From the NCBI RefSeq assembly GCF_013409625.1, contig NZ_JACCBF010000001.1, positions 4,467,001-4,531,000 on the forward strand: a DNA stretch of 64,000 nucleotides, read 5' to 3'. A model generated the notes under the pieces. It did no database searches. It saw only the letters and a list, made by a program, of their open reading frames with translations, and had not been told where the DNA came from. Shown here in pieces: positions 1 to 64,000 of this stretch (within the stretch, counting starts at the first letter, position 1; every line of letters begins with the position of its first letter). The position numbers were made by a program, and so were the translations under genes. This DNA is from Nocardioides kongjuensis. GTDB lineage: Bacteria > Actinomycetota > Actinomycetes > Propionibacteriales > Nocardioidaceae.

Positions 1-195
1 ATGGACAAGTGCCTTCCACGGCCCGGGCCGGTACGCCATTGCAACGGCGAGCGTCGCGCTGAGCTCGGCGCGGAGCTCGAGGGCGATCATGCCGGCATCG
101 AAGGCAAAGGTGCCGTCTGCTGTGCGAGCGTGATCAACGATCGCCAAGGCCCCGCCAACGGCTTCGGGGAGCCGGCAGATGCCGGAGACAGGGGT
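1..195 (-). CDS. Possible partial reading frame running off the left edge
   Basis: On the minus strand one frame is open from a stop codon at 196-198 to the window edge, 65 codons, with protein-like composition (it contains VGGALAIVDHARTADG and AMAYRPGPWKAL). No start is obvious: a TTG or the single internal ATG could serve. I do not recognise the family. It may be the 5' end of a gene continuing to the left, or a remnant cut off by rearrangement near the direct repeats at 221-262. The plus-strand frame over the same bases reads as low-complexity Arg/Gly and looks like a shadow. Confidence 0.25.
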
Positions 196-220
196 TCAAA
201 GATCATCGCCTCAGCGGAAT

Positions 221-262
221 TTCGTTCAGGATCGAGAAAGAAACTTCGTTCAGGATCGAGAA
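221..262. repeat. 18-bp direct repeat pair
   Basis: The 18-mer beginning TTCGTTCAGGATCG occurs at 221-238 and again at 245-262, separated by 6 bases. It lies in non-coding sequence between the left-edge frame and the IS481-like element. It may be debris of a mobile-element end. Confidence 0.6.
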
Positions 263-352
263 CTCGTGGCGCCATTGGTGGCGATGGCGATGCGGAAGTA
301 GGGAAGACCGAGGCCGAGCACGACGCCATCCGAAACAGGCGGCCCTCGTGCC

Positions 353-378
353 GTAAGACGGTCGACCAACCGCGCGTC
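353..378 (+). promoter_or_regulatory. ECF-type promoter, regulon site 1
   Basis: GTAAGA at 353-358, 16 bases, CGTC at 375-378. It matches the window-wide motif. The only candidate downstream is a 32-residue frame at 428-526 that ends just before the IS element. Confidence 0.45.
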
Positions 379-427
379 CCTACAGTAGGCGACGTCGGGC
401 CGGGCCCGCATCCCGCGCTCCGTCGCG

Positions 428-526
428 GTGTTCGTCTGGTCCGCGTCTGGGAGGGAGGCGGACCAGGCGAACACTACATTGGTCAGATGGCACAAGGAGA
501 TGGCCAGGGCAGCGCGGCGTGCCTAG
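428..526 (+). CDS. Very small possible protein downstream of regulon site 1
   Basis: A GTG-started frame of 32 codons begins MFVWSASGREADQANTT and ends in a basic Ala/Arg-rich tail followed by two consecutive TAG stops, 29 bases before the IS end. No ribosome binding site stands out. The only support is its position 50 bases after a good copy of the regulon promoter motif. It could equally be untranslated sequence in front of a gene displaced by the IS element. Confidence 0.2.
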   Translation: MFVWSASGREADQANTTLVRWHKEMARAARRA

Positions 527-554
527 TAGAAGGTCCCTTTGCGCAGGCAAGACG

Positions 555-1648
555 TCTAGGTGTACCCGGCCATCAGGTTGGTAGCAGCCGGCTGATCGGT
601 GGCTTGCCTCCAAGTGCGCTGTGGCGGCGTTCAGTGTTGTAGTGCTCGAGCCAGGGAGCAAGAGCGGCTGTGCGCTGGTCGTTGGTGGTGAAGACCTGGC
701 GGTAGGCCCACTCGGTGGCCAGGGTCCGGTTCAGGCGTTCGACCTTGCCGTTCTGCCAAGGGCAGTGGGGACGGATGAACTTCTGGACGATGCCGTGCTC
801 GGCGCACACCGTGCGCAGCGACCATCGGTAGGCCCAGGCGTTGTCGGTCATCAACCGCTCGATCCGAGTGATCCCGTGGGCGCCGAAGTAGGCGATCGCA
901 CGCTCGAGGAATGCCGCGCAACTTGGCCCCTTCTCGTCGGGCAGGATCTCCCTGTAGGCCAGCCGGGAGTGGTCATCGACCAGGGAGTGGACGTAGTCGA
1001 ACCCGACCTTCGTGGACCGGTCGCGCTCGATCGAGCCACTGGCACGACCGTGGGCACGCCAGCCGCCGCCGTCGGGGATCCGGCCGATCTTTCTTCACAT
1101 CCATGTGGACCAGCTCGCCGGGCCGGTCCCGCTCGTAGCGGATCGCGGTCTGTTTCGAGGACCGGATGACATCGCCGGTGATCGGGTCGCACTCACGCAG
1201 GTAAGGCACGCGGTAGCGACGCAGAATCCGTGACACAGTCCGTGCAGGCACTCCGACCTTCGGGCCGAGAACATCAGGGCCCTCACGCAGCTCGGCACGA
1301 GCAGCGAGGACCTTCTGCTCGACCTCGTTGCTGGTCTTGGTGGGCAGCGAGTGGGGGCGTGAGGAGCGGGTGGCCAGGCCGTCTTCGCCTTCGGCGGCGT
1401 AACGGTCGATCCAGGTCTTCACACACTTGCGAGACACGCCCATCGCAGCAGCGATGTGGGCTTGTTTCCAGCCTGCTTGGTGGCGTTGGACGATCAGGCG
1501 TCGACCGTGAACGGTCAGCCGGGCACTACCGTGGGACACGAGAACCTCCGGGTTGGAGTGGGCCTTAGACAAGCCACATCCCACCCGGAGGTTCTCGTTC
1601 GTTCAGCCAGCCACGCCGCTACCAACGTCCTGGCCGGGTACACCTAGA
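555..1648 (-). mobile_element. IS481-family insertion sequence (inactivated)
   Basis: The element is about 1.09 kb, bounded by a perfect 18-bp inverted repeat (TCTAGGTGTACCCGGCCA at 555-572 and its complement at 1631-1648), and carries one transposase gene. The IS481 family is known to target NCTAGN. Here TCTAGG on the left and CCTAGA on the right flank the TGTACC ends in mirror orientation, so they either belong to the inverted repeat or are not a simple target duplication. A second inverted pair (1541-1554 and 1583-1596) flanks the presumed transposase promoter. Confidence 0.85.
573..1539 (-). pseudogene. IS481-family transposase, frameshifted
   Basis: The GTG start at 1539 gives an N-terminal helix-turn-helix (HIAAAMGVSRKCVKTWIDRY). 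The integrase core then begins (ELVHMDVKK) and runs out of frame near 1090. Continuing one frame over restores the family sequence: KIGRIPDGGGW, the DDE region, then DNAWAYRWSLRTVCAEHG and NRTLATEWAYR to the stop at 573. The cause is one extra A in the run GAAGAAAGATC, so the copy is either dead or misread at a homopolymer. IS481 transposases are not normally made by programmed frameshift. An intact protein would be about 320 residues. Confidence 0.85.
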
Positions 1649-1760
1649 GCGGTGCATTTGGGTCCACGATCGGTGCCGGTGGAGACCAGACTTCAGAGCG
1701 CCACGGCTCTGAAATGGCCCGAGGACATCGGCTGTGGCGGCCGAGGCCCTCGGGCCTGGA

Positions 1761-2057
1761 TCACATTCCCGGCATGGCGAGGAACTCGTGGACGTCGATC
1801 GTGCCAACCGCAAGATGGGGATGCGCGGCGAGCAGATCGTCGAGGGCCTCACGAGATTCGGTCTCGAGGATGGAGTAGCCACCGACGGTGCTGTCGCCTC
1901 CGGAGACGGGGGAGCCTCCGTCGACAACGGCGTCGCCGGCACGGCCGAACCACTCCATCCACGCTTGCATGCCAGCCTGCTGCGCTTCCGGGCTTGCGCT
2001 GGCCATCTGCTCCTGTGCGGAGGAGTCGGATCGGTAGAGCACGAGGTACTTGGTCAT
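1761..2057 (-). CDS. YciI-related domain protein
   Basis: This 98-residue protein starts MTKYLVLYRSDSSAQEQM and ends DVHEFLAMPGM. The N-terminal beta strand, the central WMEWFGRAGDAVVDGG segment and the ETESREALDDLLAAHPHL helix are typical of the small actinobacterial YciI-like / DGPF-domain proteins. Their function is mostly unknown, although some sit beside ECF sigma factors of the SigJ type. I chose the ATG at 2057 because GAAAGGA lies at suitable distance upstream; the longer frame adds 14 unlikely residues. It stands alone and I saw no regulon motif on its strand. Confidence 0.8.
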   Translation of the reverse strand: MTKYLVLYRSDSSAQEQMASASPEAQQAGMQAWMEWFGRAGDAVVDGGSPVSGGDSTVGGYSILETESREALDDLLAAHPHLAVGTIDVHEFLAMPGM

Positions 2058-2370
2058 CTTTGGGGTTTCCTTTCGTTGCGGTGGCACCGTGCCGTCCACG
2101 CCGGCCCACGACCGGGTTGGAACGTGGGCGCGTCTCCGATGACCGGGCGGTTTTCACGGCGACTACATCTGCGCCGTCGGTGTATTGACGGCCCAGGAAC
2201 GGGATGACGCTGCGAGATAGACGGTTCTGGGATGCACGGGCTTACGTCGGTTTGGTACCGACGAGCGCCCCCCGGATTCCGTGCCTCTTGGTGCCCGGAT
2301 GGGCCGGAGGGTTCCTGCCAATCGTCGGTTGATCTTGGCAATTCGCCGCGAGTTACTGCAGGTGTCGCGA

Positions 2371-2396
2371 GTAAGTGGGAGCGGTCCGGCAGCGTC
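2371..2396 (+). promoter_or_regulatory. ECF-type promoter, regulon site 2
   Basis: GTAAGT at 2371-2376, 16 bases, CGTC at 2393-2396, upstream of the secreted protein at 2457. An ATG 6 bases after CGTC opens a 14-codon leader frame. Confidence 0.65.
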
Positions 2397-2402
2397 TGGT
2401 TC

Positions 2403-2447
2403 ATGTCCGATGAAGCGGTATCGCTCCAGAAAAGCGTGCTGTATTGA
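2403..2447 (+). CDS. Possible leaderless 14-residue leader peptide
   Basis: ATG at 2403 lies 6 bases after the CGTC box and reads MSDEAVSLQKSVLY followed by TGA at 2445-2447. The stop is fused to the Shine-Dalgarno sequence of the next gene (TGAGGAGGAAAG then ATG at 2457). If transcription starts at or near this ATG, a ribosome finishing the peptide would sit on the next ribosome binding site, giving translational coupling. This is inferred from geometry only. Confidence 0.3.
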   Translation: MSDEAVSLQKSVLY

Positions 2448-2456
2448 GGAGGAAAG

Positions 2457-2858
2457 ATGCGCATCGCTATGAAGATGATCGCCGGGATGGCCGTGCTTGC
2501 TACGGCCCTACTTGGCCTCATGATCTCGCCGGGAAGTGCCGGCGCTGTCACGCCGGCGCGGGCAGCCGAGCTGCAGTACCACGTCGTGAACAACTTCACG
2601 GCGGGCGAGATCCGCAACTCTGGACGCTTCTACGCGAAGGGCGACGCGGTGACGTACCTCGGCAAGCGCGTCAAGCTCCAGCGCAAGCGTCCGGGAGGGG
2701 ACTGGGTGACCGTCGATAGGGATCGAGCAGACGCCGTAAGTGGTCACTTCAAGTTCAAGTTCTCCGACCGCTGCAACACCAAGTTCCGCCTCGTTCTCAA
2801 GGCGTCCGGGGTCTACGCGAAGACGAAGATCAAGATCGGTCGCATCGTTTGCTACTGA
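2457..2858 (+). CDS. Small secreted basic protein
   Basis: The 133-residue protein has a clear signal peptide (MRIAMKMIAGMAVLATALLG then SAGA about residue 30) and a mature part of about 100 residues rich in Lys and aromatic residues, with two Cys near the C-terminus (SDRCNTKFR and the final CY) that could form a disulfide. The repeated pattern YLGKRVKLQRKRPGGDWVTVD ... SGHFKFKF resembles small beta-sandwich secreted proteins of actinomycetes. I cannot name a family. GGAGGAAAG before the ATG is a strong ribosome binding site. Regulon site 2 drives it, so it is probably exported when the surface regulon is on. Confidence 0.8.
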   Translation: MRIAMKMIAGMAVLATALLGLMISPGSAGAVTPARAAELQYHVVNNFTAGEIRNSGRFYAKGDAVTYLGKRVKLQRKRPGGDWVTVDRDRADAVSGHFKFKFSDRCNTKFRLVLKASGVYAKTKIKIGRIVCY

Positions 2859-3066
2859 CGGCCGAGAGCCGGCGCCCGCCGTTTCCGCAGTGGTCCCGCA
2901 TTCCGCATGGGTACAGGACCACTGAGGGGGCGTCGATTACAACGCAGGACGCTGGTGATGGAAATCCGGCTGAAGGAAGCCACGAGCGCGTGGGACCAGT
3001 TGGCTGACGTTCGACCAAAATCGTGACCGCGTCGGAGGCGTCATGCTGTCCGATCTGATCGGTCTC

Positions 3067-3092
3067 GTAAGTCATGCGGTCACATCTCCGTC
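3067..3092 (+). promoter_or_regulatory. ECF-type promoter, regulon site 3
   Basis: GTAAGT at 3067-3072, 16 bases, CGTC at 3089-3092. It lies 52 bases upstream of a small membrane protein at 3145. Confidence 0.6.
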
Positions 3093-3144
3093 GAGTCGAT
3101 AGAAGCGCCGGATTGGCCAGCGCTCGGTCAGCCGAGGTGATGTC

Positions 3145-3258
3145 TTGAACTTGATGCCCATGATCGCCGTTCTCGGGTTGGTCACCATCAGCGTGACAGT
3201 GGCACTCGGATTTCGGGCCGCCCGCGCATCGCGGCATGCGCCAAAGCACCGAAGCTAA
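3145..3258 (+). CDS. Small single-pass membrane protein (37 residues)
   Basis: TTG start preceded by CGAGGTGATG; the product reads MNLMPMIAVLGLVTISV..., one hydrophobic helix of about 18 residues, then a basic His/Arg-rich tail ending KHRS. An upstream copy of the regulon promoter supports its being real. A similar small one-helix protein with the same promoter class lies at 32073. I cannot assign a function; a role in membrane or envelope stress is only a guess. Confidence 0.45.
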   Translation: MNLMPMIAVLGLVTISVTVALGFRAARASRHAPKHRS

Positions 3259-3382
3259 TCAGTACCGGCAGGAGGCATCAACGGCCGACCGTGACGCCAC
3301 GACCGCGTCTGGACGCTCAGGCGCCTTCGCATAGCTCGGTTCGGGCGCGAGCGAACTGCATGAAAAAAGCTCAGGTCGCGTC

Positions 3383-3408
3383 ATAAGTATGACGCTCCGC
3401 GCTGCGTC
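3383..3408 (+). promoter_or_regulatory. ECF-type promoter, regulon site 4 (sigma fusion 1, autoregulation)
   Basis: ATAAGT at 3383-3388, 16 bases, CGTC at 3405-3408. The ATG of the sigma/anti-sigma fusion follows exactly 8 bases after CGTC, which implies a leaderless mRNA. The first base differs from the GTAA consensus. Confidence 0.55.
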
Positions 3409-3416
3409 CATACGGT

Positions 3417-4997
3417 ATGTCGAACAGTGCACGACGGCACTCCGGGGACGACGAGCGGCTCCTCGAAGCGGCTCGAGGAGGCGACGACGACGCCTTCAGC
3501 CAGCTCTATGAGAAGTACGTCGGTGAAGCGCGGGCCTACGCCTCCAAGGTGGCGGGCGACAGTCAGGCGCAAGACCTGGTCAACGAAGCGTTCTCGCGCG
3601 TCTGGACCAAGGTGCGGGCCGGCGGCGGCCCAGGTCCGGATTCCTTCCTGTGGTACCTGCTGGCTGCGATTCGCAATCTCAACGTCAGTCAACTTCGCAA
3701 GACTGGACGAGAAACCCTCATGGAGGACGTCGGGGCCCTGCCTGGTATGCAGGTTGATGACCTAGCCGAGCAGTATGCCGAGCGATCCACAGTCGCCGAG
3801 GCCTTCCGATCGATGCCCAGTAGGTGGCAAGAGGTCCTGTGGGCTTCCGCTGTGATGGGTGAGCCCGTCGAGGAGATCGCCGACCGGCTCGGCCTCAAAC
3901 CAAATGCGGTGCATGCCCTCCAGTTCCGGGCTCGAGAAGGGCTGCGTCTGGCCTACCTGCGCGAACACGTTGCAGGGACGCATGATCCTGGTTGCGAGCG
4001 AGCCGCAGAGCTCATGCCGCGGGCGGTTCGGGGCGGTTTGCGCCGGGCGCAGCGGACCTGGCTCGAGGAACATCTCGCCACCTGCGACCGGTGTAGGGCA
4101 TCGCTTGAGGACCTCGGTCAGTTGAACAACCGCCTCGCGGCTGTTCTTGCCCCTGCTCTCCTCGGCATGGCCGTGCTCCCCAAGTCCGGGCACGCGGCCA
4201 TCAAGGTCGCCGCCTGGTCGTCGCTGAAGGTGACAGCGTCTGTTGCCGCGGCATCGGTGATTGCGGGATCGACGCTCTGGATAGGCCGCCCGGTGTTCGA
4301 CAACGAGGGCAGTGACGAACGCCCCGTGTCGGCTGCGGAGCAGCACCACGAAGACGGTGCGCGGCTTCCTTTCGCGCCGGTCGTGCCCGGCTCAGCGGGG
4401 CCCTCCAAAGCGAAGAAGGCGAAGGTGGTCGGCGCAAGCGGAGAGCGACAGCCCCAGGCGCGTCCTCCCGCTGAGCCCCGTGTCAACCAAGGCACTCAGG
4501 CAAAGCCGGTGAACAAGAGGTTGGCAACACCGACTGCTCCATCGCCGGGTTCATCGAAGACGCCTCCGGCGCCCACTGCCAGTGCGCCGCCGGTCGACGT
4601 GCCGCCGGTCGATCCGGTTCCGGATCCGCGTATCGCGTCCCTCTCGGCGACGAGCTGGTGGCGGCAGCAGCGGGTTGAGTCTCATGTCGATGTCCTGGCA
4701 CTTGCCGAAGGCGAGCCGGCGACGCTCGTCATGACCTTTACCAACGTCCAGTGGTTCAGCCCTGACCTCCGTGACGCTCCCGGATGGACCTGTCATGTCG
4801 TCCGATTCGAACCGAACCGGCTCGCAGAGGTCCGGTGCAGCGCCTCGGAGAACAGCGGGTCCGGTGCGATCGGGCTCGACCTCGGGTGGGCACCGAACAC
4901 ATCTCAGGTCGACATCAACACCGAGCTGCAGGTCTCATCGACGGTCGATGCCGATCCGTCGAACAACGCGAGGTCAGATCGCCTCGATCTGCCGTGA
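3417..4997 (+). CDS. Sigma-70 (ECF) factor fused to zinc-finger anti-sigma, membrane helix and extracellular sensor
   Basis: A 526-residue single-chain regulator. Residues about 15-190 are an ECF sigma factor: region 2 (AFSQLYEKYVGEARAYASKV ... QDLVNEAFSRVWTKV) and region 4 (PSRWQEVLWASAVMGEPVEEI). Near residues 195-230 there is a zinc-binding anti-sigma motif of the H-x3-C-x2-C type (EHLATCDRC). A membrane helix follows around residues 265-290, then a Pro/Ala-rich linker and a beta-rich outer domain with a W-x-C...C pair that ends in a DUF11-like VDADPSNNARSDRL. Actinobacterial ECF groups with C-terminal membrane extensions are known; in them the sigma part is thought to be held at the membrane until a signal arrives. 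The promoter in front of this gene suggests autoregulation. The lack of a ribosome binding site fits a leaderless start. Confidence 0.88.
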   Translation: MSNSARRHSGDDERLLEAARGGDDDAFSQLYEKYVGEARAYASKVAGDSQAQDLVNEAFSRVWTKVRAGGGPGPDSFLWYLLAAIRNLNVSQLRKTGRETLMEDVGALPGMQVDDLAEQYAERSTVAEAFRSMPSRWQEVLWASAVMGEPVEEIADRLGLKPNAVHALQFRAREGLRLAYLREHVAGTHDPGCERAAELMPRAVRGGLRRAQRTWLEEHLATCDRCRASLEDLGQLNNRLAAVLAPALLGMAVLPKSGHAAIKVAAWSSLKVTASVAAASVIAGSTLWIGRPVFDNEGSDERPVSAAEQHHEDGARLPFAPVVPGSAGPSKAKKAKVVGASGERQPQARPPAEPRVNQGTQAKPVNKRLATPTAPSPGSSKTPPAPTASAPPVDVPPVDPVPDPRIASLSATSWWRQQRVESHVDVLALAEGEPATLVMTFTNVQWFSPDLRDAPGWTCHVVRFEPNRLAEVRCSASENSGSGAIGLDLGWAPNTSQVDINTELQVSSTVDADPSNNARSDRLDLP

Positions 4998-5171
4998 CCG
5001 GGGCTGCCGGACGCCGTAGCTCGACTGCGAAGGATCGCGGCAGACCGCCGCCCCATTCGCAGGCAAGACCGGTGGCGGATGAACATTTGCGCTGATGCGT
5101 GGTGCTGGCCTGAATGATGTGGACCACTGCTGAGGCACACCGGAAGATTCGAACTTCTGTGCCAGAACAAC

Positions 5172-5197
5172 GTAATGACCCGGACGAGCGACGCGTC
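5172..5197 (+). promoter_or_regulatory. ECF-type promoter, regulon site 5 (adhesin/pilus operon)
   Basis: GTAATG at 5172-5177, 16 bases, CGTC at 5194-5197. The GTG start of the adhesin is exactly 8 bases downstream. It probably drives adhesin, pilins and sortase together. Confidence 0.65.
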
Positions 5198-5205
5198 TGT
5201 GATGC

Positions 5206-8200
5206 GTGACGGTCAGTAGCGCATCTCTGTTGGGACTCCCGGCGCGCCGCCGCGGTGGCGCACACCGGGGCGCGCGTCGTCGTACCGGAATTCCGCTGAG
5301 CCAAATGATCCCCCGCGCGCTCGCAGCCTTCCTGCTCGTCGCCATCGCGGTTGTCGCGCCCAGCCTCGCGCCAGGGGTCGCGCCTCGCGCGAGTGCGGCT
5401 CCAGGCGACCCGTTCCCTGCGACGAATCCGCAGGCTTGGATGCTTGCCAACGACCCTGCCACGTTGTACTCGATCACCAACAACGCCGACGGCACGATCT
5501 CGTTCACCGCGGCGGGTGCGACGGGCAGCCTGGGCAGCGAGGTCAATGCCCTCGCATTCAACGCGCTTGACGGTTACCTGTATGCGACGCAAAGAGTCGG
5601 CGGTGTGAGCGGCGTAAACCGCCTGATCAAGATCGGGCAGAACGGTGTCGTCGTGACCGCCAACGTCGCGACCCTTCCGGATGCCGTTCCTGGCGTCTCC
5701 GGGACACAGAACTTCATCGACGGGACTGTTGACCCGGCGACCGGAACCTTGTACCTGTCAGCCAACAACGTCAGCATGTCGACTTTCACGAAGGTCAACC
5801 TCGCCACTGGCGCGGTCACCACGACGAACTTGTCGCAGACGTTCAGCAACAGCGGAATCGCAGACTGGGTCTTCCAGGCCGGTTTCCTGTGGACGGTCAA
5901 CGATGGCGGAGACCTGATCAAGGTCGACCCCGCCACCGGCGTGGCGACGACGGTCAAGACGAACGCGATTCCCGACGCAACCACGCCTCCGTCTGGGCCG
6001 CAGGCGTACGGCGGCGGCTTCGCCCTGGGAAACGGCAACATCGTCTTCATCGACAACGGCACCGGCAAGGCCTACCAGATCAACATGTCGTCGGGCACCT
6101 ACAACTCGTACTACGTCGGCGATGGACCGTCGACAGCCAACAACGACGCCACTTCCGGCCTTGGCTCGCCGACGGACCTGGTGGTCGGCAAGTGTGGTCC
6201 GAGCCAGGGAACCTGCAAGTTTCCGACCGGCAACAACACGCCGCTGCACTCCTATCCGCTCGGCCAGGACCCGGCATCCAACTACGTCGCCGGCTCGACC
6301 TTCACCTACACGCTGACCGTCTACAACGATGGTCCGGGCCTGAGCAGTGGCTCCGTTGTCACCGACACCCTGCCGACCGGCACGACCTACTCGTCGTCGA
6401 GCTTGTCGACCTGCGTGGCGAGCGGCTCGACGGTCACCTGTGGTGTCGGCCAGATCGCGGCCGGCACGAGCATCTCGTTCACGATCACCGTCAACGTGGC
6501 GTCGAGCACGACCGGTGCGGTCACCAACACCGCGACTGTGCTCGGCAACGAGGCCGAGGTCGATACAAAGGACAATTCCGACACCCACACGCTGGCGGTC
6601 CAGCTGTCCTGCGCGGCCGGAACCATCTACGGCGTCAACCGTACGTCGCCGTACTCGCTTCTCGCGATCAACTCCGGAACGGGAAGTTCGACCGGGGTGG
6701 CCACCTTCAACACACCCCCCATCGACCTGCTGGGCTTCCAGGAGCTCAACGCCCTCGCGATTGCTCCTGGTGGCACTGCGGCATATGCAGTCTCGAACTA
6801 CCGGACCTCGGCCGGGACCGTCACGGTGCAAAAGTACGACCCCTCGAGCGGGGCGGTCACCAATGTCGGCACCCTCTCGTTGGCAAGCGGCCTGTACATC
6901 GTCGGCGGTGCGTTCGACCCGACCACCAATCGCTATTGGCTGATGACCTACAACTCCCTCAACGGGTGGTACGAGTTCTACGCCTACGACACCGCCACGA
7001 ACACCTCGCTCGGAAGGCAGTTCTCGTTCCCCTGGAACACCGACCTGACACTGCACGGAAACGGTGACCTCGCGTTCGACGCGACCGGCCGTCTCTACGT
7101 GCTGATGAGCGACGGCTCTGCTCGGAGTCAGATCCGCATGTTCGCGCCTCCGCTTCCGAGTGGGGACACCAACCTTACGTCGTCGTCTGGGACGCTGCTC
7201 ACCTCGCCGGTGGGCGCGGTCACGGTGGAGTCCAACGGCATCGCCTTCGGCGCCGACGGCTACCTGTACGCGCAGAGTCTGGACGGCACCGGCGGGCAGG
7301 CTGTCATCCGCAAGATCGACCCTGCAACGGGCGTGGTGCAGTCGTCGGTGAATCTGACGAACCCCGACGGGACAGCGAACACGAAGTCGGTCGACCTTGC
7401 CTCCTGCGCCATGCCGAGCACGATCACGCTCCAGAAGAACATCGTCGGACGCAAGGTGGCCACCGACCAATTCGACCTGAGCATCACCGGCAACGGTGTC
7501 AGCCAGAACAACACAGCCACCACCAGCGGATCCACCACGGGACTGCAGACGAATGCGGGCGCCGTCGCCGGTCCGGTCCTGGTGATCCCGGGCAAGGTCT
7601 ACGCGATCACCGAGGCCGGGGCGAGCGGTGCGAACCTCGCGAACTACAGCCGCAGCTATGAGTGCGTCAACACCCTGAACAACAACGTGGTCGTCGCCTC
7701 GGGGACGACCTCCTCGGGCTCGGTCACCGTGCCTGCGGCAAGCGCGACAGGCGCCAACATCGTCTGTACGTTCACGAACACACCGCTCAATCCCAGCATC
7801 AACATCGTCAAGAGCTCAGGCAGCGTGACCGGGCCAGATGCCAGCGGGGTCTACACGGCGAACTACACGGTCACGGTGGCCAACTCCGGCAACGCGAGCG
7901 GGACCTACGGCCCCCTGGTCGACACTCCGGCCTTTGACTCCGACTACACGGTGCAGAGCGCGTCGTGGGCCGGCCAGAGCACGGGGTCGGCCACCGGGAC
8001 CGGGCCGTTCACGCTGGCCCCGTCAGGTACCTCCATCGGCGTCGGTGTCACCCACACCTACAACGTGGCGATCAAGTTCAAGTACACCGGCACCGGGGTG
8101 ATCACCGCCTGCGGAGGTCCGGGCACTGGATTGTTCAACTCGGTCGCAGCGATCGGTGAGACAGGGCCCACCACGGACAACTCGGCGTGCAACACCCCGC

Positions 8201-9138
8201 CGGCGAACATCAATGTCACGAAGACCGCGGGCTCTGTCAGCGGTCCGGACGTCGCGGGCAACTACACGGTCACGTACTCGGTGAAGGTCATCAACAGCGG
8301 CCTGTCGGCAGGCAGCTACGGCGCGTTGACCGACACGCCGGCGTTCTCGGCGAACCTGGTGCTGACCGCTGCGAGCTGGACGACATCGGGTGCAGGTGCA
8401 CCGGGGAACGGCGGCGCCAGCGGTGCTGGCCCGTACGCGCTCGCCCCCGCAGGGACGACCATTGCCGCCGGCGTGACCCACACTTTTGCGCTGACCATCA
8501 CCTTCCACTTCTCCGACAACACCGTCGCTACGGTGTGCGGCGGCCCGGGCGCCGGCTTGTACAACGCGGTCGCGGTTCCGTCAGGACAGGAGACCAGCAC
8601 GACAGACAACTCGGCATGTGTCGAGCCGCCGAAGCGCTACGACGTGTTCGTGCGCAAGGTCGGCAAGAACGCCGCCGGATTCACTGTCTCGCTCGCGGGC
8701 TCGACTTGGCAGTTGCAGGCCGATGCCAACGGCACTCCGGGAGCAGTCATCACCGGTGGCATCCAGCCCGTGTCGGGTCAGACGGGCGAGTTCAAGATGT
8801 CACAGCTTCAGCCCGGTACCTACTGGCTCACGGAGACGAAGGCGCCGACGGGCTACCAGTTGCTCGCACAGCCGATCAAGTTCGTCGTGTCCGCGACGGG
8901 TGTCGTCACAGTCGCCAGCGGCGGTGACACCGCGATCAGTGTGGGCAGCACCTCGGGCGGTCAACCTGAGATCACGGTCGGAGACGTCGCTGCTCTGACC
9001 CTGCCCCTCGCTGGAGGCAGCGGCACGAAGGCCTTCGCCCTCCTTGGAGGCTTCCTGCTGCTCCTGACCGTGCTGTCGCTCGTCCTGTTCCGCCGTCCCA
9101 GCTCGGGCGCGAGCACCGGAAAGCGGGTGAGGGAGTAG
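5206..9138 (+). CDS. Large surface adhesin with DUF6923, DUF11 and SpaA-like domains, sortase-anchored
   Basis: This 1310-residue cell-wall protein has a long basic N-terminus, then a signal peptide ending near SAAPGDPF. Two propeller-like DUF6923 segments (about 75-330 and 470-730) surround a DUF11 domain (about 350-460). A SpaA-like prealbumin domain, two related Cys-containing modules (each ending TTDNSAC) and a last SpaA domain with an E-box (YWLTETKAPTGY) follow. The C-terminus is LPLAGG, a hydrophobic helix and a basic tail; LPLAG departs from LPxTG at the fourth position. First gene of an operon with two pilins and a class C sortase, so it is probably the tip or ancillary pilin. The leaderless GTG is chosen because it lies 8 bases after the CGTC box. 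Confidence 0.85.
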   Translation: MTVSSASLLGLPARRRGGAHRGARRRTGIPLSQMIPRALAAFLLVAIAVVAPSLAPGVAPRASAAPGDPFPATNPQAWMLANDPATLYSITNNADGTISFTAAGATGSLGSEVNALAFNALDGYLYATQRVGGVSGVNRLIKIGQNGVVVTANVATLPDAVPGVSGTQNFIDGTVDPATGTLYLSANNVSMSTFTKVNLATGAVTTTNLSQTFSNSGIADWVFQAGFLWTVNDGGDLIKVDPATGVATTVKTNAIPDATTPPSGPQAYGGGFALGNGNIVFIDNGTGKAYQINMSSGTYNSYYVGDGPSTANNDATSGLGSPTDLVVGKCGPSQGTCKFPTGNNTPLHSYPLGQDPASNYVAGSTFTYTLTVYNDGPGLSSGSVVTDTLPTGTTYSSSSLSTCVASGSTVTCGVGQIAAGTSISFTITVNVASSTTGAVTNTATVLGNEAEVDTKDNSDTHTLAVQLSCAAGTIYGVNRTSPYSLLAINSGTGSSTGVATFNTPPIDLLGFQELNALAIAPGGTAAYAVSNYRTSAGTVTVQKYDPSSGAVTNVGTLSLASGLYIVGGAFDPTTNRYWLMTYNSLNGWYEFYAYDTATNTSLGRQFSFPWNTDLTLHGNGDLAFDATGRLYVLMSDGSARSQIRMFAPPLPSGDTNLTSSSGTLLTSPVGAVTVESNGIAFGADGYLYAQSLDGTGGQAVIRKIDPATGVVQSSVNLTNPDGTANTKSVDLASCAMPSTITLQKNIVGRKVATDQFDLSITGNGVSQNNTATTSGSTTGLQTNAGAVAGPVLVIPGKVYAITEAGASGANLANYSRSYECVNTLNNNVVVASGTTSSGSVTVPAASATGANIVCTFTNTPLNPSINIVKSSGSVTGPDASGVYTANYTVTVANSGNASGTYGPLVDTPAFDSDYTVQSASWAGQSTGSATGTGPFTLAPSGTSIGVGVTHTYNVAIKFKYTGTGVITACGGPGTGLFNSVAAIGETGPTTDNSACNTPPANINVTKTAGSVSGPDVAGNYTVTYSVKVINSGLSAGSYGALTDTPAFSANLVLTAASWTTSGAGAPGNGGASGAGPYALAPAGTTIAAGVTHTFALTITFHFSDNTVATVCGGPGAGLYNAVAVPSGQETSTTDNSACVEPPKRYDVFVRKVGKNAAGFTVSLAGSTWQLQADANGTPGAVITGGIQPVSGQTGEFKMSQLQPGTYWLTETKAPTGYQLLAQPIKFVVSATGVVTVASGGDTAISVGSTSGGQPEITVGDVAALTLPLAGGSGTKAFALLGGFLLLLTVLSLVLFRRPSSGASTGKRVRE

Positions 9139-9217
9139 CCGCGTCTGGCCAGCATGCAACTTCCACCGTGATGAACCACAGACCTGTAGTCACCAGAATC
9201 AGAAAGTAGAGAAGAGA

Positions 9218-10702
9218 ATGACCATGTCCACCACGGGACGCTTCAAGGCGCTCCTCATGGCGATTGCCGCGCTTGGCGTCGTGTTGGTCGGGCTTGCTTC
9301 GTCGGCGAGTGCGGCGTCGCCGTCGCTGCCGGACCCGACCAAGACCGGCTCCATCAACATTCACAAGTTCAAGGCTCCTGACAGCCCGACGGGGTTGCCG
9401 AACAACGGAACGGTGCAGGACACGACGGGTCTGACCCCGGTTCCGGGTGTGACGTTCTCGATCCAGAAGGTGGGCGGGATCGACCTGACCACCAACCAGG
9501 GTTGGCAGGACGCCAGCGCTCTCAGTGGCGTGTTCAACCCGGCCAATGCGTCGGGTTCGATCACCGGGGCCGGTTACACCCTGACGGCTGCGTCGGGCTC
9601 GCCCGTGACCACGAACGCGAGTGGTGACGCATCGCTGGCGGGTCTTCCGCTGGGCCTGTACCTGGTGACCGAGACGGCGTACCCGACCGGTACGACGCCG
9701 TCGGCGCCGTTCCTGGTCTCGGTCCCGCTGACCAACCCGGCCGACCAGTCCACGTGGCTCTACGACGTCAACGTGTACCCGAAGAACTCGATCGACAACG
9801 TCTCCAAGACGGTTGAGGACGCCAATGCGGTCAAGTTGGGCGACCCCGTGACGTGGACGATCAAGGGTGACATCCCGAACGTGAAGACGATCGACGGCTA
9901 CAAGATCGTCGACCAGCTCGACCCCAAGCTCGACTACGTGGGCACCACGGTCACGCTGGCCGATGGCACCGCGATCACCCAGGGGACCGACTACGACGTT
10001 GTGTTCGACTCCGCCACCAACACCGTGACGGTGCAGTTCACCGCTGCGGGTCGGCTGGTGCTGGCGGCGCACCCCGCCACGCAGGTCGTGGTGAAGATCG
10101 ACACCAAGGTCAACGCGGTCGGTGAGATCGTGAACACCGCGCTGCTGTACCCCAACGCGGCCAGCTTTAACGTCCAGCCCGGCAACCCGGGTGGCCCGCC
10201 GGTCACCCCGCCGGTGATCACCAAGTGGGGATCGATGACCGTGCAGAAGGTCGACGAGAACGGTGCCGCGCTCAGCGGTGCGCAGTTCAGCGTCTACCCG
10301 ACCGAGGCCGACGCCAAGGCCGGTACCAACGCGATCACCCTGGGCGGTCAGACGGTCTTCGCTGTTGACGCGAACGGTCAGGTCACGATCTCGGGCCTGC
10401 GGTACTCCGACTGGGCCAACGGTGTCGCGGTCGCCCCGGGCGATGCGGGCTACCAGACCTACTGGCTGGCCGAGGTCAAGGCCCCGACCGGTTACGAGCT
10501 CCTCGCCCAGCCGGTCGAGTTCACCATCACCGCCGCGACCACCACGGTCGGTGTGGACATGACGGTCAAGGACGTCCCGGCCAACGCCGGGTTCCAGCTG
10601 CCGCTCACCGGTGGCAAGGGCATCTGGCTCTACTACATCGGCGGTGCTCTGCTGCTCGGCGCCGCGCTGGTGCTGAGCATCCGTCGCCGGCAGAACGCCT
10701 GA
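9218..10702 (+). CDS. LPxTG major pilin 1 (SpaH/EbpB-like isopeptide-forming fimbrial protein)
   Basis: This 494-residue pilin has a signal peptide cut near SSASA. A pilin motif WLYDVNVYPKN places the polymerising lysine near residue 189. Isopeptide-forming Ig/SpaA domains follow, with E-box YWLAEVKAPTGY (Glu near 419). The sorting signal LPLTG (461-465), a hydrophobic helix and the basic tail RRRQNA close it. Class C sortases join the pilin-motif lysine of one subunit to the LPxTG threonine of the next, so this should form the shaft. ATG at 9224 is an equally good start, with GAGAAGAG better spaced. About 1.18 kb is almost identical to the next gene. Confidence 0.92.
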   Translation: MTMSTTGRFKALLMAIAALGVVLVGLASSASAASPSLPDPTKTGSINIHKFKAPDSPTGLPNNGTVQDTTGLTPVPGVTFSIQKVGGIDLTTNQGWQDASALSGVFNPANASGSITGAGYTLTAASGSPVTTNASGDASLAGLPLGLYLVTETAYPTGTTPSAPFLVSVPLTNPADQSTWLYDVNVYPKNSIDNVSKTVEDANAVKLGDPVTWTIKGDIPNVKTIDGYKIVDQLDPKLDYVGTTVTLADGTAITQGTDYDVVFDSATNTVTVQFTAAGRLVLAAHPATQVVVKIDTKVNAVGEIVNTALLYPNAASFNVQPGNPGGPPVTPPVITKWGSMTVQKVDENGAALSGAQFSVYPTEADAKAGTNAITLGGQTVFAVDANGQVTISGLRYSDWANGVAVAPGDAGYQTYWLAEVKAPTGYELLAQPVEFTITAATTTVGVDMTVKDVPANAGFQLPLTGGKGIWLYYIGGALLLGAALVLSIRRRQNA

Positions 10703-12131
10703 TCGGCAACGTCCTACTGAACACCTGAGGTAGGGGCGGTCGGCCTCACCTGGCCGACTGCCCCTACCCGGGCTCGAGAAGGAAAGCAGTGACCATGTCC
10801 CTGAAGAACGCCGCAGGCCTCCGGACACGCACGCGCGCGGTGTTCATGGCGATCGCTGCGATTGCCGCGCTTGGCGTCGTGTTGGTCGGGCTTGCTTCGT
10901 CGGCGAGTGCGGCGTCGCCGTCGCTGCCGGACCCGACCAGGACAGGGTCACTCGACATTCACAAGTTCAAGGCTCCTGACAGCCCGACGGGGTTGCCGAA
11001 CAACGGAACGGTGCAGGACACGACGGGTCTGACCCCGGTTCCGGGTGTGACGTTCTCGATCCAGAAGGTGGGCGGGATCGACCTGACCACCAACCAGGGT
11101 TGGCAGGACGCCAGCGCTCTCAGTGGCGTGTTCAACCCGGCCAATGCGTCGGGTTCGATCACCGGGGCCGGTTACACCCTGACGGCTGCGTCGGGCTCGC
11201 CCGTGACCACGAACGCGAGTGGTGACGCATCGCTGGCGGGTCTTCCGCTGGGCCTGTACCTGGTGACCGAGACGGCGTACCCGACCGGTACGACGCCGTC
11301 GGCGCCGTTCCTGGTCTCGGTCCCGCTGACCAACCCGGCCGACCAGTCCACGTGGCTCTACGACGTCAACGTGTACCCGAAGAACTCGATCGACAACGTC
11401 TCCAAGACGGTTGAGGACGCCAATGCGGTCAAGTTGGGCGACCCCGTGACGTGGACGATCAAGGGTGACATCCCGAACGTGAAGACGATCGACGGCTACA
11501 AGATCGTCGACCAGCTCGACCCCAAGCTCGACTACGTGGGCACCACGGTCACGCTGGCCGATGGCACCGCGATCACCCAGGGGACCGACTACGACGTTGT
11601 GTTCGACTCCGCCACCAACACCGTGACGGTGCAGTTCACCGCTGCGGGTCGGCTGGTGCTGGCGGCGCACCCCGCCACGCAGGTCGTGGTGAAGATCGAC
11701 ACCAAGGTCAACGCGGTCGGTGAGATCGTGAACACCGCGCTGCTGTACCCCAACGCGGCCAGCTTTAACGTCCAGCCCGGCAACCCGGGTGGCCCGCCGG
11801 TCACCCCGCCGGTGATCACCAAGTGGGGATCGATGACCGTGCAGAAGGTCGACGAGAACGGTGCCGCGCTCAGCGGTGCGCAGTTCAGCGTCTACCCGAC
11901 CGAGGCCGACGCCAAGGCCGGTACCAACGCGATCACCCTGGGCGGTCAGACGGTCTTCGCTGTTGACGCGAACGGTCAGGTCACGATCTCGGGCCTGCGG
12001 TACTCCGACTGGGCCAACGGTGTCGCGGTCGCCCCGGGCGATGCGGGCTACCAGACGTACTGGCTGGCCGAGGTCAAGGCCCCGACCGGTTACGAGCTCC
12101 TCGCCCAGCCGGTCGAGTTCACCATCACCGC
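9357..12131 (+). repeat. Direct duplication of pilin coding sequence (two 1177-bp copies, offset 1598)
   Basis: Bases 9357-10533 and 10955-12131 align without gaps; I noticed one difference, a synonymous C/G at 10459/12057. An 80-bp signal-peptide stretch just upstream (from 9260 and 10858) is also the same at the same offset. The flanks then diverge sharply. This indicates very recent duplication or ongoing gene conversion. Confidence 0.9.
10729..10768 (+). terminator. Strong hairpin between the two pilin genes
   Basis: A 17-bp stem (10729-10745 with 10752-10768, one G-U pair) closes a 6-base loop, 27 bases after pilin 1 and just before pilin 2. There is no U-run, so it is more likely a partial terminator or an mRNA-stabilising structure that sets the ratio of shaft subunit to the genes downstream. 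Confidence 0.6.
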
Positions 12132-12393
12132 TGAATCTTCGAAGCCCGGAGTCGACCTCCGCATCACGAACCTGCCCAACCAGGTGTCCCCCGGATGCGC
12201 TGAAGCAGTCCGGAGCTCCGGCACTCCCACCAGCGACTGTAATGACAACGGCGGTGGTCACAGCCCGTTCCTGCCGCAAACCGGTGGCCCGGCCTTCCTC
12301 GCCCTCGTGGCTGGCCTGGTTCTTGTTGCAGGAGGCGCGTTGTTCGTGACGGCCGCGCGGCGTCGCGGAGACGCCCCGAGCTCCCTTCGATGA
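10795..12393 (+). CDS. LPxTG pilin 2, near-identical paralogue with different anchor region
   Basis: About 532 residues, the same shaft as pilin 1 including signal peptide, WLYDVNVYPKN lysine and E-box. After VEFTIT the sequence departs: a spacer with two Cys (PGCAEAVRSSG ... SDCNDNGGG) leads to LPQTG, a membrane helix and the tail RRRGDAPSSLR. Because only the ends differ, the two pilins probably share assembly chemistry but could be handled differently at the last step, for example by the housekeeping sortase, or be linked by a disulfide. ATG at 10795 is preferred over GTG at 10789 because GGAAAG is then 8 bases away. It overlaps the sortase gene by 4 bases (ATGA). Confidence 0.9.
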   Translation: MSLKNAAGLRTRTRAVFMAIAAIAALGVVLVGLASSASAASPSLPDPTRTGSLDIHKFKAPDSPTGLPNNGTVQDTTGLTPVPGVTFSIQKVGGIDLTTNQGWQDASALSGVFNPANASGSITGAGYTLTAASGSPVTTNASGDASLAGLPLGLYLVTETAYPTGTTPSAPFLVSVPLTNPADQSTWLYDVNVYPKNSIDNVSKTVEDANAVKLGDPVTWTIKGDIPNVKTIDGYKIVDQLDPKLDYVGTTVTLADGTAITQGTDYDVVFDSATNTVTVQFTAAGRLVLAAHPATQVVVKIDTKVNAVGEIVNTALLYPNAASFNVQPGNPGGPPVTPPVITKWGSMTVQKVDENGAALSGAQFSVYPTEADAKAGTNAITLGGQTVFAVDANGQVTISGLRYSDWANGVAVAPGDAGYQTYWLAEVKAPTGYELLAQPVEFTITAESSKPGVDLRITNLPNQVSPGCAEAVRSSGTPTSDCNDNGGGHSPFLPQTGGPAFLALVAGLVLVAGGALFVTAARRRGDAPSSLR

Positions 12394-13346
12394 GCACCAT
12401 CGAACTGCCGCGGTCCGCTGCCAGCGCGGCGCCCCCTCCGCGTCCGCGGCGCACACGCCGCTGGCGCGGCATCGTGACGGCGTGGACCATCAGACGCGCG
12501 CTCGTGGTCGTGCTGGGCATGGCCGGATTCGCAGTTCTGCTCTACCCGTCTGCCGGCGCATGGTTCACCGACCGCGCGCACGCTTCTGTCGTGAGCGGCT
12601 ACGCCGAAACAGTGAAGTCGATGACCCCCGAGTCGATCCGACAGCAGTTGCACGCGGCCCACCAGTACAACAAGCATCTGCCCAAAGGTCCTCTTCGCGA
12701 TCCCTACAGTTCTTCGGGAGCCGGTCAGGAAACAGCGCTGGGCAGCGACGCGAAGAGGTACCTTGACACGCTGAACGTCGTCCAGGGCGGAATGATGGGC
12801 GTCCTTTCCATCGGCGGCATTGGGGTCACGCTGCCTGTGTTCCACGGCACCGGTGCCTCGACGTTGGACAAAGGTGTTGGGCACCTCTACGGAACGGCTC
12901 TGCCGGTTGGGGGTCGGGGTACCCATTCAGTCCTGACCGGGCACTCGGGTATCGCCGGAGTCACCCTGTTCACTCACCTGCATGAGATGCAGCTGGGTGA
13001 CACGTTTACGGTCACGGTCCTCGACCGAACCTTGACCTATCAGGTGGACCAGATCAAGACGGTGCTGCCCGAGGAGACTGAGGATCTCGAACCGATCGCC
13101 GGCGAGGACCACATCACCCTCGTTACCTGCACGCCGATCGGTGTGAACAGTCATCGGCTCCTGGTTCGCGGCATCCGCATCCCCACGCCGAAGTCGGTCT
13201 CACCGCCGGCATTCATCGCCGGCAAGTCAGGTCCGGGCTTTCCCTGGTGGATCCTCGAAGCTTGCGGGGGCTTGGTCGTCCTGCTCCTGATCTCGAGCCC
13301 ACTCGGTCGGCGTGCACCGCGGCGTTCCGAGGGCTCCGGCAGGTAA
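12390..13346 (+). CDS. srtC: Class C (pilus-polymerising) sortase
   Basis: A 318-residue membrane enzyme with an N-terminal signal-anchor (residues about 30-55), the class C lid motif DPY (104-106), catalytic His185 (LTGHSG), Cys247 (TLVTCTP) and Arg256 (NSHRLLVRG), and a C-terminal hydrophobic helix before a basic tail, as usual for class C. It forms isopeptide bonds between pilin subunits outside the membrane. It is translationally coupled to pilin 2 by a 4-base overlap and ends the operon that starts at 5206. A GC-rich inverted repeat at 13335-13364 may terminate it. Confidence 0.95.
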   Translation: MSTIELPRSAASAAPPPRPRRTRRWRGIVTAWTIRRALVVVLGMAGFAVLLYPSAGAWFTDRAHASVVSGYAETVKSMTPESIRQQLHAAHQYNKHLPKGPLRDPYSSSGAGQETALGSDAKRYLDTLNVVQGGMMGVLSIGGIGVTLPVFHGTGASTLDKGVGHLYGTALPVGGRGTHSVLTGHSGIAGVTLFTHLHEMQLGDTFTVTVLDRTLTYQVDQIKTVLPEETEDLEPIAGEDHITLVTCTPIGVNSHRLLVRGIRIPTPKSVSPPAFIAGKSGPGFPWWILEACGGLVVLLLISSPLGRRAPRRSEGSGR

Positions 13347-13364
13347 GTCCGGCTTCGCCTGCCG
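13335..13364 (+). terminator. Possible terminator after the sortase operon
   Basis: CCGGCAGG at 13335-13342 pairs perfectly with CCTGCCGG at 13357-13364 around a 14-base loop, overlapping the last codons of the sortase. No U-run follows. Confidence 0.4.
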
Positions 13365-13398
13365 GTGACGTCCCGCGTCGTGGTGGAGTGTCCTCGAC

Positions 13399-14592
13399 AC
13401 CGTGCGGGTCAGTGGTTCTCATGATGCCGTCATGAGTTCGGGCTTGGCCACCTCCTGGGTGGTCTTGTTGGTGCCGGTGATGAGTTCCATGGAGTGTTCG
13501 GACAGATAGCGACGTTCGGCGGTGACCTGCCATTCGTCGTGGGCTTCGACCAGGACGGCCCCGGCCAGCCTGAGCAGGGCCTCGGGGTTGGGGAAGACGC
13601 CGACGACGTCGGTGCGGCGTTTGACCTCCTTGTTGAGCCGCTCCAAGGGGTTGGTCGACCAGATCTTTTTCCAGTGCGACACCGGGAACCCGGTGAACGC
13701 GAGGAGGTCGTCGTGGGCATCACGCAACATCTGCTCGACCTTGGGCAGCTGTTTGCCGAGCATCGCCGCGATGACCTCGAACTGCTCACCAACGTGCTCG
13801 GCGTCGGGTTGGGCGAAGATCGTGCGGATTGCGGCGGCGACCATCTCAGCGTTGCCCTTCGGTACGACCGCGAGGACGTTGCGCATGAAGTGGACCCGGC
13901 ACCGCTGCCCCGTCCTCGCTGTCCCCGACGTCGAACCCGAGGACCTCACGGCGCCCGTCGGCGGTGACTCCGGTGGCGATCACGACGGCCTGGGACACCA
14001 CGCGACGGTTCACGCGGGCCTTGCAGTAGGTCGCGTCGAGGAACACGTACGGGTAGGTGATCTCGCCCAGCGACCGGTCACGGAACGCGCCGACTTCCTC
14101 GTCGAGGTCCGCACAGATGCGGGAGACCTCCGACTTGCTGATCCCGGTGTCCGCGCCGAGTGCTTTGACCAGGTCGTCGACCTTCCTGGTCGAGACACCG
14201 TGGAGGTAGGCCTCCATCACCACCGCGAACAAGGCCTGGTCGACCCGTCGTCGGCGTTCGAGCAGTGAGGGGAAGAAGGATCCCGACCGCAGCTTCGGGA
14301 TCCGCAGTTCCAGGTCGCCGGCGGTCGTGGACAGCGTCCGCGGCCGTGATCCGTTGCGCTGTGTCGTGCGTTGGTCGGTGCGTTCCCAGGGGCCGGCGCC
14401 GATCACCGCGGTGAGCTCGGCGTCGATCAACGCCTGGTAGATCGTCTGTGCCGCGGTGCGGACGCGGTCCTCGACCCCGCCGGCCTGCATGGCTTCAAGT
14501 ACCTCGAGTAGTGCAGCATTGTCCAAGGCCATCGTGCTTCGTGTCCTATCCGTGAGTGTCTGTCGCAAGTACTCACTGACCGTCGCACGATG
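13399..14592 (-). mobile_element. IS256-family insertion sequence (deleted copy)
   Basis: Imperfect inverted ends of about 20 bases (starting CACCGTGCGGGTCAGTG at the left and CATCGTGCGACGGTCAGTG read inward from the right) bound a transposase of the IS256/mutator class. The length of about 1.19 kb is roughly 0.1 kb short of usual, in keeping with an internal deletion. It sits between the pilus operon and the giant adhesin gene and leaves the adhesin promoter at 14962 intact. Confidence 0.75.
13419..14532 (-). pseudogene. IS256-family transposase with internal deletion and frameshift
   Basis: The N-terminal part (MALDNAALLEVLEAMQAGG ... YVFLDATYCKARVNRRVV ... LGFDVGDSEDG) carries the first catalytic Asp. 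It should continue with FWxxFLRSL and the second Asp in ISDAHxGL. That block of about 40 residues is missing: the sequence jumps to QRCRVHFMRN in another frame and then runs normally (WSTNPLERLNKEVKRRTDVVG ...) to the stop. Both loss of the DDE Asp and the frame change make it non-functional. I take the ATG at 14532 because family members begin in this way. Confidence 0.88.
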
Positions 14593-14961
14593 GCCGCCTA
14601 CGTCACCGGCAACACGACGAACCTCAACGCCGAGGAACTACACCACTCGGCGGGACGTCACCCGCCTGCCGTGGGACACGTTGCTCCGGAGACACGTCGG
14701 AACCCTAAAGCGGCCGCTCCCGGCACCGTCAGCACCGTCCGCGTGCGAATGGGGCAAGTGCTCCCGCGAGCGACACATCGCTTCGGATCCTGTGCGGCGC
14801 GTTCTGCCGAGCTCTCTCGTTGACCATGTGGCCCACATCTCGCTCTGCCCTAGCCACCCTGCAGATCTAAGGCCACCGGAGGCTGAAACGCCGACGCCGC
14901 CCCCACACGGAAGGTAGCCACTCGGCTCGAGCAAAGTCGCCAAAAAAGTCTGGCACTCGAT
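14593..14961. other. Intergenic stretch with no gene seen
   Basis: The 370 bases between the IS256 remnant and the adhesin promoter hold only short frames with implausible composition. I see no RNA gene or strong hairpin. Confidence 0.5.
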
Positions 14962-14987
14962 GTAATGTCAGGTGCGTCTCGAGCGTC
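14962..14987 (+). promoter_or_regulatory. ECF-type promoter, regulon site 6 (giant adhesin)
   Basis: GTAATG at 14962-14967, 16 bases, CGTC at 14984-14987, about 50 bases upstream of the adhesin start. Same hexamer as at the first adhesin. Confidence 0.65.
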
Positions 14988-15039
14988 AAGTTGCGTACAA
15001 GCGACATGCAGTCCCGGTCATGTGTGCTTGGCCAACTGA

Positions 15040-18000
15040 ATGGAGCCGTCGGTGTTCGGATGTGGGGACCTCAGGGGTACCGGTGCGCGCGATCGCAGTC
15101 TGTCGGCGCGTCTTTGGAGTCTTGGGAGCAGGCCGAGTCGTCGGCCCGCTGTACGCCGACGGCAGAACACCCCTGGGATCGCCGTGTTCGGACGCATAGC
15201 CTCGGCGTTGTTGTTCGTCGCTCTGGCGCTGGTCGTTCCGAACGCTCTCCTGCAGCCAGCTGCCGACGCGGCACCGGGGGATTCGTACCTCACCAGCGAT
15301 GCCGTCGCCGGTTGCTTTCTGGCGCAGGCCGTCAGCGGCAGCACCACTATGTACGGCATCGTCTACGACTCTGTGACTGATACGGCGACCTTCACCGCGG
15401 ACTACAACAAGGATGGAACCAACGACGTCGGTACTGGAAGTACCAATTCGATCGGCTACAACCCAATCGATGGGTATATCTACGGCACGCAGTTGCGCGC
15501 CGGGGTCAACTATCTTGTGAAGATCGGCCAGAGTGGGGTAGTAGTCAACAACGCGGTCATGGTGTTGCCGGACTCTGTCACCAGCGACACCGGTATGACG
15601 GCCTACTTCGTCGGCACGGTCGCGCCTAACGGCACCATGTACATCGCGAACGGCATCGGTGGAAGTCGATACGTCACCATCAACCTGAACACGCTGACGA
15701 GTGCAACGGGGGTTCTCACCAACGCGGGTTCGAGCTACACACCTGACAGCCTCGCTGACTGGACCTACGCGAATGGCCTGCTGTACGGAGCGGAGACCGA
15801 TGGCGACATCGTCGTGTTCGACCCCGCCACCGGAGCTCGCGTCGCCCGCTATGCAGGAGTGCTCCCGTCGCTCGTGAGCGGCAACTTCTACGGCGCTGCC
15901 TACACGCTCGGCAACGGAACCATGGTTTTCAGCAACAACAACACCGGTCAGCTCTGGCTGTGGGACCCTGCCAACCCAACCGTCCGCATCAACTACGGCA
16001 CTGGCCCCAGCAACTCGAACAATGACGGAACGTGCGTTCCGAGTTCGCCCAGCATTCACCTCGAGAAGACAACGACAGCGTCCAATCTTGTTGTAGGTCA
16101 GTCGATCACCTACACATTCGTCGGCACCAACACGGGCAACGTCCCCCTCAACAACATCACCATCACCGATATTGCGGCTCAGTTCACCGGCTCAGGAACG
16201 ATGGGGACAATCGGTGGATGCACTTGGCAGGGTGGCGTAGCTGGAACCTTGTACCCCGGAAGGACGGTCACCTGTTCGGCCAGTTACACGGTGACCCAGG
16301 GTGACGTCGACCGGGGCAGTGTCTACAACAACGCCGAAATCAAGGGGATCTCAGCAGATCTGAATGCAACTGTCGTCACGGACCAGGATGATGCAACGGT
16401 CAGCGGCACGCAGACGCCGTCGATCGACCTGGTGAAGACCGCCAGTCCCAACTCGCTCGCCGTCGGCACTCCCATCAGCTACACGTTCATCGCCACGAAC
16501 ACCGGCAACGTCACCCTCCACGGCGTGACGATCACCGAAACCCAGTTCTCCGGCAGCGGCACAGTCCCAGTCCCTGGCGGTTGCACGACCTCTATGGTCG
16601 GCACGACGGACCCTGCGACGCTAGCGCCAGGCGAAACAATGACCTGCACGGCGACTTACAGCCCCACTCAGGCCGACGTCGACGCCTACGCGAACAACCC
16701 GGTGTCTGGGCAGTTGACGAACACCGCCCACGTCGTGGGTCTCTCGCCGGCGAATGTGTCGGTGACTGACGACGCAAATGCGGCCGTTCCCGCAAACCCG
16801 TCGCCCCAGATCACGCTTACGAAGACCCCCACCCCGACAACCTACGAATCGTCCGGCGACGTCATCACCTACCAGTTCGTGGCGACCAACACGGGCAACG
16901 TAACCCTCACCGACGTGAGCATCCTCGACGATGTCACTGCGTTCACGGGCGACGGCGGTGCCTTGACGGCCATTGCCGGATGCACCACTTCCAATGCTGC
17001 TTCAACCAACCCGACCACACTTCTGCCCGGCGAGACGATGACGTGCGCGGCTACCTACACGGTCAGCCAAGAAGACTTGGACGACGGCACGGTCCACAAC
17101 AAGGCCGACGTCACGGGTACGCCGCCAAGTGGCCCTGCGGCGTCGGCTACTGCGACGGCCGACGCTGCGGCGATCCAGTCGCCGGGGTTGTCGGTGAACA
17201 AGGTGGCGTCGTTGGCCGATGGTGATGGTGATGGTCTGGCGGATGTGGGTGAGGTGATCACCTACTCGTTCACGGTGACCAACACGGGGAATGTGACGTT
17301 GGCGCCGGTGACGGTCACGGACGCGAAGCTGGGGTTGACGGATGCGGCGTGTGTGGCGTCGTTGTCGGTGGGTGCGACCGATGTGCCGTGTTCGACGACG
17401 GTGGCGTACACGGTGACGCAGGCGGATGTGGATGCGGGTGTGGTGCACAACTCGGTGACGGCGACGGGTACGCCGCCGTCGGGGCCGCCGGTGGTTTCGC
17501 CGCCGGACACCACGGACACGCCGGCTGACCAGGCTGGTGGGTTGTCGTTGACGAAGGTGGCTGACAAGTCCGACCTGGTGGTTGGTGAGGTGATCACGTA
17601 CACGTTCACCGCGACCAACGAGGGTGTCACGACTCTGACCGATGTCGCGATCAGCGAGGTTGCGGGGTCGTTCACGGGTTCGGGTGTGATGTCGCCGATC
17701 GGTGGCTGCACGGTGAACGGGGTTGCGGCGACGAATGGGTCGGCGACGTTGTTGCCGGGTGAGTCGTTGGCGTGTACCGCGACGTACACGGTGACCCAGG
17801 CCGATGTGGATGCTGGGCAGGTCACGAACGTGGCGGATGCGGACGGTACGTCCCCGACAGGTCCGGTGGATGCGCCGGACGCGACCGAGCAGGTGCCGGG
17901 CACCGCTTCGCCGGGGTTGTCGGTGAACAAGGTGGCGTCGTTGGCCGATGGTGATGGTGATGGTCTGGCGGATGTGGGTGAGGTGATCACCTACTCGTTC

Positions 18001-21000
18001 ACGGTGACCAACACGGGGAATGTGACGTTGGCGCCGGTGACGGTCACGGACGCGAAGCTGGGGTTGACGGATGCGGCGTGTGTGGCGTCGTTGTCGGTGG
18101 GTGCGACCGATGTGCCGTGTTCGACGACGGTGGCGTACACGGTGACGCAGGCGGATGTGGATGCGGGTGTGGTGCACAACTCGGTGACGGCGACGGGTAC
18201 GCCGCCGTCGGGGCCGCCGGTGGTTTCGCCGCCGGACACCACGGACACGCCGGCTGACCAGGCTGGTGGGTTGTCGTTGACGAAGGTGGCTGACAAGTCC
18301 GACCTGGTGGTTGGTGAGGTGATCACGTACACGTTCACCGCGACCAACGAGGGTGTCACGACTCTGACCGATGTCGCGATCAGCGAGGTTGCGGGGTCGT
18401 TCACGGGTTCGGGTGTGATGTCGCCGATCGGTGGCTGCACGGTGAACGGGGTTGCGGCGACGAATGGGTCGGCGACGTTGTTGCCGGGTGAGTCGTTGGC
18501 GTGTACCGCGACGTACACGGTGACCCAGGCCGATGTGGATGCTGGGCAGGTCACGAACGTGGCGGATGCGGACGGTACGTCCCCGACAGGTCCGGTGGAT
18601 GCGCCGGACGCGACCGAGCAGGTGCCGGGCACCGCTTCGCCGGGGTTGTCGGTGAACAAGGTGGCGTCGTTGGCCGATGGTGATGGTGATGGTCTGGCGG
18701 ATGTGGGTGAGGTGATCACCTACTCGTTCACGGTGACCAACACGGGGAATGTGACGTTGGCGCCGGTGACGGTCACGGACGCGAAGCTGGGGTTGACGGA
18801 TGCGGCGTGTGTGGCGTCGTTGTCGGTGGGTGCGACCGATGTGCCGTGTTCGACGACGGTGGCGTACACGGTGACGCAGGCGGATGTGGATGCGGGTGTG
18901 GTGCACAACTCGGTGACGGCGACGGGTACGCCGCCGTCGGGGCCGCCGGTGGTTTCGCCGCCGGACACCACGGACACGCCGGCTGACCAGGCTGGTGGGT
19001 TGTCGTTGACGAAGGTGGCTGACAAGTCCGACCTGGTGGTTGGTGAGGTGATCACGTACACGTTCACCGCGACCAACGAGGGTGTCACGACTCTGACCGA
19101 TGTCGCGATCAGCGAGGTTGCGGGGTCGTTCACGGGTTCGGGTGTGATGTCGCCGATCGGTGGCTGCACGGTGAACGGGGTTGCGGCGACGAATGGGTCG
19201 GCGACGTTGTTGCCGGGTGAGTCGTTGGCGTGTACCGCGACGTACACGGTGACCCAGGCCGATGTGGATGCTGGGCAGGTCACGAACGTGGCGGATGCGG
19301 ACGGTACGTCCCCGACAGGTCCGGTGGATGCGCCGGACGCGACCGAGCAGGTGCCGGGCACCGCTTCGCCGGGGTTGTCGGTGAACAAGGTGGCGTCGTT
19401 GGCCGATGGTGATGGTGATGGTCTGGCGGATGTGGGTGAGGTGATCACCTACTCGTTCACGGTGACCAACACGGGGAATGTGACGTTGGCGCCGGTGACG
19501 GTCACGGACGCGAAGCTGGGGTTGACGGATGCGGCGTGTGTGGCGTCGTTGTCGGTGGGTGCGACCGATGTGCCGTGTTCGACGACGGTGGCGTACACGG
19601 TGACGCAGGCGGATGTGGATGCGGGTGTGGTGCACAACTCGGTGACGGCGACGGGTACGCCGCCGTCGGGGCCGCCGGTGGTTTCGCCGCCGGACACCAC
19701 GGACACGCCGGCTGACCAGGCTGGTGGGTTGTCGTTGACGAAGGTGGCTGACAAGTCCGACCTGGTGGTTGGTGAGGTGATCACGTACACGTTCACCGCG
19801 ACCAACGAGGGTGTCACGACTCTGACCGATGTCGCGATCAGCGAGGTTGCGGGGTCGTTCACGGGTTCGGGTGTGATGTCGCCGATCGGTGGCTGCACGG
19901 TGAACGGGGTTGCGGCGACGAATGGGTCGGCGACGTTGTTGCCGGGTGAGTCGTTGGCGTGTACCGCGACGTACACGGTGACCCAGGCCGATGTGGATGC
20001 TGGGCAGGTCACGAACGTGGCGGATGCGGACGGTACGTCCCCGACAGGTCCGGTGGATGCGCCGGACGCGACCGAGCAGGTGCCGGGCACCGCTTCGCCG
20101 GGGTTGTCGGTGAACAAGGTGGCGTCGTTGGCCGATGGTGATGGTGATGGTCTGGCGGATGTGGGTGAGGTGATCACCTACTCGTTCACGGTGACCAACA
20201 CGGGGAATGTGACGTTGGCGCCGGTGACGGTCACGGACGCGAAGCTGGGGTTGACGGATGCGGCGTGTGTGGCGTCGTTGTCGGTGGGTGCGACCGATGT
20301 GCCGTGTTCGACGACGGTGGCGTACACGGTGACGCAGGCGGATGTGGATGCGGGTGTGGTGCACAACTCGGTGACGGCGACGGGTACGCCGCCGTCGGGG
20401 CCGCCGGTGGTTTCGCCGCCGGACACCACGGACACGCCGGCTGACCAGGCTGGTGGGTTGTCGTTGACGAAGGTGGCTGACAAGTCCGACCTGGTGGTTG
20501 GTGAGGTGATCACGTACACGTTCACCGCGACCAACGAGGGTGTCACGACTCTGACCGATGTCGCGATCAGCGAGGTTGCGGGGTCGTTCACGGGTTCGGG
20601 TGTGATGTCGCCGATCGGTGGCTGCACGGTGAACGGGGTTGCGGCGACGAATGGGTCGGCGACGTTGTTGCCGGGTGAGTCGTTGGCGTGTACCGCGACG
20701 TACACGGTGACCCAGGCCGATGTGGATGCTGGGCAGGTCACGAACGTGGCGGATGCGGACGGTACGTCCCCGACAGGTCCGGTGGATGCGCCGGACGCGA
20801 CCGAGCAGGTGCCGGGCACCGCTTCGCCGGGGTTGTCGGTGAACAAGGTGGCGTCGTTGGCCGATGGTGATGGTGATGGTCTGGCGGATGTGGGTGAGGT
20901 GATCACCTACTCGTTCACGGTGACCAACACGGGGAATGTGACGTTGGCGCCGGTGACGGTCACGGACGCGAAGCTGGGGTTGACGGATGCGGCGTGTGTG

Positions 21001-24000
21001 GCGTCGTTGTCGGTGGGTGCGACCGATGTGCCGTGTTCGACGACGGTGGCGTACACGGTGACGCAGGCGGATGTGGATGCGGGTGTGGTGCACAACTCGG
21101 TGACGGCGACGGGTACGCCGCCGTCGGGGCCGCCGGTGGTTTCGCCGCCGGACACCACGGACACGCCGGCTGACCAGGCTGGTGGGTTGTCGTTGACGAA
21201 GGTGGCTGACAAGTCCGACCTGGTGGTTGGTGAGGTGATCACGTACACGTTCACCGCGACCAACGAGGGTGTCACGACTCTGACCGATGTCGCGATCAGC
21301 GAGGTTGCGGGGTCGTTCACGGGTTCGGGTGTGATGTCGCCGATCGGTGGCTGCACGGTGAACGGGGTTGCGGCGACGAATGGGTCGGCGACGTTGTTGC
21401 CGGGTGAGTCGTTGGCGTGTACCGCGACGTACACGGTGACCCAGGCCGATGTGGATGCTGGGCAGGTCACGAACGTGGCGGATGCGGACGGTACGTCCCC
21501 GACAGGTCCGGTGGATGCGCCGGACGCGACCGAGCAGGTGCCGGGCACCGCTTCGCCGGGGTTGTCGGTGAACAAGGTGGCGTCGTTGGCCGATGGTGAT
21601 GGTGATGGTCTGGCGGATGTGGGTGAGGTGATCACCTACTCGTTCACGGTGACCAACACGGGGAATGTGACGTTGGCGCCGGTGACGGTCACGGACGCGA
21701 AGCTGGGGTTGACGGATGCGGCGTGTGTGGCGTCGTTGTCGGTGGGTGCGACCGATGTGCCGTGTTCGACGACGGTGGCGTACACGGTGACGCAGGCGGA
21801 TGTGGATGCGGGTGTGGTGCACAACTCGGTGACGGCGACGGGTACGCCGCCGTCGGGGCCGCCGGTGGTTTCGCCGCCGGACACCACGGACACGCCGGCT
21901 GACCAGGCTGGTGGGTTGTCGTTGACGAAGGTGGCTGACAAGTCCGACCTGGTGGTTGGTGAGGTGATCACGTACACGTTCACCGCGACCAACGAGGGTG
22001 TCACGACTCTGACCGATGTCGCGATCAGCGAGGTTGCGGGGTCGTTCACGGGTTCGGGTGTGATGTCGCCGATCGGTGGCTGCACGGTGAACGGGGTTGC
22101 GGCGACGAATGGGTCGGCGACGTTGTTGCCGGGTGAGTCGTTGGCGTGTACCGCGACGTACACGGTGACCCAGGCCGATGTGGATGCTGGGCAGGTCACG
22201 AACGTGGCGGATGCGGACGGTACGTCCCCGACAGGTCCGGTGGATGCGCCGGACGCGACCGAGCAGGTGCCGGGCACCGCTTCGCCGGGGTTGTCGGTGA
22301 ACAAGGTGGCGTCGTTGGCCGATGGTGATGGTGATGGTCTGGCGGATGTGGGTGAGGTGATCACCTACTCGTTCACGGTGACCAACACGGGGAATGTGAC
22401 GTTGGCGCCGGTGACGGTCACGGACGCGAAGCTGGGGTTGACGGATGCGGCGTGTGTGGCGTCGTTGTCGGTGGGTGCGACCGATGTGCCGTGTTCGACG
22501 ACGGTGGCGTACACGGTGACGCAGGCGGATGTGGATGCGGGTGTGGTGCACAACTCGGTGACGGCGACGGGTACGCCGCCGTCGGGGCCGCCGGTGGTTT
22601 CGCCGCCGGACACCACGGACACGCCGGCTGACCAGGCTGGTGGGTTGTCGTTGACGAAGGTGGCTGACAAGTCCGACCTGGTGGTTGGTGAGGTGATCAC
22701 GTACACGTTCACCGCGACCAACGAGGGTGTCACGACTCTGACCGATGTCGCGATCAGCGAGGTTGCGGGGTCGTTCACGGGTTCGGGTGTGATGTCGCCG
22801 ATCGGTGGCTGCACGGTGAACGGGGTTGCGGCGACGAATGGGTCGGCGACGTTGTTGCCGGGTGAGTCGTTGGCGTGTACCGCGACGTACACGGTGACCC
22901 AGGCCGATGTGGATGCTGGGCAGGTCACGAACGTGGCGGATGCGGACGGTACGTCCCCGACAGGTCCGGTGGATGCGCCGGACGCGACCGAGCAGGTGCC
23001 GGGCACCGCTTCGCCGGGGTTGTCGGTGAACAAGGTGGCGTCGTTGGCCGATGGTGATGGTGATGGTCTGGCGGATGTGGGTGAGGTGATCACCTACTCG
23101 TTCACGGTGACCAACACGGGGAATGTGACGTTGGCGCCGGTGACGGTCACGGACGCGAAGCTGGGGTTGACGGATGCGGCGTGTGTGGCGTCGTTGTCGG
23201 TGGGTGCGACCGATGTGCCGTGTTCGACGACGGTGGCGTACACGGTGACGCAGGCGGATGTGGATGCGGGTGTGGTGCACAACTCGGTGACGGCGACGGG
23301 TACGCCGCCGTCGGGGCCGCCGGTGGTTTCGCCGCCGGACACCACGGACACGCCGGCTGACCAGGCTGGTGGGTTGTCGTTGACGAAGGTGGCTGACAAG
23401 TCCGACCTGGTGGTTGGTGAGGTGATCACGTACACGTTCACCGCGACCAACACGGGGACCACAACCTTGTCGCCGGTGACGATTAGTGACGCCAAACTGG
23501 GTCTTCTGGATTCCCCGTGCGCGGCTTCGCTGGCCCCGGGCGCGAGTGTGGCTTGTTCGACGTCGGGTTCGTATCTGGTGACCCAGGCGGATGTGGATAC
23601 CGGGCATGTGGACAACACGGCGACCGCGACGGGCATTGACCCGTCGGGCAGCACAGCGACAGCGACGGACTCGGTAACAGTGGTGGGTACTGCCTTGCCG
23701 TCTATGAGTCTCGACAAGACGTCGCGGGTGGTTGATGTAAACGGCAACGGCAAGACCGACGTGGGTGATCAGATCTGGTACAGCTTCGTGATCGTGAACA
23801 CCGGGAACATCACGCTCTCGAACGTAGTTGTGAATGACCCGATGTTGGGCCGTCTTGGGATCGGAATCACTTGTGCCACGACGACCCTCGCGCCCAGAGC
23901 GTCGACCACGTGCACCGCAGACGAAGCGTATGTCGTGACGCAGACGGATGTTGATGCTGGTGGAGTGTTCAACCGGGCGTCGGCTACCGCAGATGTGCCG

Positions 24001-24549
24001 CCCGGGGTCCCGCCGGTCGTTCCGCCGAATGATGTGACTGAGACACCTGCAGTTCCCGCACCCGCCATCGACTTGGACAAGAAGGCGAAAGTTGAGGACG
24101 TCAACGGAAACGGCCGCACTGACATCGGCGACTACATTCACTACTCCTTCAAGGTGACGAACACCGGGAACACGACGCTGACCAACGTGCGCGTTGACGA
24201 CGAGATGTTGGCGGGCTTGGGAATCGGGATCACCTGCCCCCAAACTACGCTCAGCGTCGGCGCATCGATGAAATGCAGAGCGGACGAGCCCTACGTGATC
24301 ACGAGGGCGGACGCAGAACTTGGGTTCGTCTTGAACACGGCGATCGTCTTGGTCGATCCGCCGGCTGACTGCGGTTGCAAGCCGCCGTCTGACAGCGACC
24401 AGGAGAATGTGCCGGTGACATGGTCGAGTCCGCTGCTGCCGGATACCGGCCTGTCGAATGCGGTCGTGTGGGCTGGCGCCGGAGGGCTGGGACTGCTTGC
24501 TGCCGGCTCCCTGATGATGGTCGCTGGCCGTCGTCGACGCGGCGAGTAG
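15040..24549 (+). CDS. Giant repetitive DUF11 adhesin with LPDTG anchor
   Basis: At 3169 residues this is the largest protein in the window. A basic N-terminus and signal peptide (SALLFVALALVV ... AADAAPGDS) are followed by a DUF6923 propeller-like domain (about 85-330) homologous to that of the 5206 adhesin. Three divergent DUF11 domains come next (about 340-712). Residues 714-2804 are 8.6 copies of a 243-residue unit made of two DUF11 domains, one with a calcium-loop-like DGDGDGLADVGE. Further DUF11 domains lead to LPDTG (3133-3137), a helix and RRRRGE. It should form a very long wall-anchored stalk. The start is uncertain: ATG 15040 has no ribosome binding site, and GTG 15052 has GGAG 6 bases upstream. 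Confidence 0.9.
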   Translation: MEPSVFGCGDLRGTGARDRSLSARLWSLGSRPSRRPAVRRRQNTPGIAVFGRIASALLFVALALVVPNALLQPAADAAPGDSYLTSDAVAGCFLAQAVSGSTTMYGIVYDSVTDTATFTADYNKDGTNDVGTGSTNSIGYNPIDGYIYGTQLRAGVNYLVKIGQSGVVVNNAVMVLPDSVTSDTGMTAYFVGTVAPNGTMYIANGIGGSRYVTINLNTLTSATGVLTNAGSSYTPDSLADWTYANGLLYGAETDGDIVVFDPATGARVARYAGVLPSLVSGNFYGAAYTLGNGTMVFSNNNTGQLWLWDPANPTVRINYGTGPSNSNNDGTCVPSSPSIHLEKTTTASNLVVGQSITYTFVGTNTGNVPLNNITITDIAAQFTGSGTMGTIGGCTWQGGVAGTLYPGRTVTCSASYTVTQGDVDRGSVYNNAEIKGISADLNATVVTDQDDATVSGTQTPSIDLVKTASPNSLAVGTPISYTFIATNTGNVTLHGVTITETQFSGSGTVPVPGGCTTSMVGTTDPATLAPGETMTCTATYSPTQADVDAYANNPVSGQLTNTAHVVGLSPANVSVTDDANAAVPANPSPQITLTKTPTPTTYESSGDVITYQFVATNTGNVTLTDVSILDDVTAFTGDGGALTAIAGCTTSNAASTNPTTLLPGETMTCAATYTVSQEDLDDGTVHNKADVTGTPPSGPAASATATADAAAIQSPGLSVNKVASLADGDGDGLADVGEVITYSFTVTNTGNVTLAPVTVTDAKLGLTDAACVASLSVGATDVPCSTTVAYTVTQADVDAGVVHNSVTATGTPPSGPPVVSPPDTTDTPADQAGGLSLTKVADKSDLVVGEVITYTFTATNEGVTTLTDVAISEVAGSFTGSGVMSPIGGCTVNGVAATNGSATLLPGESLACTATYTVTQADVDAGQVTNVADADGTSPTGPVDAPDATEQVPGTASPGLSVNKVASLADGDGDGLADVGEVITYSFTVTNTGNVTLAPVTVTDAKLGLTDAACVASLSVGATDVPCSTTVAYTVTQADVDAGVVHNSVTATGTPPSGPPVVSPPDTTDTPADQAGGLSLTKVADKSDLVVGEVITYTFTATNEGVTTLTDVAISEVAGSFTGSGVMSPIGGCTVNGVAATNGSATLLPGESLACTATYTVTQADVDAGQVTNVADADGTSPTGPVDAPDATEQVPGTASPGLSVNKVASLADGDGDGLADVGEVITYSFTVTNTGNVTLAPVTVTDAKLGLTDAACVASLSVGATDVPCSTTVAYTVTQADVDAGVVHNSVTATGTPPSGPPVVSPPDTTDTPADQAGGLSLTKVADKSDLVVGEVITYTFTATNEGVTTLTDVAISEVAGSFTGSGVMSPIGGCTVNGVAATNGSATLLPGESLACTATYTVTQADVDAGQVTNVADADGTSPTGPVDAPDATEQVPGTASPGLSVNKVASLADGDGDGLADVGEVITYSFTVTNTGNVTLAPVTVTDAKLGLTDAACVASLSVGATDVPCSTTVAYTVTQADVDAGVVHNSVTATGTPPSGPPVVSPPDTTDTPADQAGGLSLTKVADKSDLVVGEVITYTFTATNEGVTTLTDVAISEVAGSFTGSGVMSPIGGCTVNGVAATNGSATLLPGESLACTATYTVTQADVDAGQVTNVADADGTSPTGPVDAPDATEQVPGTASPGLSVNKVASLADGDGDGLADVGEVITYSFTVTNTGNVTLAPVTVTDAKLGLTDAACVASLSVGATDVPCSTTVAYTVTQADVDAGVVHNSVTATGTPPSGPPVVSPPDTTDTPADQAGGLSLTKVADKSDLVVGEVITYTFTATNEGVTTLTDVAISEVAGSFTGSGVMSPIGGCTVNGVAATNGSATLLPGESLACTATYTVTQADVDAGQVTNVADADGTSPTGPVDAPDATEQVPGTASPGLSVNKVASLADGDGDGLADVGEVITYSFTVTNTGNVTLAPVTVTDAKLGLTDAACVASLSVGATDVPCSTTVAYTVTQADVDAGVVHNSVTATGTPPSGPPVVSPPDTTDTPADQAGGLSLTKVADKSDLVVGEVITYTFTATNEGVTTLTDVAISEVAGSFTGSGVMSPIGGCTVNGVAATNGSATLLPGESLACTATYTVTQADVDAGQVTNVADADGTSPTGPVDAPDATEQVPGTASPGLSVNKVASLADGDGDGLADVGEVITYSFTVTNTGNVTLAPVTVTDAKLGLTDAACVASLSVGATDVPCSTTVAYTVTQADVDAGVVHNSVTATGTPPSGPPVVSPPDTTDTPADQAGGLSLTKVADKSDLVVGEVITYTFTATNEGVTTLTDVAISEVAGSFTGSGVMSPIGGCTVNGVAATNGSATLLPGESLACTATYTVTQADVDAGQVTNVADADGTSPTGPVDAPDATEQVPGTASPGLSVNKVASLADGDGDGLADVGEVITYSFTVTNTGNVTLAPVTVTDAKLGLTDAACVASLSVGATDVPCSTTVAYTVTQADVDAGVVHNSVTATGTPPSGPPVVSPPDTTDTPADQAGGLSLTKVADKSDLVVGEVITYTFTATNEGVTTLTDVAISEVAGSFTGSGVMSPIGGCTVNGVAATNGSATLLPGESLACTATYTVTQADVDAGQVTNVADADGTSPTGPVDAPDATEQVPGTASPGLSVNKVASLADGDGDGLADVGEVITYSFTVTNTGNVTLAPVTVTDAKLGLTDAACVASLSVGATDVPCSTTVAYTVTQADVDAGVVHNSVTATGTPPSGPPVVSPPDTTDTPADQAGGLSLTKVADKSDLVVGEVITYTFTATNTGTTTLSPVTISDAKLGLLDSPCAASLAPGASVACSTSGSYLVTQADVDTGHVDNTATATGIDPSGSTATATDSVTVVGTALPSMSLDKTSRVVDVNGNGKTDVGDQIWYSFVIVNTGNITLSNVVVNDPMLGRLGIGITCATTTLAPRASTTCTADEAYVVTQTDVDAGGVFNRASATADVPPGVPPVVPPNDVTETPAVPAPAIDLDKKAKVEDVNGNGRTDIGDYIHYSFKVTNTGNTTLTNVRVDDEMLAGLGIGITCPQTTLSVGASMKCRADEPYVITRADAELGFVLNTAIVLVDPPADCGCKPPSDSDQENVPVTWSSPLLPDTGLSNAVVWAGAGGLGLLAAGSLMMVAGRRRRGE
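17179..23451 (+). repeat. Tandem array of 729-bp units, 8.6 copies
   Basis: Units begin at 17179, 17908, 18637 and every 729 bases to 23011; the ninth stops after 441 bases at 23451. Comparing blocks I see no differences between copies at DNA level. The array is in frame (243 codons). It uses many G- and T-ending codons (TTG, GTG, GCG), unlike the C-ending neighbours, which suggests a separate origin for the seed unit. The true copy number may be larger than assembled. Confidence 0.95.
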
Positions 24550-24665
24550 TTCAAGCCATAGGGAACAAACGTGACCACGCCCCGGACCCCACTCGCCTGT
24601 CAAAGGTCTTGGAATCAGATGCGTTGGCCGCATTGCCGAGCCCCGAACGAGGATGGAGACGTTGA

Positions 24666-25118
24666 ATGAACCGGACGAAGCTGGCTGTTGTGACCGCGAT
24701 GCTGGTGCCCGCCTTGATGGCCTGCTCAAGCGGCGATGATGGCAAGGACGCAGCCGACGGCAAGGCTGGTAAGAGAGGCGATGAGGCATCCGACTCGGCG
24801 AGCGCGATCGTCGCGCCATCGGTGGAACCGACCTTCAAAGGCGCGATCTCAAGCCTGGCCGATGTCGCCTGTGAGGCATCAAACGGCGTGTGGTCCGGCA
24901 AGGGGACGCTGACTAACAGCGGCAACAAGAAGCGGACCTTCGAGGTCACCTACTCGGTGATCAAGTCCGCGACCTCGGAAGTGCTCGGCGCCAAGTCGAG
25001 GAAGGTGCAACTGGCGCCGGGGGAGTCGCAAGCGATCGACTTCGCAGCGATCTACGACAAGGCCCCCAAAGGCACACAGTGCGTACAGCGCGTCATCGAA
25101 CCCCTCAAGAAGGAGTGA
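24666..25118 (+). CDS. Secreted lipoprotein, hypothetical
   Basis: The 150-residue product has a lipoprotein signal peptide with lipobox LMAC at about residue 20, an Asp/Lys/Ala linker and a beta-sandwich-like domain of about 90 residues (WSGKGTLTNSGNKKRTFEVTYSV ... LAPGESQAIDF) of the FxLYD type, with two Cys. Its pattern resembles domains that stabilise surface complexes. GGAG precedes the ATG. No regulon motif lies between it and the giant adhesin 116 bases upstream, so it may be read through from that gene. Confidence 0.75.
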   Translation: MNRTKLAVVTAMLVPALMACSSGDDGKDAADGKAGKRGDEASDSASAIVAPSVEPTFKGAISSLADVACEASNGVWSGKGTLTNSGNKKRTFEVTYSVIKSATSEVLGAKSRKVQLAPGESQAIDFAAIYDKAPKGTQCVQRVIEPLKKE

Positions 25119-25154
25119 GAGGCGCCCGGAGTGGCCCACGGAAATGCCCCGGCA

Positions 25155-25180
25155 GTAAGTAGACTGGATTGAGTCTCGTC
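25155..25180 (+). promoter_or_regulatory. ECF-type promoter, regulon site 7 (sigma fusion 2 operon)
   Basis: GTAAGT at 25155-25160, 16 bases, CGTC at 25177-25180. GTG codons lie 6 and 9 bases downstream. It drives a small protein and the second sigma/anti-sigma fusion, so that fusion is probably autoregulated. Confidence 0.65.
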
Positions 25181-25186
25181 TACTGA

Positions 25187-25645
25187 GTGGTGGCCGCCGG
25201 CTGCAGTTCGGCAGCGTGCGGACCCCCTGAGAGACCAGTCTTGGATGAGATGAACGACATGACGAGATCAAAGCGATCGAGGCGCGGGCCCGGATGCGTC
25301 GTTGCCGCACCCGACAACACTCTGCGCGCCGACGAGGCTGTGCACCGTTCAGAGGAGACACTTGCCGTTCCCTCGAATGCAGCTGGGCTCCTGATGGAGG
25401 TGGTTCGCCGTGAGCATGTTGCCGCTCTGGCCGGGCCATTCGTCATCGTGGAACGCTCGGCCGCCGGCTCGATCGTCGATCGCGAGACTTGCGCTGGTCC
25501 GTATCGGACGATGCACGATGCGATTTCTGCACTATGGAGAGCCACGCCCCATGGTCGCGAATGCATCATCGAACGCCTGATGGATGCGATTCCGGACGGC
25601 GTCGTCGAAGTGAACAGCCGGTCGCACGGTGGGGACGATGTCTGA
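25187..25645 (+). CDS. Small protein coupled to sigma fusion 2
   Basis: About 150 residues; the C-terminal half (GPFVIVERSAAGSIVDRETC AGPYRTMHDA) resembles two other small proteins of this window (28950 and 30356), which share a strand, a GP[YF] turn and an Ala-rich helix. No known family comes to mind. The start is GTG 25187 or 25190 if the mRNA is leaderless; ATG 25250 is a shorter alternative. The stop codon overlaps the ATG of the sigma fusion (ATGTCTGA), so the two are translationally coupled and this protein may modulate the sigma factor. Confidence 0.6.
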   Translation: MVAAGCSSAACGPPERPVLDEMNDMTRSKRSRRGPGCVVAAPDNTLRADEAVHRSEETLAVPSNAAGLLMEVVRREHVAALAGPFVIVERSAAGSIVDRETCAGPYRTMHDAISALWRATPHGRECIIERLMDAIPDGVVEVNSRSHGGDDV

Positions 25646-27017
25646 ACTAGGCGAACCCGAACTCCTCGACGCAGCACGGCACGGGGACCGGGAAGCTGTA
25701 GGCACGCTGTTCAAGCGCCACGGCGCGGCCGCCACACGCCTAGCGACTAGCATCGCAGGCCCATCTCGAGGCGACGACCTCGTCAACGAGGCGTTCATTC
25801 GGATAATTCGGCAGTTTGATCGCGGCCAAGGACCGACCGACAACTTTGGCTCCTACCTGAGTACGACGATCAGGCGGATGCACATCGACAACTTGCGGCG
25901 GCTCAAGAACGAAGCCTTGGTGGGCGATGACGCAACGCCAGATCAACCTGTCGCCGACGGAGCGGAGGGCCGTGCCGAGAACGCCATGGTGTTGGCGGCA
26001 CTCAGCGAGCTGCCGGATCAGTTCCGTGCGGCGTTGTGGTATGCGGAAGTGGTCGGGCTTCCGTACGCCGAGATCGCCGAACGAATGGACTCGAACGCCA
26101 ACGCGGTCGGCGTCCTCCTGCATCGTGCGAGAGAGGCATTGCGCCGCTCCTACCTGTCCGTGCACGTCAAGGCGGCCCCCGGACCGGAATGCCAGGGCCC
26201 CCTGGCTGATGTTGCTCGGTTCGTCCGTGGCGACCTTCCGGCACGTCGGGAAGCAAAGCTCCTTGAACACCTCGATGGCTGCGGATCATGTACCGCAGCT
26301 GCGCAAACCGTGAGGGAGCTGAACACCAACCTCGGCGCACTTCTTGTTCCGGCAGTCGGCGCCGGAGGGCTGATGCTTTCCAAGACGTCCAAGGGGTCGG
26401 GGCACGCAGCGGCAAAGTCGAAGACGCCCGCGCTCGTGGCCGGAACGGTTGCCACTGGTGTTCTCGCGGCCATCCTCGCGTTGGTGTTCCGCGCAGGCGA
26501 CCCGCCCGCCGAGACCGCCACCACCGTTGCCACGTCAACGCCGACAACCTCGCCCGCAGCACCGAACTCATTAGCGCCGACGCCCCCCGTCGTCCCCGTC
26601 GTGACGCCGTCGGTGGTGCCGCCCTCGCCGCCTCCTACGGTGGCGCCCGCCGCCACGCCGACTCCGACGGCGGCCCCAGCGCCGCAGCCCCGGTTGGCCG
26701 TCAGCCAACCGAGGCTCTCGAGAGCGACTTCCGGCAACGTCACAGCCGTGCGGGTCTCGCTTGCAATCCAGTCATCTGAGAGACGAATCGACATCGTCGT
26801 TGACGTGGGAAACTCCTTGGGCCTGGCGGTCGGGGGCTCAAGGTGGCGGTGCTCAGGGGGTGGAAGCAGCCACGCAACCTGCTCCATCTCAGCCACCGCG
26901 AATCGTACGGAACTCTTGGCACTCACGATCACACCCGCTGACGCCGCCAACGCCGTGTCCGGTTCGGTCGCGGTGACCAGCGGAGGCATCAAGTCAGTAC
27001 GCCGATTCCGAGGGTGA
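25638..27017 (+). CDS. Second sigma-70 (ECF)/anti-sigma fusion with membrane helix and outer domain
   Basis: 459 residues with the same architecture as the protein at 3417. Sigma region 2 (DREAVGTLFKRHGAAATRLA ... DDLVNEAFIRIIRQF) and region 4 (LPDQFRAALWYAEVVGLPYAEIA) come first, then the zinc motif H-x3-C-x2-C (EHLDGCGSC) within ARFVRGDLPARREAKLL. A membrane helix (ALVAGTVATGVLAAILALVF), a long Pro/Thr/Ala linker and a beta-rich C-terminal domain with W-x-C...C (RWRCSGG ... ATCSIS) follow. This outer domain matches that of fusion 1 in layout. It is probably released or re-oriented in response to an envelope signal. ATG 25638 follows GGTGGGGACG; GTG 25629 is an alternative. Confidence 0.85.
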   Translation: MSELGEPELLDAARHGDREAVGTLFKRHGAAATRLATSIAGPSRGDDLVNEAFIRIIRQFDRGQGPTDNFGSYLSTTIRRMHIDNLRRLKNEALVGDDATPDQPVADGAEGRAENAMVLAALSELPDQFRAALWYAEVVGLPYAEIAERMDSNANAVGVLLHRAREALRRSYLSVHVKAAPGPECQGPLADVARFVRGDLPARREAKLLEHLDGCGSCTAAAQTVRELNTNLGALLVPAVGAGGLMLSKTSKGSGHAAAKSKTPALVAGTVATGVLAAILALVFRAGDPPAETATTVATSTPTTSPAAPNSLAPTPPVVPVVTPSVVPPSPPPTVAPAATPTPTAAPAPQPRLAVSQPRLSRATSGNVTAVRVSLAIQSSERRIDIVVDVGNSLGLAVGGSRWRCSGGGSSHATCSISATANRTELLALTITPADAANAVSGSVAVTSGGIKSVRRFRG

Positions 27018-27036
27018 CGGCGTGCGCAAGACCGCG

Positions 27037-27062
27037 TAATGACTCCCTGTGCGGTCGCGTCC
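27037..27062 (+). promoter_or_regulatory. ECF-type promoter, regulon site 8 (GlsB/YeaQ-like gene)
   Basis: GTAATG at 27037-27042, 16 bases, CGTC at 27059-27062, with a 40-base leader before the GTG at 27104. Confidence 0.6.
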
Positions 27063-27103
27063 ATTTCTGCGTAGGGTTTGCCGAACCGCGGAGAGGGTGA
27101 GTT

Positions 27104-27364
27104 GTGGAAGTTCTGGGACTTGCGGTCGTGGGAATGGTGATCGGCCTGTTGGCGAGATGGATGCGCCCGGGCCGCCAGGGCTTGAACCTGAGGTGGACGT
27201 TCGTCCTGGGGGTGCTGGGCGCCGTCATCGGTGGCGCCGTGGCAAGTGGGGTGGGCACAGGCAGCGTCTGGGAGCTCAACGTCGTCGGCACTTTGGTGGG
27301 CGTCGTTGCGGCCATCCTCCTGGTCGGGGCTGCGGAGGGCTTGGTCGGTCGCCGCGGAGAGTAG
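27104..27364 (+). CDS. GlsB/YeaQ/YmgE-family membrane protein
   Basis: 86 residues with three hydrophobic segments (VLGLAVVGMVIGLLARWM; FVLGVLGAVIGGAVASGV; VVGTLVGVVAAILLVGAAEG) and the family pattern G-LARW-PG in the first loop. Members are small inner-membrane proteins linked to general stress responses; the mechanism is unknown. The GTG start is preceded by GAGAGGGTGAG. It carries its own regulon promoter, which fits an envelope-stress theme. Confidence 0.85.
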   Translation: MEVLGLAVVGMVIGLLARWMRPGRQGLNLRWTFVLGVLGAVIGGAVASGVGTGSVWELNVVGTLVGVVAAILLVGAAEGLVGRRGE

Positions 27365-27499
27365 CGCGGGCTGGACTTCTGCGCATTGACGAGACGGGAT
27401 GTGAGGACCTGTTGGCCGGGCAGCGCCCTGAGTCGCCTGGCTCGGCTTCTTGCCCCGAATGCGTGTGCGGGTAGGTTTAGCTCGACGAAGCCGCAACTG

Positions 27500-28153
27500 T
27501 CACGGACCGCGGACTTCAGTACGACCGCTGCTGTCCTCTGAGCGGGATCTTGCAACAAGGCCACCAGCGAGTCGTTGGTCGATTCGAACCATGCCCAGCC
27601 ACCGTGCGTATGCCCGACCCGTGCACATACCGGCTTGGATATCGCCGCCGACCCATCGCGTCAGGTCGGCAAACGTGCCGGAGCCGCGGCGCCGTATGAC
27701 GGCTCGCGTAACCCGAAAAGTCCCCGTGACCTGTCCGGTGAAGTGCACGATCTGGCCGACCCTGAGCCTCAGCACCCATCGGTTGCTGCAGTAATCATGC
27801 TGGGAAACAAGTTGGCCACCAGCGTGCCGTGTCGCAACGGCGCCTCGACATTCGTCGAGCGCCGCTTGGAGTTGCGCGGGATCGGCGCGGAGTGGCACAT
27901 TCACACGTACGAACCGGTAGCGGACCTTTCGGCCCTGGCTGGGCGGGCGCGGAGTCAAGGCGACGGGCAATGCGGCTGGGTCGGCGGTGTCGATCTTGCG
28001 GGCCGTGTGACCTGGCGCAAGTGGTGAATGGGTGGACGTGGTGACGTCCCCCTGTGCGTCTGCCTCTGTTCGGGGCGGCGTACTGGCGCCGCAGGCGGTT
28101 GCTGAAACCGCCAAGAGAAGTGCCGGACCTCGTCGAGTGGCCTGCCTAACCAT
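27500..28153 (-). CDS. Lipoprotein, hypothetical
   Basis: Starting at ATG 28153 the 217-residue product reads MVRQATRRGPALLLAVSATAC, a lipoprotein signal with Cys near residue 21. A Thr/Pro-rich linker leads to a domain of about 130 residues (VRYRFVRVNVPL ... DYCSNRWVLRLRVGQIVHFTGQ ... FADLTRWVGGDI). It looks like an extracytoplasmic beta-rich domain; I do not recognise it. The longer upstream frame overlaps the TetR region and is unlikely. I see no regulon motif for it. Confidence 0.65.
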   Translation of the reverse strand: MVRQATRRGPALLLAVSATACGASTPPRTEADAQGDVTTSTHSPLAPGHTARKIDTADPAALPVALTPRPPSQGRKVRYRFVRVNVPLRADPAQLQAALDECRGAVATRHAGGQLVSQHDYCSNRWVLRLRVGQIVHFTGQVTGTFRVTRAVIRRRGSGTFADLTRWVGGDIQAGMCTGRAYARWLGMVRIDQRLAGGLVARSRSEDSSGRTEVRGP

Positions 28154-28269
28154 GGAGCCCGTGGCCGTGTGCCGGCCGCGTTCTCGTATCAGGCGGGCGC
28201 GGAGGTCCTGGCGGCAGTTGTCATGAAGCTCGGGCGATCTCGTTGCGTTCACGTTCCCTCCCAAGAACG

Positions 28270-28308
28270 GTACAGTTCCGTACTTCACTGCAAGGTACGC
28301 TCGCGTAC
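28270..28308 (+). promoter_or_regulatory. Candidate TetR operator region
   Basis: Two inverted repeats precede the TetR gene: GTAC-N6-GTAC at 28270-28283 and a perfect GTACGC-TC-GCGTAC at 28295-28308 that ends at the GTG start. The shared GTAC half-sites suggest autoregulation. Confidence 0.5.
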
Positions 28309-28992
28309 GTGACTGGTCAAGAGTTGAACTCGGCAGCATTGCCCAAAGGCCCGCACAGTTTGACGCGGGAAGAGGTACTTGCGTCGCAGCGCGCTCGGCT
28401 ATTGACGGCGACGCTCAACGCGGTGGGTCAGTGCGGATACGCCACGTTGAAGGTTGAGCGGATCACCTCCGAGGCGCACGTGTCTCGGACGGCCTTCTAC
28501 GAGCAGTTCACCAACAAGGAAGACGCGTTCTTGCAGGCTTACGATTCTTTCGGCGAGGCCTTCCTGGCTCAGTTGATCGAAGTGAGCTCTCTGGCGAGCC
28601 ATCCATTGGCTGCTGTCGAATCGAGCACGAAGCTGTTGGTCGGGTGGCTGACCGAACGTCCCCTCGCGGCCCGTGCGTGGCTGCTGGAGATCTACGCCTT
28701 GGGTGATCGTGGGCTTGACCGGCGCGCGTCCACCATGCGCGCTGTCGAAGAAGCGTTCGGCCTTGCAGCACGATGGATACGTCGACTCGATCCCGAACTG
28801 TCCGCAGTGCGACCGTTGGTAGCTCGGGGTGTCGTGGCCGCCTCATTCGAGCTCCTCAGCGAGGCTGTCAGGGATCCCACGCCTCAACAGATTGCTGAAG
28901 CGACGACCGCCATTAGTGACCTCTGGATCATGGGCATGACATCGATGCCCTACGAACCAGGGTCATCGCCCAAGCTGACCAGAGACGGGTAG
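28309..28992 (+). CDS. TetR-family transcriptional regulator
   Basis: 227 residues from GTG 28309. The N-terminal helix-turn-helix is clear (LLTATLNAVGQCGYATLKVERI then HVSRTAFYEQFTNKEDAFL). The C-terminal ligand domain contains RAWLLEIYALGDRGLDRR, common in actinobacterial regulators of lipid or efflux genes. There is no ribosome binding site, so the mRNA may be leaderless, or a later TTG may be used. Its 3' end overlaps the convergent small gene at 28950 by 43 bases. Targets are unknown; the operator-like repeats point to its own promoter and possibly the divergent lipoprotein at 27500. Confidence 0.8.
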   Translation: MTGQELNSAALPKGPHSLTREEVLASQRARLLTATLNAVGQCGYATLKVERITSEAHVSRTAFYEQFTNKEDAFLQAYDSFGEAFLAQLIEVSSLASHPLAAVESSTKLLVGWLTERPLAARAWLLEIYALGDRGLDRRASTMRAVEEAFGLAARWIRRLDPELSAVRPLVARGVVAASFELLSEAVRDPTPQQIAEATTAISDLWIMGMTSMPYEPGSSPKLTRDG

Positions 28993-29219
28993 AGCGGAAG
29001 AGGGAGGAATTGGAGGCGAAGCCCCGACGGATCCCCCAACTGTTGCTCATAGAGCGCAGCGGCCTCTGCGCCGCACCTTGTCGAGTACGGCCCAGAAAAT
29101 GAGCGAGAGCCGGTGTGCGTGTCAATGCAAGCCACGAGGTACTGCGTCGGCCCGACAGTGCATCCCGCGCACACTTCCGATTCGTCGGTGGCGCCATCTG
29201 AACGTCTGCGGTGAGGCAT
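28950..29219 (-). CDS. Small protein of the GP[YF] group, regulon member
   Basis: 89 residues from ATG 29219, which has AAGGGGGA upstream. The sequence has VCAGC, then QYLVACIDTHTGSRSFSGPY and an Ala/Glu-rich helix (GAEAAALYEQQL). The strand-GPY-helix core resembles the proteins at 25187 and 30356. Function unknown. It overlaps the TetR gene tail to tail. The minus-strand regulon promoter 36 bases upstream supports it as real. Confidence 0.55.
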   Translation of the reverse strand: MPHRRRSDGATDESEVCAGCTVGPTQYLVACIDTHTGSRSFSGPYSTRCGAEAAALYEQQLGDPSGLRLQFLPLPLYPSLVSLGDDPGS

Positions 29220-29254
29220 CCGAGTCCCCCTTCGTACGTATCCCGTGCTAAAGA

Positions 29255-29280
29255 GACGCACGTGGGCGCGCAGCACTTAC
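29255..29280 (-). promoter_or_regulatory. ECF-type promoter, regulon site 9 (minus strand)
   Basis: On the minus strand GTAAGT (29280-29275), 16 bases, CGTC (29258-29255), in front of the gene starting at 29219. The only site on this strand, and correctly oriented. Confidence 0.6.
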
Positions 29281-29574
29281 CCCATTAGGAGCGCTTGGAG
29301 CGTGCGGACCGATGACGCCTGCGGGTCTGTTGTCCGGCCTGGCTTGGTGCGCGGACCACAGGTGTCGATGCTTTCCGCAGCACAGCTCCAGTTCGCCCAG
29401 GGCTGTGGGCAACAGGGTTGGCCAGCAGTCTCAAGATGGCCTGAGATCAGGCGCCTCTGATGCGATGCACGCCAACTATCTCCCCGTCTCCGGATGGGAC
29501 TCGTGTCGGGAGCGGCTCCTCTGGGGCGCGTAGCCTGCCTCGCTGTCCTATTGTTCTAACGAATTGAGACGCTG

Positions 29575-30243
29575 ATGAAGAGTCGCTCGCATCCAGTCTC
29601 CACGCTGCGCCGCACCGGCGTGAGCTTCGGTATCGGGTTGATCCTCGCCGGCCTCGCCGTGCTCGGCTGGGTGGCGTGGCAGTTCTGGGGCACCAACTGG
29701 CAGTCGGGCCAGCGGCAGGACGACGTACGCCGTGCGCTCCAGTCCGGCTGGGGCGACGGCCAGGACGTCGTCCGCACCGACTTCGGCAATGCCACCGCCA
29801 TCGTGCACATCCCGAAGTTCGGCAAGGACTACGCGGTGCCCGTGCTCGAGGGCTCGAGCCAGGAGGTGCTCGCTGCGGGGGTGGGCCACATGGCCGACAC
29901 CGCGGACGCGGGTGCTGCCGGCAACTACGTCCTCGCCGGGCACCGGGTCACCCACGGCGAGCCCTTCGCCGAGCTGCCCTCGCTGGAGCCCGGCGACGAG
30001 GTGGTGGTCGAGACCCGCGCTGCGACGTACACCTACGTCCTCGACACCGGCGGCCAGGACCTGGTCATCCCGTTCACCCAGACCTGGGTCCTCGACCCGA
30101 AGCCGGTGAACCCTCACGGCGGCACCCAGCCGCCGGCCGACGCGGGGGACCACCTGATCACCCTGCTCACGTGCTCGGAGATCTTCCACACCGACAACCG
30201 CTCGGTCGTCTTCGGCCACCTCGTGTCAGTCGCATCCCCTTAG
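29575..30243 (+). CDS. Class E sortase
   Basis: 222 residues: a signal-anchor (FGIGLILAGLAVLGWVAWQF, about 17-37) then a sortase domain with His123 (LAGHRV), Cys200 (LLTCSE) and Arg209 (NRSVVF). Spacing and the conserved LDPKPVNP loop fit class E, the housekeeping type in high-GC actinobacteria, which anchors LAxTG or LPxTG proteins. Codon use is far more C-ending than in its neighbours, so it may have come from the core genome or another source. It stands alone. It would be the natural anchor for the pili and for the LPDTG and LPLAG adhesins. Confidence 0.88.
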   Translation: MKSRSHPVSTLRRTGVSFGIGLILAGLAVLGWVAWQFWGTNWQSGQRQDDVRRALQSGWGDGQDVVRTDFGNATAIVHIPKFGKDYAVPVLEGSSQEVLAAGVGHMADTADAGAAGNYVLAGHRVTHGEPFAELPSLEPGDEVVVETRAATYTYVLDTGGQDLVIPFTQTWVLDPKPVNPHGGTQPPADAGDHLITLLTCSEIFHTDNRSVVFGHLVSVASP

Positions 30244-30321
30244 GGGAGCGTCAGCCTGTGGATCCGCTGGGCAGCTTCTAGAGGCCGCAAACGACCACGA
30301 CCGAATTTTCCGGCGATCGGT

Positions 30322-30347
30322 GTTAGAAATCGCTGGTCCCAAGCGTC
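30322..30347 (+). promoter_or_regulatory. ECF-type promoter, regulon site 10
   Basis: GTTAGA at 30322-30327 (one mismatch to GTAA), 16 bases, CGTC at 30344-30347. The ATG at 30356 is exactly 8 bases downstream, which also decides the start. Confidence 0.5.
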
Positions 30348-30355
30348 ATTCGTGT

Positions 30356-30688
30356 ATGACGCCGCCCAATGCAGACGACCCCGGGCACCTTGAACGGCGA
30401 GGAGAGCTCCGCCCGCCGAATCCCCAGGACGCCCTCGATCCAGCGGCCTTCGAGAGCGGCATGGCACGGCTGGTAGAGATCCTTGTGGCCGACGAGGTCG
30501 CTCAGTTGGATCATCTGCACATCGTGATCCTGAGGAGTTCGCTGACGACCCAGTTCGTTGGCCCCTTTCCTGACGCCATCGCCGCTGCTTGTGCTGCGGA
30601 GGTTGAGATCCAGACCAACGAGCAACTGGCAGAAGAAGATCGCCTCTGCATCACGGTCGCTCCACTGCTCAGTCCTTCTCCTTCGTAG
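30356..30688 (+). CDS. Small protein of the GP[YF] group, probably leaderless
   Basis: 110 residues starting MTPPNADDPGHLERRGEL. The C-terminal half (HIVILRSSLTTQFVGPFPDAI then an Ala-rich helix) matches the strand-GPF-helix core seen in the proteins at 25187 and 28950. No family is known to me. The promoter geometry fixes this ATG; the longer frame from 30320 would begin inside the promoter. Confidence 0.55.
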   Translation: MTPPNADDPGHLERRGELRPPNPQDALDPAAFESGMARLVEILVADEVAQLDHLHIVILRSSLTTQFVGPFPDAIAAACAAEVEIQTNEQLAEEDRLCITVAPLLSPSPS

Positions 30689-31002
30689 CCCAGTCGGCAC
30701 TTGCGCCACGCCATCGCTTGATGGGCCGGCTTGGGCTGGAGCAAGTGGAGGCCTGATCTGCGGGCTTCATCTCCTCTGCGCGCAAACGGCTCGTGGACTT
30801 CGGCGCGGGCGGCCGCGCGTGGATGATGGACATCGAGAAGGTCGGGGCATGCCGGCCCGACATGCTCCTAGGGTTGGCCCCCTCCGTCGCGCCGCGGCGT
30901 GTCGACAGTCCGGCCGCTAGGTCACCACGTGCACCCACGTCGACAGGCCACTGCGACGCCGCAATGACCTGTGTGCGATTCAAGAATGCGGCCCTGACTC
31001 TC
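30689..31002. other. Intergenic stretch with no gene seen
   Basis: About 310 bases without a convincing frame or RNA. A short plus-strand frame through it has no promoter or ribosome binding site. Confidence 0.45.
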
Positions 31003-31028
31003 GTAAGTTTCCCGCCAGTGGCGACGTC
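31003..31028 (+). promoter_or_regulatory. ECF-type promoter, regulon site 11
   Basis: GTAAGT at 31003-31008, 16 bases, CGTC at 31025-31028, with the ATG at 31037 exactly 8 bases downstream, implying a leaderless mRNA. Confidence 0.65.
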
Positions 31029-31036
31029 CTTTCCAC

Positions 31037-31480
31037 ATGACTGGACTCGTGCTGGGGATCGCCCTGTTGGTGGTGGCGGTTGCCGTCGTGCTGCAGCGCC
31101 CGACTGCGGCGGTACTCATGTCAGACGCGGTCCGGGGTGCTGGGCCTAGCTTCGAGTCGGGCGCCTGCCCGTCCTCGACGTCCAAGCGCTCAGACGTGCG
31201 CCAGGAGGCCACCGCGATGTTTGTAGAGCGCGGACGCGATGCGGGCTACACCACCTACCTCACTGCTGACGCCACGGAATCACTCCGCGCGATGAACCAT
31301 GAAGATGGTCGGGTCATATGTGCCTTCATCTTCGGGGACTTGGCATTGGCGCCCCAACGCCACGGGGCGCGGGTTCTCAGCGCCTCTGATCCAGCCTGGC
31401 AAACTGCGTGTGGCGGCTACAGGATCGTCTACGTGATCAGCGCCGTCGAGCGTACGGTCCATGTTCTGGAAATCGCCTGA
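31037..31480 (+). CDS. Membrane-anchored protein with RelE-like C-terminus
   Basis: 147 residues: one N-terminal helix (LVLGIALLVVAVAVVL), then a soluble part whose end (LAPQRHGARVLSASD ... GGYRIVYVISAVERTVHVLEI) resembles the core of RelE/ParE-type toxins, where YRIxY and VxVLxI are conserved. A membrane-attached RelE-like domain would be unusual. It has no obvious antitoxin neighbour, so a toxin role is doubtful and the similarity may be superficial. The start is set by the leaderless geometry. Confidence 0.55.
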   Translation: MTGLVLGIALLVVAVAVVLQRPTAAVLMSDAVRGAGPSFESGACPSSTSKRSDVRQEATAMFVERGRDAGYTTYLTADATESLRAMNHEDGRVICAFIFGDLALAPQRHGARVLSASDPAWQTACGGYRIVYVISAVERTVHVLEIA

Positions 31481-31950
31481 CGTACCGGCGGCTTGAACTC
31501 TTCCGGTAGTCATTGAACGGCCACCGGCGACGTGATTCGCAGCCGGAAGAGGTGGCCGGATCGACGACGACGGATAGCGTCGAGTTCGTCGTCGAACCGC
31601 CTCGGCGCGACGGTGCCGTGGGCGTCAAACCGGTAAGGCTGTTTGCGACCAGGTGGCGGTTTGCCTCGGCTTTCGTTGCCACCTTGGAGTGTCGACCTGC
31701 GCTGTGGGAGGGCAACCACCAGCTTCAGAAGATCTGGTGACAGCATGCTGCGAGCCACGCGCTCTGGGGGAGCCGGCATCGTCGCGTACTCGCGACGTTC
31801 CACAGGCCTCGGATGACAGTCGGTAGGAAGTCGGATCCAGGTGATGAGCTCGCTCGCATGCCGATCCTGCGAGCTCAAGGGAGCTCGATGACGGCAGTGC
31901 GCAAACGGCCTGCGAACTGCCGATAGGCCGCAACGCGGCGCGAGTGATTC
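31481..31950. other. Intergenic stretch with no confident gene
   Basis: Frames exist on both strands (for example 31513-31740 plus) but none has a ribosome binding site, promoter or plausible composition. It could hold gene debris. Confidence 0.4.
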
Positions 31951-31976
31951 GTAATCTCCTTGGCGTCCTGCACGTC
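31951..31976 (+). promoter_or_regulatory. ECF-type promoter, regulon site 12
   Basis: GTAATC at 31951-31956, 16 bases, CGTC at 31973-31976. The first gene downstream is the 49-residue membrane protein at 32073. Confidence 0.55.
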
Positions 31977-32072
31977 TTCCTGCAGGGAGACTGCGCGAAT
32001 CCACGCCGGGCTCGGGTCCTGACTGGCTGGCTCCGTTCCGTTCGCTTGACACCTTAGGAGACTGCGATATCT

Positions 32073-32222
32073 GTGATGACAATGTGGCTGGTTGCCATTG
32101 TCTCGTGGTTGTGCCTAGCGGCAGTTGTCACCTGTGCCTTGACGTCCGCGTCACGGAAGGGACGGTTTGCCGAGGAGACGGGACCGGAGCCGGACGAAGA
32201 TGTGCGTGACACGCTCCAGTAG
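32073..32222 (+). CDS. Small single-pass membrane protein (49 residues)
   Basis: From GTG 32073 (or ATG 32076) the product reads MMTMWLVAIVSWLCLAAVV..., one hydrophobic helix, then a short basic segment and an acidic tail (EETGPEPDEDVRD). AGGAG lies 12 bases upstream. Its design matches the small protein at 3145. Regulon site 12 upstream supports it. Function unknown. Confidence 0.45.
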   Translation: MMTMWLVAIVSWLCLAAVVTCALTSASRKGRFAEETGPEPDEDVRDTLQ

Positions 32223-32328
32223 AGCGGCGCTGCGCAGCGGCATCGCTCCGGCGAACCGCATCCGACAGCGGTCGTTGTGTCACGCCCGAAGTGCAGCGCC
32301 GGCACAAGGCCGACGTGGGTCGACTCCA

Positions 32329-32354
32329 GTAATGATCACTCGATGGCCCGCGTC
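32329..32354 (+). promoter_or_regulatory. ECF-type promoter, regulon site 13
   Basis: GTAATG at 32329-32334, 16 bases, CGTC at 32351-32354. It is followed by two mini-frames and, 214 bases downstream, the metalloprotease gene. Confidence 0.55.
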
Positions 32355-32363
32355 TCATATCCG

Positions 32364-32487
32364 ATGTCGAAGGAGCGCGGGCAAGCGCCGCCGTTGTCGC
32401 ATGGCTGACGGCGAGCATTTCCTGTTCGAGCCCTTGTCGGGCGCGCTTCGACTGACGGACGTTCTAGTGGGCGGATGTCCACCCTAG
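32364..32487 (+). other. Two overlapping mini-frames after regulon site 13
   Basis: ATG 32364 (9 bases after CGTC) opens a 14-codon frame, MSKERGQAPPLSHG, ending at 32408. ATG 32401 overlaps it and encodes 28 residues (MADGEHFLFEPLSGALRL ...) ending at 32487. They could be leader peptides for the metalloprotease or chance frames. Confidence 0.25.
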
Positions 32488-32567
32488 CCCCGTGGCGCGG
32501 ACGACTGGCCCTGCTGCCGAATCGACATCACCCGGCTCGGTCCAGACTAGCTTGAGGAAAGCAAACG

Positions 32568-33218
32568 ATGTCCTGTCTTCGGCGCGTTGGCGCACCACTA
32601 CTTCTCATTGCCCTCGCGATTGGCTTGGCGACCGCGCCGGCCACAGCGAGGGCGCGGCCCGGATCCACACAGTCTCTGTCGGCTGTCGCCCATGACGTCC
32701 AGGCTGGAGACAGGAATGACTTGATCTTGTGGCGAGGCGTACCGGACCTCGACCGTGCCTACCTCTTAGGTCGCTTTCGCTGGTCGCGATGCCGGATCGT
32801 GCCAGTCCGGGTAGTCGGCGGCACAACCATCTGGCGTGCGACCCGGGCGGCGGTGGCCCATGTCAGAAGGGCCAGTGGTTTGCCGCTCCACATTCAGGCG
32901 GAGCCACTTCCAGATGGCCGAGGTATCCGCGTCCGTGCCCATGCTCTTCGCGCTCGCTACACACTTGGTGAGACCAGCTTGTTCTCATTGGGGGGCGAGC
33001 TGTGGCGTGCCGATTCGGATATCGACGTTGCGAAGGCGGGTTCGGAACGCCTCAGCACGGTAATTGAGCACGAGTTGGGCCACGCGCTCGGCATAAGGCA
33101 CTCGCCTCGGTACGAAGGCGACGTCATGTCGCCCGTTGTGCGGCGTGGTCCGTTGCCGTTGTCGGCTTGGGACCGAGCCGCATTCGCGTACTCCGGCCGC
33201 GGAAGGTGTTCTCCGTGA
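32568..33218 (+). CDS. Secreted zinc metalloprotease (matrixin-like)
   Basis: 216 residues with a signal peptide (APLLLIALAIGLATAPATARA). The zinc site HELGHALGIRH has His168, Glu169, His172 and His178, and a Met-turn (DVMSPV) lies downstream, so it is a metzincin of the M10 type. It should act outside the cell, perhaps trimming surface or host proteins or maturing the neighbouring proline-rich protein. No separate pro-domain Cys switch is visible. The gene lies between regulon sites 13 and 14 and just upstream of the hydroxylase cassette. GAGGAAAG precedes the ATG. Confidence 0.85.
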   Translation: MSCLRRVGAPLLLIALAIGLATAPATARARPGSTQSLSAVAHDVQAGDRNDLILWRGVPDLDRAYLLGRFRWSRCRIVPVRVVGGTTIWRATRAAVAHVRRASGLPLHIQAEPLPDGRGIRVRAHALRARYTLGETSLFSLGGELWRADSDIDVAKAGSERLSTVIEHELGHALGIRHSPRYEGDVMSPVVRRGPLPLSAWDRAAFAYSGRGRCSP

Positions 33219-33290
33219 GTCGCCGTCGCCGGTGTGTAAGCGCAGGCGCGGCGAAAGAACGTCGGCGCCATTCGATGGCCGGGCTGCGCC

Positions 33291-33316
33291 GTAAGATCGA
33301 CGGCTCTCTGCACGTC
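33291..33316 (+). promoter_or_regulatory. ECF-type promoter, regulon site 14 (hydroxylase/sulfotransferase cassette)
   Basis: GTAAGA at 33291-33296, 16 bases, CGTC at 33313-33316, 49 bases before the proline-rich surface protein gene. An out-of-frame ATG lies 6 bases after CGTC at 33323. Confidence 0.65.
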
Positions 33317-33365
33317 TGAGCGATGAAGACGACATTGAGTCAACCGGGCAACCGAAGGGCGTGGC

Positions 33366-33974
33366 ATGGGCAGCAACAGGGTTGGGTACGTCATCACAGC
33401 AGCTGGCCTGGTGGCTCTATCGGTGCCGCTCGGCACGCAAGCAGTCGCAGCCGAACCCGGTCCCACCCAGGCACAGGCCGTCGGAGAACCTCGACTAGCT
33501 TTCGAGCTTCCGATGGGCGATGTCTTCGGACACCATGACGCGGCGCGCTTGGGGAGCGCTTCGATGTTGGCCAGCCCGCCAGCGCCGCTGCCGCCGACTC
33601 CTCCGGCGTCGCCGACGGCGAGCCCCTCTGCTAGCGCGTCACCGACACCGCATCCGCCGCAACCGCCGGCGTCCCCGTCGAGTTCGCCGTCGACCACCCT
33701 GCCGGCGTCGCCCGCCGCGACTTCTAGTCCATCGGAGACGGCAAAGCCGCCGGTGGCGACGCCAAAGGCCGATCCAGCGCTGCCTGAGGTCGGCAAGTCC
33801 GAACCGAGCGAGCGTCCCGCTGAGGTGCAGACTGGCATGGGCCCCGCGGAGGAACGCGACAATGAGGGAGACGTCGCCGCACAGGTAGGCACGGCGGGTG
33901 TAGCGGGGCTCGCAGCAGGCGTCGCAGCCTGGATCGGGCTTTCGCGGCAGCGCCGAAAGAGCGGCCGCCGATGA
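33366..33974 (+). CDS. Secreted proline/serine-rich surface protein with C-terminal membrane anchor
   Basis: 202 residues: a signal peptide (VGYVITAAGLVALSVPLGTQAVAA), a short folded start, then a stalk of roughly 90 residues made of PPTPPASPTASPSAS-type sequence. The end is a hydrophobic helix (VGTAGVAGLAAGVAAWIGL) and a basic tail (RQRRKSGRR). There is no LPxTG; an LPEVG sits too far upstream for a normal sorting signal. The stalk is an ideal substrate for prolyl hydroxylation, and the next gene, overlapping by 4 bases, is a prolyl-4-hydroxylase-like enzyme. The start follows GAAGGGCGTGGC. Confidence 0.75.
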   Translation: MGSNRVGYVITAAGLVALSVPLGTQAVAAEPGPTQAQAVGEPRLAFELPMGDVFGHHDAARLGSASMLASPPAPLPPTPPASPTASPSASASPTPHPPQPPASPSSSPSTTLPASPAATSSPSETAKPPVATPKADPALPEVGKSEPSERPAEVQTGMGPAEERDNEGDVAAQVGTAGVAGLAAGVAAWIGLSRQRRKSGRR

Positions 33975-34585
33975 CTCAAGTCATGCCCAGTCCTCGAGAG
34001 ATATTCTCACGGGTCTGGAGCGGCGTCGTACCTGCGGATGTCTGCGAGGCAGTCATCGCTGAGGCGACCGGAGTCGAGGCCTTCGAAGGGACCGTCGTCG
34101 ACCGCGACCGCGAGGGTGGGCGCCTTGATCACAACATTCGCAAGACGCTGACTGTCGGACTGGACGGCGGCAACTGGGCCTCATCGTTGATCGTGCGGTA
34201 CGCAGATCTCGCCAATCAGGAGATATGGAACTTCGACGTCAATCAGCTCGAGTCGCCGTTCTCACTGCTCCGTTACGAGCAAGGCGGTCACTTCGACTGG
34301 CACAGCGATGTGCTGAGAGAGCCCGCATCATCGAATACGCCGTTCGGGCCGGTTCCAGCAGAACGCAAGCTCAGCGTCACCATCAACCTGTCAGACCCGG
34401 ACGACTATGACGGGGGGCGGTTCGAGGTCGCAACCCCACACGGCAAAGTCATTACGTCTCCAGAGCTCGCGGCCCGCGGAAGTGTCGTGGTCTTTCCTTC
34501 GACAGTCGTACACCGAGTCACGCCAGTAACAAGAGGGACACGATGGGCCCTGGTCGGCTGGCTCCTCGGTCCTCAGCTGAGATGA
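33971..34585 (+). CDS. 2-oxoglutarate/Fe(II) oxygenase, prolyl-4-hydroxylase-like
   Basis: 204 residues of a double-stranded beta-helix fold. The metal site is Y-x-x-G-x-x-F-x-x-H-x-D (YEQGGHFDWHSD; His111, Asp113) with distal His181 (VVHRV) and 2-oxoglutarate-binding Arg at 188 or 191 (TRGTRWALVGW). Family members hydroxylate proline in peptides or other substrates using O2 and 2-oxoglutarate. It is cytoplasmic by sequence, so it would have to act before export of its target. Its start overlaps the stop of the Pro-rich protein gene (ATGA) and its stop overlaps the next gene, so the three are co-translated. The Pro-rich stalk is the obvious candidate substrate. Confidence 0.88.
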   Translation: MTQVMPSPREIFSRVWSGVVPADVCEAVIAEATGVEAFEGTVVDRDREGGRLDHNIRKTLTVGLDGGNWASSLIVRYADLANQEIWNFDVNQLESPFSLLRYEQGGHFDWHSDVLREPASSNTPFGPVPAERKLSVTINLSDPDDYDGGRFEVATPHGKVITSPELAARGSVVVFPSTVVHRVTPVTRGTRWALVGWLLGPQLR

Positions 34586-35235
34586 TGCACGCGTGCGGCC
34601 GCGGCTTCTTGCGGCTACTCCTGTTACTGGCGGCAACCCTCATGCTCGCCTGCAGTTCCAATGAGCCGATCGAGGATGGCGGCCAATCAATTCTCCCTTG
34701 GCCCCGCGTGGATGCAATGCCGATCCCGGACGGCAGCTCGGTGCAGACAGAGCGGCTCCCAAGGGGGCGCCCTGTCGCTGTGACCGTCGTTCGACATGAC
34801 AGCCGCGAAGTCCTCGTCGATGCTCCGGTCTTGCCCGTCGTGCTCGACCCCAGCGGCGTACTTGCGCCGCCGGCGGGCATCGCAGGCTGGTACCACGAGC
34901 CTGGATGGCCACGGCCCGGGGAGGAAGGGGCCGCGATCATTGTCGGTCACGTCGACACAAGAGACGGGCCCGACACCTTCGCCGAACTGCCCGCAGCCCG
35001 ACCGGGTGACGCTGTTCACGTCCGCTACTCCAGTAACGATTCCGTCGATTTCGTTGTTCGGCGGTCAGCCTCGATGGCCAAGACCGACGTACCTCACGAT
35101 GACACGATCTGGGACGTGCGCGATGGGCGGGCAGTGATCCGACTCATCACCTGCGACCCGGAGAGCAGACCGGTCAATGGCCACTATGGCGACAACTGGG
35201 TGGTGTGGGCAGACCGCACCACGTTCGCGTACTGA
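34582..35235 (+). CDS. Class F-like sortase domain lipoprotein
   Basis: About 217 residues: a lipoprotein signal (FLRLLLLLAATLMLAC), then a sortase domain with His123 (IVGHVDTRDGPDTFAEL) and Cys191 (LITCDP). The GPDTFAEL loop and HYGDNWVVWA end are class F features. In the class F proteins I know, an Arg sits 12 residues after the Cys (YRDN); here that position is Gly (HYGDN), and the only nearby Arg is 5 after the Cys. It may thus be a slow or altered enzyme, or a binding protein. A lipid anchor is also unusual. The ATG overlaps the oxygenase stop. Confidence 0.75.
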   Translation: MMHACGRGFLRLLLLLAATLMLACSSNEPIEDGGQSILPWPRVDAMPIPDGSSVQTERLPRGRPVAVTVVRHDSREVLVDAPVLPVVLDPSGVLAPPAGIAGWYHEPGWPRPGEEGAAIIVGHVDTRDGPDTFAELPAARPGDAVHVRYSSNDSVDFVVRRSASMAKTDVPHDDTIWDVRDGRAVIRLITCDPESRPVNGHYGDNWVVWADRTTFAY

Positions 35236-35246
35236 GGAGGGATTAC

Positions 35247-35924
35247 ATGCTTCTCATTGAACAGCGCTGCCTGATTCTTCGCATGCCCAAGACAGGTTCG
35301 AAATGGGTAGCGCGCGCCTGCAGGAACGCGGTCTACGGTAGCGTGGAAGAGATCGGGCACGAACACGGGACCCTGCGACACGGAGTCAATCTGGTTGGCG
35401 ACCTGAATCCGTTCATCGCGACCTTTGTGCGGAATCCAATCGATTGGTACGTCTCGGCCTGGCTCTACTGGAGGCGTTCGGGAATCTTCCCTGCCTCATC
35501 AGATGCGCAGCATTTGGCCGACCCAGGATTTGAGCGAACCGTACTTAACTGCCTTGACTACTGGCCAGAAGGATTCGTCACGAGAACGGCTGAAGGATTT
35601 GCTGGCCGATGGTTCCAAGGTGTCCACTTCGTCGGACGGCAGGAATCTCTCTGCGCGGATTTGGCCACCGTGCTGCGGCGGGCAGACATCCCCTTCGATG
35701 AGGAGGCCCTCGGGGCAACGCCACAGGTGAACCAGCGTGAGGCCAGCGCGACGGATCCTATGACGCTCGAGCTGGCCGAGGTGATCTCGGGCGCTGAGGG
35801 TGATCTGATGCGTCGGTTTGGATACACGGTGCCGGGCGGTCTGGCGTCGCAGGAACGCCTGAGCATCGGTTGGGGGCCTAACGAATCTGAAAGAGACTTG
35901 GCGACGGGCTTCGCTTCTGATTGA
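35247..35924 (+). CDS. Sulfotransferase-family protein
   Basis: 225 residues starting MLLIEQRCLILRMPKTGSKW. The P-loop-like PAPS site (PKTGSKWV, residues 14-21) and the 3'-phosphate motif (FVRNPIDWYVSAW, Arg62) mark the sulfotransferase fold. Such enzymes move sulfate from PAPS to hydroxyl groups of sugars, lipids or peptides. The gene follows the sortase by 11 bases with a strong GAGGAGGGA ribosome binding site, so it belongs to the same operon. Possible acceptors are a hydroxyproline-linked sugar, hydroxyproline itself or Ser/Thr of the stalk; this is inference. A longer frame starting in the sortase gene is rejected. Confidence 0.8.
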   Translation: MLLIEQRCLILRMPKTGSKWVARACRNAVYGSVEEIGHEHGTLRHGVNLVGDLNPFIATFVRNPIDWYVSAWLYWRRSGIFPASSDAQHLADPGFERTVLNCLDYWPEGFVTRTAEGFAGRWFQGVHFVGRQESLCADLATVLRRADIPFDEEALGATPQVNQREASATDPMTLELAEVISGAEGDLMRRFGYTVPGGLASQERLSIGWGPNESERDLATGFASD

Positions 35925-36040
35925 TCAGCCGCTGGCCAACAGTTGCCGGTGCCGAATGCTCCCGTAAGCGACGTTCCGCCGGCTCGTCTACTTGGCAATA
36001 CGCCCGCCTCAGTGACTGATGTTGTCTGGTGAGGAGACCC

Positions 36041-36827
36041 GTGCCGACGAGAGACGAACCTTGGCCGCCAGGTACGCCCAACTGGGTTCACCTGTCCGCG
36101 GGCGATCCGCACGCGGCGGCCGCGTTCTACGGTGACTTGTTCGGCTGGACGTTTCATGACTCCAGCGAGGAGGAGAGGCGACTACTTGCTCGCATTCAAG
36201 AACGAGCGCCTGGCGGCCGGGATAGGGCCAAGTCCCGTCACCGGACTGCCGGCCCACTGGTCGACCTACTTCGCGTCGAACGATGCGGATGCGACCGCAG
36301 ATGCGGTGAGGTTGGCTGGCGGCGCATTGCTGATGGAACCGTTCGATATCCTCGACTTGGGTCGAATGTTCTTCGCTAGCGCACCTGATCACTCGACGTT
36401 CGGTGTCTGGCGGGCCGATAGCCACATTGGGGCAGGGATCTACAGCGAGCCTGGGGCTTATGCGTGGAACGAACTGCACTCGCAGGACTTTGAGGCCGCG
36501 CATGTGTTCTACGCAGCGGTATTCGGGTACGCGTACGACGACATGAGTACGGCAGGCCTCACCTACTTCGTCATGAGGCGGCGTGATGGTCACGGCGTGG
36601 GCGGTATGACGGCAGCCTCCATATGGCCGGTTCATGCGCGATCCGCGTGGTTGACATGGTTCGCTGTCGAGTCGTGCGACGACGCGGTCGAGAAGGCGGT
36701 GTCAGGTGGCGGGGCCGTGGTGATGGCGCCGCACGACGGTCCCTTTGGACGTAAGGCGATCCTGACGGGTGCCGAAGGTGAGACGTTCGGAGTTATCGAT
36801 CTCGATGCTTTTGGCGTACGGAGCTGA
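36041..36827 (+). pseudogene. VOC (glyoxalase-fold) protein with two domains, frameshifted
   Basis: From GTG 36041 the first frame gives PNWVHLSAGDPHAAAAFYGDLFGW, then loses sense near 36165-36180. The family sequence resumes in another frame (DYLLAFKNERLAAGIGP ... WSTYFASND ... WNELHSQDFEAAHVFYAAVFGY) to the stop at 36827. Together it is a tandem VOC protein of about 260 residues, of the sort found in many actinomycetes. The shift lies in a GAGGAGGAGAGG stretch, so slippage or a sequencing error are both possible. Substrate unknown. Confidence 0.8.
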
Positions 36828-37403
36828 GCGTCAAGAGCTTATGGCCGAAGAGTGGGCGTCTGGTCGGAGCTATCCGGCCGGCGCTCGACGGTGGCGGCCA
36901 CCAGACCCGTTGCCAGTGACCGCCACCTGTGCCTCAGCCTGATTGTGGGGACAGAACTGTGACACTGATAGGCACGCACGCTCCGTTTGACGAAGCGGCG
37001 TGCGACCGAGCCTGGGCTGCGTTGCCAGTCCAACGGTCTATGGACACTGACGAACGTCAGGGCTTCTTCCTTACAGGCCAATTTTCGTGGGGTCCTTGCA
37101 TTGACGCGCCGACCCGTTCTCGCTTGGTTCGAATGAACATCGCTCGCCGCTCGCAAGGGCTGCGCTGCCCGAACAACAACCGCTTACGGCGTCGGTTCCC
37201 CTCGTTTCTGGCGCTCCCTTCCTCCGGCGCCCGAGTTCGGTGCGACAAGGACTGGTCCTGAGCGCGATCTGTCTCACGACTGTGCCGGCGTGGTAGTCAC
37301 AGGCCACGAGGGTCATCACGCGCGCAGCGATGCCCCGCCGTGCTCTCGAGTGTCGCCCTGCTCAAGGTCGGCAGTTGCCCGCGATCACGTAACAGAGGTG
37401 TTC
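36828..37403. other. Intergenic stretch with no confident gene
   Basis: A GTG-started plus frame near 36958-37261 (VTLIGTHAPFDEAACDRAW ...) has some protein-like sequence but no promoter or ribosome binding site, and its second half is implausible. It may be the remnant of a lost gene. Confidence 0.4.
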
Positions 37404-38240
37404 TCAGCGCTCCGGCCGGTTCAACCAGTCAGAGCCGTCGAGAAGAGATGTGTCTGGATGGACTTCCACAACTTCCAGGGTTGCTGTATCCAAGAGCCCC
37501 GCAACGAGGTCTGCTCCGCCCGCGACTATCGTCGAGTCCAGGTCGATCTCAGAGGCCACAAACCACCGTCTGTCTGCTGGCCACCAGAGGTTCGGGGACT
37601 GAACTGCCCCCGAAGCCCTCAGTCGAGCCGCGAGCCGAGTCTGGTCAATCACGTCACCTCCGGCATCCGAATCGGTCAGACTTGTCATGGCCAGTCGACC
37701 GCCGGCGGCCGCTTCTGCGATGCCGGCATGCTCGAAGTCCAATGAGAGTTCAACGACTCGAGCCAGCGGCTCCGCGAACAGCCAGTAATCCCGGCCGGGC
37801 AGGTGGAAGGTCGGCGACTGCCGCCACGCGCTGGGTTGGTGTCCGTAGCCGTCCCACAGCGCACACCAACACGCGTTTGGGGTGGACGTGTGGCTGGTCA
37901 GGATGTCGCGGAGGATAGGGAGAGTCATCTGATCCAAAGTGCCCTCGAGCGGCTCATCGCCGCGAGTGTGATCTCTCAGCTCGGTGCGAGCGATCGCGGC
38001 GAACTCGCACTGCGGATGGACCTGGGTGTCGTTCCGTGCGGCCACCGCGGCCCACGATGGCGGCGACAGTTGATCGGGCTGGCCGTGGTCCGGTCGATGA
38101 AGAATCCGCGCGAATCGCTCGAACGACCGATGGGGAACCAAGTTCCTGACGATTGCTCCGAATCCGGTCAACTCGCGTGCTACCCAAGACGCCGGCCCAA
38201 GGTCGTCGACAGGTTTTGGAATCGTGGGGAACCTTGTCAT
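37404..38240 (-). CDS. Conserved-looking hypothetical cytoplasmic protein
   Basis: 278 residues without signal peptide or membrane segment. It starts MTRFPTIPKPVDDLGPASWV and has aromatic-rich stretches (CWCALWDGYGH; FHLPGRDYWLFAEPL; LWWPADRRWFVASEIDLDST) and ends in an acidic segment and LNRPER. The composition and the WxPADRxWFVASEIDxD pattern recall actinobacterial proteins of unknown function. No domain recognised. Single gene, no regulon motif seen. Confidence 0.7.
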   Translation of the reverse strand: MTRFPTIPKPVDDLGPASWVARELTGFGAIVRNLVPHRSFERFARILHRPDHGQPDQLSPPSWAAVAARNDTQVHPQCEFAAIARTELRDHTRGDEPLEGTLDQMTLPILRDILTSHTSTPNACWCALWDGYGHQPSAWRQSPTFHLPGRDYWLFAEPLARVVELSLDFEHAGIAEAAAGGRLAMTSLTDSDAGGDVIDQTRLAARLRASGAVQSPNLWWPADRRWFVASEIDLDSTIVAGGADLVAGLLDTATLEVVEVHPDTSLLDGSDWLNRPER

Positions 38241-38568
38241 TACGCCTCGCTGTCACTTGGCGGGTCCGGTGTTGCTGCGCCGCGGTCATCTGGGTCCGGA
38301 AGCTGGACGGCGCCAGACGGAGATCGACTGCGGTTCGGGGCAACGGCCGATCATCCTGTTAACGGTGAACGGACCTCCGATCCCCGTCTGGCAAAGGGCG
38401 CCTGGCGTGGCATCCTTCTTCCTCCTTGACGTCGCCCCGTCGTCGTTCCTTACGCCGCCCGGACCGGACGCGGGGGAGGTCGGAGTTGTGTTTCGCGGGA
38501 CCACCCCGCGGCCGCGAGTGTCCGGCGTCACTGCGGGAACGCTCGCGGGCGCACGCTGGAGGGTCGAA
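38241..38568. other. Intergenic stretch with no confident gene
   Basis: A plus-strand frame of 155 codons crosses this gap (38224-38691) but runs into the PucR gene antisense and has no ribosome binding site. I treat the region as non-coding. Confidence 0.4.
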
Positions 38569-40074
38569 CTAGCCCGACGTCCTGACGCGACAAGCCAGAT
38601 GCAATGCAAAGCGATCGTCGGCGTTGTCCAAGTCCAATCCGAGCATGGGCACCAGCCGCCGGATACGGTACGTGACAGCGTTGGGGTGTAGATGAAGCCG
38701 AGCGGCGCTCCTCGTGGGCGAGCATTGTTCGTCGAGGTACGCCAACAGGGTCTCAATCCCCTGCGCAGCCCGGTCAGGACCGGCTGCATCCAACGGGGCG
38801 AGCACTTCGTCGAGGATGCGCCGACTGGTCGAGGACGCCGCGATCTCTGCCAGGACGCGCCGGACGCCGGTGCCGTCGAACGTGACCGGGTCGCCGACTC
38901 GGTTCTTGTCGTGGGCGATGCGAGACGCCACCCGCGCTTCCGTGACAGCCGAGCGAAGTCCTTCGACTCCTTGCCACGGACCGCCAATGCCGACATAGAC
39001 TTCGATGCCCGGCTCGGTCGAAACCGCCCTCAGCAACTGCTCCAACCCTCGGCGAAGGTCAGCCACCAGGTGCTCAGGTCGAGTGGGCGAGTTGCCAACA
39101 ACAAGCAGGTTTCCCGCAACCGGGACGAGATGCCAGACGCCGGCCAAGTCAACGAACCGTTGCAGTCCTGCAAGTTCGACGCGGCCCAGTAGTCGGCGTC
39201 GGCGCGCCAAGATTTCGGCATCCTCTGCATTCAACTCGCCGAAGTCGAGCCACGCAGCGCAGTGGTGGCCGTCCGCTCGGAAGCCAACTCGTCGCGCCTG
39301 TTCCACGAGAGACGGCAGGAGGCTGGGTTCGGCGAATGCCACCTGGCTGACCAGCTCTGCACGCGTGCGTGTCTCCGCGAAGAGATGCGCCAGTTCCCGC
39401 TGCTTCGCACGAGACAAGGCGACGCACAGAGCTGGAAGCGCAAGTTGCACTCCCTCGTCATTCGGCGCGCGCACGAAGCCAACGACCTGTTCGCCGATCG
39501 TCACTGCCCCCGTCGAACCGTCCAGTTCGGAATCGCTGTCGCAGGCCTCAAACTCGAGCGGGACCCCAAGTGCATCCTGTGCACGTTCAAGGAGTTCGGC
39601 GGCGCTTGCCGTGGGGTCGGAGACGGCTGCCTGTGCAGCAGCGAGCCGCTCGAGAACTACGGCGGCGGTCGTTGTCACGAGTCTGTCAATCCTGATGATC
39701 AGGCGCGCTATGTCAGACGTAGCGGGCGTCGCCAGGAGGACGAGCCCGCTGCGTTCGGCGAGCTTGCGGCAGGTCGCGGGAACGTCGATGTCGCCAACGA
39801 ACAGCAGCGCAGCGCATTCCTGGGAGCTCGCGAGCTTTGCGGCAATGTCCAGCTCGTAGGGCGAGGCACGCTCGACCGAACTGGTGGTCAGCACGACGAC
39901 ACGACCGCTCTGCTGATCGGCAACGTCGGTGAGTCGTTCGACGGCGCGCACGCCAGTAATGGATCGGCCTGGCCCGTGCCCCGCGAGCCAACTGATCTGC
40001 AGATGGTGGGCGTCAGCCAGATCCTGCGGAGTAGTCACCGACCAATTGTGGGCCAAACTGTGATGTCGCGACAA
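38569..40074 (-). CDS. PucR-family transcriptional regulator
   Basis: 501 residues. The N-terminal PucR-type domain (TPQDLADAHHLQISWLAGH) and a central GGDEF-like CdaR region (GVPLEFEACDSDSELDGS onward; YVGIGGPWQGVEGLRSAVTEA) precede a C-terminal helix-turn-helix (YLDEQCSPTRSAARLHLHPNAVTYRIRRL). Such proteins activate catabolic genes for purines, hydantoins and other nitrogen compounds. The gene is divergent from the DUF917/hydantoinase/transporter operon that starts 66 bases away, so it is most likely its regulator. A GTG start 12 codons downstream is possible. Confidence 0.88.
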   Translation of the reverse strand: MSRHHSLAHNWSVTTPQDLADAHHLQISWLAGHGPGRSITGVRAVERLTDVADQQSGRVVVLTTSSVERASPYELDIAAKLASSQECAALLFVGDIDVPATCRKLAERSGLVLLATPATSDIARLIIRIDRLVTTTAAVVLERLAAAQAAVSDPTASAAELLERAQDALGVPLEFEACDSDSELDGSTGAVTIGEQVVGFVRAPNDEGVQLALPALCVALSRAKQRELAHLFAETRTRAELVSQVAFAEPSLLPSLVEQARRVGFRADGHHCAAWLDFGELNAEDAEILARRRRLLGRVELAGLQRFVDLAGVWHLVPVAGNLLVVGNSPTRPEHLVADLRRGLEQLLRAVSTEPGIEVYVGIGGPWQGVEGLRSAVTEARVASRIAHDKNRVGDPVTFDGTGVRRVLAEIAASSTSRRILDEVLAPLDAAGPDRAAQGIETLLAYLDEQCSPTRSAARLHLHPNAVTYRIRRLVPMLGLDLDNADDRFALHLACRVRTSG

Positions 40075-40140
40075 GGCACACCTGATTCCTATGATGGTGC
40101 CACATTGCTAGTGAGGTCAGTCACTTCAAGAATCGACGCC

Positions 40141-41223
40141 ATGCAACGAGTTCACGAGATCGACCTGGAGACACTCGATGCGTTGGGCCGGGGGTGCGCC
40201 GTTCTCGGCACCGGCGGAGGTGGAGACGTCGCTGCCCCGTTGATTGCCGCGGCTCACGCCATCCGTACCCGCGGTCCGGTGCCCATCGTCCAGCTCTCCG
40301 ACCTGCCCAACGATGCGCTGATCGCCCCGCTGTCGGGCATCGGTGCCCCGACCGTCAGCGTCGAGATGCTGCCCGGTCAGTCCGAGGTGCACCGACTCCG
40401 CGAGGCTGCCGAGCGGTTCATGGGCGGGCCGCTCTCAGCGGTGATGTCGTCGGAGATCGGCGGCTCGAACGGCGTGGAGCCCTTGTTGTGGGCCTCCTTG
40501 CTCGGGCTACCGATCGTCGATGCCGATGGGATGGGCCGCGCCTTCCCGGAGGTGCAGATGGTCTCGATGAACGTCGCCGGGCTGCCGGTGAACGTCGTGA
40601 TTGTCGCTGATCTCGCAGGAAACGTGACGACTATTCAGCCGATCGACGGTGACTGGTCCGAACGAATCGCCCGAGCCGCTTGCGTTGCCGGCGGCGCCTC
40701 GGCGCTGATGGCCGATTACATCCTCACCGCCGAGCAGGCCAGGGGCGCTGTCATCGAAGGCAGTGTCAGCCATGCAGTTCACCTCGGTCAGTCGACTGTC
40801 GGCGCAGCAGACCCGCTCGAGGCTCTGCGAAGCGAGCTCGACGCGCGCGTCCTCATCAGCGGCAAGATCGTCGACATCGAGCGCCGTACCGGCGGAGGAT
40901 TCGTCCGCGGCTCGGTCGTTGTCGAGGAGATCGGGGGAGCTGGTCGACTGACGCGAGTCGAGATCCAGAACGAGAACCTGGCCGTATTCGAAGACGGCGA
41001 GGTCCTCGCAAGCGTCCCTGACCTGATCTCGGTGGTGGACACCCAGACTGCTTCGGCGATCTCCACGGAGTCTCTGCGGTACGGGCAACGTGTGAGCGTG
41101 CTCGCCTGGCCGTGCCATCCCTTGTGGCGAACCGATCGCGGACTGACCATCGCCGGCCCTAGGGCTTTCGGCTACGCCATCGACTACGTCCCCGTTGAGA
41201 AGATTGGATCCTCCGTTGTCTGA
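40141..41223 (+). CDS. DUF917-family protein
   Basis: 360 residues starting MQRVHEIDLETLDALGRGCAV, with a glycine-rich loop LGTGGGGDVAAPL and VSHAVHLG and GKIVDIERRTGGGFVRGSV segments typical of DUF917. These proteins usually sit next to HyuA-like hydantoinase/oxoprolinase subunits and are probably partners in hydrolysing cyclic amides or related compounds. The upstream open frame (39262-40140) is antisense to PucR and is not used. The last bases overlap the next gene by 8 (TTGTCTGA), so the two are translationally coupled. Confidence 0.87.
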   Translation: MQRVHEIDLETLDALGRGCAVLGTGGGGDVAAPLIAAAHAIRTRGPVPIVQLSDLPNDALIAPLSGIGAPTVSVEMLPGQSEVHRLREAAERFMGGPLSAVMSSEIGGSNGVEPLLWASLLGLPIVDADGMGRAFPEVQMVSMNVAGLPVNVVIVADLAGNVTTIQPIDGDWSERIARAACVAGGASALMADYILTAEQARGAVIEGSVSHAVHLGQSTVGAADPLEALRSELDARVLISGKIVDIERRTGGGFVRGSVVVEEIGGAGRLTRVEIQNENLAVFEDGEVLASVPDLISVVDTQTASAISTESLRYGQRVSVLAWPCHPLWRTDRGLTIAGPRAFGYAIDYVPVEKIGSSVV

Positions 41224-42775
41224 CGACCTCCGGATCGGCATTGACGTCGGCGGCACGAACACTGACGCCGTCGTCCTCGACCCCAATGACAAGATCCTTG
41301 CCTGGACCAAGGCACCCACCACCACGGACGTCTCCTCCGGCATCCACGCCGCGATTGCGGCCGTGCTCTCCGACATCGGCGATCGAGCCCGTCACGTACG
41401 CCGCGTCATGCTCGGGACGACGCACGCTACGAACGCGATTCTCGAGCGACGCGGCCTCGGACGCGTGGCTGCCATTCGCATCGGTGCGCCGGCCACAACT
41501 GCCATTCCGCCCCTCACTGGATGGCCCGCGGATCTGCGCTCGGTGGCCTGCCCTGCCGCGACCGTGGTGCACGGCGGCTACCTCGTCGACGGACACCCCC
41601 TCGCCCCATTCGACAAGGCCGCCGTCGCCGCCTTCCTCGAATCCGTCGGCGGCAAGGTGGACGCAGTCGCTGTCACCGGCATGTTCAGCCCGGCGTTCCG
41701 TGACCAGGAGCTCGAGACAGCAGAAATCGCAGCCAAGGTCCTGGGCGCCGACATCCCTGTGACCATGAGCCACGAGCTCGGCAGTCTCGGCTTGATCGAA
41801 CGAGAGAACGCTGCCGTTCTCAACGCTTCGCTGTACGCCGTCGCCAGTGATGTGACTCAATCGCTCGCGCGCGCCCTTGCCGAGCACGGGCTCGACGTCA
41901 CCTGCTACTTCGCACAGAACGATGGCACCTTGATGGCCGTCGACCACGCCGAGCGCTATCCGGTTCTGACGATCGGCTCCGGACCGGCGAACTCTATCCG
42001 CGGGGCGGCGTACCTGTCGGGGCTCGACGAGGCCATCGTCGTCGACGTCGGTGGGACCTCGAGCGACTTCGGCGTCCTCAAACAGGGCTTTCCCCGCGAG
42101 TCGGCCTTGGCTGCAGACATCGGTGGCGTCACGACCAACTTCCGGATGCCTGACGTCCTTGCCGTGGCCATCGGCGGCGGAACCATGATCTCCGGAGCGG
42201 CGCAGGCGCCGGTCGTGGGCCCCCAGTCAGTCGGTTATCGAATCCGGGAGCGTGGCCTCGTCTTCGGAGGCGACACCGCGACGCTGACCGATGCTGCCGT
42301 GGCAGCCGGCCGCACCGAGATCGCGGGACGCGCCCTGCCATCTCACGTCGACAGCGAGCTGTTCGCAGCCGCCCTCCGAGCGTCCGACCGCCGCCTGGCT
42401 GAGGCTGTCGATTCCGTGTCTCTCGGCCGTCACGACAACCGTCTGGTGGCCGTGGGCGGCGGTGCCTTCCTCGTGCCCGACGACCTGGAGGGTGCCGCTC
42501 AGGTAGTCCGACCGGATCACGGACAGGTGGCCAACGCCGTCGGAGCTGCCATTGCGCTGGCCAGTGGCTGGTGGGAGACGATCATTCCCACCGGAGACGG
42601 TCGTCGTGAGGCCATCGAAGAGGCGTCCGATGTTGCACGCCGTCGCGCAGTTCACGCCGGCGCAGCACCGGACCAGGTCGAGGTGGTCGAGATCACCGAA
42701 GTGCCGCTGTCCTACCTGCCCAAACCCTCAGTTCGCCTCTCGGTCAAGGCTGCCGGGCCTCTTGCCCGATCTTGA
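41216..42775 (+). CDS. Hydantoinase/oxoprolinase (HyuA-like) family protein
   Basis: 519 residues from TTG 41216. The actin-like ATPase fold begins with GIDVGGTNTDAVVLD, then LGTTHATNAILERR, ALNASLYAVA, the central VVDVGGTSSDFGVL and a late VAVGGGAFLVP. Members hydrolyse 5-membered cyclic amides (5-oxoproline, hydantoins) with ATP. Together with DUF917 it could open a ring compound brought in by the ABC transporter that follows. The length is shorter than HyuA alone (about 680), as in the DUF917-linked subgroup. Confidence 0.87.
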   Translation: MSDDLRIGIDVGGTNTDAVVLDPNDKILAWTKAPTTTDVSSGIHAAIAAVLSDIGDRARHVRRVMLGTTHATNAILERRGLGRVAAIRIGAPATTAIPPLTGWPADLRSVACPAATVVHGGYLVDGHPLAPFDKAAVAAFLESVGGKVDAVAVTGMFSPAFRDQELETAEIAAKVLGADIPVTMSHELGSLGLIERENAAVLNASLYAVASDVTQSLARALAEHGLDVTCYFAQNDGTLMAVDHAERYPVLTIGSGPANSIRGAAYLSGLDEAIVVDVGGTSSDFGVLKQGFPRESALAADIGGVTTNFRMPDVLAVAIGGGTMISGAAQAPVVGPQSVGYRIRERGLVFGGDTATLTDAAVAAGRTEIAGRALPSHVDSELFAAALRASDRRLAEAVDSVSLGRHDNRLVAVGGGAFLVPDDLEGAAQVVRPDHGQVANAVGAAIALASGWWETIIPTGDGRREAIEEASDVARRRAVHAGAAPDQVEVVEITEVPLSYLPKPSVRLSVKAAGPLARS

Positions 42776-42818
42776 GCCCATTGCACCCGCGCCCAACATC
42801 ATCGAATCTGGAGATCTC

Positions 42819-44396
42819 ATGAAGCGCTTGTGGCCCCTCATGGCCGCTGCCGTAGCCGCGGCCCTCATTCTGGCAGGGTGCGGGGGAACGACCCGCTCGC
42901 CCAGTGGCAGCGCGGACAAGACGTTCGTCTACGCCTTCCACCTCAACGTCGTGACCGAGTGGGACCCGGCAGTGTCCTACTCCAACGAGAGCATTGCGAT
43001 GGGCAATCTGTACGAATCGCTCACGAAGTACGACGCAACCACCAAGAAGGTCGAGCCGTCGCTGGCAAGTTCGTGGACGAAGTCCGATGACGGTAAGACC
43101 TGGACCTTCACCCTGCGTGACGGCGTCAAGTTCCACACGGGGCGGGCGCTCGACTCGACGGCGGTCAAGGAGGCGATCGAGCGGACAAAGAAGTTGGCCG
43201 CTGGTGCCGCCTACATCTGGGACCCGGTCACCAAGATCGATACCCCGGATCCGACCACTGTGGTGTTCAGCCTGGAGTATCCGGCGGCCCTCGATCTGGT
43301 CGCTTCCTCCGGATACGGCGCGTACATCTACGACACCCAAGCTGCTGGCAGCGGCGATCTGGCGGCGTGGTTCAAGGAGGCGAAGGACGCAGGCACTGGT
43401 CCGTACACCGTCGACACGTGGAAGGCAGGCGCCGAGACCGAACTCCGGCTGAAGGCGTATGACGACTACTGGGGTGGCTGGAAGGACGACCAGTACAAGG
43501 CCGTCGAGTTCCGGGTCACGCCGGAGGTGACGACCGCGTGGCAGCTGCTCCAGCGTGGAGACGTGTCCTTCGTCGACAGGCTCACCCCGCAGATCTTCGA
43601 GCAGGCGGCAAAGACTGACGGCGTCAAGACCGGCGAGACCAGCTCGTTCCAGAACCTGCTCGCCCTCTACAACACGGAGTCCGGTCCGATGGCCGACGTG
43701 CGGGTGCGTCGTGCTGTGCAGATGCTCACCGACACCGACGCGATCATCAGCGCGCTGCACGGTGCTGCGGCGCCCGCCGATGGCCTCATTCCGCCTGGAC
43801 TGATCGGAGAGGGCAAGGTTGGAGTCCAAGCTGACGCGGAGGCTGCCAAGAAGCTGCTAGCCGAAGCTGGCTTTGGTTCCGACAAGCCCCTGCGGCTGCA
43901 GCTGACTTACGCCCAAGGCGACAAGGACCAGTCGCTCTACGTCACGCTGCTGGGTTCGGCGCTCAAGGCTGCGGGTGTCGAGTTGGATGCGCGACCGATG
44001 CAGTGGGACGCACAGTGGACTCGCGCGAAGAGTAGTGACCCCGCAAAGCGTCAAGACATCTTCGTCATGTACTGGTACCCGGACTATGCCGATCCGTACT
44101 CGTGGTTCGTCAACCTCTTCCAGAGTGCGGAGAAGCCGTACTTCAACCTGGCATACCTCCACGATCCTGAGGCGGACGCGGCCATCAAGAAGGTGCCGGA
44201 GGAGACTGCGACGTCCCCCGACCAGGCGGCCCAGACCTACCTGAACCTCCAGAAGCGGATCGTGGTCGACGACGCCGCGGTGACCCCCCTGTATCTCATC
44301 AACTACCAGCGTGCGTACAGCGCTCAGGTTGACGGGTACGTCGACAACCCTGCGTACCCCAACGTCGTGTTCGTTCACGACCTCAGGATCAAGTGA
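42819..44396 (+). CDS. Peptide/nickel-type ABC transporter substrate-binding lipoprotein
   Basis: 525 residues with lipobox LILAGC and the SBP family 5 pattern (AVSYSNESIAMGNLYESLTKYDATTKKVEPSLA shortened here; then WTFTLRDGVKFHTGR). It binds di- or oligopeptides or similar small molecules outside the membrane. It starts the transporter part of the operon 43 bases after the hydantoinase gene. ATG 42819 follows GGAG and removes a spurious N-terminal extension. Confidence 0.92.
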   Translation: MKRLWPLMAAAVAAALILAGCGGTTRSPSGSADKTFVYAFHLNVVTEWDPAVSYSNESIAMGNLYESLTKYDATTKKVEPSLASSWTKSDDGKTWTFTLRDGVKFHTGRALDSTAVKEAIERTKKLAAGAAYIWDPVTKIDTPDPTTVVFSLEYPAALDLVASSGYGAYIYDTQAAGSGDLAAWFKEAKDAGTGPYTVDTWKAGAETELRLKAYDDYWGGWKDDQYKAVEFRVTPEVTTAWQLLQRGDVSFVDRLTPQIFEQAAKTDGVKTGETSSFQNLLALYNTESGPMADVRVRRAVQMLTDTDAIISALHGAAAPADGLIPPGLIGEGKVGVQADAEAAKKLLAEAGFGSDKPLRLQLTYAQGDKDQSLYVTLLGSALKAAGVELDARPMQWDAQWTRAKSSDPAKRQDIFVMYWYPDYADPYSWFVNLFQSAEKPYFNLAYLHDPEADAAIKKVPEETATSPDQAAQTYLNLQKRIVVDDAAVTPLYLINYQRAYSAQVDGYVDNPAYPNVVFVHDLRIK

Positions 44397-44402
44397 CCGA
44401 TC

Positions 44403-45479
44403 GTGACCACAACAACCACTGTCGCCGCGGCCGCGAGATCCGCCCGGCGTCGGCCGTCGGGCTTGGGAAAGGTGCTACTCAGACGCCTCACCCACGCCGC
44501 CGTGGTTGTCGCGGGCGTCGTCTGTCTGACGTTCATCATCGCGCGGCAATTGCCTGGTGATGAGGCGGTCACGGCAGCCGGGGCCCGCGCCACGCCAGAA
44601 CAGCTCGCCGCGGCTCGGGCGCGACTCGGCCTCGACGATCCACTACCTGTTCAGCTGTGGCACTACTTGACTGGCCTCGTTCAGGGTGATCTCGGGACTA
44701 GCCTGCACACCAGGCAGCCCGTGCTCGAAGACCTCAAGCGCGCGTTGCCGGCGTCATTGGAACTCGTTGGCTCGGCCATGATCCTCGCGGTCCTGATCGG
44801 GCTACCGCTCGGGGTGACCGCTGCCCGGTTCGCCAAGCGGCGGACCGACCTGGCGGTCAGGACCGGATCCATGCTGCTGGTCTCTGTACCGGTGTTCTGG
44901 CTTGCCCTGGCGATGCAGCTCCTGCTGTCGACGCGACTCGGCTGGTTTCCGGTCGCAGGAGAGTACGACCGCTCGCTCGACTCCACCTCGCCGTTGACCA
45001 TCTACACCAACATCACTGCAGTGGACGCGCTGATCACGGGGAACTGGCCGATCCTGTTCAGCACGCTGCACCACCTCGTCTTGCCGGCACTGGTTGTCGC
45101 CGCATATCCGATCGGCGTGGTAGCTCAGATGACACGCGCCGCGCTGATCGAGGAGAGCCAGCAAGACCACGCACGAATGGAGCGAGCGCTCGGCTTCCGA
45201 CCACTGGAGATCCTCCTTCGCTTCTCGTTGCGCCCCGCGATCGGTCCGGTGCTGACGTTGCTCGCGCTGGTCTTCGCCTACACGCTCGTCAATAGTGTGC
45301 TCGTCGAGGCGATTTTCAACTGGCCCGGCATCGGCACCTACACCGCCGATGCGATCCGGTCCGTCGACACACCGGCGATCGCCGGCGTCACCCTCGTCAT
45401 CGCCTTGGTCTACGTTCTCGGGAACCTGGCCGTGGACGTGGCTCAGATCGCGATTGATCCTCGGACAAGGAAGTCATGA
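44403..45479 (+). CDS. ABC transporter permease, DppB-like
   Basis: 358 residues with about six membrane helices; family marks include FIIARQLPGDEAVTAAGARATPEQLAAARARLG-type N-terminal loop (only part quoted by features), SVPVFWLALAMQLLLS and EAIFNWPGIGTYTADAI. It forms the channel together with the next gene, which overlaps by 4 bases. It starts at GTG 44403, 6 bases after the binding-protein stop. Confidence 0.92.
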   Translation: MTTTTTVAAAARSARRRPSGLGKVLLRRLTHAAVVVAGVVCLTFIIARQLPGDEAVTAAGARATPEQLAAARARLGLDDPLPVQLWHYLTGLVQGDLGTSLHTRQPVLEDLKRALPASLELVGSAMILAVLIGLPLGVTAARFAKRRTDLAVRTGSMLLVSVPVFWLALAMQLLLSTRLGWFPVAGEYDRSLDSTSPLTIYTNITAVDALITGNWPILFSTLHHLVLPALVVAAYPIGVVAQMTRAALIEESQQDHARMERALGFRPLEILLRFSLRPAIGPVLTLLALVFAYTLVNSVLVEAIFNWPGIGTYTADAIRSVDTPAIAGVTLVIALVYVLGNLAVDVAQIAIDPRTRKS

Positions 45480-46357
45480 GTACCACCACGAACCGCCGGC
45501 AGGCGTCCCTGCGCGTGAGAGGGCTGCGTCGCCTGCTGCGCCAGGATCCGCCGACGACAGTTGCGGGCACCGTCCTGCTGGTCATCATCGTCGCGGCAGC
45601 ACTGGCGCCGCTGATCGCGCCATACCCGAGCGACGGCACCACGGCCACCCACCCCGCGGAGTCCCTGCTCGGTCCGTCCGGCGCCCACTGGATGGGAACG
45701 GATGCGGTCGGCCGCGACATCCTCACCCGGGTCCTGTTTGGGGCCCGAACATCGTTGCTCATCGCCGCCGCCGTCCTTGCCCTGTCGGCAACCGTGGGCA
45801 CTGTGCTCGGCTGCGTCGCCGGATACGCGGGGGGCTGGGTGAGCGACGTCATCATGCGGGTCACGGACGTGTTCCTCGCCTTTCCCGCGCTTCTGCTCTC
45901 GCTCGCGCTGGCGGTCATCTTGCGGCCGGGGGTTGGCACAGCGATCATCGCCATAGCTGCAACGTGGTGGCCCTGGTACGCCCGACTGGCCTGCTCGGCG
46001 GCGAACACCATTCGCCATCGCGCCTACATCGACTCGGCCCGGTGTCTCGGACTGCCGGCCTGGCGGATTGTGGCCGGGCACGTCCTTCCCAACTCGATGA
46101 CACCGGTAACAGTTCAGCTCTCGCTCGATGCCGGCGGTGTGATCTTGACCGCTGCGGCCCTGTCCTACCTCGGCTTGGGTGCCGTCGAGCCCACCAGTGA
46201 GTGGGGCCTGATGGTGCAGCAAGGTCAGACGAACTTCACCACCGAGTGGTGGATCGTCACCTTCCCGGGTCTGGCGATCTTGGTCACCGCATTCTGCTTC
46301 AACATGCTGGGTGAGGGCCTTCGCCAGATCCTCGACCCGAGGAAGGTGACACGATGA
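45476..46357 (+). CDS. ABC transporter permease, DppC-like
   Basis: 293 residues: a short cytoplasmic N-terminus, a first helix near residue 35, then GTDAVGRDILTRVLFGARTS, the characteristic DppC entry motif, and the EAA loop region (DSARCLGLPAWRIVAGHVLPN). It pairs with the upstream permease. Both ends overlap neighbours by 4 bases (ATGA), a tightly coupled operon. Confidence 0.92.
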   Translation: MSTTTNRRQASLRVRGLRRLLRQDPPTTVAGTVLLVIIVAAALAPLIAPYPSDGTTATHPAESLLGPSGAHWMGTDAVGRDILTRVLFGARTSLLIAAAVLALSATVGTVLGCVAGYAGGWVSDVIMRVTDVFLAFPALLLSLALAVILRPGVGTAIIAIAATWWPWYARLACSAANTIRHRAYIDSARCLGLPAWRIVAGHVLPNSMTPVTVQLSLDAGGVILTAAALSYLGLGAVEPTSEWGLMVQQGQTNFTTEWWIVTFPGLAILVTAFCFNMLGEGLRQILDPRKVTR

Positions 46358-47169
46358 GTCACACCACCAGCGACGTCCGCACCGATCTCCTCCTGCGGGT
46401 CGATGACCTTCAGGTGCTGTATGGCGGACGTCAGGTGTCCAGCCTTCCCTCCCTCAGCATCGCCCCCGGCGAGGTGGTGGCCATCGTTGGCGAAAGCGGA
46501 TCGGGCAAGTCGACTGCACTCATGGCGATCCTCGGTCTCCTGAACGGCACGTCGGCCCAGGTGCGCGGGTCGATCGATGCCTTCGGAACCCAGGTCGTCG
46601 GCAGTTCCGAGCGCCAAATGCGGTCTCTGCGCGGCTCGGAGATGACCCTGATCATGCAGAGCCCGCAGGCGTCGTTGAACCCGACGATGCGTCTGCGGAC
46701 TTTGATCCATCGCGCTCTCCGACGACACGGTATCGACAAGAGCGAGGCCGCGAGTCGGATCCAGGACGCCATGACAGCGGTTCGGTTGGACGAGAAGATT
46801 CTCGATCGGTACGCCCACGAGGTGTCGGGCGGTCAGGCGCAACGCTTCGCCATCGCCCTTTCGGTCTGCCTGGGGGCAAGGCTGATCGCGGCGGACGAAC
46901 CCACAAGCGCACTGGACGCGACCGTGCAGCTCGAGGTGCTGACCCTGATCCACCGGCTCGCCCAGGAGCGGTCGACTGCGTGGCTCGTGGTCGCGCACGA
47001 CCTGGCCATGGTTTCGATGATCGCCGACCACGTCGTCGTCATGCGCAACGGAGAGGTCCTCGAGGCGGGCTCAACTCGCACCGTGCTCGGCGAGCCTCAA
47101 CACGAGTACACCCGGACGCTGCTGGATGCGGTGCCCACCCTTCCCGGAGAAGGAGTCGAACATGTCTGA
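46354..47169 (+). CDS. ABC transporter ATP-binding protein, DppD-like
   Basis: 271 residues with Walker A (GESGSGKST), signature (VSGGQAQRFAIA), Walker B (LIAADEPTSALD) and the switch His (LVVAHDLAM). It powers the peptide-type importer. It lacks the long C-terminal oligopeptide domain that some OppD proteins have, though the GEPQHEYTRTLLDAVP segment is present. Confidence 0.92.
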   Translation: MSHTTSDVRTDLLLRVDDLQVLYGGRQVSSLPSLSIAPGEVVAIVGESGSGKSTALMAILGLLNGTSAQVRGSIDAFGTQVVGSSERQMRSLRGSEMTLIMQSPQASLNPTMRLRTLIHRALRRHGIDKSEAASRIQDAMTAVRLDEKILDRYAHEVSGGQAQRFAIALSVCLGARLIAADEPTSALDATVQLEVLTLIHRLAQERSTAWLVVAHDLAMVSMIADHVVVMRNGEVLEAGSTRTVLGEPQHEYTRTLLDAVPTLPGEGVEHV

Positions 47170-48145
47170 TCCGGCTGCGTCTGATCCGATCCTGACCGTC
47201 AGCGACGTCACGTTGGCGTACGGCGACAACGTTGCTCTCAACAACGTCAGTCTGTCGTTGCGTCGTGGCGAGGGTTCGGTGGCCATCGTCGGTGAGAGCG
47301 GTTCGGGCAAGACCTCGCTCGCCAGGGCGGTGCTCGGCCTTCTACCACCGCGTCACGGCACCATCGAGGTCGGTGGCATCGACATCAACCAGAGTCGCGG
47401 CCGCGCGGCGCGTACGTGGCGACGCAGAATTCAGCCGGTGTTCCAAGACGGGCAGGAGGCTCTCGATCCGCGCCGCACGGTCGGCTCGACTTTGACTGAG
47501 GCGCTCCGGATGGCTGACACGCCTCGGCAGCGGTGCGGCGATCGCATCGAGGAGCTCCTGACCGAAGTCGATCTGCCCGCAGAGCTCGCACGCCGACGGC
47601 CGCACGAGCTCTCCGGCGGCCAGCGGCAAAGGGTGGCGATTGCGCGCGCTCTGGCAGCATCGCCGGATCTGTTGGTGCTCGACGAGCCGACGAGCGCCTT
47701 GGACGTCACCGTCCAAGCGCGCATTGTCGCCCTCCTCGAACGAGTGGCCGAGGCCCAGCAGATCCAGCTCCTGCTCATCACGCACAACATCGCGCTCGCG
47801 CAGGTACTGACCAACCGCGTCGTCGTTTTGTTCCGCGGAAACGAGGTCGAGTCGGGCCCGACGGCCGACATCTTGCGCATGCCGCGGCATCCCTACACGC
47901 ACCGGCTGGTGTCATCGACGCCCAGGATGTGGGCTCCCCTGCCCAGTCTCTCTCCGAGTGCCCCAGCGGCTGCCGACACCGCCGGCTGCAGCTATCGGTC
48001 CCGCTGCGACCGTGCCGATCCCGCCTGCCATTCGGTTCCGCCTCTGCTGGGATCTCCTGCCGTGGCCTGCCACCACCCGCTCGTGCAGCGACCTCCCGCG
48101 CAGCCTACGCGATTCGAGCAGGCACTCCCGGCGAACGGCGCCTGA
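47162..48145 (+). CDS. ABC transporter ATP-binding protein, DppF-like
   Basis: 327 residues from ATG 47162, overlapping DppD-like by 8 bases. Walker A GESGSGKTS, signature LSGGQRQRVAIA, Walker B LLVLDEPTSALD and switch His (LLITHNIAL) are all present. The C-terminal oligopeptide domain has the four-cysteine type pattern (GCSYRSRCDRADPACHSVPP ... VACHHPL). Confidence 0.92.
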   Translation: MSDPAASDPILTVSDVTLAYGDNVALNNVSLSLRRGEGSVAIVGESGSGKTSLARAVLGLLPPRHGTIEVGGIDINQSRGRAARTWRRRIQPVFQDGQEALDPRRTVGSTLTEALRMADTPRQRCGDRIEELLTEVDLPAELARRRPHELSGGQRQRVAIARALAASPDLLVLDEPTSALDVTVQARIVALLERVAEAQQIQLLLITHNIALAQVLTNRVVVLFRGNEVESGPTADILRMPRHPYTHRLVSSTPRMWAPLPSLSPSAPAAADTAGCSYRSRCDRADPACHSVPPLLGSPAVACHHPLVQRPPAQPTRFEQALPANGA

Positions 48146-48329
48146 CGCACAGGTCAGGCAACGCCCCAGTAGCGACACGCCTCGGCTCTTATACGGCGCT
48201 GACGTGGGTGATCAGCGACGGCGCTCATGCCAGCCGGTCTCACAGCGAGCCCGCAAATTCGGCCGTCAATCTCGTCGAACCGGCCTTGACATCCTTCCCG
48301 CCAAAGTATCCCGTCCGAAAGGACCCGCG

Positions 48330-49373
48330 TTGCCGCACGAACTTCACTGCCGCTCCGTCGTTGCCGACACTCACAACGACCTGCTCTGTTCGGTTGTCGC
48401 GCGCCCGCCGGACGTGTGGAGTCACTACTTCCGCGACAACTGGCTCCCGCAACTGAAGGCAGGAGGTGTCAATCTCCAGGTCCTCCCAGCTTTCATCGAA
48501 GACCCGTACCGGCCTGAGGGCGCGCTCCGCAGAACGTTGCGGATGATCGAAGCCGGGCACCGCATTGCAGAGGGGAATCCGAACGATGTCTCCATCTGCC
48601 TGACCGGTACGGAAGTCGACTCCGCCGTCGACGCGGGAAAGATCGCGCTCATCTTGGCTCTCGAGAGCGCTCCCGGCGTTGGTGAGGATGTCGAACTCCT
48701 TGAGACGCTGCATCGCCTCGGCATCCGGGTGGCGTCCCTTGCTCACTTCGGTCGAACCGCACTCGCAGACGGAAGTGGCGAGGATGCCACCGGCAGCCGG
48801 CTCACGCGTGCAGGTGTTCGGGCGGTCGCAGAGATGGAGCGGATGGGCATGATGTTCGACGTCAGCCACCTCGGAGCGAGCGGGGTCGAACACGTCCTCG
48901 AGCTCGCAACCCGTCCGATCATCGCCACACATTCGTCGGCAAGGGCGCTGCGGGACCACCACCGTAACTTGACTGACCAGCAACTTCGGGGGATCGCCGC
49001 GACGGGCGGCGTGGTTTGCGTGAACTTCCTGGGTTCGTTCCTGCATCCGGAGGAGTACACCCTCGAGAAGCTGCTGGACCACATCGAGCACATCGCAGCT
49101 GTGGTCGGTGTCGAACACGTCGGGCTCGGCCCCGACTTCATGGAAGAAGTGATCGCCGACACCACGCCACCTTGTTGTGAAGGAATCATCGTCGAAGGCA
49201 TGCCGTGGCGCTCGTATATCCCCGGGCTCGAAGGTCCCGCCGGCCTCCCACTCGTCACCGAAGGGCTTCTCGGCAGAGGATGGTCGAATCATGAGGTGAC
49301 GTCCGTTCTGGGGGAGAGTGTGCTGCGTCTGTTCAGAAACGAACTTGGTCGGCCGGCGTCCGCGGGCGGCTGA
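48330..49373 (+). CDS. Membrane-type dipeptidase (peptidase M19)
   Basis: 347 residues from TTG 48330, which follows GAAAGGACC. Metal ligands appear in order: VADTHNDLL (His-x-Asp), the bridging Glu in ILALESAPG, His in DVSHLG and His in IATHSSARALRDHHRN, with LGPDFM near the end. M19 enzymes cleave dipeptides, including those with a C-terminal D-residue. Its place after a peptide importer and hydantoinase-like pair suggests the operon imports and dismantles a small peptide-like or ring-containing compound. It is 184 bases from DppF and may have its own promoter. Confidence 0.88.
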   Translation: MPHELHCRSVVADTHNDLLCSVVARPPDVWSHYFRDNWLPQLKAGGVNLQVLPAFIEDPYRPEGALRRTLRMIEAGHRIAEGNPNDVSICLTGTEVDSAVDAGKIALILALESAPGVGEDVELLETLHRLGIRVASLAHFGRTALADGSGEDATGSRLTRAGVRAVAEMERMGMMFDVSHLGASGVEHVLELATRPIIATHSSARALRDHHRNLTDQQLRGIAATGGVVCVNFLGSFLHPEEYTLEKLLDHIEHIAAVVGVEHVGLGPDFMEEVIADTTPPCCEGIIVEGMPWRSYIPGLEGPAGLPLVTEGLLGRGWSNHEVTSVLGESVLRLFRNELGRPASAGG

Positions 49374-49639
49374 CAGTGAGCGCCCGGGCCTTCGACGCTC
49401 AGGCCGATCCGGTTCCGAGCCGCGGCTTAGAACAGTGCCGAGATCTCAACGGAGCACTCGCAGCTGGTGTGGCGAGGGATAGAGGTCGTAGCTGAAGATG
49501 CCGAATTCGGCGTCTGCAAGATGGTTCGACTTTCCCGTACGGCGAGTGCCCAGCGGGCAAGCGACCGCGTTAGACATACGGGGCGGCCAAGCAATGGCCC
49601 GCATCCGAGCGAAAGTTACTCGGGTTGACGGAGACCGCC

Positions 49640-50245
49640 ATGCCTAATCATGACCAGCTGGAACCAAACCGCCCTGGGCAGCTCGGCGGCCAGACGGCAC
49701 AGCCGAATGCCCGCGTCCTGACGGGTGATGAGTCGGAGGAGCTCGAGCCGCAAACTGGTGCCCAACTAGCTGCCGAACATCAGGAATTGAGTCAGTACCT
49801 GCGCCGTGCAGGTGCAATTGGTGCCGACGCAGACGATCTCGCCTCCGAAGCCATCTGTCGCCTTTGGGTGGCGTCCCAAAAGGGGTTCTCGGCCAACAGC
49901 CGAGCAGCTTGCTTGCGCACTATCGCTCGTCGCCTGTACATCGACCACGTTCGCTCCCTGGCACGTGAACGCGCACTCGAACAGGTCTTGCTGGCTAAGG
50001 TTCGGACAGCGCCGTACCCTTCGAACTTGACCGATCCGCAGGATGAGGCGCTGCGGATTGCCGTTGAGGTCGCGCGTGCGCGGCTCCCGATTCGCTTTCA
50101 GCGCGTCCTGATCTGCACTGTCGATGCACAACTGACGCTCGAGCAGACTGCAGTTGCTCTCGGGCTCCCCTCGGGCGGCGCGGCGGGCGTACTTGCCCAT
50201 CGAGCCCGACGTGCCCTCGCGGCCTCGTTGACCGACCGCACGTGA
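49640..50245 (+). CDS. Orphan ECF-type sigma factor
   Basis: 201 residues from ATG 49640 (GGAGA 7 bases upstream). After a polar N-terminal tail of about 45 residues come region 2 (LAAEHQELSQYLRRAGA ... ADDLASEAICRLWVASQ ... RTIARRLYIDHVR) and region 4 (LPIRFQRVLICTVDAQLTLEQTAVALGLPSGGAAG). There is no C-terminal extension and no anti-sigma gene beside it. It is related to the sigma factor at 53409 but not closely to the fusions. I see no regulon motif upstream. Confidence 0.83.
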   Translation: MPNHDQLEPNRPGQLGGQTAQPNARVLTGDESEELEPQTGAQLAAEHQELSQYLRRAGAIGADADDLASEAICRLWVASQKGFSANSRAACLRTIARRLYIDHVRSLARERALEQVLLAKVRTAPYPSNLTDPQDEALRIAVEVARARLPIRFQRVLICTVDAQLTLEQTAVALGLPSGGAAGVLAHRARRALAASLTDRT

Positions 50246-50349
50246 AAAGGTTCGTCTCGCGGCAGTTGCAGATGCCCCCCAGGGGCCGTCCAAGGTGTTG
50301 AACTACCTAGGCATAGAACTGCTTGGGCTAAAAGCCTCCCGGAAACCAC

Positions 50350-50375
50350 GTAAGCCCAGAACTTCCCTGTGCGTC
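50350..50375 (+). promoter_or_regulatory. ECF-type promoter, regulon site 15
   Basis: GTAAGC at 50350-50355, 16 bases, CGTC at 50372-50375, upstream of the PLD-like gene. Confidence 0.5.
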
Positions 50376-50713
50376 TCAAGGGTGGATCGGCTGCCGGGAC
50401 CCACACTCGACGCGGGTCCATGCGTTCTGCTTCGGGACAAGTAGCACGCACCCCTTGGTGCCGGAACATCTCCAGCTTGTTGCGGCGCTGCGGTGGGGGC
50501 CGCGAGGCTGTGGAATAGACCTCGCCGCCCCCACCGCCTCGAGGCATCGTCCGTCGGCATCTTCCAGCCGCACATCGGTGCCTCGCAGCTGATGCCGGTC
50601 CACCCACCGAGGCCTTCATCGCGGCTGTCGCAGACCAACTCGCCTAGCGTGCCCTGCTCGACGCTGGTTCGCTCCTCGCGACTGACCGGACACGCTGTAG
50701 ATCCAGATAGTTC

Positions 50714-50739
50714 GTAAGGCCGTGCCGATTGGGAACGTC
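50714..50739 (+). promoter_or_regulatory. ECF-type promoter, regulon site 16
   Basis: GTAAGG at 50714-50719, 16 bases, CGTC at 50736-50739, giving a leader of about 160 bases for the PLD-like gene. Confidence 0.55.
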
Positions 50740-50904
50740 GCATGGGTGTCGGACAACGGAGCCCGACGTGACTGCCGTGCGAGCGCTGCGCCAGGCACCC
50801 ACCCAACTCGAACGCTGAGTGGGTGACGCCCGCAGCACGATCACGGCCCAGCGCTTTGCTGACGTCACCTCGCGCAGCAAGCAGATGATCCCGGGAGTTG
50901 AACG

Positions 50905-52266
50905 GTGCTCTTTTCTGATGGACGGACTTGGCTCGGCCGGAGCCTCAGGCCGACAGTGACTGCGATTGCGATGGTTGCGGCAGCGGTTGTGTTGTCGTTG
51001 TTTCCCTTGCGTCCAGCTCACGCAGGATCGCTTGCCGGCGGCGAGCTGCAGCGCCTCTCGGCGAGGGCGGCTGATCCCTCATACGTGGTGGCACCCGGAA
51101 TCGTCTTCAACCATCCCTTCCGTAAGAAGAAGCGAACACGTATCCAGCGCAAGATCATCAACACGGTCAGGAACGTTCCCGCGGGCGAGACGATTCGACT
51201 GGCTACATGGAACTTTGACTCACCGATCCTGGCAAGGGCGTTCATCAAGGCTCATCGTCGGGGGGTCTCGGTGCAGATCATCATGTCGCGTGGCCTGGCG
51301 AGGGCTCAAGGAGCCGGCGGCTCGTACCAGACCCTTCGATCTGCGCTGGGAAAGGGAAACGCAGACCGGCCTCCGTCTATGCGCAGCTGGATCCGCACGT
51401 GCCGATACACGTGCCGCGGCAAGGGGGGTGCCATGCACTTCAAGTTCATGCTGGTCAGTCGGTCCGGTGCGACCAATTGGGTCGTCTCTCAAGGGTCAGG
51501 CAACTTCACCGGTGCCGCCGCCGTTCAGCAGTTCAACGACTGGACGACCGTCACTGAAAACAAGGCATTGTGGGATGGCTGGATCAACATCTGGAACCAG
51601 GCTGTGAAGGACCGGAACTTTCCCGCTGTCCGGTTCACAACCGGCGAGATCACCTCAACGTTTGCTCCCCACAAGAGCGATGTGGATCCCGCGTTGGCTG
51701 TTCTGAACAAGGTGCAGTGCACGGGAGCGGCGAACACTGCAAGCGGGCGTACGAAGGTTCGCATCGCCAACGCTGTGTGGGGTGAGGAGCGCGGAGCACG
51801 AATCGCACGGAAAGCGCGAGAGCTCGATCGCGCAGGCTGTGACGTCGAGATCGTCTTCATGATGATGCAGCGAAAGATCCGCGCCATCCTTCGGGGGATG
51901 CGCGCCAAGCAAATGGTCTACATCGTGGGCGCGACGGCCGACAAGTTCAAAGACCGTTACGTCCACCTGAAGGGCCTTGCAGTTCAGGGAAACGTGGCCG
52001 GTGCCGCGGACGGAAATGTCGTGCTGTCAAGTAGCGAGAACTGGACGCGCCTCGGATGGCATTCCGATGAGCAGGACGTCATCTTCTGGAACGACGCAAC
52101 GATGGCCTCGAAGTATGCGAACTGGGTTGACCTGATCTACCGCCAGGCGCCTCGCAGCCTGAACAACTACGTCAACTCAGCCGACCCCGCGCGTCGAGTC
52201 CCGGGTACGGAGTACCTCAAGCCCAAGGACTACCCGTTCGAGGATCTCGAGGCTGAGTTGGGGTAG
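50905..52266 (+). CDS. Secreted phospholipase D-like protein
   Basis: 453 residues with a signal peptide (VTAIAMVAAAVVLSLFPLRPAHA). Two PLD half-sites are present: HFK (His178, Lys180) followed by GSGNFTG, and HLK (His354, Lys356) followed by SSSENWT. In both the Asp of the HxKxxxxD motif is replaced (Ser185, Gln361), so catalysis may be altered. The family cleaves phosphodiester bonds in lipids or nucleic acid; acting outside the cell it could modify teichoic acid, lipid or DNA. GTG 50905 follows GGAGTTGAAC. A perfect 16-bp hairpin follows the gene. Confidence 0.8.
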   Translation: MLFSDGRTWLGRSLRPTVTAIAMVAAAVVLSLFPLRPAHAGSLAGGELQRLSARAADPSYVVAPGIVFNHPFRKKKRTRIQRKIINTVRNVPAGETIRLATWNFDSPILARAFIKAHRRGVSVQIIMSRGLARAQGAGGSYQTLRSALGKGNADRPPSMRSWIRTCRYTCRGKGGAMHFKFMLVSRSGATNWVVSQGSGNFTGAAAVQQFNDWTTVTENKALWDGWINIWNQAVKDRNFPAVRFTTGEITSTFAPHKSDVDPALAVLNKVQCTGAANTASGRTKVRIANAVWGEERGARIARKARELDRAGCDVEIVFMMMQRKIRAILRGMRAKQMVYIVGATADKFKDRYVHLKGLAVQGNVAGAADGNVVLSSSENWTRLGWHSDEQDVIFWNDATMASKYANWVDLIYRQAPRSLNNYVNSADPARRVPGTEYLKPKDYPFEDLEAELG

Positions 52267-52289
52267 AGAACCGCAGCGGTTCTGCCCGA

Positions 52290-52330
52290 ACACAGGCTTG
52301 GTTCGGTCAGGTTGCGAACCAAGCCTGTGT
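52290..52330 (+). terminator. Transcription terminator hairpin
   Basis: A perfect 16-bp stem (ACACAGGCTTGGTTCG at 52290-52305 with 52315-52330) closes a 9-base loop 24 bases after the PLD-like stop codon. There is no U-run, common in actinobacteria. Confidence 0.8.
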
Positions 52331-52416
52331 GCGGTGCGACGCTCGGGCGGCTCCATGCCTTCCAAGCCAACGCCGTTGGACCGGGCTGCACTCGTCGAGA
52401 CGGAGCGCAAACGACT

Positions 52417-52442
52417 GTAAGGATCTGTCATCGGCAGTCGTC
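52417..52442 (+). promoter_or_regulatory. ECF-type promoter, regulon site 17 (aquaporin)
   Basis: GTAAGG at 52417-52422, 16 bases, CGTC at 52439-52442, with a leader of about 90 bases to the aquaporin ATG. Confidence 0.5.
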
Positions 52443-52536
52443 ATTGGGTTCGAGCCTTCCCGCGGTTGAGGGAAAGCTGTAGAGAAGCCGGATCGATCAG
52501 CACGCCCCTCGGCAAGTCGACTCCAGAGGAGAACAA

Positions 52537-53283
52537 ATGTCCCATCACGCCAACGTGGCCGGCCCTAGTACGGCCAAGATCATTGCCGCGGAGTTCCTCG
52601 GCACGTTCGTCCTCGTCTTCGGCGGCTGCGGAACGGCTGTCCTCGCGGGCAAGGAGGTCGGCTTCGCCGGCGTCGCGGCCGCGTTCGGTCTCACCGTCGT
52701 GGTGATGGCCTACGCAGTCGGCCACATCTCGGGCGGCCACTTCAACCCGGCGGTCACGCTGGGTGCTGCGGCAGGGGGCCGCATCGCCTGGAAGGACACC
52801 CCGGTCTACATCGGCACCCAGGTCGTGGCGGGCATCGTCGCGGGCGCGGTGCTCCTCGTGGTGGCCAGCGGCACCGACGGCTTCGACGCCGTCAAGAGCG
52901 GCTTCGCCTCCAACGGGTACGACGACCGCTCGCCGCTGGGCTACAGCCTGGCCGCCTGCCTGTTGGTCGAGGTGCTGCTGACCGCGATCTTCCTGTGGGT
53001 CATCCTCGGCGCCACCGACTCGCGCGCACCCAAGGGCTTCGCGCCGCTGGCGATCGGCCTGTCGCTGACGCTCATCCACCTGATCAGCATCCCGGTCACC
53101 AACACCTCGGTGAACCCGGCGCGCTCGATCGGCGTCGGCCTGTTCGCCGGCGGTGACGCGATCGGCCAGCTGTGGCTCTTCATCCTGGCGCCCGTCATCG
53201 GCGGGCTGATCGCGGGCTTCTCCTACGCCGTCCTGCTGGGCAGCGACGAGACCGTGCCGCTCGCCGACGCAATGGAGGCCTGA
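52537..53283 (+). CDS. aqpZ: Aquaporin Z-like water channel
   Basis: 248 residues with six membrane helices and both NPA boxes ([10 protein letters not shown] and SVNPARSIG), the hallmark of MIP channels. The Arg after the second NPA and small-residue selectivity positions fit the AqpZ water type. The strong C-ending codon use, unlike its neighbours, hints that it comes from core DNA or another donor, yet a regulon-type promoter precedes it. The ribosome binding site is GAGGAG. Confidence 0.93.
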
Positions 53284-53408
53284 GGCCATGTCGACATCGG
53301 CGCCCTTCTGGCTGGACGGCGGGCGTAAGGTGGCCCGTTGTCGGACGCTGACCCGTGACTTGGCCAGTTGCTCACTTCTTCGATCCGGTGCGTGACCGCG
53401 CTCCAAAT

Positions 53409-54023
53409 CTATTGCCCAAGCTCAGCGCGTAGTGCAGTGCGCGCCCGGTGGACGAGCACGGCTGCGGCACCCCGCGAAGGAAGTCCGAGGTGGCGAACGA
53501 TCTGCTCGTAGGACATGTCCAGTTCAACGAGGCAGAACAGAACCTGTTGGTAACGACGCGGCAGCCGTCGCCGAGCCTCACGAAGCGTAAGCACCTCGGC
53601 CACCCCCTCGGGGCTTCGATCGTCGTTGGCGCCGGGGATATCCCCGCAGTGTGCGAGTGCAGAGAGTTGGGCAAATCTCGCCCACTCGCGCGCCGACTGA
53701 CGTTCGTGGTCGCACCGTAGGTTGCGAACAATGCACATCAGATACGCAGCAGCACACTCCGGTCGATAGCCGGACTGCAGCCGACACCACAAGCGCAGCA
53801 CTGCCTCGGCGGCTAGGTCCTCGGCGGTCGCCGGGTCCACCCCGTGGCGGACCAAGTAGATGCGGGCCAACTGGAGCGCCTCGGTGAGATCCAACGGTGG
53901 CTCGGGCTCCAGTGCATCGCCCGTCCTGTGCAAGGCGTCGCAATCTGCGGCGCCCTGATTCCCTGGTGCGGGTGCGCCAACCAGCGTCGCTCTGTTCGAG
54001 GTTGCATGTTGATCAAGAGCCAT
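53409..54023 (-). CDS. Orphan ECF-type sigma factor
   Basis: 204 residues from ATG 54023 (GTG 54032 also possible). Region 2 (LARIYLVRHGVDPATAEDLAAEAVLRLWCRL ... LMCIVRNLRCDHER; only parts quoted) and region 4 (LPRRYQQVLFCLVELDMSYEQIVRHLGLPSRGAAA) match the protein at 49640, so the two are paralogues. No anti-sigma gene is adjacent. It may control genes outside the GTAA/CGTC regulon. Confidence 0.83.
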   Translation of the reverse strand: MALDQHATSNRATLVGAPAPGNQGAADCDALHRTGDALEPEPPLDLTEALQLARIYLVRHGVDPATAEDLAAEAVLRLWCRLQSGYRPECAAAYLMCIVRNLRCDHERQSAREWARFAQLSALAHCGDIPGANDDRSPEGVAEVLTLREARRRLPRRYQQVLFCLVELDMSYEQIVRHLGLPSRGAAAVLVHRARTALRAELGQ

Positions 54024-54032
54024 GGCGCACAC

Positions 54033-54334
54033 CTAGAGCCCATCTCGCGAGATGTAGTGCCTTCCCGAGTCCTGTCAGCCAATTCAACGTCCGACCCCGA
54101 CGATTGGTTAGGCATTTCGCATCGATCCGAGCCGAGTCGCTACGTGACGTCCTCAGTGAACGCCGGTGACGGCTTCATCGGCGTTTCTCGGAGGAGCGCT
54201 CGTGGTCGCGAAGCCGCTGCATGCAGATGTCCAGTGTTGGCCCGGCCGCCGGTTCGGCACACGGCGTTGCATGAATGAGATGAGGGAGGCGGTCCGAGGG
54301 CGTGGCGGTCCGAGGGCGTGGCGGTCCGAGGGAG
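54033..54334. other. Intergenic stretch between sigma factor and XRE gene
   Basis: About 300 bases with no convincing frame; it holds the 16-bp tandem repeat at its right end. No regulon motif on either strand. Confidence 0.45.
54288..54332. repeat. Tandem 16-bp repeat, 2.8 copies
   Basis: GGCGGTCCGAGGGCGT begins at 54288, 54304 and 54320 (last copy partial), just beyond the 3' end of the XRE gene. It is probably replication slippage. Confidence 0.8.
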
Positions 54335-54583
54335 CTAGGGACCCTCGCTGCCAGTTGGTCGCGTCGAACGTGCACCTAGCAACTCGAGCGGATTGAGTCC
54401 GAGCTGCTGGGCGATGCGTTCCACGGAGCGCAGTGACAGATTTCGTTCGCCTCGCTCGAGACCGCCGACGTAGGTCCGGTGGTATCCGAGGAAATCGGCG
54501 AACGCCTCTTGGGAGAGCCCGCGCTGGTCGCGGTAGCGCCGCAGGTTGCGCCCCAGCGCTCGCTGCAACTCTCCCTCTGCCAT
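54335..54583 (-). CDS. XRE-family helix-turn-helix regulator
   Basis: 82 residues: RALGRNLRRYRDQRGLSQEAF, FLGYHRTYVGGLERGERNLSL and IAQQLGLNPLELL give a complete Cro/CI-type domain with little else. It lies divergent from the Xis-like and integrase genes, a common place for an element's repressor. Confidence 0.85.
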   Translation of the reverse strand: MAEGELQRALGRNLRRYRDQRGLSQEAFADFLGYHRTYVGGLERGERNLSLRSVERIAQQLGLNPLELLGARSTRPTGSEGP

Positions 54584-54774
54584 TGCCCGAACGCTTCCGG
54601 GCTGCTACTTGTGGGTCTACAGACTTATAAGTAGCGCACCTGGTCCGGCAGGTCCATCGGCAAGGCGACCGGTGTCGTTGGCGATGCCGGATCCCGTTGG
54701 AGAGCAGTCCGGCGAATGCTGCCTGAATTCCGGCACTGGGGAGACAGCGCTGTGCTGCCGCACACCTTTAGGGC

Positions 54775-54999
54775 GTGGAGAATGAAGATGAAGACCTGCT
54801 CGTGCCGAGCGAATGTGCAACTGTGGTGGGACTCGCTGTGAAGACGCTCGCGAACTACCGCTACCTTCCTGGCCCCTATGCCGGACCGCCATACATCCGA
54901 GTTGGGCGTGGGCGAGGGCGTATCCGCTATCCAAGGACGGAAGCCGTTGCGTGGGCAGCTGCGCAGAGGCGTGACACTGGTTCGTCGAGGCGAGGCTGA
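54775..54999 (+). CDS. Excisionase-like DNA-binding protein
   Basis: 74 residues from GTG. LLVPSECATVVGLAVKTLANYRYLPGPYAG is a winged helix of the MerR/Xis type (cf. helix-turn-helix 17 family), followed by a beta hairpin (PYIRVGRGRGRIRYPRTEAV). It overlaps the integrase start by one base, so it is probably the directionality factor. Confidence 0.75.
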   Translation: MENEDEDLLVPSECATVVGLAVKTLANYRYLPGPYAGPPYIRVGRGRGRIRYPRTEAVAWAAAQRRDTGSSRRG

Positions 55000-56363
55000 T
55001 GGGCAGGCCCGCGATCCGCGACGGCCAGCGAGGTCGAATCGTTCCGAGGAGACGCGGCACGGCTTGGTACTGCCGAGTCCGCTATCGGGATCGTTCTGGG
55101 GTGCGACGTGAGTTCAATGTCGGGCCCTTTCCGCGTGCGCGCGACGCGGAAGACGCTGCAGAAGCGCGTTGGTCGGAGATCGAGGGAGCGATGGGTGTGG
55201 CGTCAGCGATCTCCCTCAACGACGTCGCTGCCAGATGGCTGGCCGCGATGGAGGCCGACGTGGAGATCAAGCCCGGCAGCGTCCGATCGTGGTCCAAGAC
55301 GTGGCATGCAACCTTGGCTCCTGTCATTGGCGGCCGCGACGTCAACGAGTTCGCTCGCGCCGACGCAGTCGAGGCGCTGCGTTCGCTCTATCGGCGAAAG
55401 CCACGACGGCGCCTCAGGGATGTCAATGGTCGGATGATCACGATGCTCATCGACGGCGAAGAGCGCGCAATCTGGGAGCACGACTTGGCGTCGTGGGGGA
55501 GTGGTCATGTCAGGGATCAACCTCACGGACCGGACTGTGCCTCGAACTGGATTCCTCTTGCGGGCTCGCAGCCTCGCTCTGTTCTCATGATGGTCCTGCG
55601 GTTTGCAGCGGACGAAGGTCTTCGCCGCGATGGCGTTGTCGTACTCGAAGGTACGAGAGCGCCGAAGCGCCCCCGACCGCAGCCACGCGAGGTGATGTCC
55701 CGCGACTTCGAGCGCCTGCTGGACATGGCGAATGCAAAGGCGCAGCACCAGCGGAGTGACACGAACCTCCGGGATCTACTGATCCTCTTCTATTACTGCG
55801 GCGTCCGCATGGGTGAAGCCCTGGGGCTCACGTGGGACAGGGTCTTCCTCGATGATGATGAGGCCCCGTGGATTCTCGTCGACCGTCAACTGCTTGAAGA
55901 TGGCGGCCTGGCATATGGCAGCACGAAGGGCACCCGGGCTGACGGGCGGATGGAGGTGCGGCGAATCGTGCTGCATCCGAGGGTGGCCGAGATGCTCGAG
56001 CAGCGTCGAACTACTTCGAAGTGGACAAGGCCCGAACACCCGGTTTTTGCAACGGCCAAGGGCGGGAGTTCGACGGTCACGGAGCGAGGCGTTGGACGGG
56101 TCCTAATGCCTGTCCACCTGCGGCACTCCAACGTCCGCACTCGTATCCGAGCTCTGGTTGCTGGCACGGACCTGGACTGGGTGCACGCACACTCGTTCAA
56201 GCACTCGCTACTGACCAAGGCGGATCGCATCGCCGGTTCAGCAGTCGCTGCGGATTTCGGCGGGCACGCCAGTGACGCGGTAACGAAGAAGCACTACATC
56301 GTCAGAGAAGAGTTCACGCTGCTTGACCCACGCGCATTCTTTGACGACGAGGGCGTTGGATGA
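54999..56363 (+). CDS. Tyrosine-type site-specific integrase
   Basis: 454 residues: an N-terminal arm-binding segment, a SAM-like core-binding domain (about 70-190) and a catalytic domain with Arg270 (GVRMGEALGL), Lys in the GSTKGTRADG hairpin, the HxxR box, GGHASDAV and nucleophile Tyr433 (KKHYIVRE). In the HxxR box the Arg is Lys (HSFKH, Lys401), which weakens confidence that it is active. It stands 155 bases from a tRNA-Thr 3' fragment and probably integrated the island there. Confidence 0.9.
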   Translation: MGRPAIRDGQRGRIVPRRRGTAWYCRVRYRDRSGVRREFNVGPFPRARDAEDAAEARWSEIEGAMGVASAISLNDVAARWLAAMEADVEIKPGSVRSWSKTWHATLAPVIGGRDVNEFARADAVEALRSLYRRKPRRRLRDVNGRMITMLIDGEERAIWEHDLASWGSGHVRDQPHGPDCASNWIPLAGSQPRSVLMMVLRFAADEGLRRDGVVVLEGTRAPKRPRPQPREVMSRDFERLLDMANAKAQHQRSDTNLRDLLILFYYCGVRMGEALGLTWDRVFLDDDEAPWILVDRQLLEDGGLAYGSTKGTRADGRMEVRRIVLHPRVAEMLEQRRTTSKWTRPEHPVFATAKGGSSTVTERGVGRVLMPVHLRHSNVRTRIRALVAGTDLDWVHAHSFKHSLLTKADRIAGSAVAADFGGHASDAVTKKHYIVREEFTLLDPRAFFDDEGVG

Positions 56364-56395
56364 ACACACGAACGACACACGCAAAGCCGGTCGAA

Positions 56396-56425
56396 CGGGC
56401 ACTGCCGGGCACTCCCGGGCACTCC
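56396..56425. repeat. Triple 10-bp direct repeat by the attachment region
   Basis: CGGGCACTGC, CGGGCACTCC and CGGGCACTCC follow one another just after the integrase stop. They could be arm-type integrase sites or chance. Confidence 0.5.
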
Positions 56426-56495
56426 ATTGACAGTATCTCCGCAGGTCGCGAGGCGTGTGGGTTTGCTCTGCTTTGACCAGTGTTGGCGGTTTATG

Positions 56496-56545
56496 CGCCG
56501 ACGCAGCTCGATTAGGTCGTCGGTTCGATTCCGACAGGCGGCTCC
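56496..56545 (+). other. Attachment site: 3' fragment of a tRNA-Thr gene
   Basis: The T-arm (GTCGG, loop TTCGATT, CCGAC at 56519-56535) and acceptor strand AGGCGGC with TCC (56536-56545) match the 3' end of actinobacterial tRNA-Thr, whose 5' acceptor strand would be GCCGCCT. No 5' half or anticodon arm precedes it. This is what remains at the far end of an element integrated into a tRNA gene; the intact tRNA should lie at the other island end, outside the window. Confidence 0.7.
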
Positions 56546-56550
56546 GAAAA

Positions 56551-56586
56551 GGGCGTCCGACCAGCGGGAACGCTGGTCGGAGGCCC
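56551..56586 (+). terminator. Terminator after the tRNA fragment
   Basis: A 16-bp stem with one mismatch (GGGCGTCCGACCAGCG with 56571-56586) and a GGAA loop lies 5 bases after the tRNA end: the native tRNA terminator displaced with it. Confidence 0.75.
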
Positions 56587-56655
56587 TTCGTCGTTCGTCC
56601 TGGGCGACACGTCTCGTGACGCGATTCGGGCCAGACGGGCAGCTCGGCCGTGGCG

Positions 56656-57493
56656 TCATGCATACAGTGCTGTCGCGCCGCCCCAGAGCGCACCCGGGTT
56701 CAGCCGGTCGGGGAAGCGCTGGAGCATGGCGTTGAAGAAGTCGAGCGCGGTCGTCTGTTCCGCCAGCATGGTGGCCGCAGTGGTGAGGTACTCCCGGGTC
56801 TCGCGGATCGTGCGCCGCGCATCGTCGTCGAGGACCTTGTTCTTGTGCCCGGCCACGACGAGCCGCGGGCGCAGTGACTCGACAGCGTCGATCGCGCGGA
56901 GCCAGGCGTTGATGCCGTCGCCCTGCGCCTCACGCAGGAACTGGTGCACATCGTTGTAGATGACGTCGCCGGCCACGACCAGGTCGAGGCTCGCGACATG
57001 GAGCACGCTGGTGTCGTCGGTGTCGGTGCCCGACGTCGATCACCCTGAGCGTGTGTCCCTCGAGCTCGATCGCGTTGTTGGGCACCTCCGTCGCCACGAC
57101 CTCGGTCGCGGGGATCTGGCCCGGGAAGAGGGCATCCCAGAAGAGCTCGCGGATGGCGAGGTTGCCGTGCATCTGGTCGATCGTCCCGGCGGTGGCCACC
57201 ACCTCGGCGCCGAACCGCTCGGCGAGCTCGGCGGACCCGAACCAGTGGTCCCCGTGGCCGTGGGTGACGAAGATGTGCGTCAGGTTCTTCCCGGTGGACT
57301 CGACCCAGTCGCCGACAGCCGCGGTCTGGGCGATCGTCATCGGCGGGTCGACGAGGACGGCGTCCCGGTCGCCGGAGACCAGGGTGATCGAGAGCGGGGA
57401 GAACATGCGCTTGTCGCCGTTCGGCACGAGGTCGGTGACGTCCTGGGGCACGGGGTCGGCGACGAAGACCTCGTAGGACAGATGGTCGGACAT
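56656..57493 (-). pseudogene. MBL-fold metallohydrolase, frameshifted
   Basis: The N-terminal frame (MSDHLSYEVFVADPVPQDV ...) holds the metal motif THGHGDHWFG and runs to LRVIDVGH near 57040. The protein then continues in another frame (SVLHVASLDLVVAGDVIYNDVHQF ... VVAGHKNKVL) to the stop at 56656. The expected GGGCACACCGACACC reads GGGCACCGACACC, a loss of two bases. Together it would be a 280-residue beta-lactamase-fold hydrolase. It is the last gene of the MFS-SDR-thioesterase operon. A sequencing error is possible. Confidence 0.85.
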
Positions 57494-57520
57494 GGGAGCT
57501 CCAGTGGTCGGTGGTCGGGG

Positions 57521-58003
57521 CTAGCTGAAGAGCAGGCAGGTGGCGATGGCGTGGGCCACGACGCGCCCGCGGTCGTCGAGCACCTTCGCCTCGGCGGTGG
57601 CGGTACGACGCCCGATCGTGACGACCTCTGCGCGACAGCGGAGCAGGCCGCTGTCGAGGTTGGCGGCCCTGGTGAACTTGATGTTCAGGTCGAGCGACGT
57701 GTAGCCGGCCCCGGCCGGCAGCTTCGTGTGGACCGCGCAGCCCAGCGCCGAGTCGGCGAGCCCGGCGATCATCCCGCCGTGGACGGAGCCGATCGGGTTG
57801 TAGTGCCACTCCTCGGGCTGCATCTCGAACTCCGCCCAGCCGTCACCGACGGCGACGGGGAGGATGTTGGTCGTCGCGCCGGCAGGGACGAGGGGCAGCT
57901 CTCCGCTGCCGATCCTGTTGAGGAAGTCCAGCCCGGCCAAGCCGGCGGCGGCATCCACGAAGACCTTGGGATCCTCCCAGGAGTACGTGCGTTCCCTGCT
58001 CAT
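57521..58003 (-). CDS. PaaI-family (hotdog) thioesterase
   Basis: 160 residues with the hotdog-fold pattern NPIGSVHGGMIAGLADSALGCAV (Asn/Asp-Gly catalytic region) and GYTSLDLNIKFTRA. It probably hydrolyses small acyl-CoA or aryl-CoA esters. It overlaps the SDR gene by 4 bases and follows it in the operon. Confidence 0.9.
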   Translation of the reverse strand: MSRERTYSWEDPKVFVDAAAGLAGLDFLNRIGSGELPLVPAGATTNILPVAVGDGWAEFEMQPEEWHYNPIGSVHGGMIAGLADSALGCAVHTKLPAGAGYTSLDLNIKFTRAANLDSGLLRCRAEVVTIGRRTATAEAKVLDDRGRVVAHAIATCLLFS

Positions 58004-58704
58004 GCCTCGCTCCGTGCGAGCTGGGGGTAGAGGGCCTCGACCGGTGCGGCGAGCCCGGCCTTCACCTGGCGGCTGAGCTCGTCGGCGAGGATCTCGTAGC
58101 TCCCTGCCTCGATGCCGTCGTACGCCGAGCGGACCACGTCGGCCGGATCGAGCTTGGGAGCGTCCACGCCCCGGGTCATGGGGGTGTCGGCGTACCCCAG
58201 GTGGAGGCCGGCGACGTGCACGCCGTCGGCGGCCAGCTTGATGCGCTGGGTGTTGGTCGCCTGCCAGAGCGCGCCCTTGGTGGCGGAGTAGGCATCGCCG
58301 ATGCCGAGCCAGCTCAGGACGGACAGCACGTTGAGCAGCGTTCCGCCGGACGACCTCAGGGCCGGGGTGAAGGCGTTGGTGACCTCGAGCGCTCCCCAGA
58401 AGTTCACCTCGAACAGCTCGCGCGCGGCGGACAGGTCGCCGAGGACGCTGGACCCGTTGGACGCCCCGGCGTTGTTGATCACGACCGTCACGTCACGGGC
58501 GATGTCGGCCGCGACCGCGACGGACTCCGGTGAGGTGACGTCGAGGACCAGCGGCGTGACGCGGTCATCGCCCCACTCGCGCGGGTTGCGGGCTGCTGCG
58601 TAGACCTTGCTGGCACCGCGTTCGAGCGCCTGGTGGACGAAGTGGGTGCCGAGGCCGCCATTGGCTCCGGTGACGAGCACGACGGCTCCGTTGAGGGTGG
58701 GCAT
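58000..58704 (-). CDS. Short-chain dehydrogenase/reductase
   Basis: 234 residues: nucleotide motif TGANGGLG, NNAG (VVINNAGAS), catalytic Ser (LNVLSVLSWL) and YSATKGALW with Tyr and Lys. It uses NAD(P)H on an unknown alcohol or ketone. It lies directly after the MFS gene, one base apart. Confidence 0.93.
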   Translation of the reverse strand: MPTLNGAVVLVTGANGGLGTHFVHQALERGASKVYAAARNPREWGDDRVTPLVLDVTSPESVAVAADIARDVTVVINNAGASNGSSVLGDLSAARELFEVNFWGALEVTNAFTPALRSSGGTLLNVLSVLSWLGIGDAYSATKGALWQATNTQRIKLAADGVHVAGLHLGYADTPMTRGVDAPKLDPADVVRSAYDGIEAGSYEILADELSRQVKAGLAAPVEALYPQLARSEA

Positions 58705-58705
58705 G

Positions 58706-60271
58706 TCAGTTCCTTTCGGGGACGAGGGGTGTGGAGGGCGCAGCGGGCTGCTGGTGGCGGACGAAGAGCGCCGCGAGCACGGCGATGGCGAGCAGGACGA
58801 ATCCGCCGACCAGGAGCCCCCCGTGCAGCGCCGTGGTGAACGCGTCGGGCACGGCCTGCGGGAGCAGGGCCAGGGCCGTGGCGTCGCCCTTGGGGGCCTG
58901 GCCGTGGCTGATGCTCGCGGCGACCGCGTCCGCGGTGGCCCGCGGGACGCCCTTGTCGTCGAGGCCTTCGGCGAGGAGCGAGGGGAACCGGCTGGTGGCG
59001 ATCGTCCCGAGGACGGCGGGGCCGAGCATGGAGCCGAGCTGGCGGAAGAGGTTCACGCTCGCCGACGCCATCCCCGCCTGCAGGGGGCCGACGCTGTTGA
59101 CGGCCGCCGCCGTCGACGGGGCGATGAGCAGTGCACTTCCGACGCCGGCCAGCAGCAGTCCGGGCCACATGTGTGCGTAGCCGCTGTCCGCGCCGTTCCA
59201 CAGCAGGGACAGTGCGCCGGCGCCCATGAGCAGCAGGCCCGCCGTCAGCGTCACCGTGAATCCCACGGTCCGCACGATCCGGGCACCGAAGGCGCTGAGC
59301 ACGACGTAGCTGAGCATCATCGGCATCAGCCGGACCCCGGCGCCGAGCGGGTCGTGCCCGGCGACCCGCTGGAGGTGCAGCACGCTGAGCAGCGCGATCC
59401 CGACGAAGCCGAACATCGCCGCCGCGCTCACCAGCATGACGGTGGTGAACGACCTGCTCCGGAACAGACGCAGATCGAGCATCGGGTCGTGGTGGGTGGA
59501 CTCCACCCGCAGGAACAGCGCGCCGGCCACGGCGGTCACGGCATAGGCCACGACGATGTGGGGCTCGCCGTAGCCGTTGGCTCCGCCCTCGATGACCGCG
59601 TACGTCGCCGCCGCCACCGTGACCGTGCCCAGGACGACGCCGAGCGGGTCCAGCTGGCGCGAAGGGTGCCTGCTCTCGCCGAGCACCAGGAGCGCGAGGG
59701 CTCCGGCGACGACGCCGAGGAGCACGTTGGTCAGGTAGACGCTGTGCCAGGAGAACTCGCGGAGCAGCCCTCCGGCGACCAGCGGTCCGATGGCCAGCCC
59801 GAGCCCGGCGCAGCTGGCCCAGATGCTGATCGCTCCGGTGCGCTCGTGGGGGTCGTGGAAGCTGGTGCTCACGATCGCCAGGCCCGACGGCAGGATCGCC
59901 GCCGCGCCCACGCCCATGACCGCCTGCGCGGTGATCAGGACGCCGGAGCTGTCGGCCAGGAACGCCAGCAGGCTCCCGCCGGTGAAGACCGCAACGCCCG
60001 AGACGTAGGTGAGACGCCGACCGTAGAGCTCGGCGAAGGTCCCTGCCGACATCACCAGGCTCACGAGCGCGAGGGCGAAGGCGCTGGTGACCCACACGAG
60101 GGAGCTGCCCGGGACGTGGAGGTCGTCCTGGATCGACGCGAGCGCTCCGATCGTCGAGGAGGCGTTGACGAACGTCATCATCACGCCGATGCAGACGACG
60201 AACAGGCTGGGCCACCTGTTCCGGACGAGCGGCACGCCCGCCGTGCCGCGATCCTGACTAATAGAAACCAT
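58706..60271 (-). CDS. MFS drug/solute exporter (14-helix, EmrB/QacA type)
   Basis: 521 residues from ATG 60271, about 14 membrane helices, with motif A-like region (GRRLTYVSGVAVF) and motif C (GVVAGALALL area). Such transporters export hydrophobic compounds by proton antiport. It heads the minus-strand operon and is divergent from the HxlR gene, which probably controls it. Confidence 0.9.
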   Translation of the reverse strand: MVSISQDRGTAGVPLVRNRWPSLFVVCIGVMMTFVNASSTIGALASIQDDLHVPGSSLVWVTSAFALALVSLVMSAGTFAELYGRRLTYVSGVAVFTGGSLLAFLADSSGVLITAQAVMGVGAAAILPSGLAIVSTSFHDPHERTGAISIWASCAGLGLAIGPLVAGGLLREFSWHSVYLTNVLLGVVAGALALLVLGESRHPSRQLDPLGVVLGTVTVAAATYAVIEGGANGYGEPHIVVAYAVTAVAGALFLRVESTHHDPMLDLRLFRSRSFTTVMLVSAAAMFGFVGIALLSVLHLQRVAGHDPLGAGVRLMPMMLSYVVLSAFGARIVRTVGFTVTLTAGLLLMGAGALSLLWNGADSGYAHMWPGLLLAGVGSALLIAPSTAAAVNSVGPLQAGMASASVNLFRQLGSMLGPAVLGTIATSRFPSLLAEGLDDKGVPRATADAVAASISHGQAPKGDATALALLPQAVPDAFTTALHGGLLVGGFVLLAIAVLAALFVRHQQPAAPSTPLVPERN

Positions 60272-60292
60272 AGCCAGACCGTACACGCTGAC

Positions 60293-60305
60293 TTGCAAAA
60301 GGCAA
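60293..60305. promoter_or_regulatory. Candidate HxlR operator
   Basis: TTGC-N5-GCAA, perfectly inverted, lies in the short gap between the divergent MFS and HxlR genes. Confidence 0.45.
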
Positions 60306-60326
60306 AGCCAGATCTAGAATCGAGTC

Positions 60327-60872
60327 ATGGATCACGACGGAAGCGCGAGCGGCCCGAGCGACGTCCTCGAACGGCTCGGGGCCTTCTCGGACCGCGACGA
60401 GTGGCCCGCGCAGGGCTGGTGCCGGATCGAGCGCTCCCTCGAGGTCATCGGCACCCGCTCGGCGATGCTGGTGATCCGGGAGCTGTTCTACGGCGGCACT
60501 CGGTTCGACGAGCTCGTCCGCCGCACCGGACTCAGCGAGGCGGTCGTTGCCGGCCGGCTCAAGCAGCTCTTCGCCGACGGCATCGTCGACCGCAGGCCCT
60601 ACCGTGAGGAAGGCAAGCGCACTCGCGACGAGTACGTGCTCACCGAGCGCGGGCGCGGGATCTTCCCGATCATCGTCGCCATGGTGCAGTGGGGCGAGGG
60701 GCTGCGCGACGACCACCGGACGGGGGTCGAGCTCGTGCATCGCGACTGCGGTACGCCGCTGTCCGCGAGCGTGACGTGCCGCAAGGGGCACGAGGTCCCG
60801 GTGGAACAGGCGGCGGTCCGGCTCAAGGACGAGGACTACGCCCTCGCAGGCCGGCGCCGCGGCCGAATCTAG
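60327..60872 (+). CDS. HxlR-family transcriptional regulator
   Basis: 181 residues. The winged helix is typical (CRIERSLEVIGTRSAMLVIRE, FDELVRRTGLSEAVVAGRLKQL, YVLTERGRGIFPI). A C-terminal extension has two Cys (HRDCGTPL, VTCRKGHEV) that may bind metal or sense redox. It faces the exporter operon. Confidence 0.9.
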   Translation: MDHDGSASGPSDVLERLGAFSDRDEWPAQGWCRIERSLEVIGTRSAMLVIRELFYGGTRFDELVRRTGLSEAVVAGRLKQLFADGIVDRRPYREEGKRTRDEYVLTERGRGIFPIIVAMVQWGEGLRDDHRTGVELVHRDCGTPLSASVTCRKGHEVPVEQAAVRLKDEDYALAGRRRGRI

Positions 60873-61013
60873 CGCGTTCGCCCGTGTGAACGTCGCGGCC
60901 GGCTCAGGTCCGGCTCGCCACGCCGCAGCTGAACGACCGGGTGTCCGTCGTCCGCTGGGCGGATCGGCGGCGGTGAAGCCACGGGACGTGCCTGAGGCGC
61001 CCTGATCGCGCGG

Positions 61014-61607
61014 CTATCCGCGCGCGAGGGCAAGGGCGGTGTCGCGGGCGGCGGCGTCGGCGATGTGGCGCAGCTCGTCCGGCTCGTGCCCCAGGCGGCT
61101 TCGCTGGATGAGGCCCTGCGACAGCGTCACGTAGTGCGCGCTGAGCGCGGCGACGTCGACGTGCGCCGGGCTGTCGCCGAGGTCGCGGAGGAGGCGTTCC
61201 TCGAGGATGGTCTGCAGGTCCCGGGTCGTCCGGTCGATGACCGCGCGCAGCTGCGGTACCTGGTCGAGCAGGGTGAGGCTGTTGAGCATGAGGCAGCCGC
61301 GGCGTCCGGGCTGGCTGGTGCAGTCGCAGATGATGATCTCGAGGTAGTCGCGCGCGCTGGCGGCGACGTCGCCGGAGGTCCCCGCCATCCCGGTCCCGAC
61401 CATCTGCGTCAGGGCCTGGCAGTAGCGGGTGACGGCGCTGACGTAGAGCCCGTTCTTGGAGCGGTAGGCGGCGTAGATGCTCCCGTTGCCGACGGTCGTG
61501 GCGCGGGCCACGTCCTCGATCGAGGTGCCGGCGTACCCGCGGCTCCAGAACAGCTGGATCGCGGCGTCGAGCAGTGCTGGCTCGTCGAACTGGCGCGGGC
61601 GGGGCAT
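61014..61607 (-). CDS. TetR-family regulator
   Basis: 197 residues: DNA-binding domain (LLDAAIQLFWSRGYAGTSIED, GNGSIYAAYRSKNGLY) and a TetR_C_33-like ligand domain with DCTSQPGRRGCLMLNS. Divergent from the GlxA-type gene, its likely target. Confidence 0.88.
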   Translation of the reverse strand: MPRPRQFDEPALLDAAIQLFWSRGYAGTSIEDVARATTVGNGSIYAAYRSKNGLYVSAVTRYCQALTQMVGTGMAGTSGDVAASARDYLEIIICDCTSQPGRRGCLMLNSLTLLDQVPQLRAVIDRTTRDLQTILEERLLRDLGDSPAHVDVAALSAHYVTLSQGLIQRSRLGHEPDELRHIADAAARDTALALARG

Positions 61608-61704
61608 GAGGCGAACCTACGTCCTGGTGGTCGAGGTCACGAAACGTGTCGTGGCCGCCGGACCGGGGTAGCCGCCACGAGGGTTATGGAGGCATCATTC
61701 CACA

Positions 61705-62754
61705 ATGACGTCGCCACGCACTGCTCGTCGGATCGGGTTCCTGGCCTTCGACGGCGCGATGCTCCTCGACCTGAGCGGCCCGGCGGAGGTCTTCGTCGCC
61801 GCCAACAGGCAGGCTCCCGGGGCCTACCAGCTCGAGGTCCTCACCGCGACGGGAGGACCGTTCGAGACCTCGGTCGGGGCGCCCATGGTCGCGGCACCGG
61901 TGCCGGCCTCGGGTGACTTCGACACGGTCCTCGTCGTCGGCAGCGCCGTTCCTGCGGCGCGGTTCGTCACCCCCGAGGTCGTCGCCGCCACCCACGACCT
62001 GGCCCGGCGTACCCGACGCCTCGGCTCGATCTGCACGGGCGCCTTCGCGTTGGCCGAGTCCGGACTGCTCGACGGGCGGGTCGCCACGACGCACTGGAAG
62101 TTCACCGCCGACCTCGCCAGCCGCTACCCGCGCGTGGCCGTGAAGCACGACGCGATCTACGTCCGCGACGAACGGGTCTACAGCTCCGGCGGCGCTGCCG
62201 CGGGCATCGACCTGGCCCTGGCGCTGGTGGAGGAGGACCTCGGCACCGAGCTGGTGCAGGCGGTGGCTCGCGACCTGCTCGTCTACCTCCAGCGAGGAGG
62301 CGACCAGTCCCAGTTCTCGCCCTCCGCCGGCGCGAAGGTGGCGGAGGCCGGCCTGGTCAGGCGCGTCACCGACCACGTGCGCGCCAACCCGCAGCTGCCG
62401 CACACGGTGCGCTCGATGGCGTCATTGGTCAGCCTCAGCGAACGGCAGCTCACCCGCCTGTTCCGCGAGGAGCTGGACACCACGCCGGGGTCGTACGTCG
62501 CCGACCTGCGCTTCGAGATCGCCTGCGACTCCCTGCGTGCCGGATCGACGATCGCCGGCGCAGCTGCGGCGGCCGGCTTCTCCGGAACCGAGATGATGCG
62601 GCGCACCTTCATGAACCGGCTCGGTCGCTCGCCCCGCGCGTACCGCAACGAGGTGTACGCGATCAGTGACCTGCGGCCGGTGCTCACCGGTCGTGGCGCA
62701 ATCCGAGGGATTCCTGTCGCACGAGGTGCAGGTACGGGCACGGCCGCTCGGTAG
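61705..62754 (+). CDS. GlxA-type regulator (DJ-1/PfpI plus AraC domain)
   Basis: 349 residues. An N-terminal DJ-1/PfpI amidotransferase-like domain has the nucleophile-elbow Cys in SICTGAFALAESGLL and HWKF. The C-terminal AraC domain (SMASLVSLSERQLTRLFREEL ... AAAAGFSGTEMMRRTF) binds DNA. The family responds to small metabolites. Confidence 0.92.
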   Translation: MTSPRTARRIGFLAFDGAMLLDLSGPAEVFVAANRQAPGAYQLEVLTATGGPFETSVGAPMVAAPVPASGDFDTVLVVGSAVPAARFVTPEVVAATHDLARRTRRLGSICTGAFALAESGLLDGRVATTHWKFTADLASRYPRVAVKHDAIYVRDERVYSSGGAAAGIDLALALVEEDLGTELVQAVARDLLVYLQRGGDQSQFSPSAGAKVAEAGLVRRVTDHVRANPQLPHTVRSMASLVSLSERQLTRLFREELDTTPGSYVADLRFEIACDSLRAGSTIAGAAAAAGFSGTEMMRRTFMNRLGRSPRAYRNEVYAISDLRPVLTGRGAIRGIPVARGAGTGTAAR

Positions 62755-62819
62755 AGACTCGAGGAGCCAAGCCCACCGGCGGCGCCCGACCCGGGATCCC
62801 CCTACCGAGGAGCACACCC

Positions 62820-63644
62820 ATGCCCACCATCACCACCGATGACAACGTCGAGATCTTCTACAAGGACTGGGGCTCCGGTCAGCCGGTCGTCTTCAGCCAC
62901 GGATGGCCGTTGTCGTCGGACGACTGGGACGCCCAGCTGATGTTCTTCCTCAACCAGGGCTTCCGCGTCGTCGCCCACGACCGTCGCGGCCACGGACGCT
63001 CGGAGCAGGTCGCCGAGGGCCACGACATGGATCACTACGCCGACGACCTGGCGGCCGTCGTGAAGCACCTCGACCTCCGCGACGCCGTGCACGTCGGCCA
63101 CTCGACCGGCGGCGGTGAGGTGGTGCACTACCTGGCCCGTCACGGACAGGACCGGGCGGCGAAGGCCGTGCTGATCAGCGCCGTCCCACCGATCATGGTC
63201 AAGACCGAGTCGAACCCCGGCGGTCTGCCGAAGGAGGTCTTCGACGGGATCCAGCACGAGGTCGCCACCCGCCGCGCGGCCTTCTTCCGTGAGTTCGCCG
63301 AGGGCCCGTTCTACGGCTACAACCGACCGGGAGCCGAGCCGAAGGAAGGCATCATCGCCAACTGGTGGCGTCAGGGAATGGCCGGTGGCGCCAAGGCGCA
63401 CTACGACGGCGTCGTGGCCTTCTCCCAGACCGACTTCACCGCCGACCTCGAGGCAGTGACGCTGCCGGTCCTCGTCCTGCACGGCGAGGACGACCAGGTC
63501 GTGCCGATCGCCGACTCCGCCGAGCTCTCGGCCAAGATCTTGCCCAACGGCACCTTGAAGACCTACCCGGGCTTCCCCCACGGGATGCCGACGACGAACG
63601 CCGACGTCATCAACGCCGACATCCTGGAGTTCATCAAGGGCTGA
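62820..63644 (+). CDS. Alpha/beta hydrolase, non-heme chloroperoxidase-like
   Basis: 274 residues: oxyanion motif FSHGWPLSSDDWD, nucleophile Ser in GHSTGGGEV, acid in HGEDDQVVP and His in FPHGMPTTN. This is the cofactor-free haloperoxidase/esterase group. It lies 65 bases after the GlxA-type gene, which may regulate it. Confidence 0.93.
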   Translation: MPTITTDDNVEIFYKDWGSGQPVVFSHGWPLSSDDWDAQLMFFLNQGFRVVAHDRRGHGRSEQVAEGHDMDHYADDLAAVVKHLDLRDAVHVGHSTGGGEVVHYLARHGQDRAAKAVLISAVPPIMVKTESNPGGLPKEVFDGIQHEVATRRAAFFREFAEGPFYGYNRPGAEPKEGIIANWWRQGMAGGAKAHYDGVVAFSQTDFTADLEAVTLPVLVLHGEDDQVVPIADSAELSAKILPNGTLKTYPGFPHGMPTTNADVINADILEFIKG

Positions 63645-63675
63645 CCGAGCGGTGCCGGCCATCGCCAGGGAGACC

Positions 63676-64000
63676 TCAGCCGGTGGCCGGCACCGACGAG
63701 ATCGTCGCGAAGTGCGGCCCGTCCCCACCCGGTACGCCGCGCAGCCCGCGACCGGGGGTGCGCAGCGTGATCCGGACCCGGTCGGAGCGGAACAGGTCGT
63801 GGGAGAACTCGAACGGCGTCCCTGCGGTGTCGTACGTCGTCCGGGTGATCGAGACGAGCGGGTCGCCGACGGTGACACCGAGGAGGGCGGCCTCCTCGTC
63901 GGTCGCGTGGACCACCTCGACGACCTCCTCGGCGTCGGCGATGGTGACGCCGTAGTCGTTCTCGATCAGCTCGTAGATCGACCCGCCGAGCGGCTGCTCG
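63676..64000 (-). CDS. GntR-family regulator, C-terminal (UTRA) part, cut by window edge
   Basis: The visible 107 residues (GGSIYELIENDYGVTIADAEE ... LLGVTVGDPLVSITRTTYDT ... FEFSHDLFRSDRVRITL) form a UTRA ligand domain. The DNA-binding half lies beyond the right edge. Confidence 0.85.
   Translation of the reverse strand, partial: EQPLGGSIYELIENDYGVTIADAEEVVEVVHATDEEAALLGVTVGDPLVSITRTTYDTAGTPFEFSHDLFRSDRVRITLRTPGRGLRGVPGGDGPHFATISSVPATG

Follow-up and report, generated by a model that had tools for sequence, protein, structure and literature searches.

Layout of the locus

The window (the whole 64,000-nucleotide stretch of DNA analysed here) carries adhesin, pilin, sortase and sigma factor genes interspersed with a recurring promoter-like sequence (Table 1). 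It covers the right end of a 127,825-bp element that is integrated at a tRNA-Thr gene and flanked by 35-bp att repeats, of which attL lies at genome positions 4395685-4395719. The tRNA-end repeats and the integrase identify it as an integrative element. Three genomes (G284, G040 and G231) span the junction, but only about 50 bases beyond it; in G284 and G324 the remaining right-flank sequence occurs at another place. Among the element ORFs scanned, with short and locus-end ORFs partly covered, we located no relaxase or FtsK/TraB-type transfer gene. The element integrase had no match among plasmids and only a 27% partial match among phages, and viral contigs yielded no relative of the second sigma fusion, sigB.

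Table 1. Features of the window; "site" denotes the promoter-like GTAA/CGTC pair.
Position	Strand	Feature	Basis
353..378	+	Promoter-like site GTAAG-N17-CGTC	
2220..2245	-	Exact site, absent from the initial annotation; about 120 nt before 112-aa ORF	
2371..2396	+	Site; 60 nt before 133-aa ORF (2457-2858) with N-terminal hydrophobic stretch	
3067..3092	+	Site	
3383..3408	+	Variant site ATAAG-N17-CGTC; sigma fusion ATG 8 nt downstream	
3417..4997	+	sigA, 526 aa: ECF sigma, zf-HC2 anti-sigma, low-confidence/Pro-rich linker, predicted adhesin-fold ectodomain	Pfam, structure model, fold comparison
5172..5197	+	Site; adhesin ORF GTG 8 nt downstream	
5206..9138	+	1310-aa surface protein, DUF6923 + DUF11 + SpaA, LPXTG-like C-end	
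9218..13346	+	Two SpaA-type pilins and sortase, downstream of the 5206-9138 gene	
14962..14987	+	Site; 52 nt before giant adhesin ORF	
15040..24549	+	3169-aa adhesin, DUF6923 + 23 DUF7507 stretches + DUF11, LPXTG-like end	
25155..25180	+	Site; GTG 6 nt downstream of CGTC	
25187..25645	+	GPY-family small protein, 152 aa; upstream of and overlapping sigB	
25629..27017	+	sigB, second ECF sigma fusion, 462 aa	
27036..27061	+	Site; 42 nt before 86-aa membrane protein	
27104..27364	+	86-aa small membrane protein, PRK10457-like (below cut-off)	
28950..29174	-	GPY-family small protein, 74 aa	
29255..29280	-	Site facing GPY protein 28950-29174	
29575..30243	+	Class E sortase	
30322..30347	+	Variant site GTTAG-N17-CGTC; ATG 8 nt downstream	
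30356..30688	+	GPY-family small protein, 110 aa	
31003..31028	+	Site; ATG 8 nt downstream (31037-31480, 147 aa, N-terminal hydrophobic stretch)	
31951..31976	+	Site	
32329..32354	+	Site; 213 nt before matrixin-like protein 32568-33218, N-terminal hydrophobic stretch	
33291..33316	+	Site before cassette 33366-35924: Pro/Ser-rich protein, 2OG-Fe oxygenase, sortase (class F match below cut-off), sulfotransferase-like (by sequence inspection only)	
35964..35988	+	One-base-shorter site GTAAG-N16-CGTC	
37049..37074	-	Exact site, absent from the initial annotation	
38428..38453	-	Exact site, absent from the initial annotation	
49625..50245	+	sigC, small ECF sigma, 206 aa	
50350..50375	+	Site	
50714..50739	+	Site before PLD-like protein 50905-52266	
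52417..52442	+	Site before aquaporin-family protein 52537-53283	
53409..54032	-	sigD, small ECF sigma, 207 aa, 41% to sigC	
54999..56363	+	Tyrosine integrase, right end of element	
56510..56544	+	attR, 35-bp exact copy of tRNA-Thr(CGT) 3' end	

A sharply spaced motif nearly confined to the element

The initial annotation had listed 17 sites of the form GTAAnn-N16-CGTC. All 17 are present in the window, the one placed at 27037 starting at 27036. Fifteen are exact copies of GTAA-N18-CGTC, which is the same pattern, and those at 3383 and 30322 carry ATAA and GTTA, as had been described. Three exact minus-strand sites (2220, 37049 and 38428) had been overlooked, giving 18 exact sites in the window. 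Across 200 second-order Markov simulations the mean was 0.55 and the maximum 3, and the proposal therefore withstands comparison with shuffled sequence.

Genome-wide, the motif occurs 36 times and a reversed-pattern control 15 times. Strikingly, 33 of the 36 sites fall inside the element, which makes up 2.25% of the genome, and only three lie elsewhere on the chromosome. The original set was thus real, but it contained only about half of the sites and missed their near-confinement to one integrated element. When all pairs of 4-mers were compared at spacings of 10-25, GTAA/CGTC ranked first in the element (33 versus 1.7 expected), and its spacing was near-fixed at 18, with one, six, 33 and three occurrences at spacings 16, 17, 18 and 19. 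Among 24 single-substitution variants tried in the element, only GCAA showed a strong excess (23 versus 8.7); GTGA was borderline (22 versus 12.9, p 0.013) and ATAA was not enriched as a class (1 versus 0.4). We rejected GCAA as an allowed -35, as eight of its 23 sites are identical copies within the 729-bp repeats of an adhesin. In column counts, conservation is limited to GTAA with the G that follows it, to CGTC and, weakly, to neighbouring C/T positions; the spacer and flanks show hardly any. Confinement to one element is what copies of a dispersed DNA repeat might show, but the variable spacer and flanks contradict that origin, which we regard as wholly implausible.

Sites avoid coding DNA and point at genes

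Pfam-supported genes occupy 66,962 of the 127,825 bp of the element and contain only three of its 33 sites (p = 2e-7), which speaks against an equal density in coding DNA. Two of these three are followed, 6 nt further on in the long ORF, by a start codon (GTG, TTG). The third, at genome position 4457383 within a hydantoinase-B gene, looks like a chance occurrence. Start codons are enriched 6-8 nt after CGTC among element sites, a placement that, judged from sequence, resembles that of leaderless mRNAs. Seventeen of the 33 sites have no ATG, GTG or TTG 5-9 nt after CGTC, several precede only short ORFs of unknown function, and the site at 3067 has no ORF of at least 45 aa within 230 nt.

The near-fixed spacing and the preference for gaps are those of a -35/-10 pair and support the annotated view of an ECF-type, promoter-like set pointing at genes. 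A bipartite operator for a non-sigma regulator would fit the sites that lie 50-200 nt from the next ORF, and the evidence at hand is purely sequence. Yet the halves are asymmetric, the sites are oriented towards genes, CGTC is an ECF-like -10, and both the spacing and the start codons 6-8 nt downstream speak for promoters, making an operator improbable. The description of the targets as surface and envelope genes holds for the adhesin, pilin/sortase, secreted-looking and sigma-fusion genes, but for only part of the list, which also includes short ORFs of unknown function and the genes for an immunity protein, a PLD-like protein and an aquaporin.

Two sigma factors fused to predicted ectodomains

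The element encodes four ECF proteins, sigA to sigD. Both sigA and sigB have sigma2 and sigma4 domains (PF04542, PF08281) above the Pfam cut-off; their zf-HC2 matches score 31.3 bits for sigA and, just below the cut-off of 22.2, 21.8 for sigB. The Cys/His columns of the zinc finger are invariant in an alignment of eight sequences. By eye, a Pro-rich stretch and hydrophobic segments are visible, as candidates for a linker and a transmembrane helix.

Neither the sigA nor the sigB ectodomain has a Pfam match at E<=5, and that of the G120 fusion matches Big_3_5 and Calycin_like far below cut-off (E 0.097 and 0.13). The ectodomain modelled poorly alone (pLDDT 65), so we used the full-length model. 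Fold comparison of sigA predicts an MSCRAMM/pilin-like Ig fold, to which integrin and macroglobulin domains are as similar as adhesins. Direct sequence homology to DUF11 repeats was considered and rejected, as HMM comparison of sigA with the adhesin repeats produced no convincing match. Ectodomains of other homologues reached E 0.003-0.004 at best, with shuffled controls starting at 0.22, and one homologue (P0025) carries a precomputed DUF11 domain.

Candidate readers of the motif

The site at 25155 heads the sigB operon through the GPY gene and sigA lies behind a one-base variant, an arrangement that suggests positive autoregulation. Within 400 nt upstream of sigC and sigD there is no exact motif: sigC has two one-mismatch look-alikes and sigD has one, at spacings 17 and 19. 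The host chromosome encodes two further strong fusion matches (L006, L007), 40% and 33% identical to sigB over the matched part, together with weaker ECF matches. With four element ECF proteins, two host fusions and weaker host ECFs, the reader is not singled out.

Reading of the element promoters by a host chromosomal ECF sigma factor would suit the two host fusions. However, the 400 nt upstream of each lack the motif even when one mismatch is allowed, and with three exact sites outside the element a sigma factor of the host would find hardly any targets there, leaving this a slim prospect.

Recurrence in other genomes

Among 146 Nocardioides genomes, clear enrichment of the motif was confined to this genome and G120, the latter with 27 sites; a small cluster occurs in N. 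lianchengensis. In each of these genomes the motif stands in front of an ECF sigma gene or an operon including an ECF/zinc-finger/linker/ectodomain fusion and precedes large surface proteins, and a small GPY protein accompanies the system (the G120 match is weak). The G120 homologue of the 86-aa membrane protein likewise lies behind a site. The initial annotation, right about the motif itself, had missed this recurrence before related sigma genes. For the second fusions of N. lianchengensis (L052) and G120 (L053), the 400 nt upstream contain no motif, even with one mismatch allowed.

This distribution bears on whether sigC or sigD reads the promoters, with the fusions just targets or modulators. 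Across 293 genomes of the order (best 10 candidates each), sigD matches at E<=1e-12 occur only in this genome, G120 and N. lianchengensis, the same genomes that show the motif, and in N. lianchengensis a small sigma gene lies directly behind it. Against this stand the one-mismatch look-alikes upstream of sigC and sigD, an 11.8-kb G120 stretch that holds a sigD relative and no exact site, and the N. lianchengensis sigD match, which is the fusion itself at 31%. We therefore consider these small sigma factors unlikely readers, though better placed than a host factor.

More broadly, seven of 80 kept actinobacterial sigma-fusion loci, including that of N. lianchengensis, have a coding-strand GTAA-N16-19-CGT in the 300 nt upstream. 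The motif is therefore not general to the fusion family, and a family-wide motif was rejected. Four of the seven have GTAAC; three of these are Kribbella records and the fourth bears the name Streptomyces sp. SID13031. The strongest common upstream pairs in the 80 loci are of the TGAC/CACA type, mostly from one related group.

A model for the element regulon

We favor the reading that GTAA(G)-N17/18-CGTC represents -35/-10 promoters recognized by an element-encoded ECF sigma factor, with the sigA and sigB fusions as the likeliest readers, and from these sequence patterns put its probability at roughly 0.7. A tethered sigma factor of the 128-kb element probably switches on adhesins, pili and other proteins, and the system is best read as an autoregulated, element-encoded, ECF52/53-like surface regulon. 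The zinc-finger part would keep sigma2/sigma4 silent at the membrane until a signal at the MSCRAMM-like ectodomain, such as contact, adhesin or pilus assembly, or wall state, leads to proteolysis, a step modelled on that predicted for ECF48/52/53. To our knowledge, the signals of fused ECF sigma factors are largely unknown. The freed sigma would guide RNA polymerase to the roughly 33 promoters of the element. Many of these may yield leaderless mRNAs starting 6-8 nt after CGTC, and the transcripts would cover adhesins, pilin/sortase genes, secreted proteins and the small proteins of the GPY family. More tentatively, and with the odds somewhat against it, the element may have its own transcription language, in which a tethered adhesin-domain sigma senses the surface structures it induces and GPY is a fixed regulatory partner.

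Comparison with known systems

Literature on fused ECF factors, element-borne ECF regulons, Nocardioides adhesion, BldN and tethered sigmas contained no equivalent among the matches listed, in a search whose scope lay largely outside subscription papers. The BldN-RsbN system of Streptomyces, to which the initial annotation had likened the motif, uses CGTAAC-N16-CGTTGA and has surface-protein targets. The element shares the GTAA -35, a similar spacing and surface-protein targets, but its -10 is CGTC and its anti-sigma is fused. Kinship to BldN was not supported: the four element ECF proteins score 49.8, 39.9, 20.6 and 21.3 bits against an NCBIfam TIGR02952 cut-off of 206.45, and we reject membership of that family for all four.

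Regulators also link the promoters of integrated elements in SXT/R391 (SetCD), in IncA/C acting on SGI1 (AcaCD) and in ICEclc (RpoS), as far as the available text of those reports describes. SetCD and AcaCD are activators and RpoS is a stationary-phase sigma factor; none is an element-encoded ECF sigma.

The closest architecture is that of ECF52 (SCO4117 of Streptomyces coelicolor) and ECF53/ECF48, for which the accessible portions of the source papers describe a fused ECF sigma, zinc finger, membrane/Pro-rich part and outer domain, propose autoregulation, and report an effect of SCO4117 on the differentiation genes chp and rdl (PMC5826349, PMC8999054). The element fusions share the ECF sigma and zinc finger and, judged by eye and from the structure model, a Pro-rich part and an outer domain. 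In those same portions, ECF52 is described with a carbohydrate-binding module, whereas the outer domain here has a predicted adhesin/pilin-like Ig fold, and the SCO4117 motif, CSGYN-17-SRHA, predicted only and for one member, differs from GTAAG...CGTC. Unlike ECF52/53, the regulon described here resides on an integrated element and hardly extends beyond it. If the model is correct, the element would clearly exemplify integrated DNA that governs its cargo through an RNA-polymerase specificity of its own, separate from host regulation, and fused ECF sigmas would be tied to surface adhesion by a sensor with an adhesin fold; the motif could also serve as an orthogonal promoter.

Exact motif sites cluster in one low-GC block

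The initial annotation listed 17 promoter-like sites in the window, and all 17 are present: 15 match GTAA-N18-CGTC exactly, and the two variants, ATAA at 3383 and GTTA at 30322, are as claimed. Every coordinate held except 27037, which should read 27036; the minus-strand site spans 29255-29280. Three exact minus-strand sites (2220, 37049 and 38428) had been missed. Simulated windows contained 0.55 ± 0.68 sites (maximum 3, 200 runs) against 18 observed, and Pfam-supported genes fill 66,962 of the surrounding element's 127,825 bp, yet hold only 3 of its 33 sites. The clustering thus withstood both the shuffled-sequence and the coding-density check.

Across the 5,673,606-bp genome the exact motif occurs 36 times, compared with 15 for a control pattern, and 33 of these sites fall within 4396312-4519442. 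Among all 4-mer pairs at spacings 10-25, it ranked first in the element (33 vs 1.7 expected); the same pair appeared six times at spacing 17 and three times at spacing 19. Column counts gave (C)GTAA, then G (24/33), CGTC, and a weak T after it (15/33). Because the spacer is hardly conserved, the sites are not copies of a dispersed repeat. Of 24 single-substitution variants, GCAA was clearly in excess (23 vs 8.7 expected; eight are copies within adhesin repeats) and GTGA borderline (22 vs 12.9), while ATAA, found before sigA, and GTTA showed no enrichment as variant classes in the element.

The block (64.9% GC, against about 70-79% in left-flank 2-kb windows) starts at a tRNA-Thr(CGT) gene, and an exact repeat of that gene's last 35 bases adjoins a tyrosine integrase. 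When joined, the flanks matched the related genome G284 in one piece (89%; query 1-468 of 940, with position 420 as the junction). Their matches also spanned the junction in G040 (10-471) and G231 (11-470). This is what an empty site would give. Support is limited, since neighbourhood order differs between species and the match stops roughly 50 bases beyond the junction; the remaining right flank lies on a separate contig in G284 and some 650 kb off on the same contig in G324. DNA right of attR is not beside the tRNA-Thr gene in G324 (C1:1872518 and 2522465) or G284 (C5, C9), and this right-hand neighbourhood may have its own history. Among the element ORFs scanned, neither a relaxase nor an FtsK-type gene turned up.

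An Lsr2-type protein adjoins attL and a DUF4193-type protein lies further in, both placed by pattern; by eye, a similar ORF sits near the N. lianchengensis sigma fusion. Sites are sparse in the left half, whose DNA methylase, HD/PRTase-CE, DpnII-MboI-type nuclease and DUF5131 genes are possible defence cargo. A separate catabolic cargo carries no exact sites.

Sites precede start codons in three genomes

We scanned GTAAG-N17-CGTC in 146 Nocardioides genomes, each against its own control count. Two stood out, this genome (25 vs 7) and G120 (27 vs 1); in no other of the 146 did the excess exceed 5, N. lianchengensis having 7 vs 2. The G120 sites are spread across 22 contigs, so the set looks genome-wide, as read from a fragmented assembly, and 23 of 27 open with GTAAGGA. 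Regions around 22 of them, on 17 contigs, were inspected. In N. lianchengensis, three exact sites, and two more at spacing 17, lie less than 8 kb from a sigma fusion.

ATG or GTG stands 6-8 nt past CGTC at 11/33 element sites (3.1 expected), 13/22 in G120 (1.6 expected) and 4/6 in N. lianchengensis (0.4 expected, spacing-17 sites counted in). This enrichment fits putative promoters whose transcripts would often begin at the start codon. At two of the three sites inside Pfam-supported genes, a start codon follows 6 nt further on; the site at 4457383, inside a hydantoinase-B gene, is probably a chance occurrence.

Putative targets encode surface proteins and a small-protein family

Element targets comprise the sigma fusions; a 1310-aa DUF6923/DUF11 protein, with two pilin genes and a sortase gene next downstream; a 3169-aa DUF7507 adhesin; Big_9/CshA, GH16, CAP, Imm70, matrixin-like and PLD-like proteins; an aquaporin; several short ORFs of unknown kind; and an oxygenase/sortase/sulfotransferase-like cassette, which might hydroxylate and sulfate a surface protein. 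G120 targets include a DUF6923/GEVED protein, a DUF11 protein and an FkbM methyltransferase; inspection by eye adds a WhiB-like protein and lipoprotein-like ORFs. An 86-aa membrane protein has the motif upstream in both this genome and G120 (69% identity). The giant adhesin's repeats are crossed by a 2605-aa antisense ORF, probably their by-product.

In the window, three sites, one of them the GTTA variant, precede small proteins with a common P-h-h-V ... G-P-Y/F core, which we named GPY. An HMM built from the three window members and the N. lianchengensis copy was searched against six-frame ORFs of the collected loci. The family is associated with both the motif and ECF sigma fusions; its G120 member is a weak match.

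Features of the element and related loci
Feature	Coordinates	Strand	Remark
tRNA-Thr(CGT)	genome 4395646-4395719		left start of block
Lsr2-type protein	genome C1:4396520 region (L002)
DUF4193-type protein	genome 4438295
DNA methylase, HD/PRTase-CE protein, DpnII-MboI-type nuclease, DUF5131	L002:9893-10801, L002:16154-18892, L004:3194-4291, L004:5868-6623		left half
Big_9/CshA protein	behind genome site 4413632
Giant adhesin	window 15040-24549		at least eight near-identical 729-bp repeats
GPY	window 25187-25645	+	no Pfam family
GPY	window 28950-29174	-
GPY	window 30356-30688	+	behind GTTA site; no NCBIfam family
GPY	L007:6819-7208	-	beside chromosomal fusion; E 2e-8
GPY	L034:6579-7100	-	G120, directly behind site; E 0.012
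GPY	L058:9446-9775
Pro/Ser-rich membrane protein, 2OG-Fe oxygenase, class F-like sortase, sulfotransferase-like protein	window 33366-35924		one row
S-Me-THD, hydantoinase, oligopeptide ABC transporter, M19 dipeptidase	window 39262-49373		catabolic cargo
Repeat of tRNA 3' end	window 56510-56544		adjoins integrase
SdrD_B surface protein, 1714 aa	L030:13911-19055		N. lianchengensis target; C-terminal sortase domain

The ECF fusions are the favoured readers

The element encodes two ECF/zf-HC2 fusions (sigA, sigB) and two small ECF proteins (sigC, sigD). The motif lies exactly 8 nt upstream of the start codons of sigA, the G120 fusion and the small N. lianchengensis sigma, behind which a GPY protein and the fusion come on the same strand; another precedes the gene upstream of sigB, with GTG 6 nt away. 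Within 400 nt upstream, sigC and sigD have one-mismatch look-alikes and no exact motif. This distribution favours the fusions as readers. It is possible that sigC or sigD reads the motif instead, as a sigD relative occurs in G120 too.

Evidence runs against a motif general to the fusion family. Even with one mismatch allowed, the 400 nt upstream of four other fusions (chromosomal L006 and L007, second fusions L052 of N. lianchengensis and L053 of G120) contain no site, and GTAA-N16-19-CGT occurs within 300 nt upstream in 7 of 80 kept fusion loci from Actinobacteria. At four loci (L063, L064, L066 and L069; three from Kribbella and one from a record labelled Streptomyces sp. SID13031), GTAAC(C/T)TC...TCGTC precedes a sigma fusion, with GTG 7-8 nt downstream in three; this is perhaps a sister promoter code.

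Comparison with known ECF systems

The best explanation is an autoregulated, element-borne, ECF52/53-like surface regulon, in which an ECF fusion encoded on the element would drive its own gene and the element's surface genes. ECF48/52/53 proteins are described as carrying sigma factor and zinc-finger membrane anti-sigma in a single fusion, with release expected by proteolysis (PMC8999054; PMC5826349). The element's fusions likewise combine sigma and zinc-finger anti-sigma in one protein. New, to the extent of the literature matches listed, are a promoter code nearly confined to a mobile element, the strict motif, the GPY proteins and the adhesin-like fold predicted for the outer domain.
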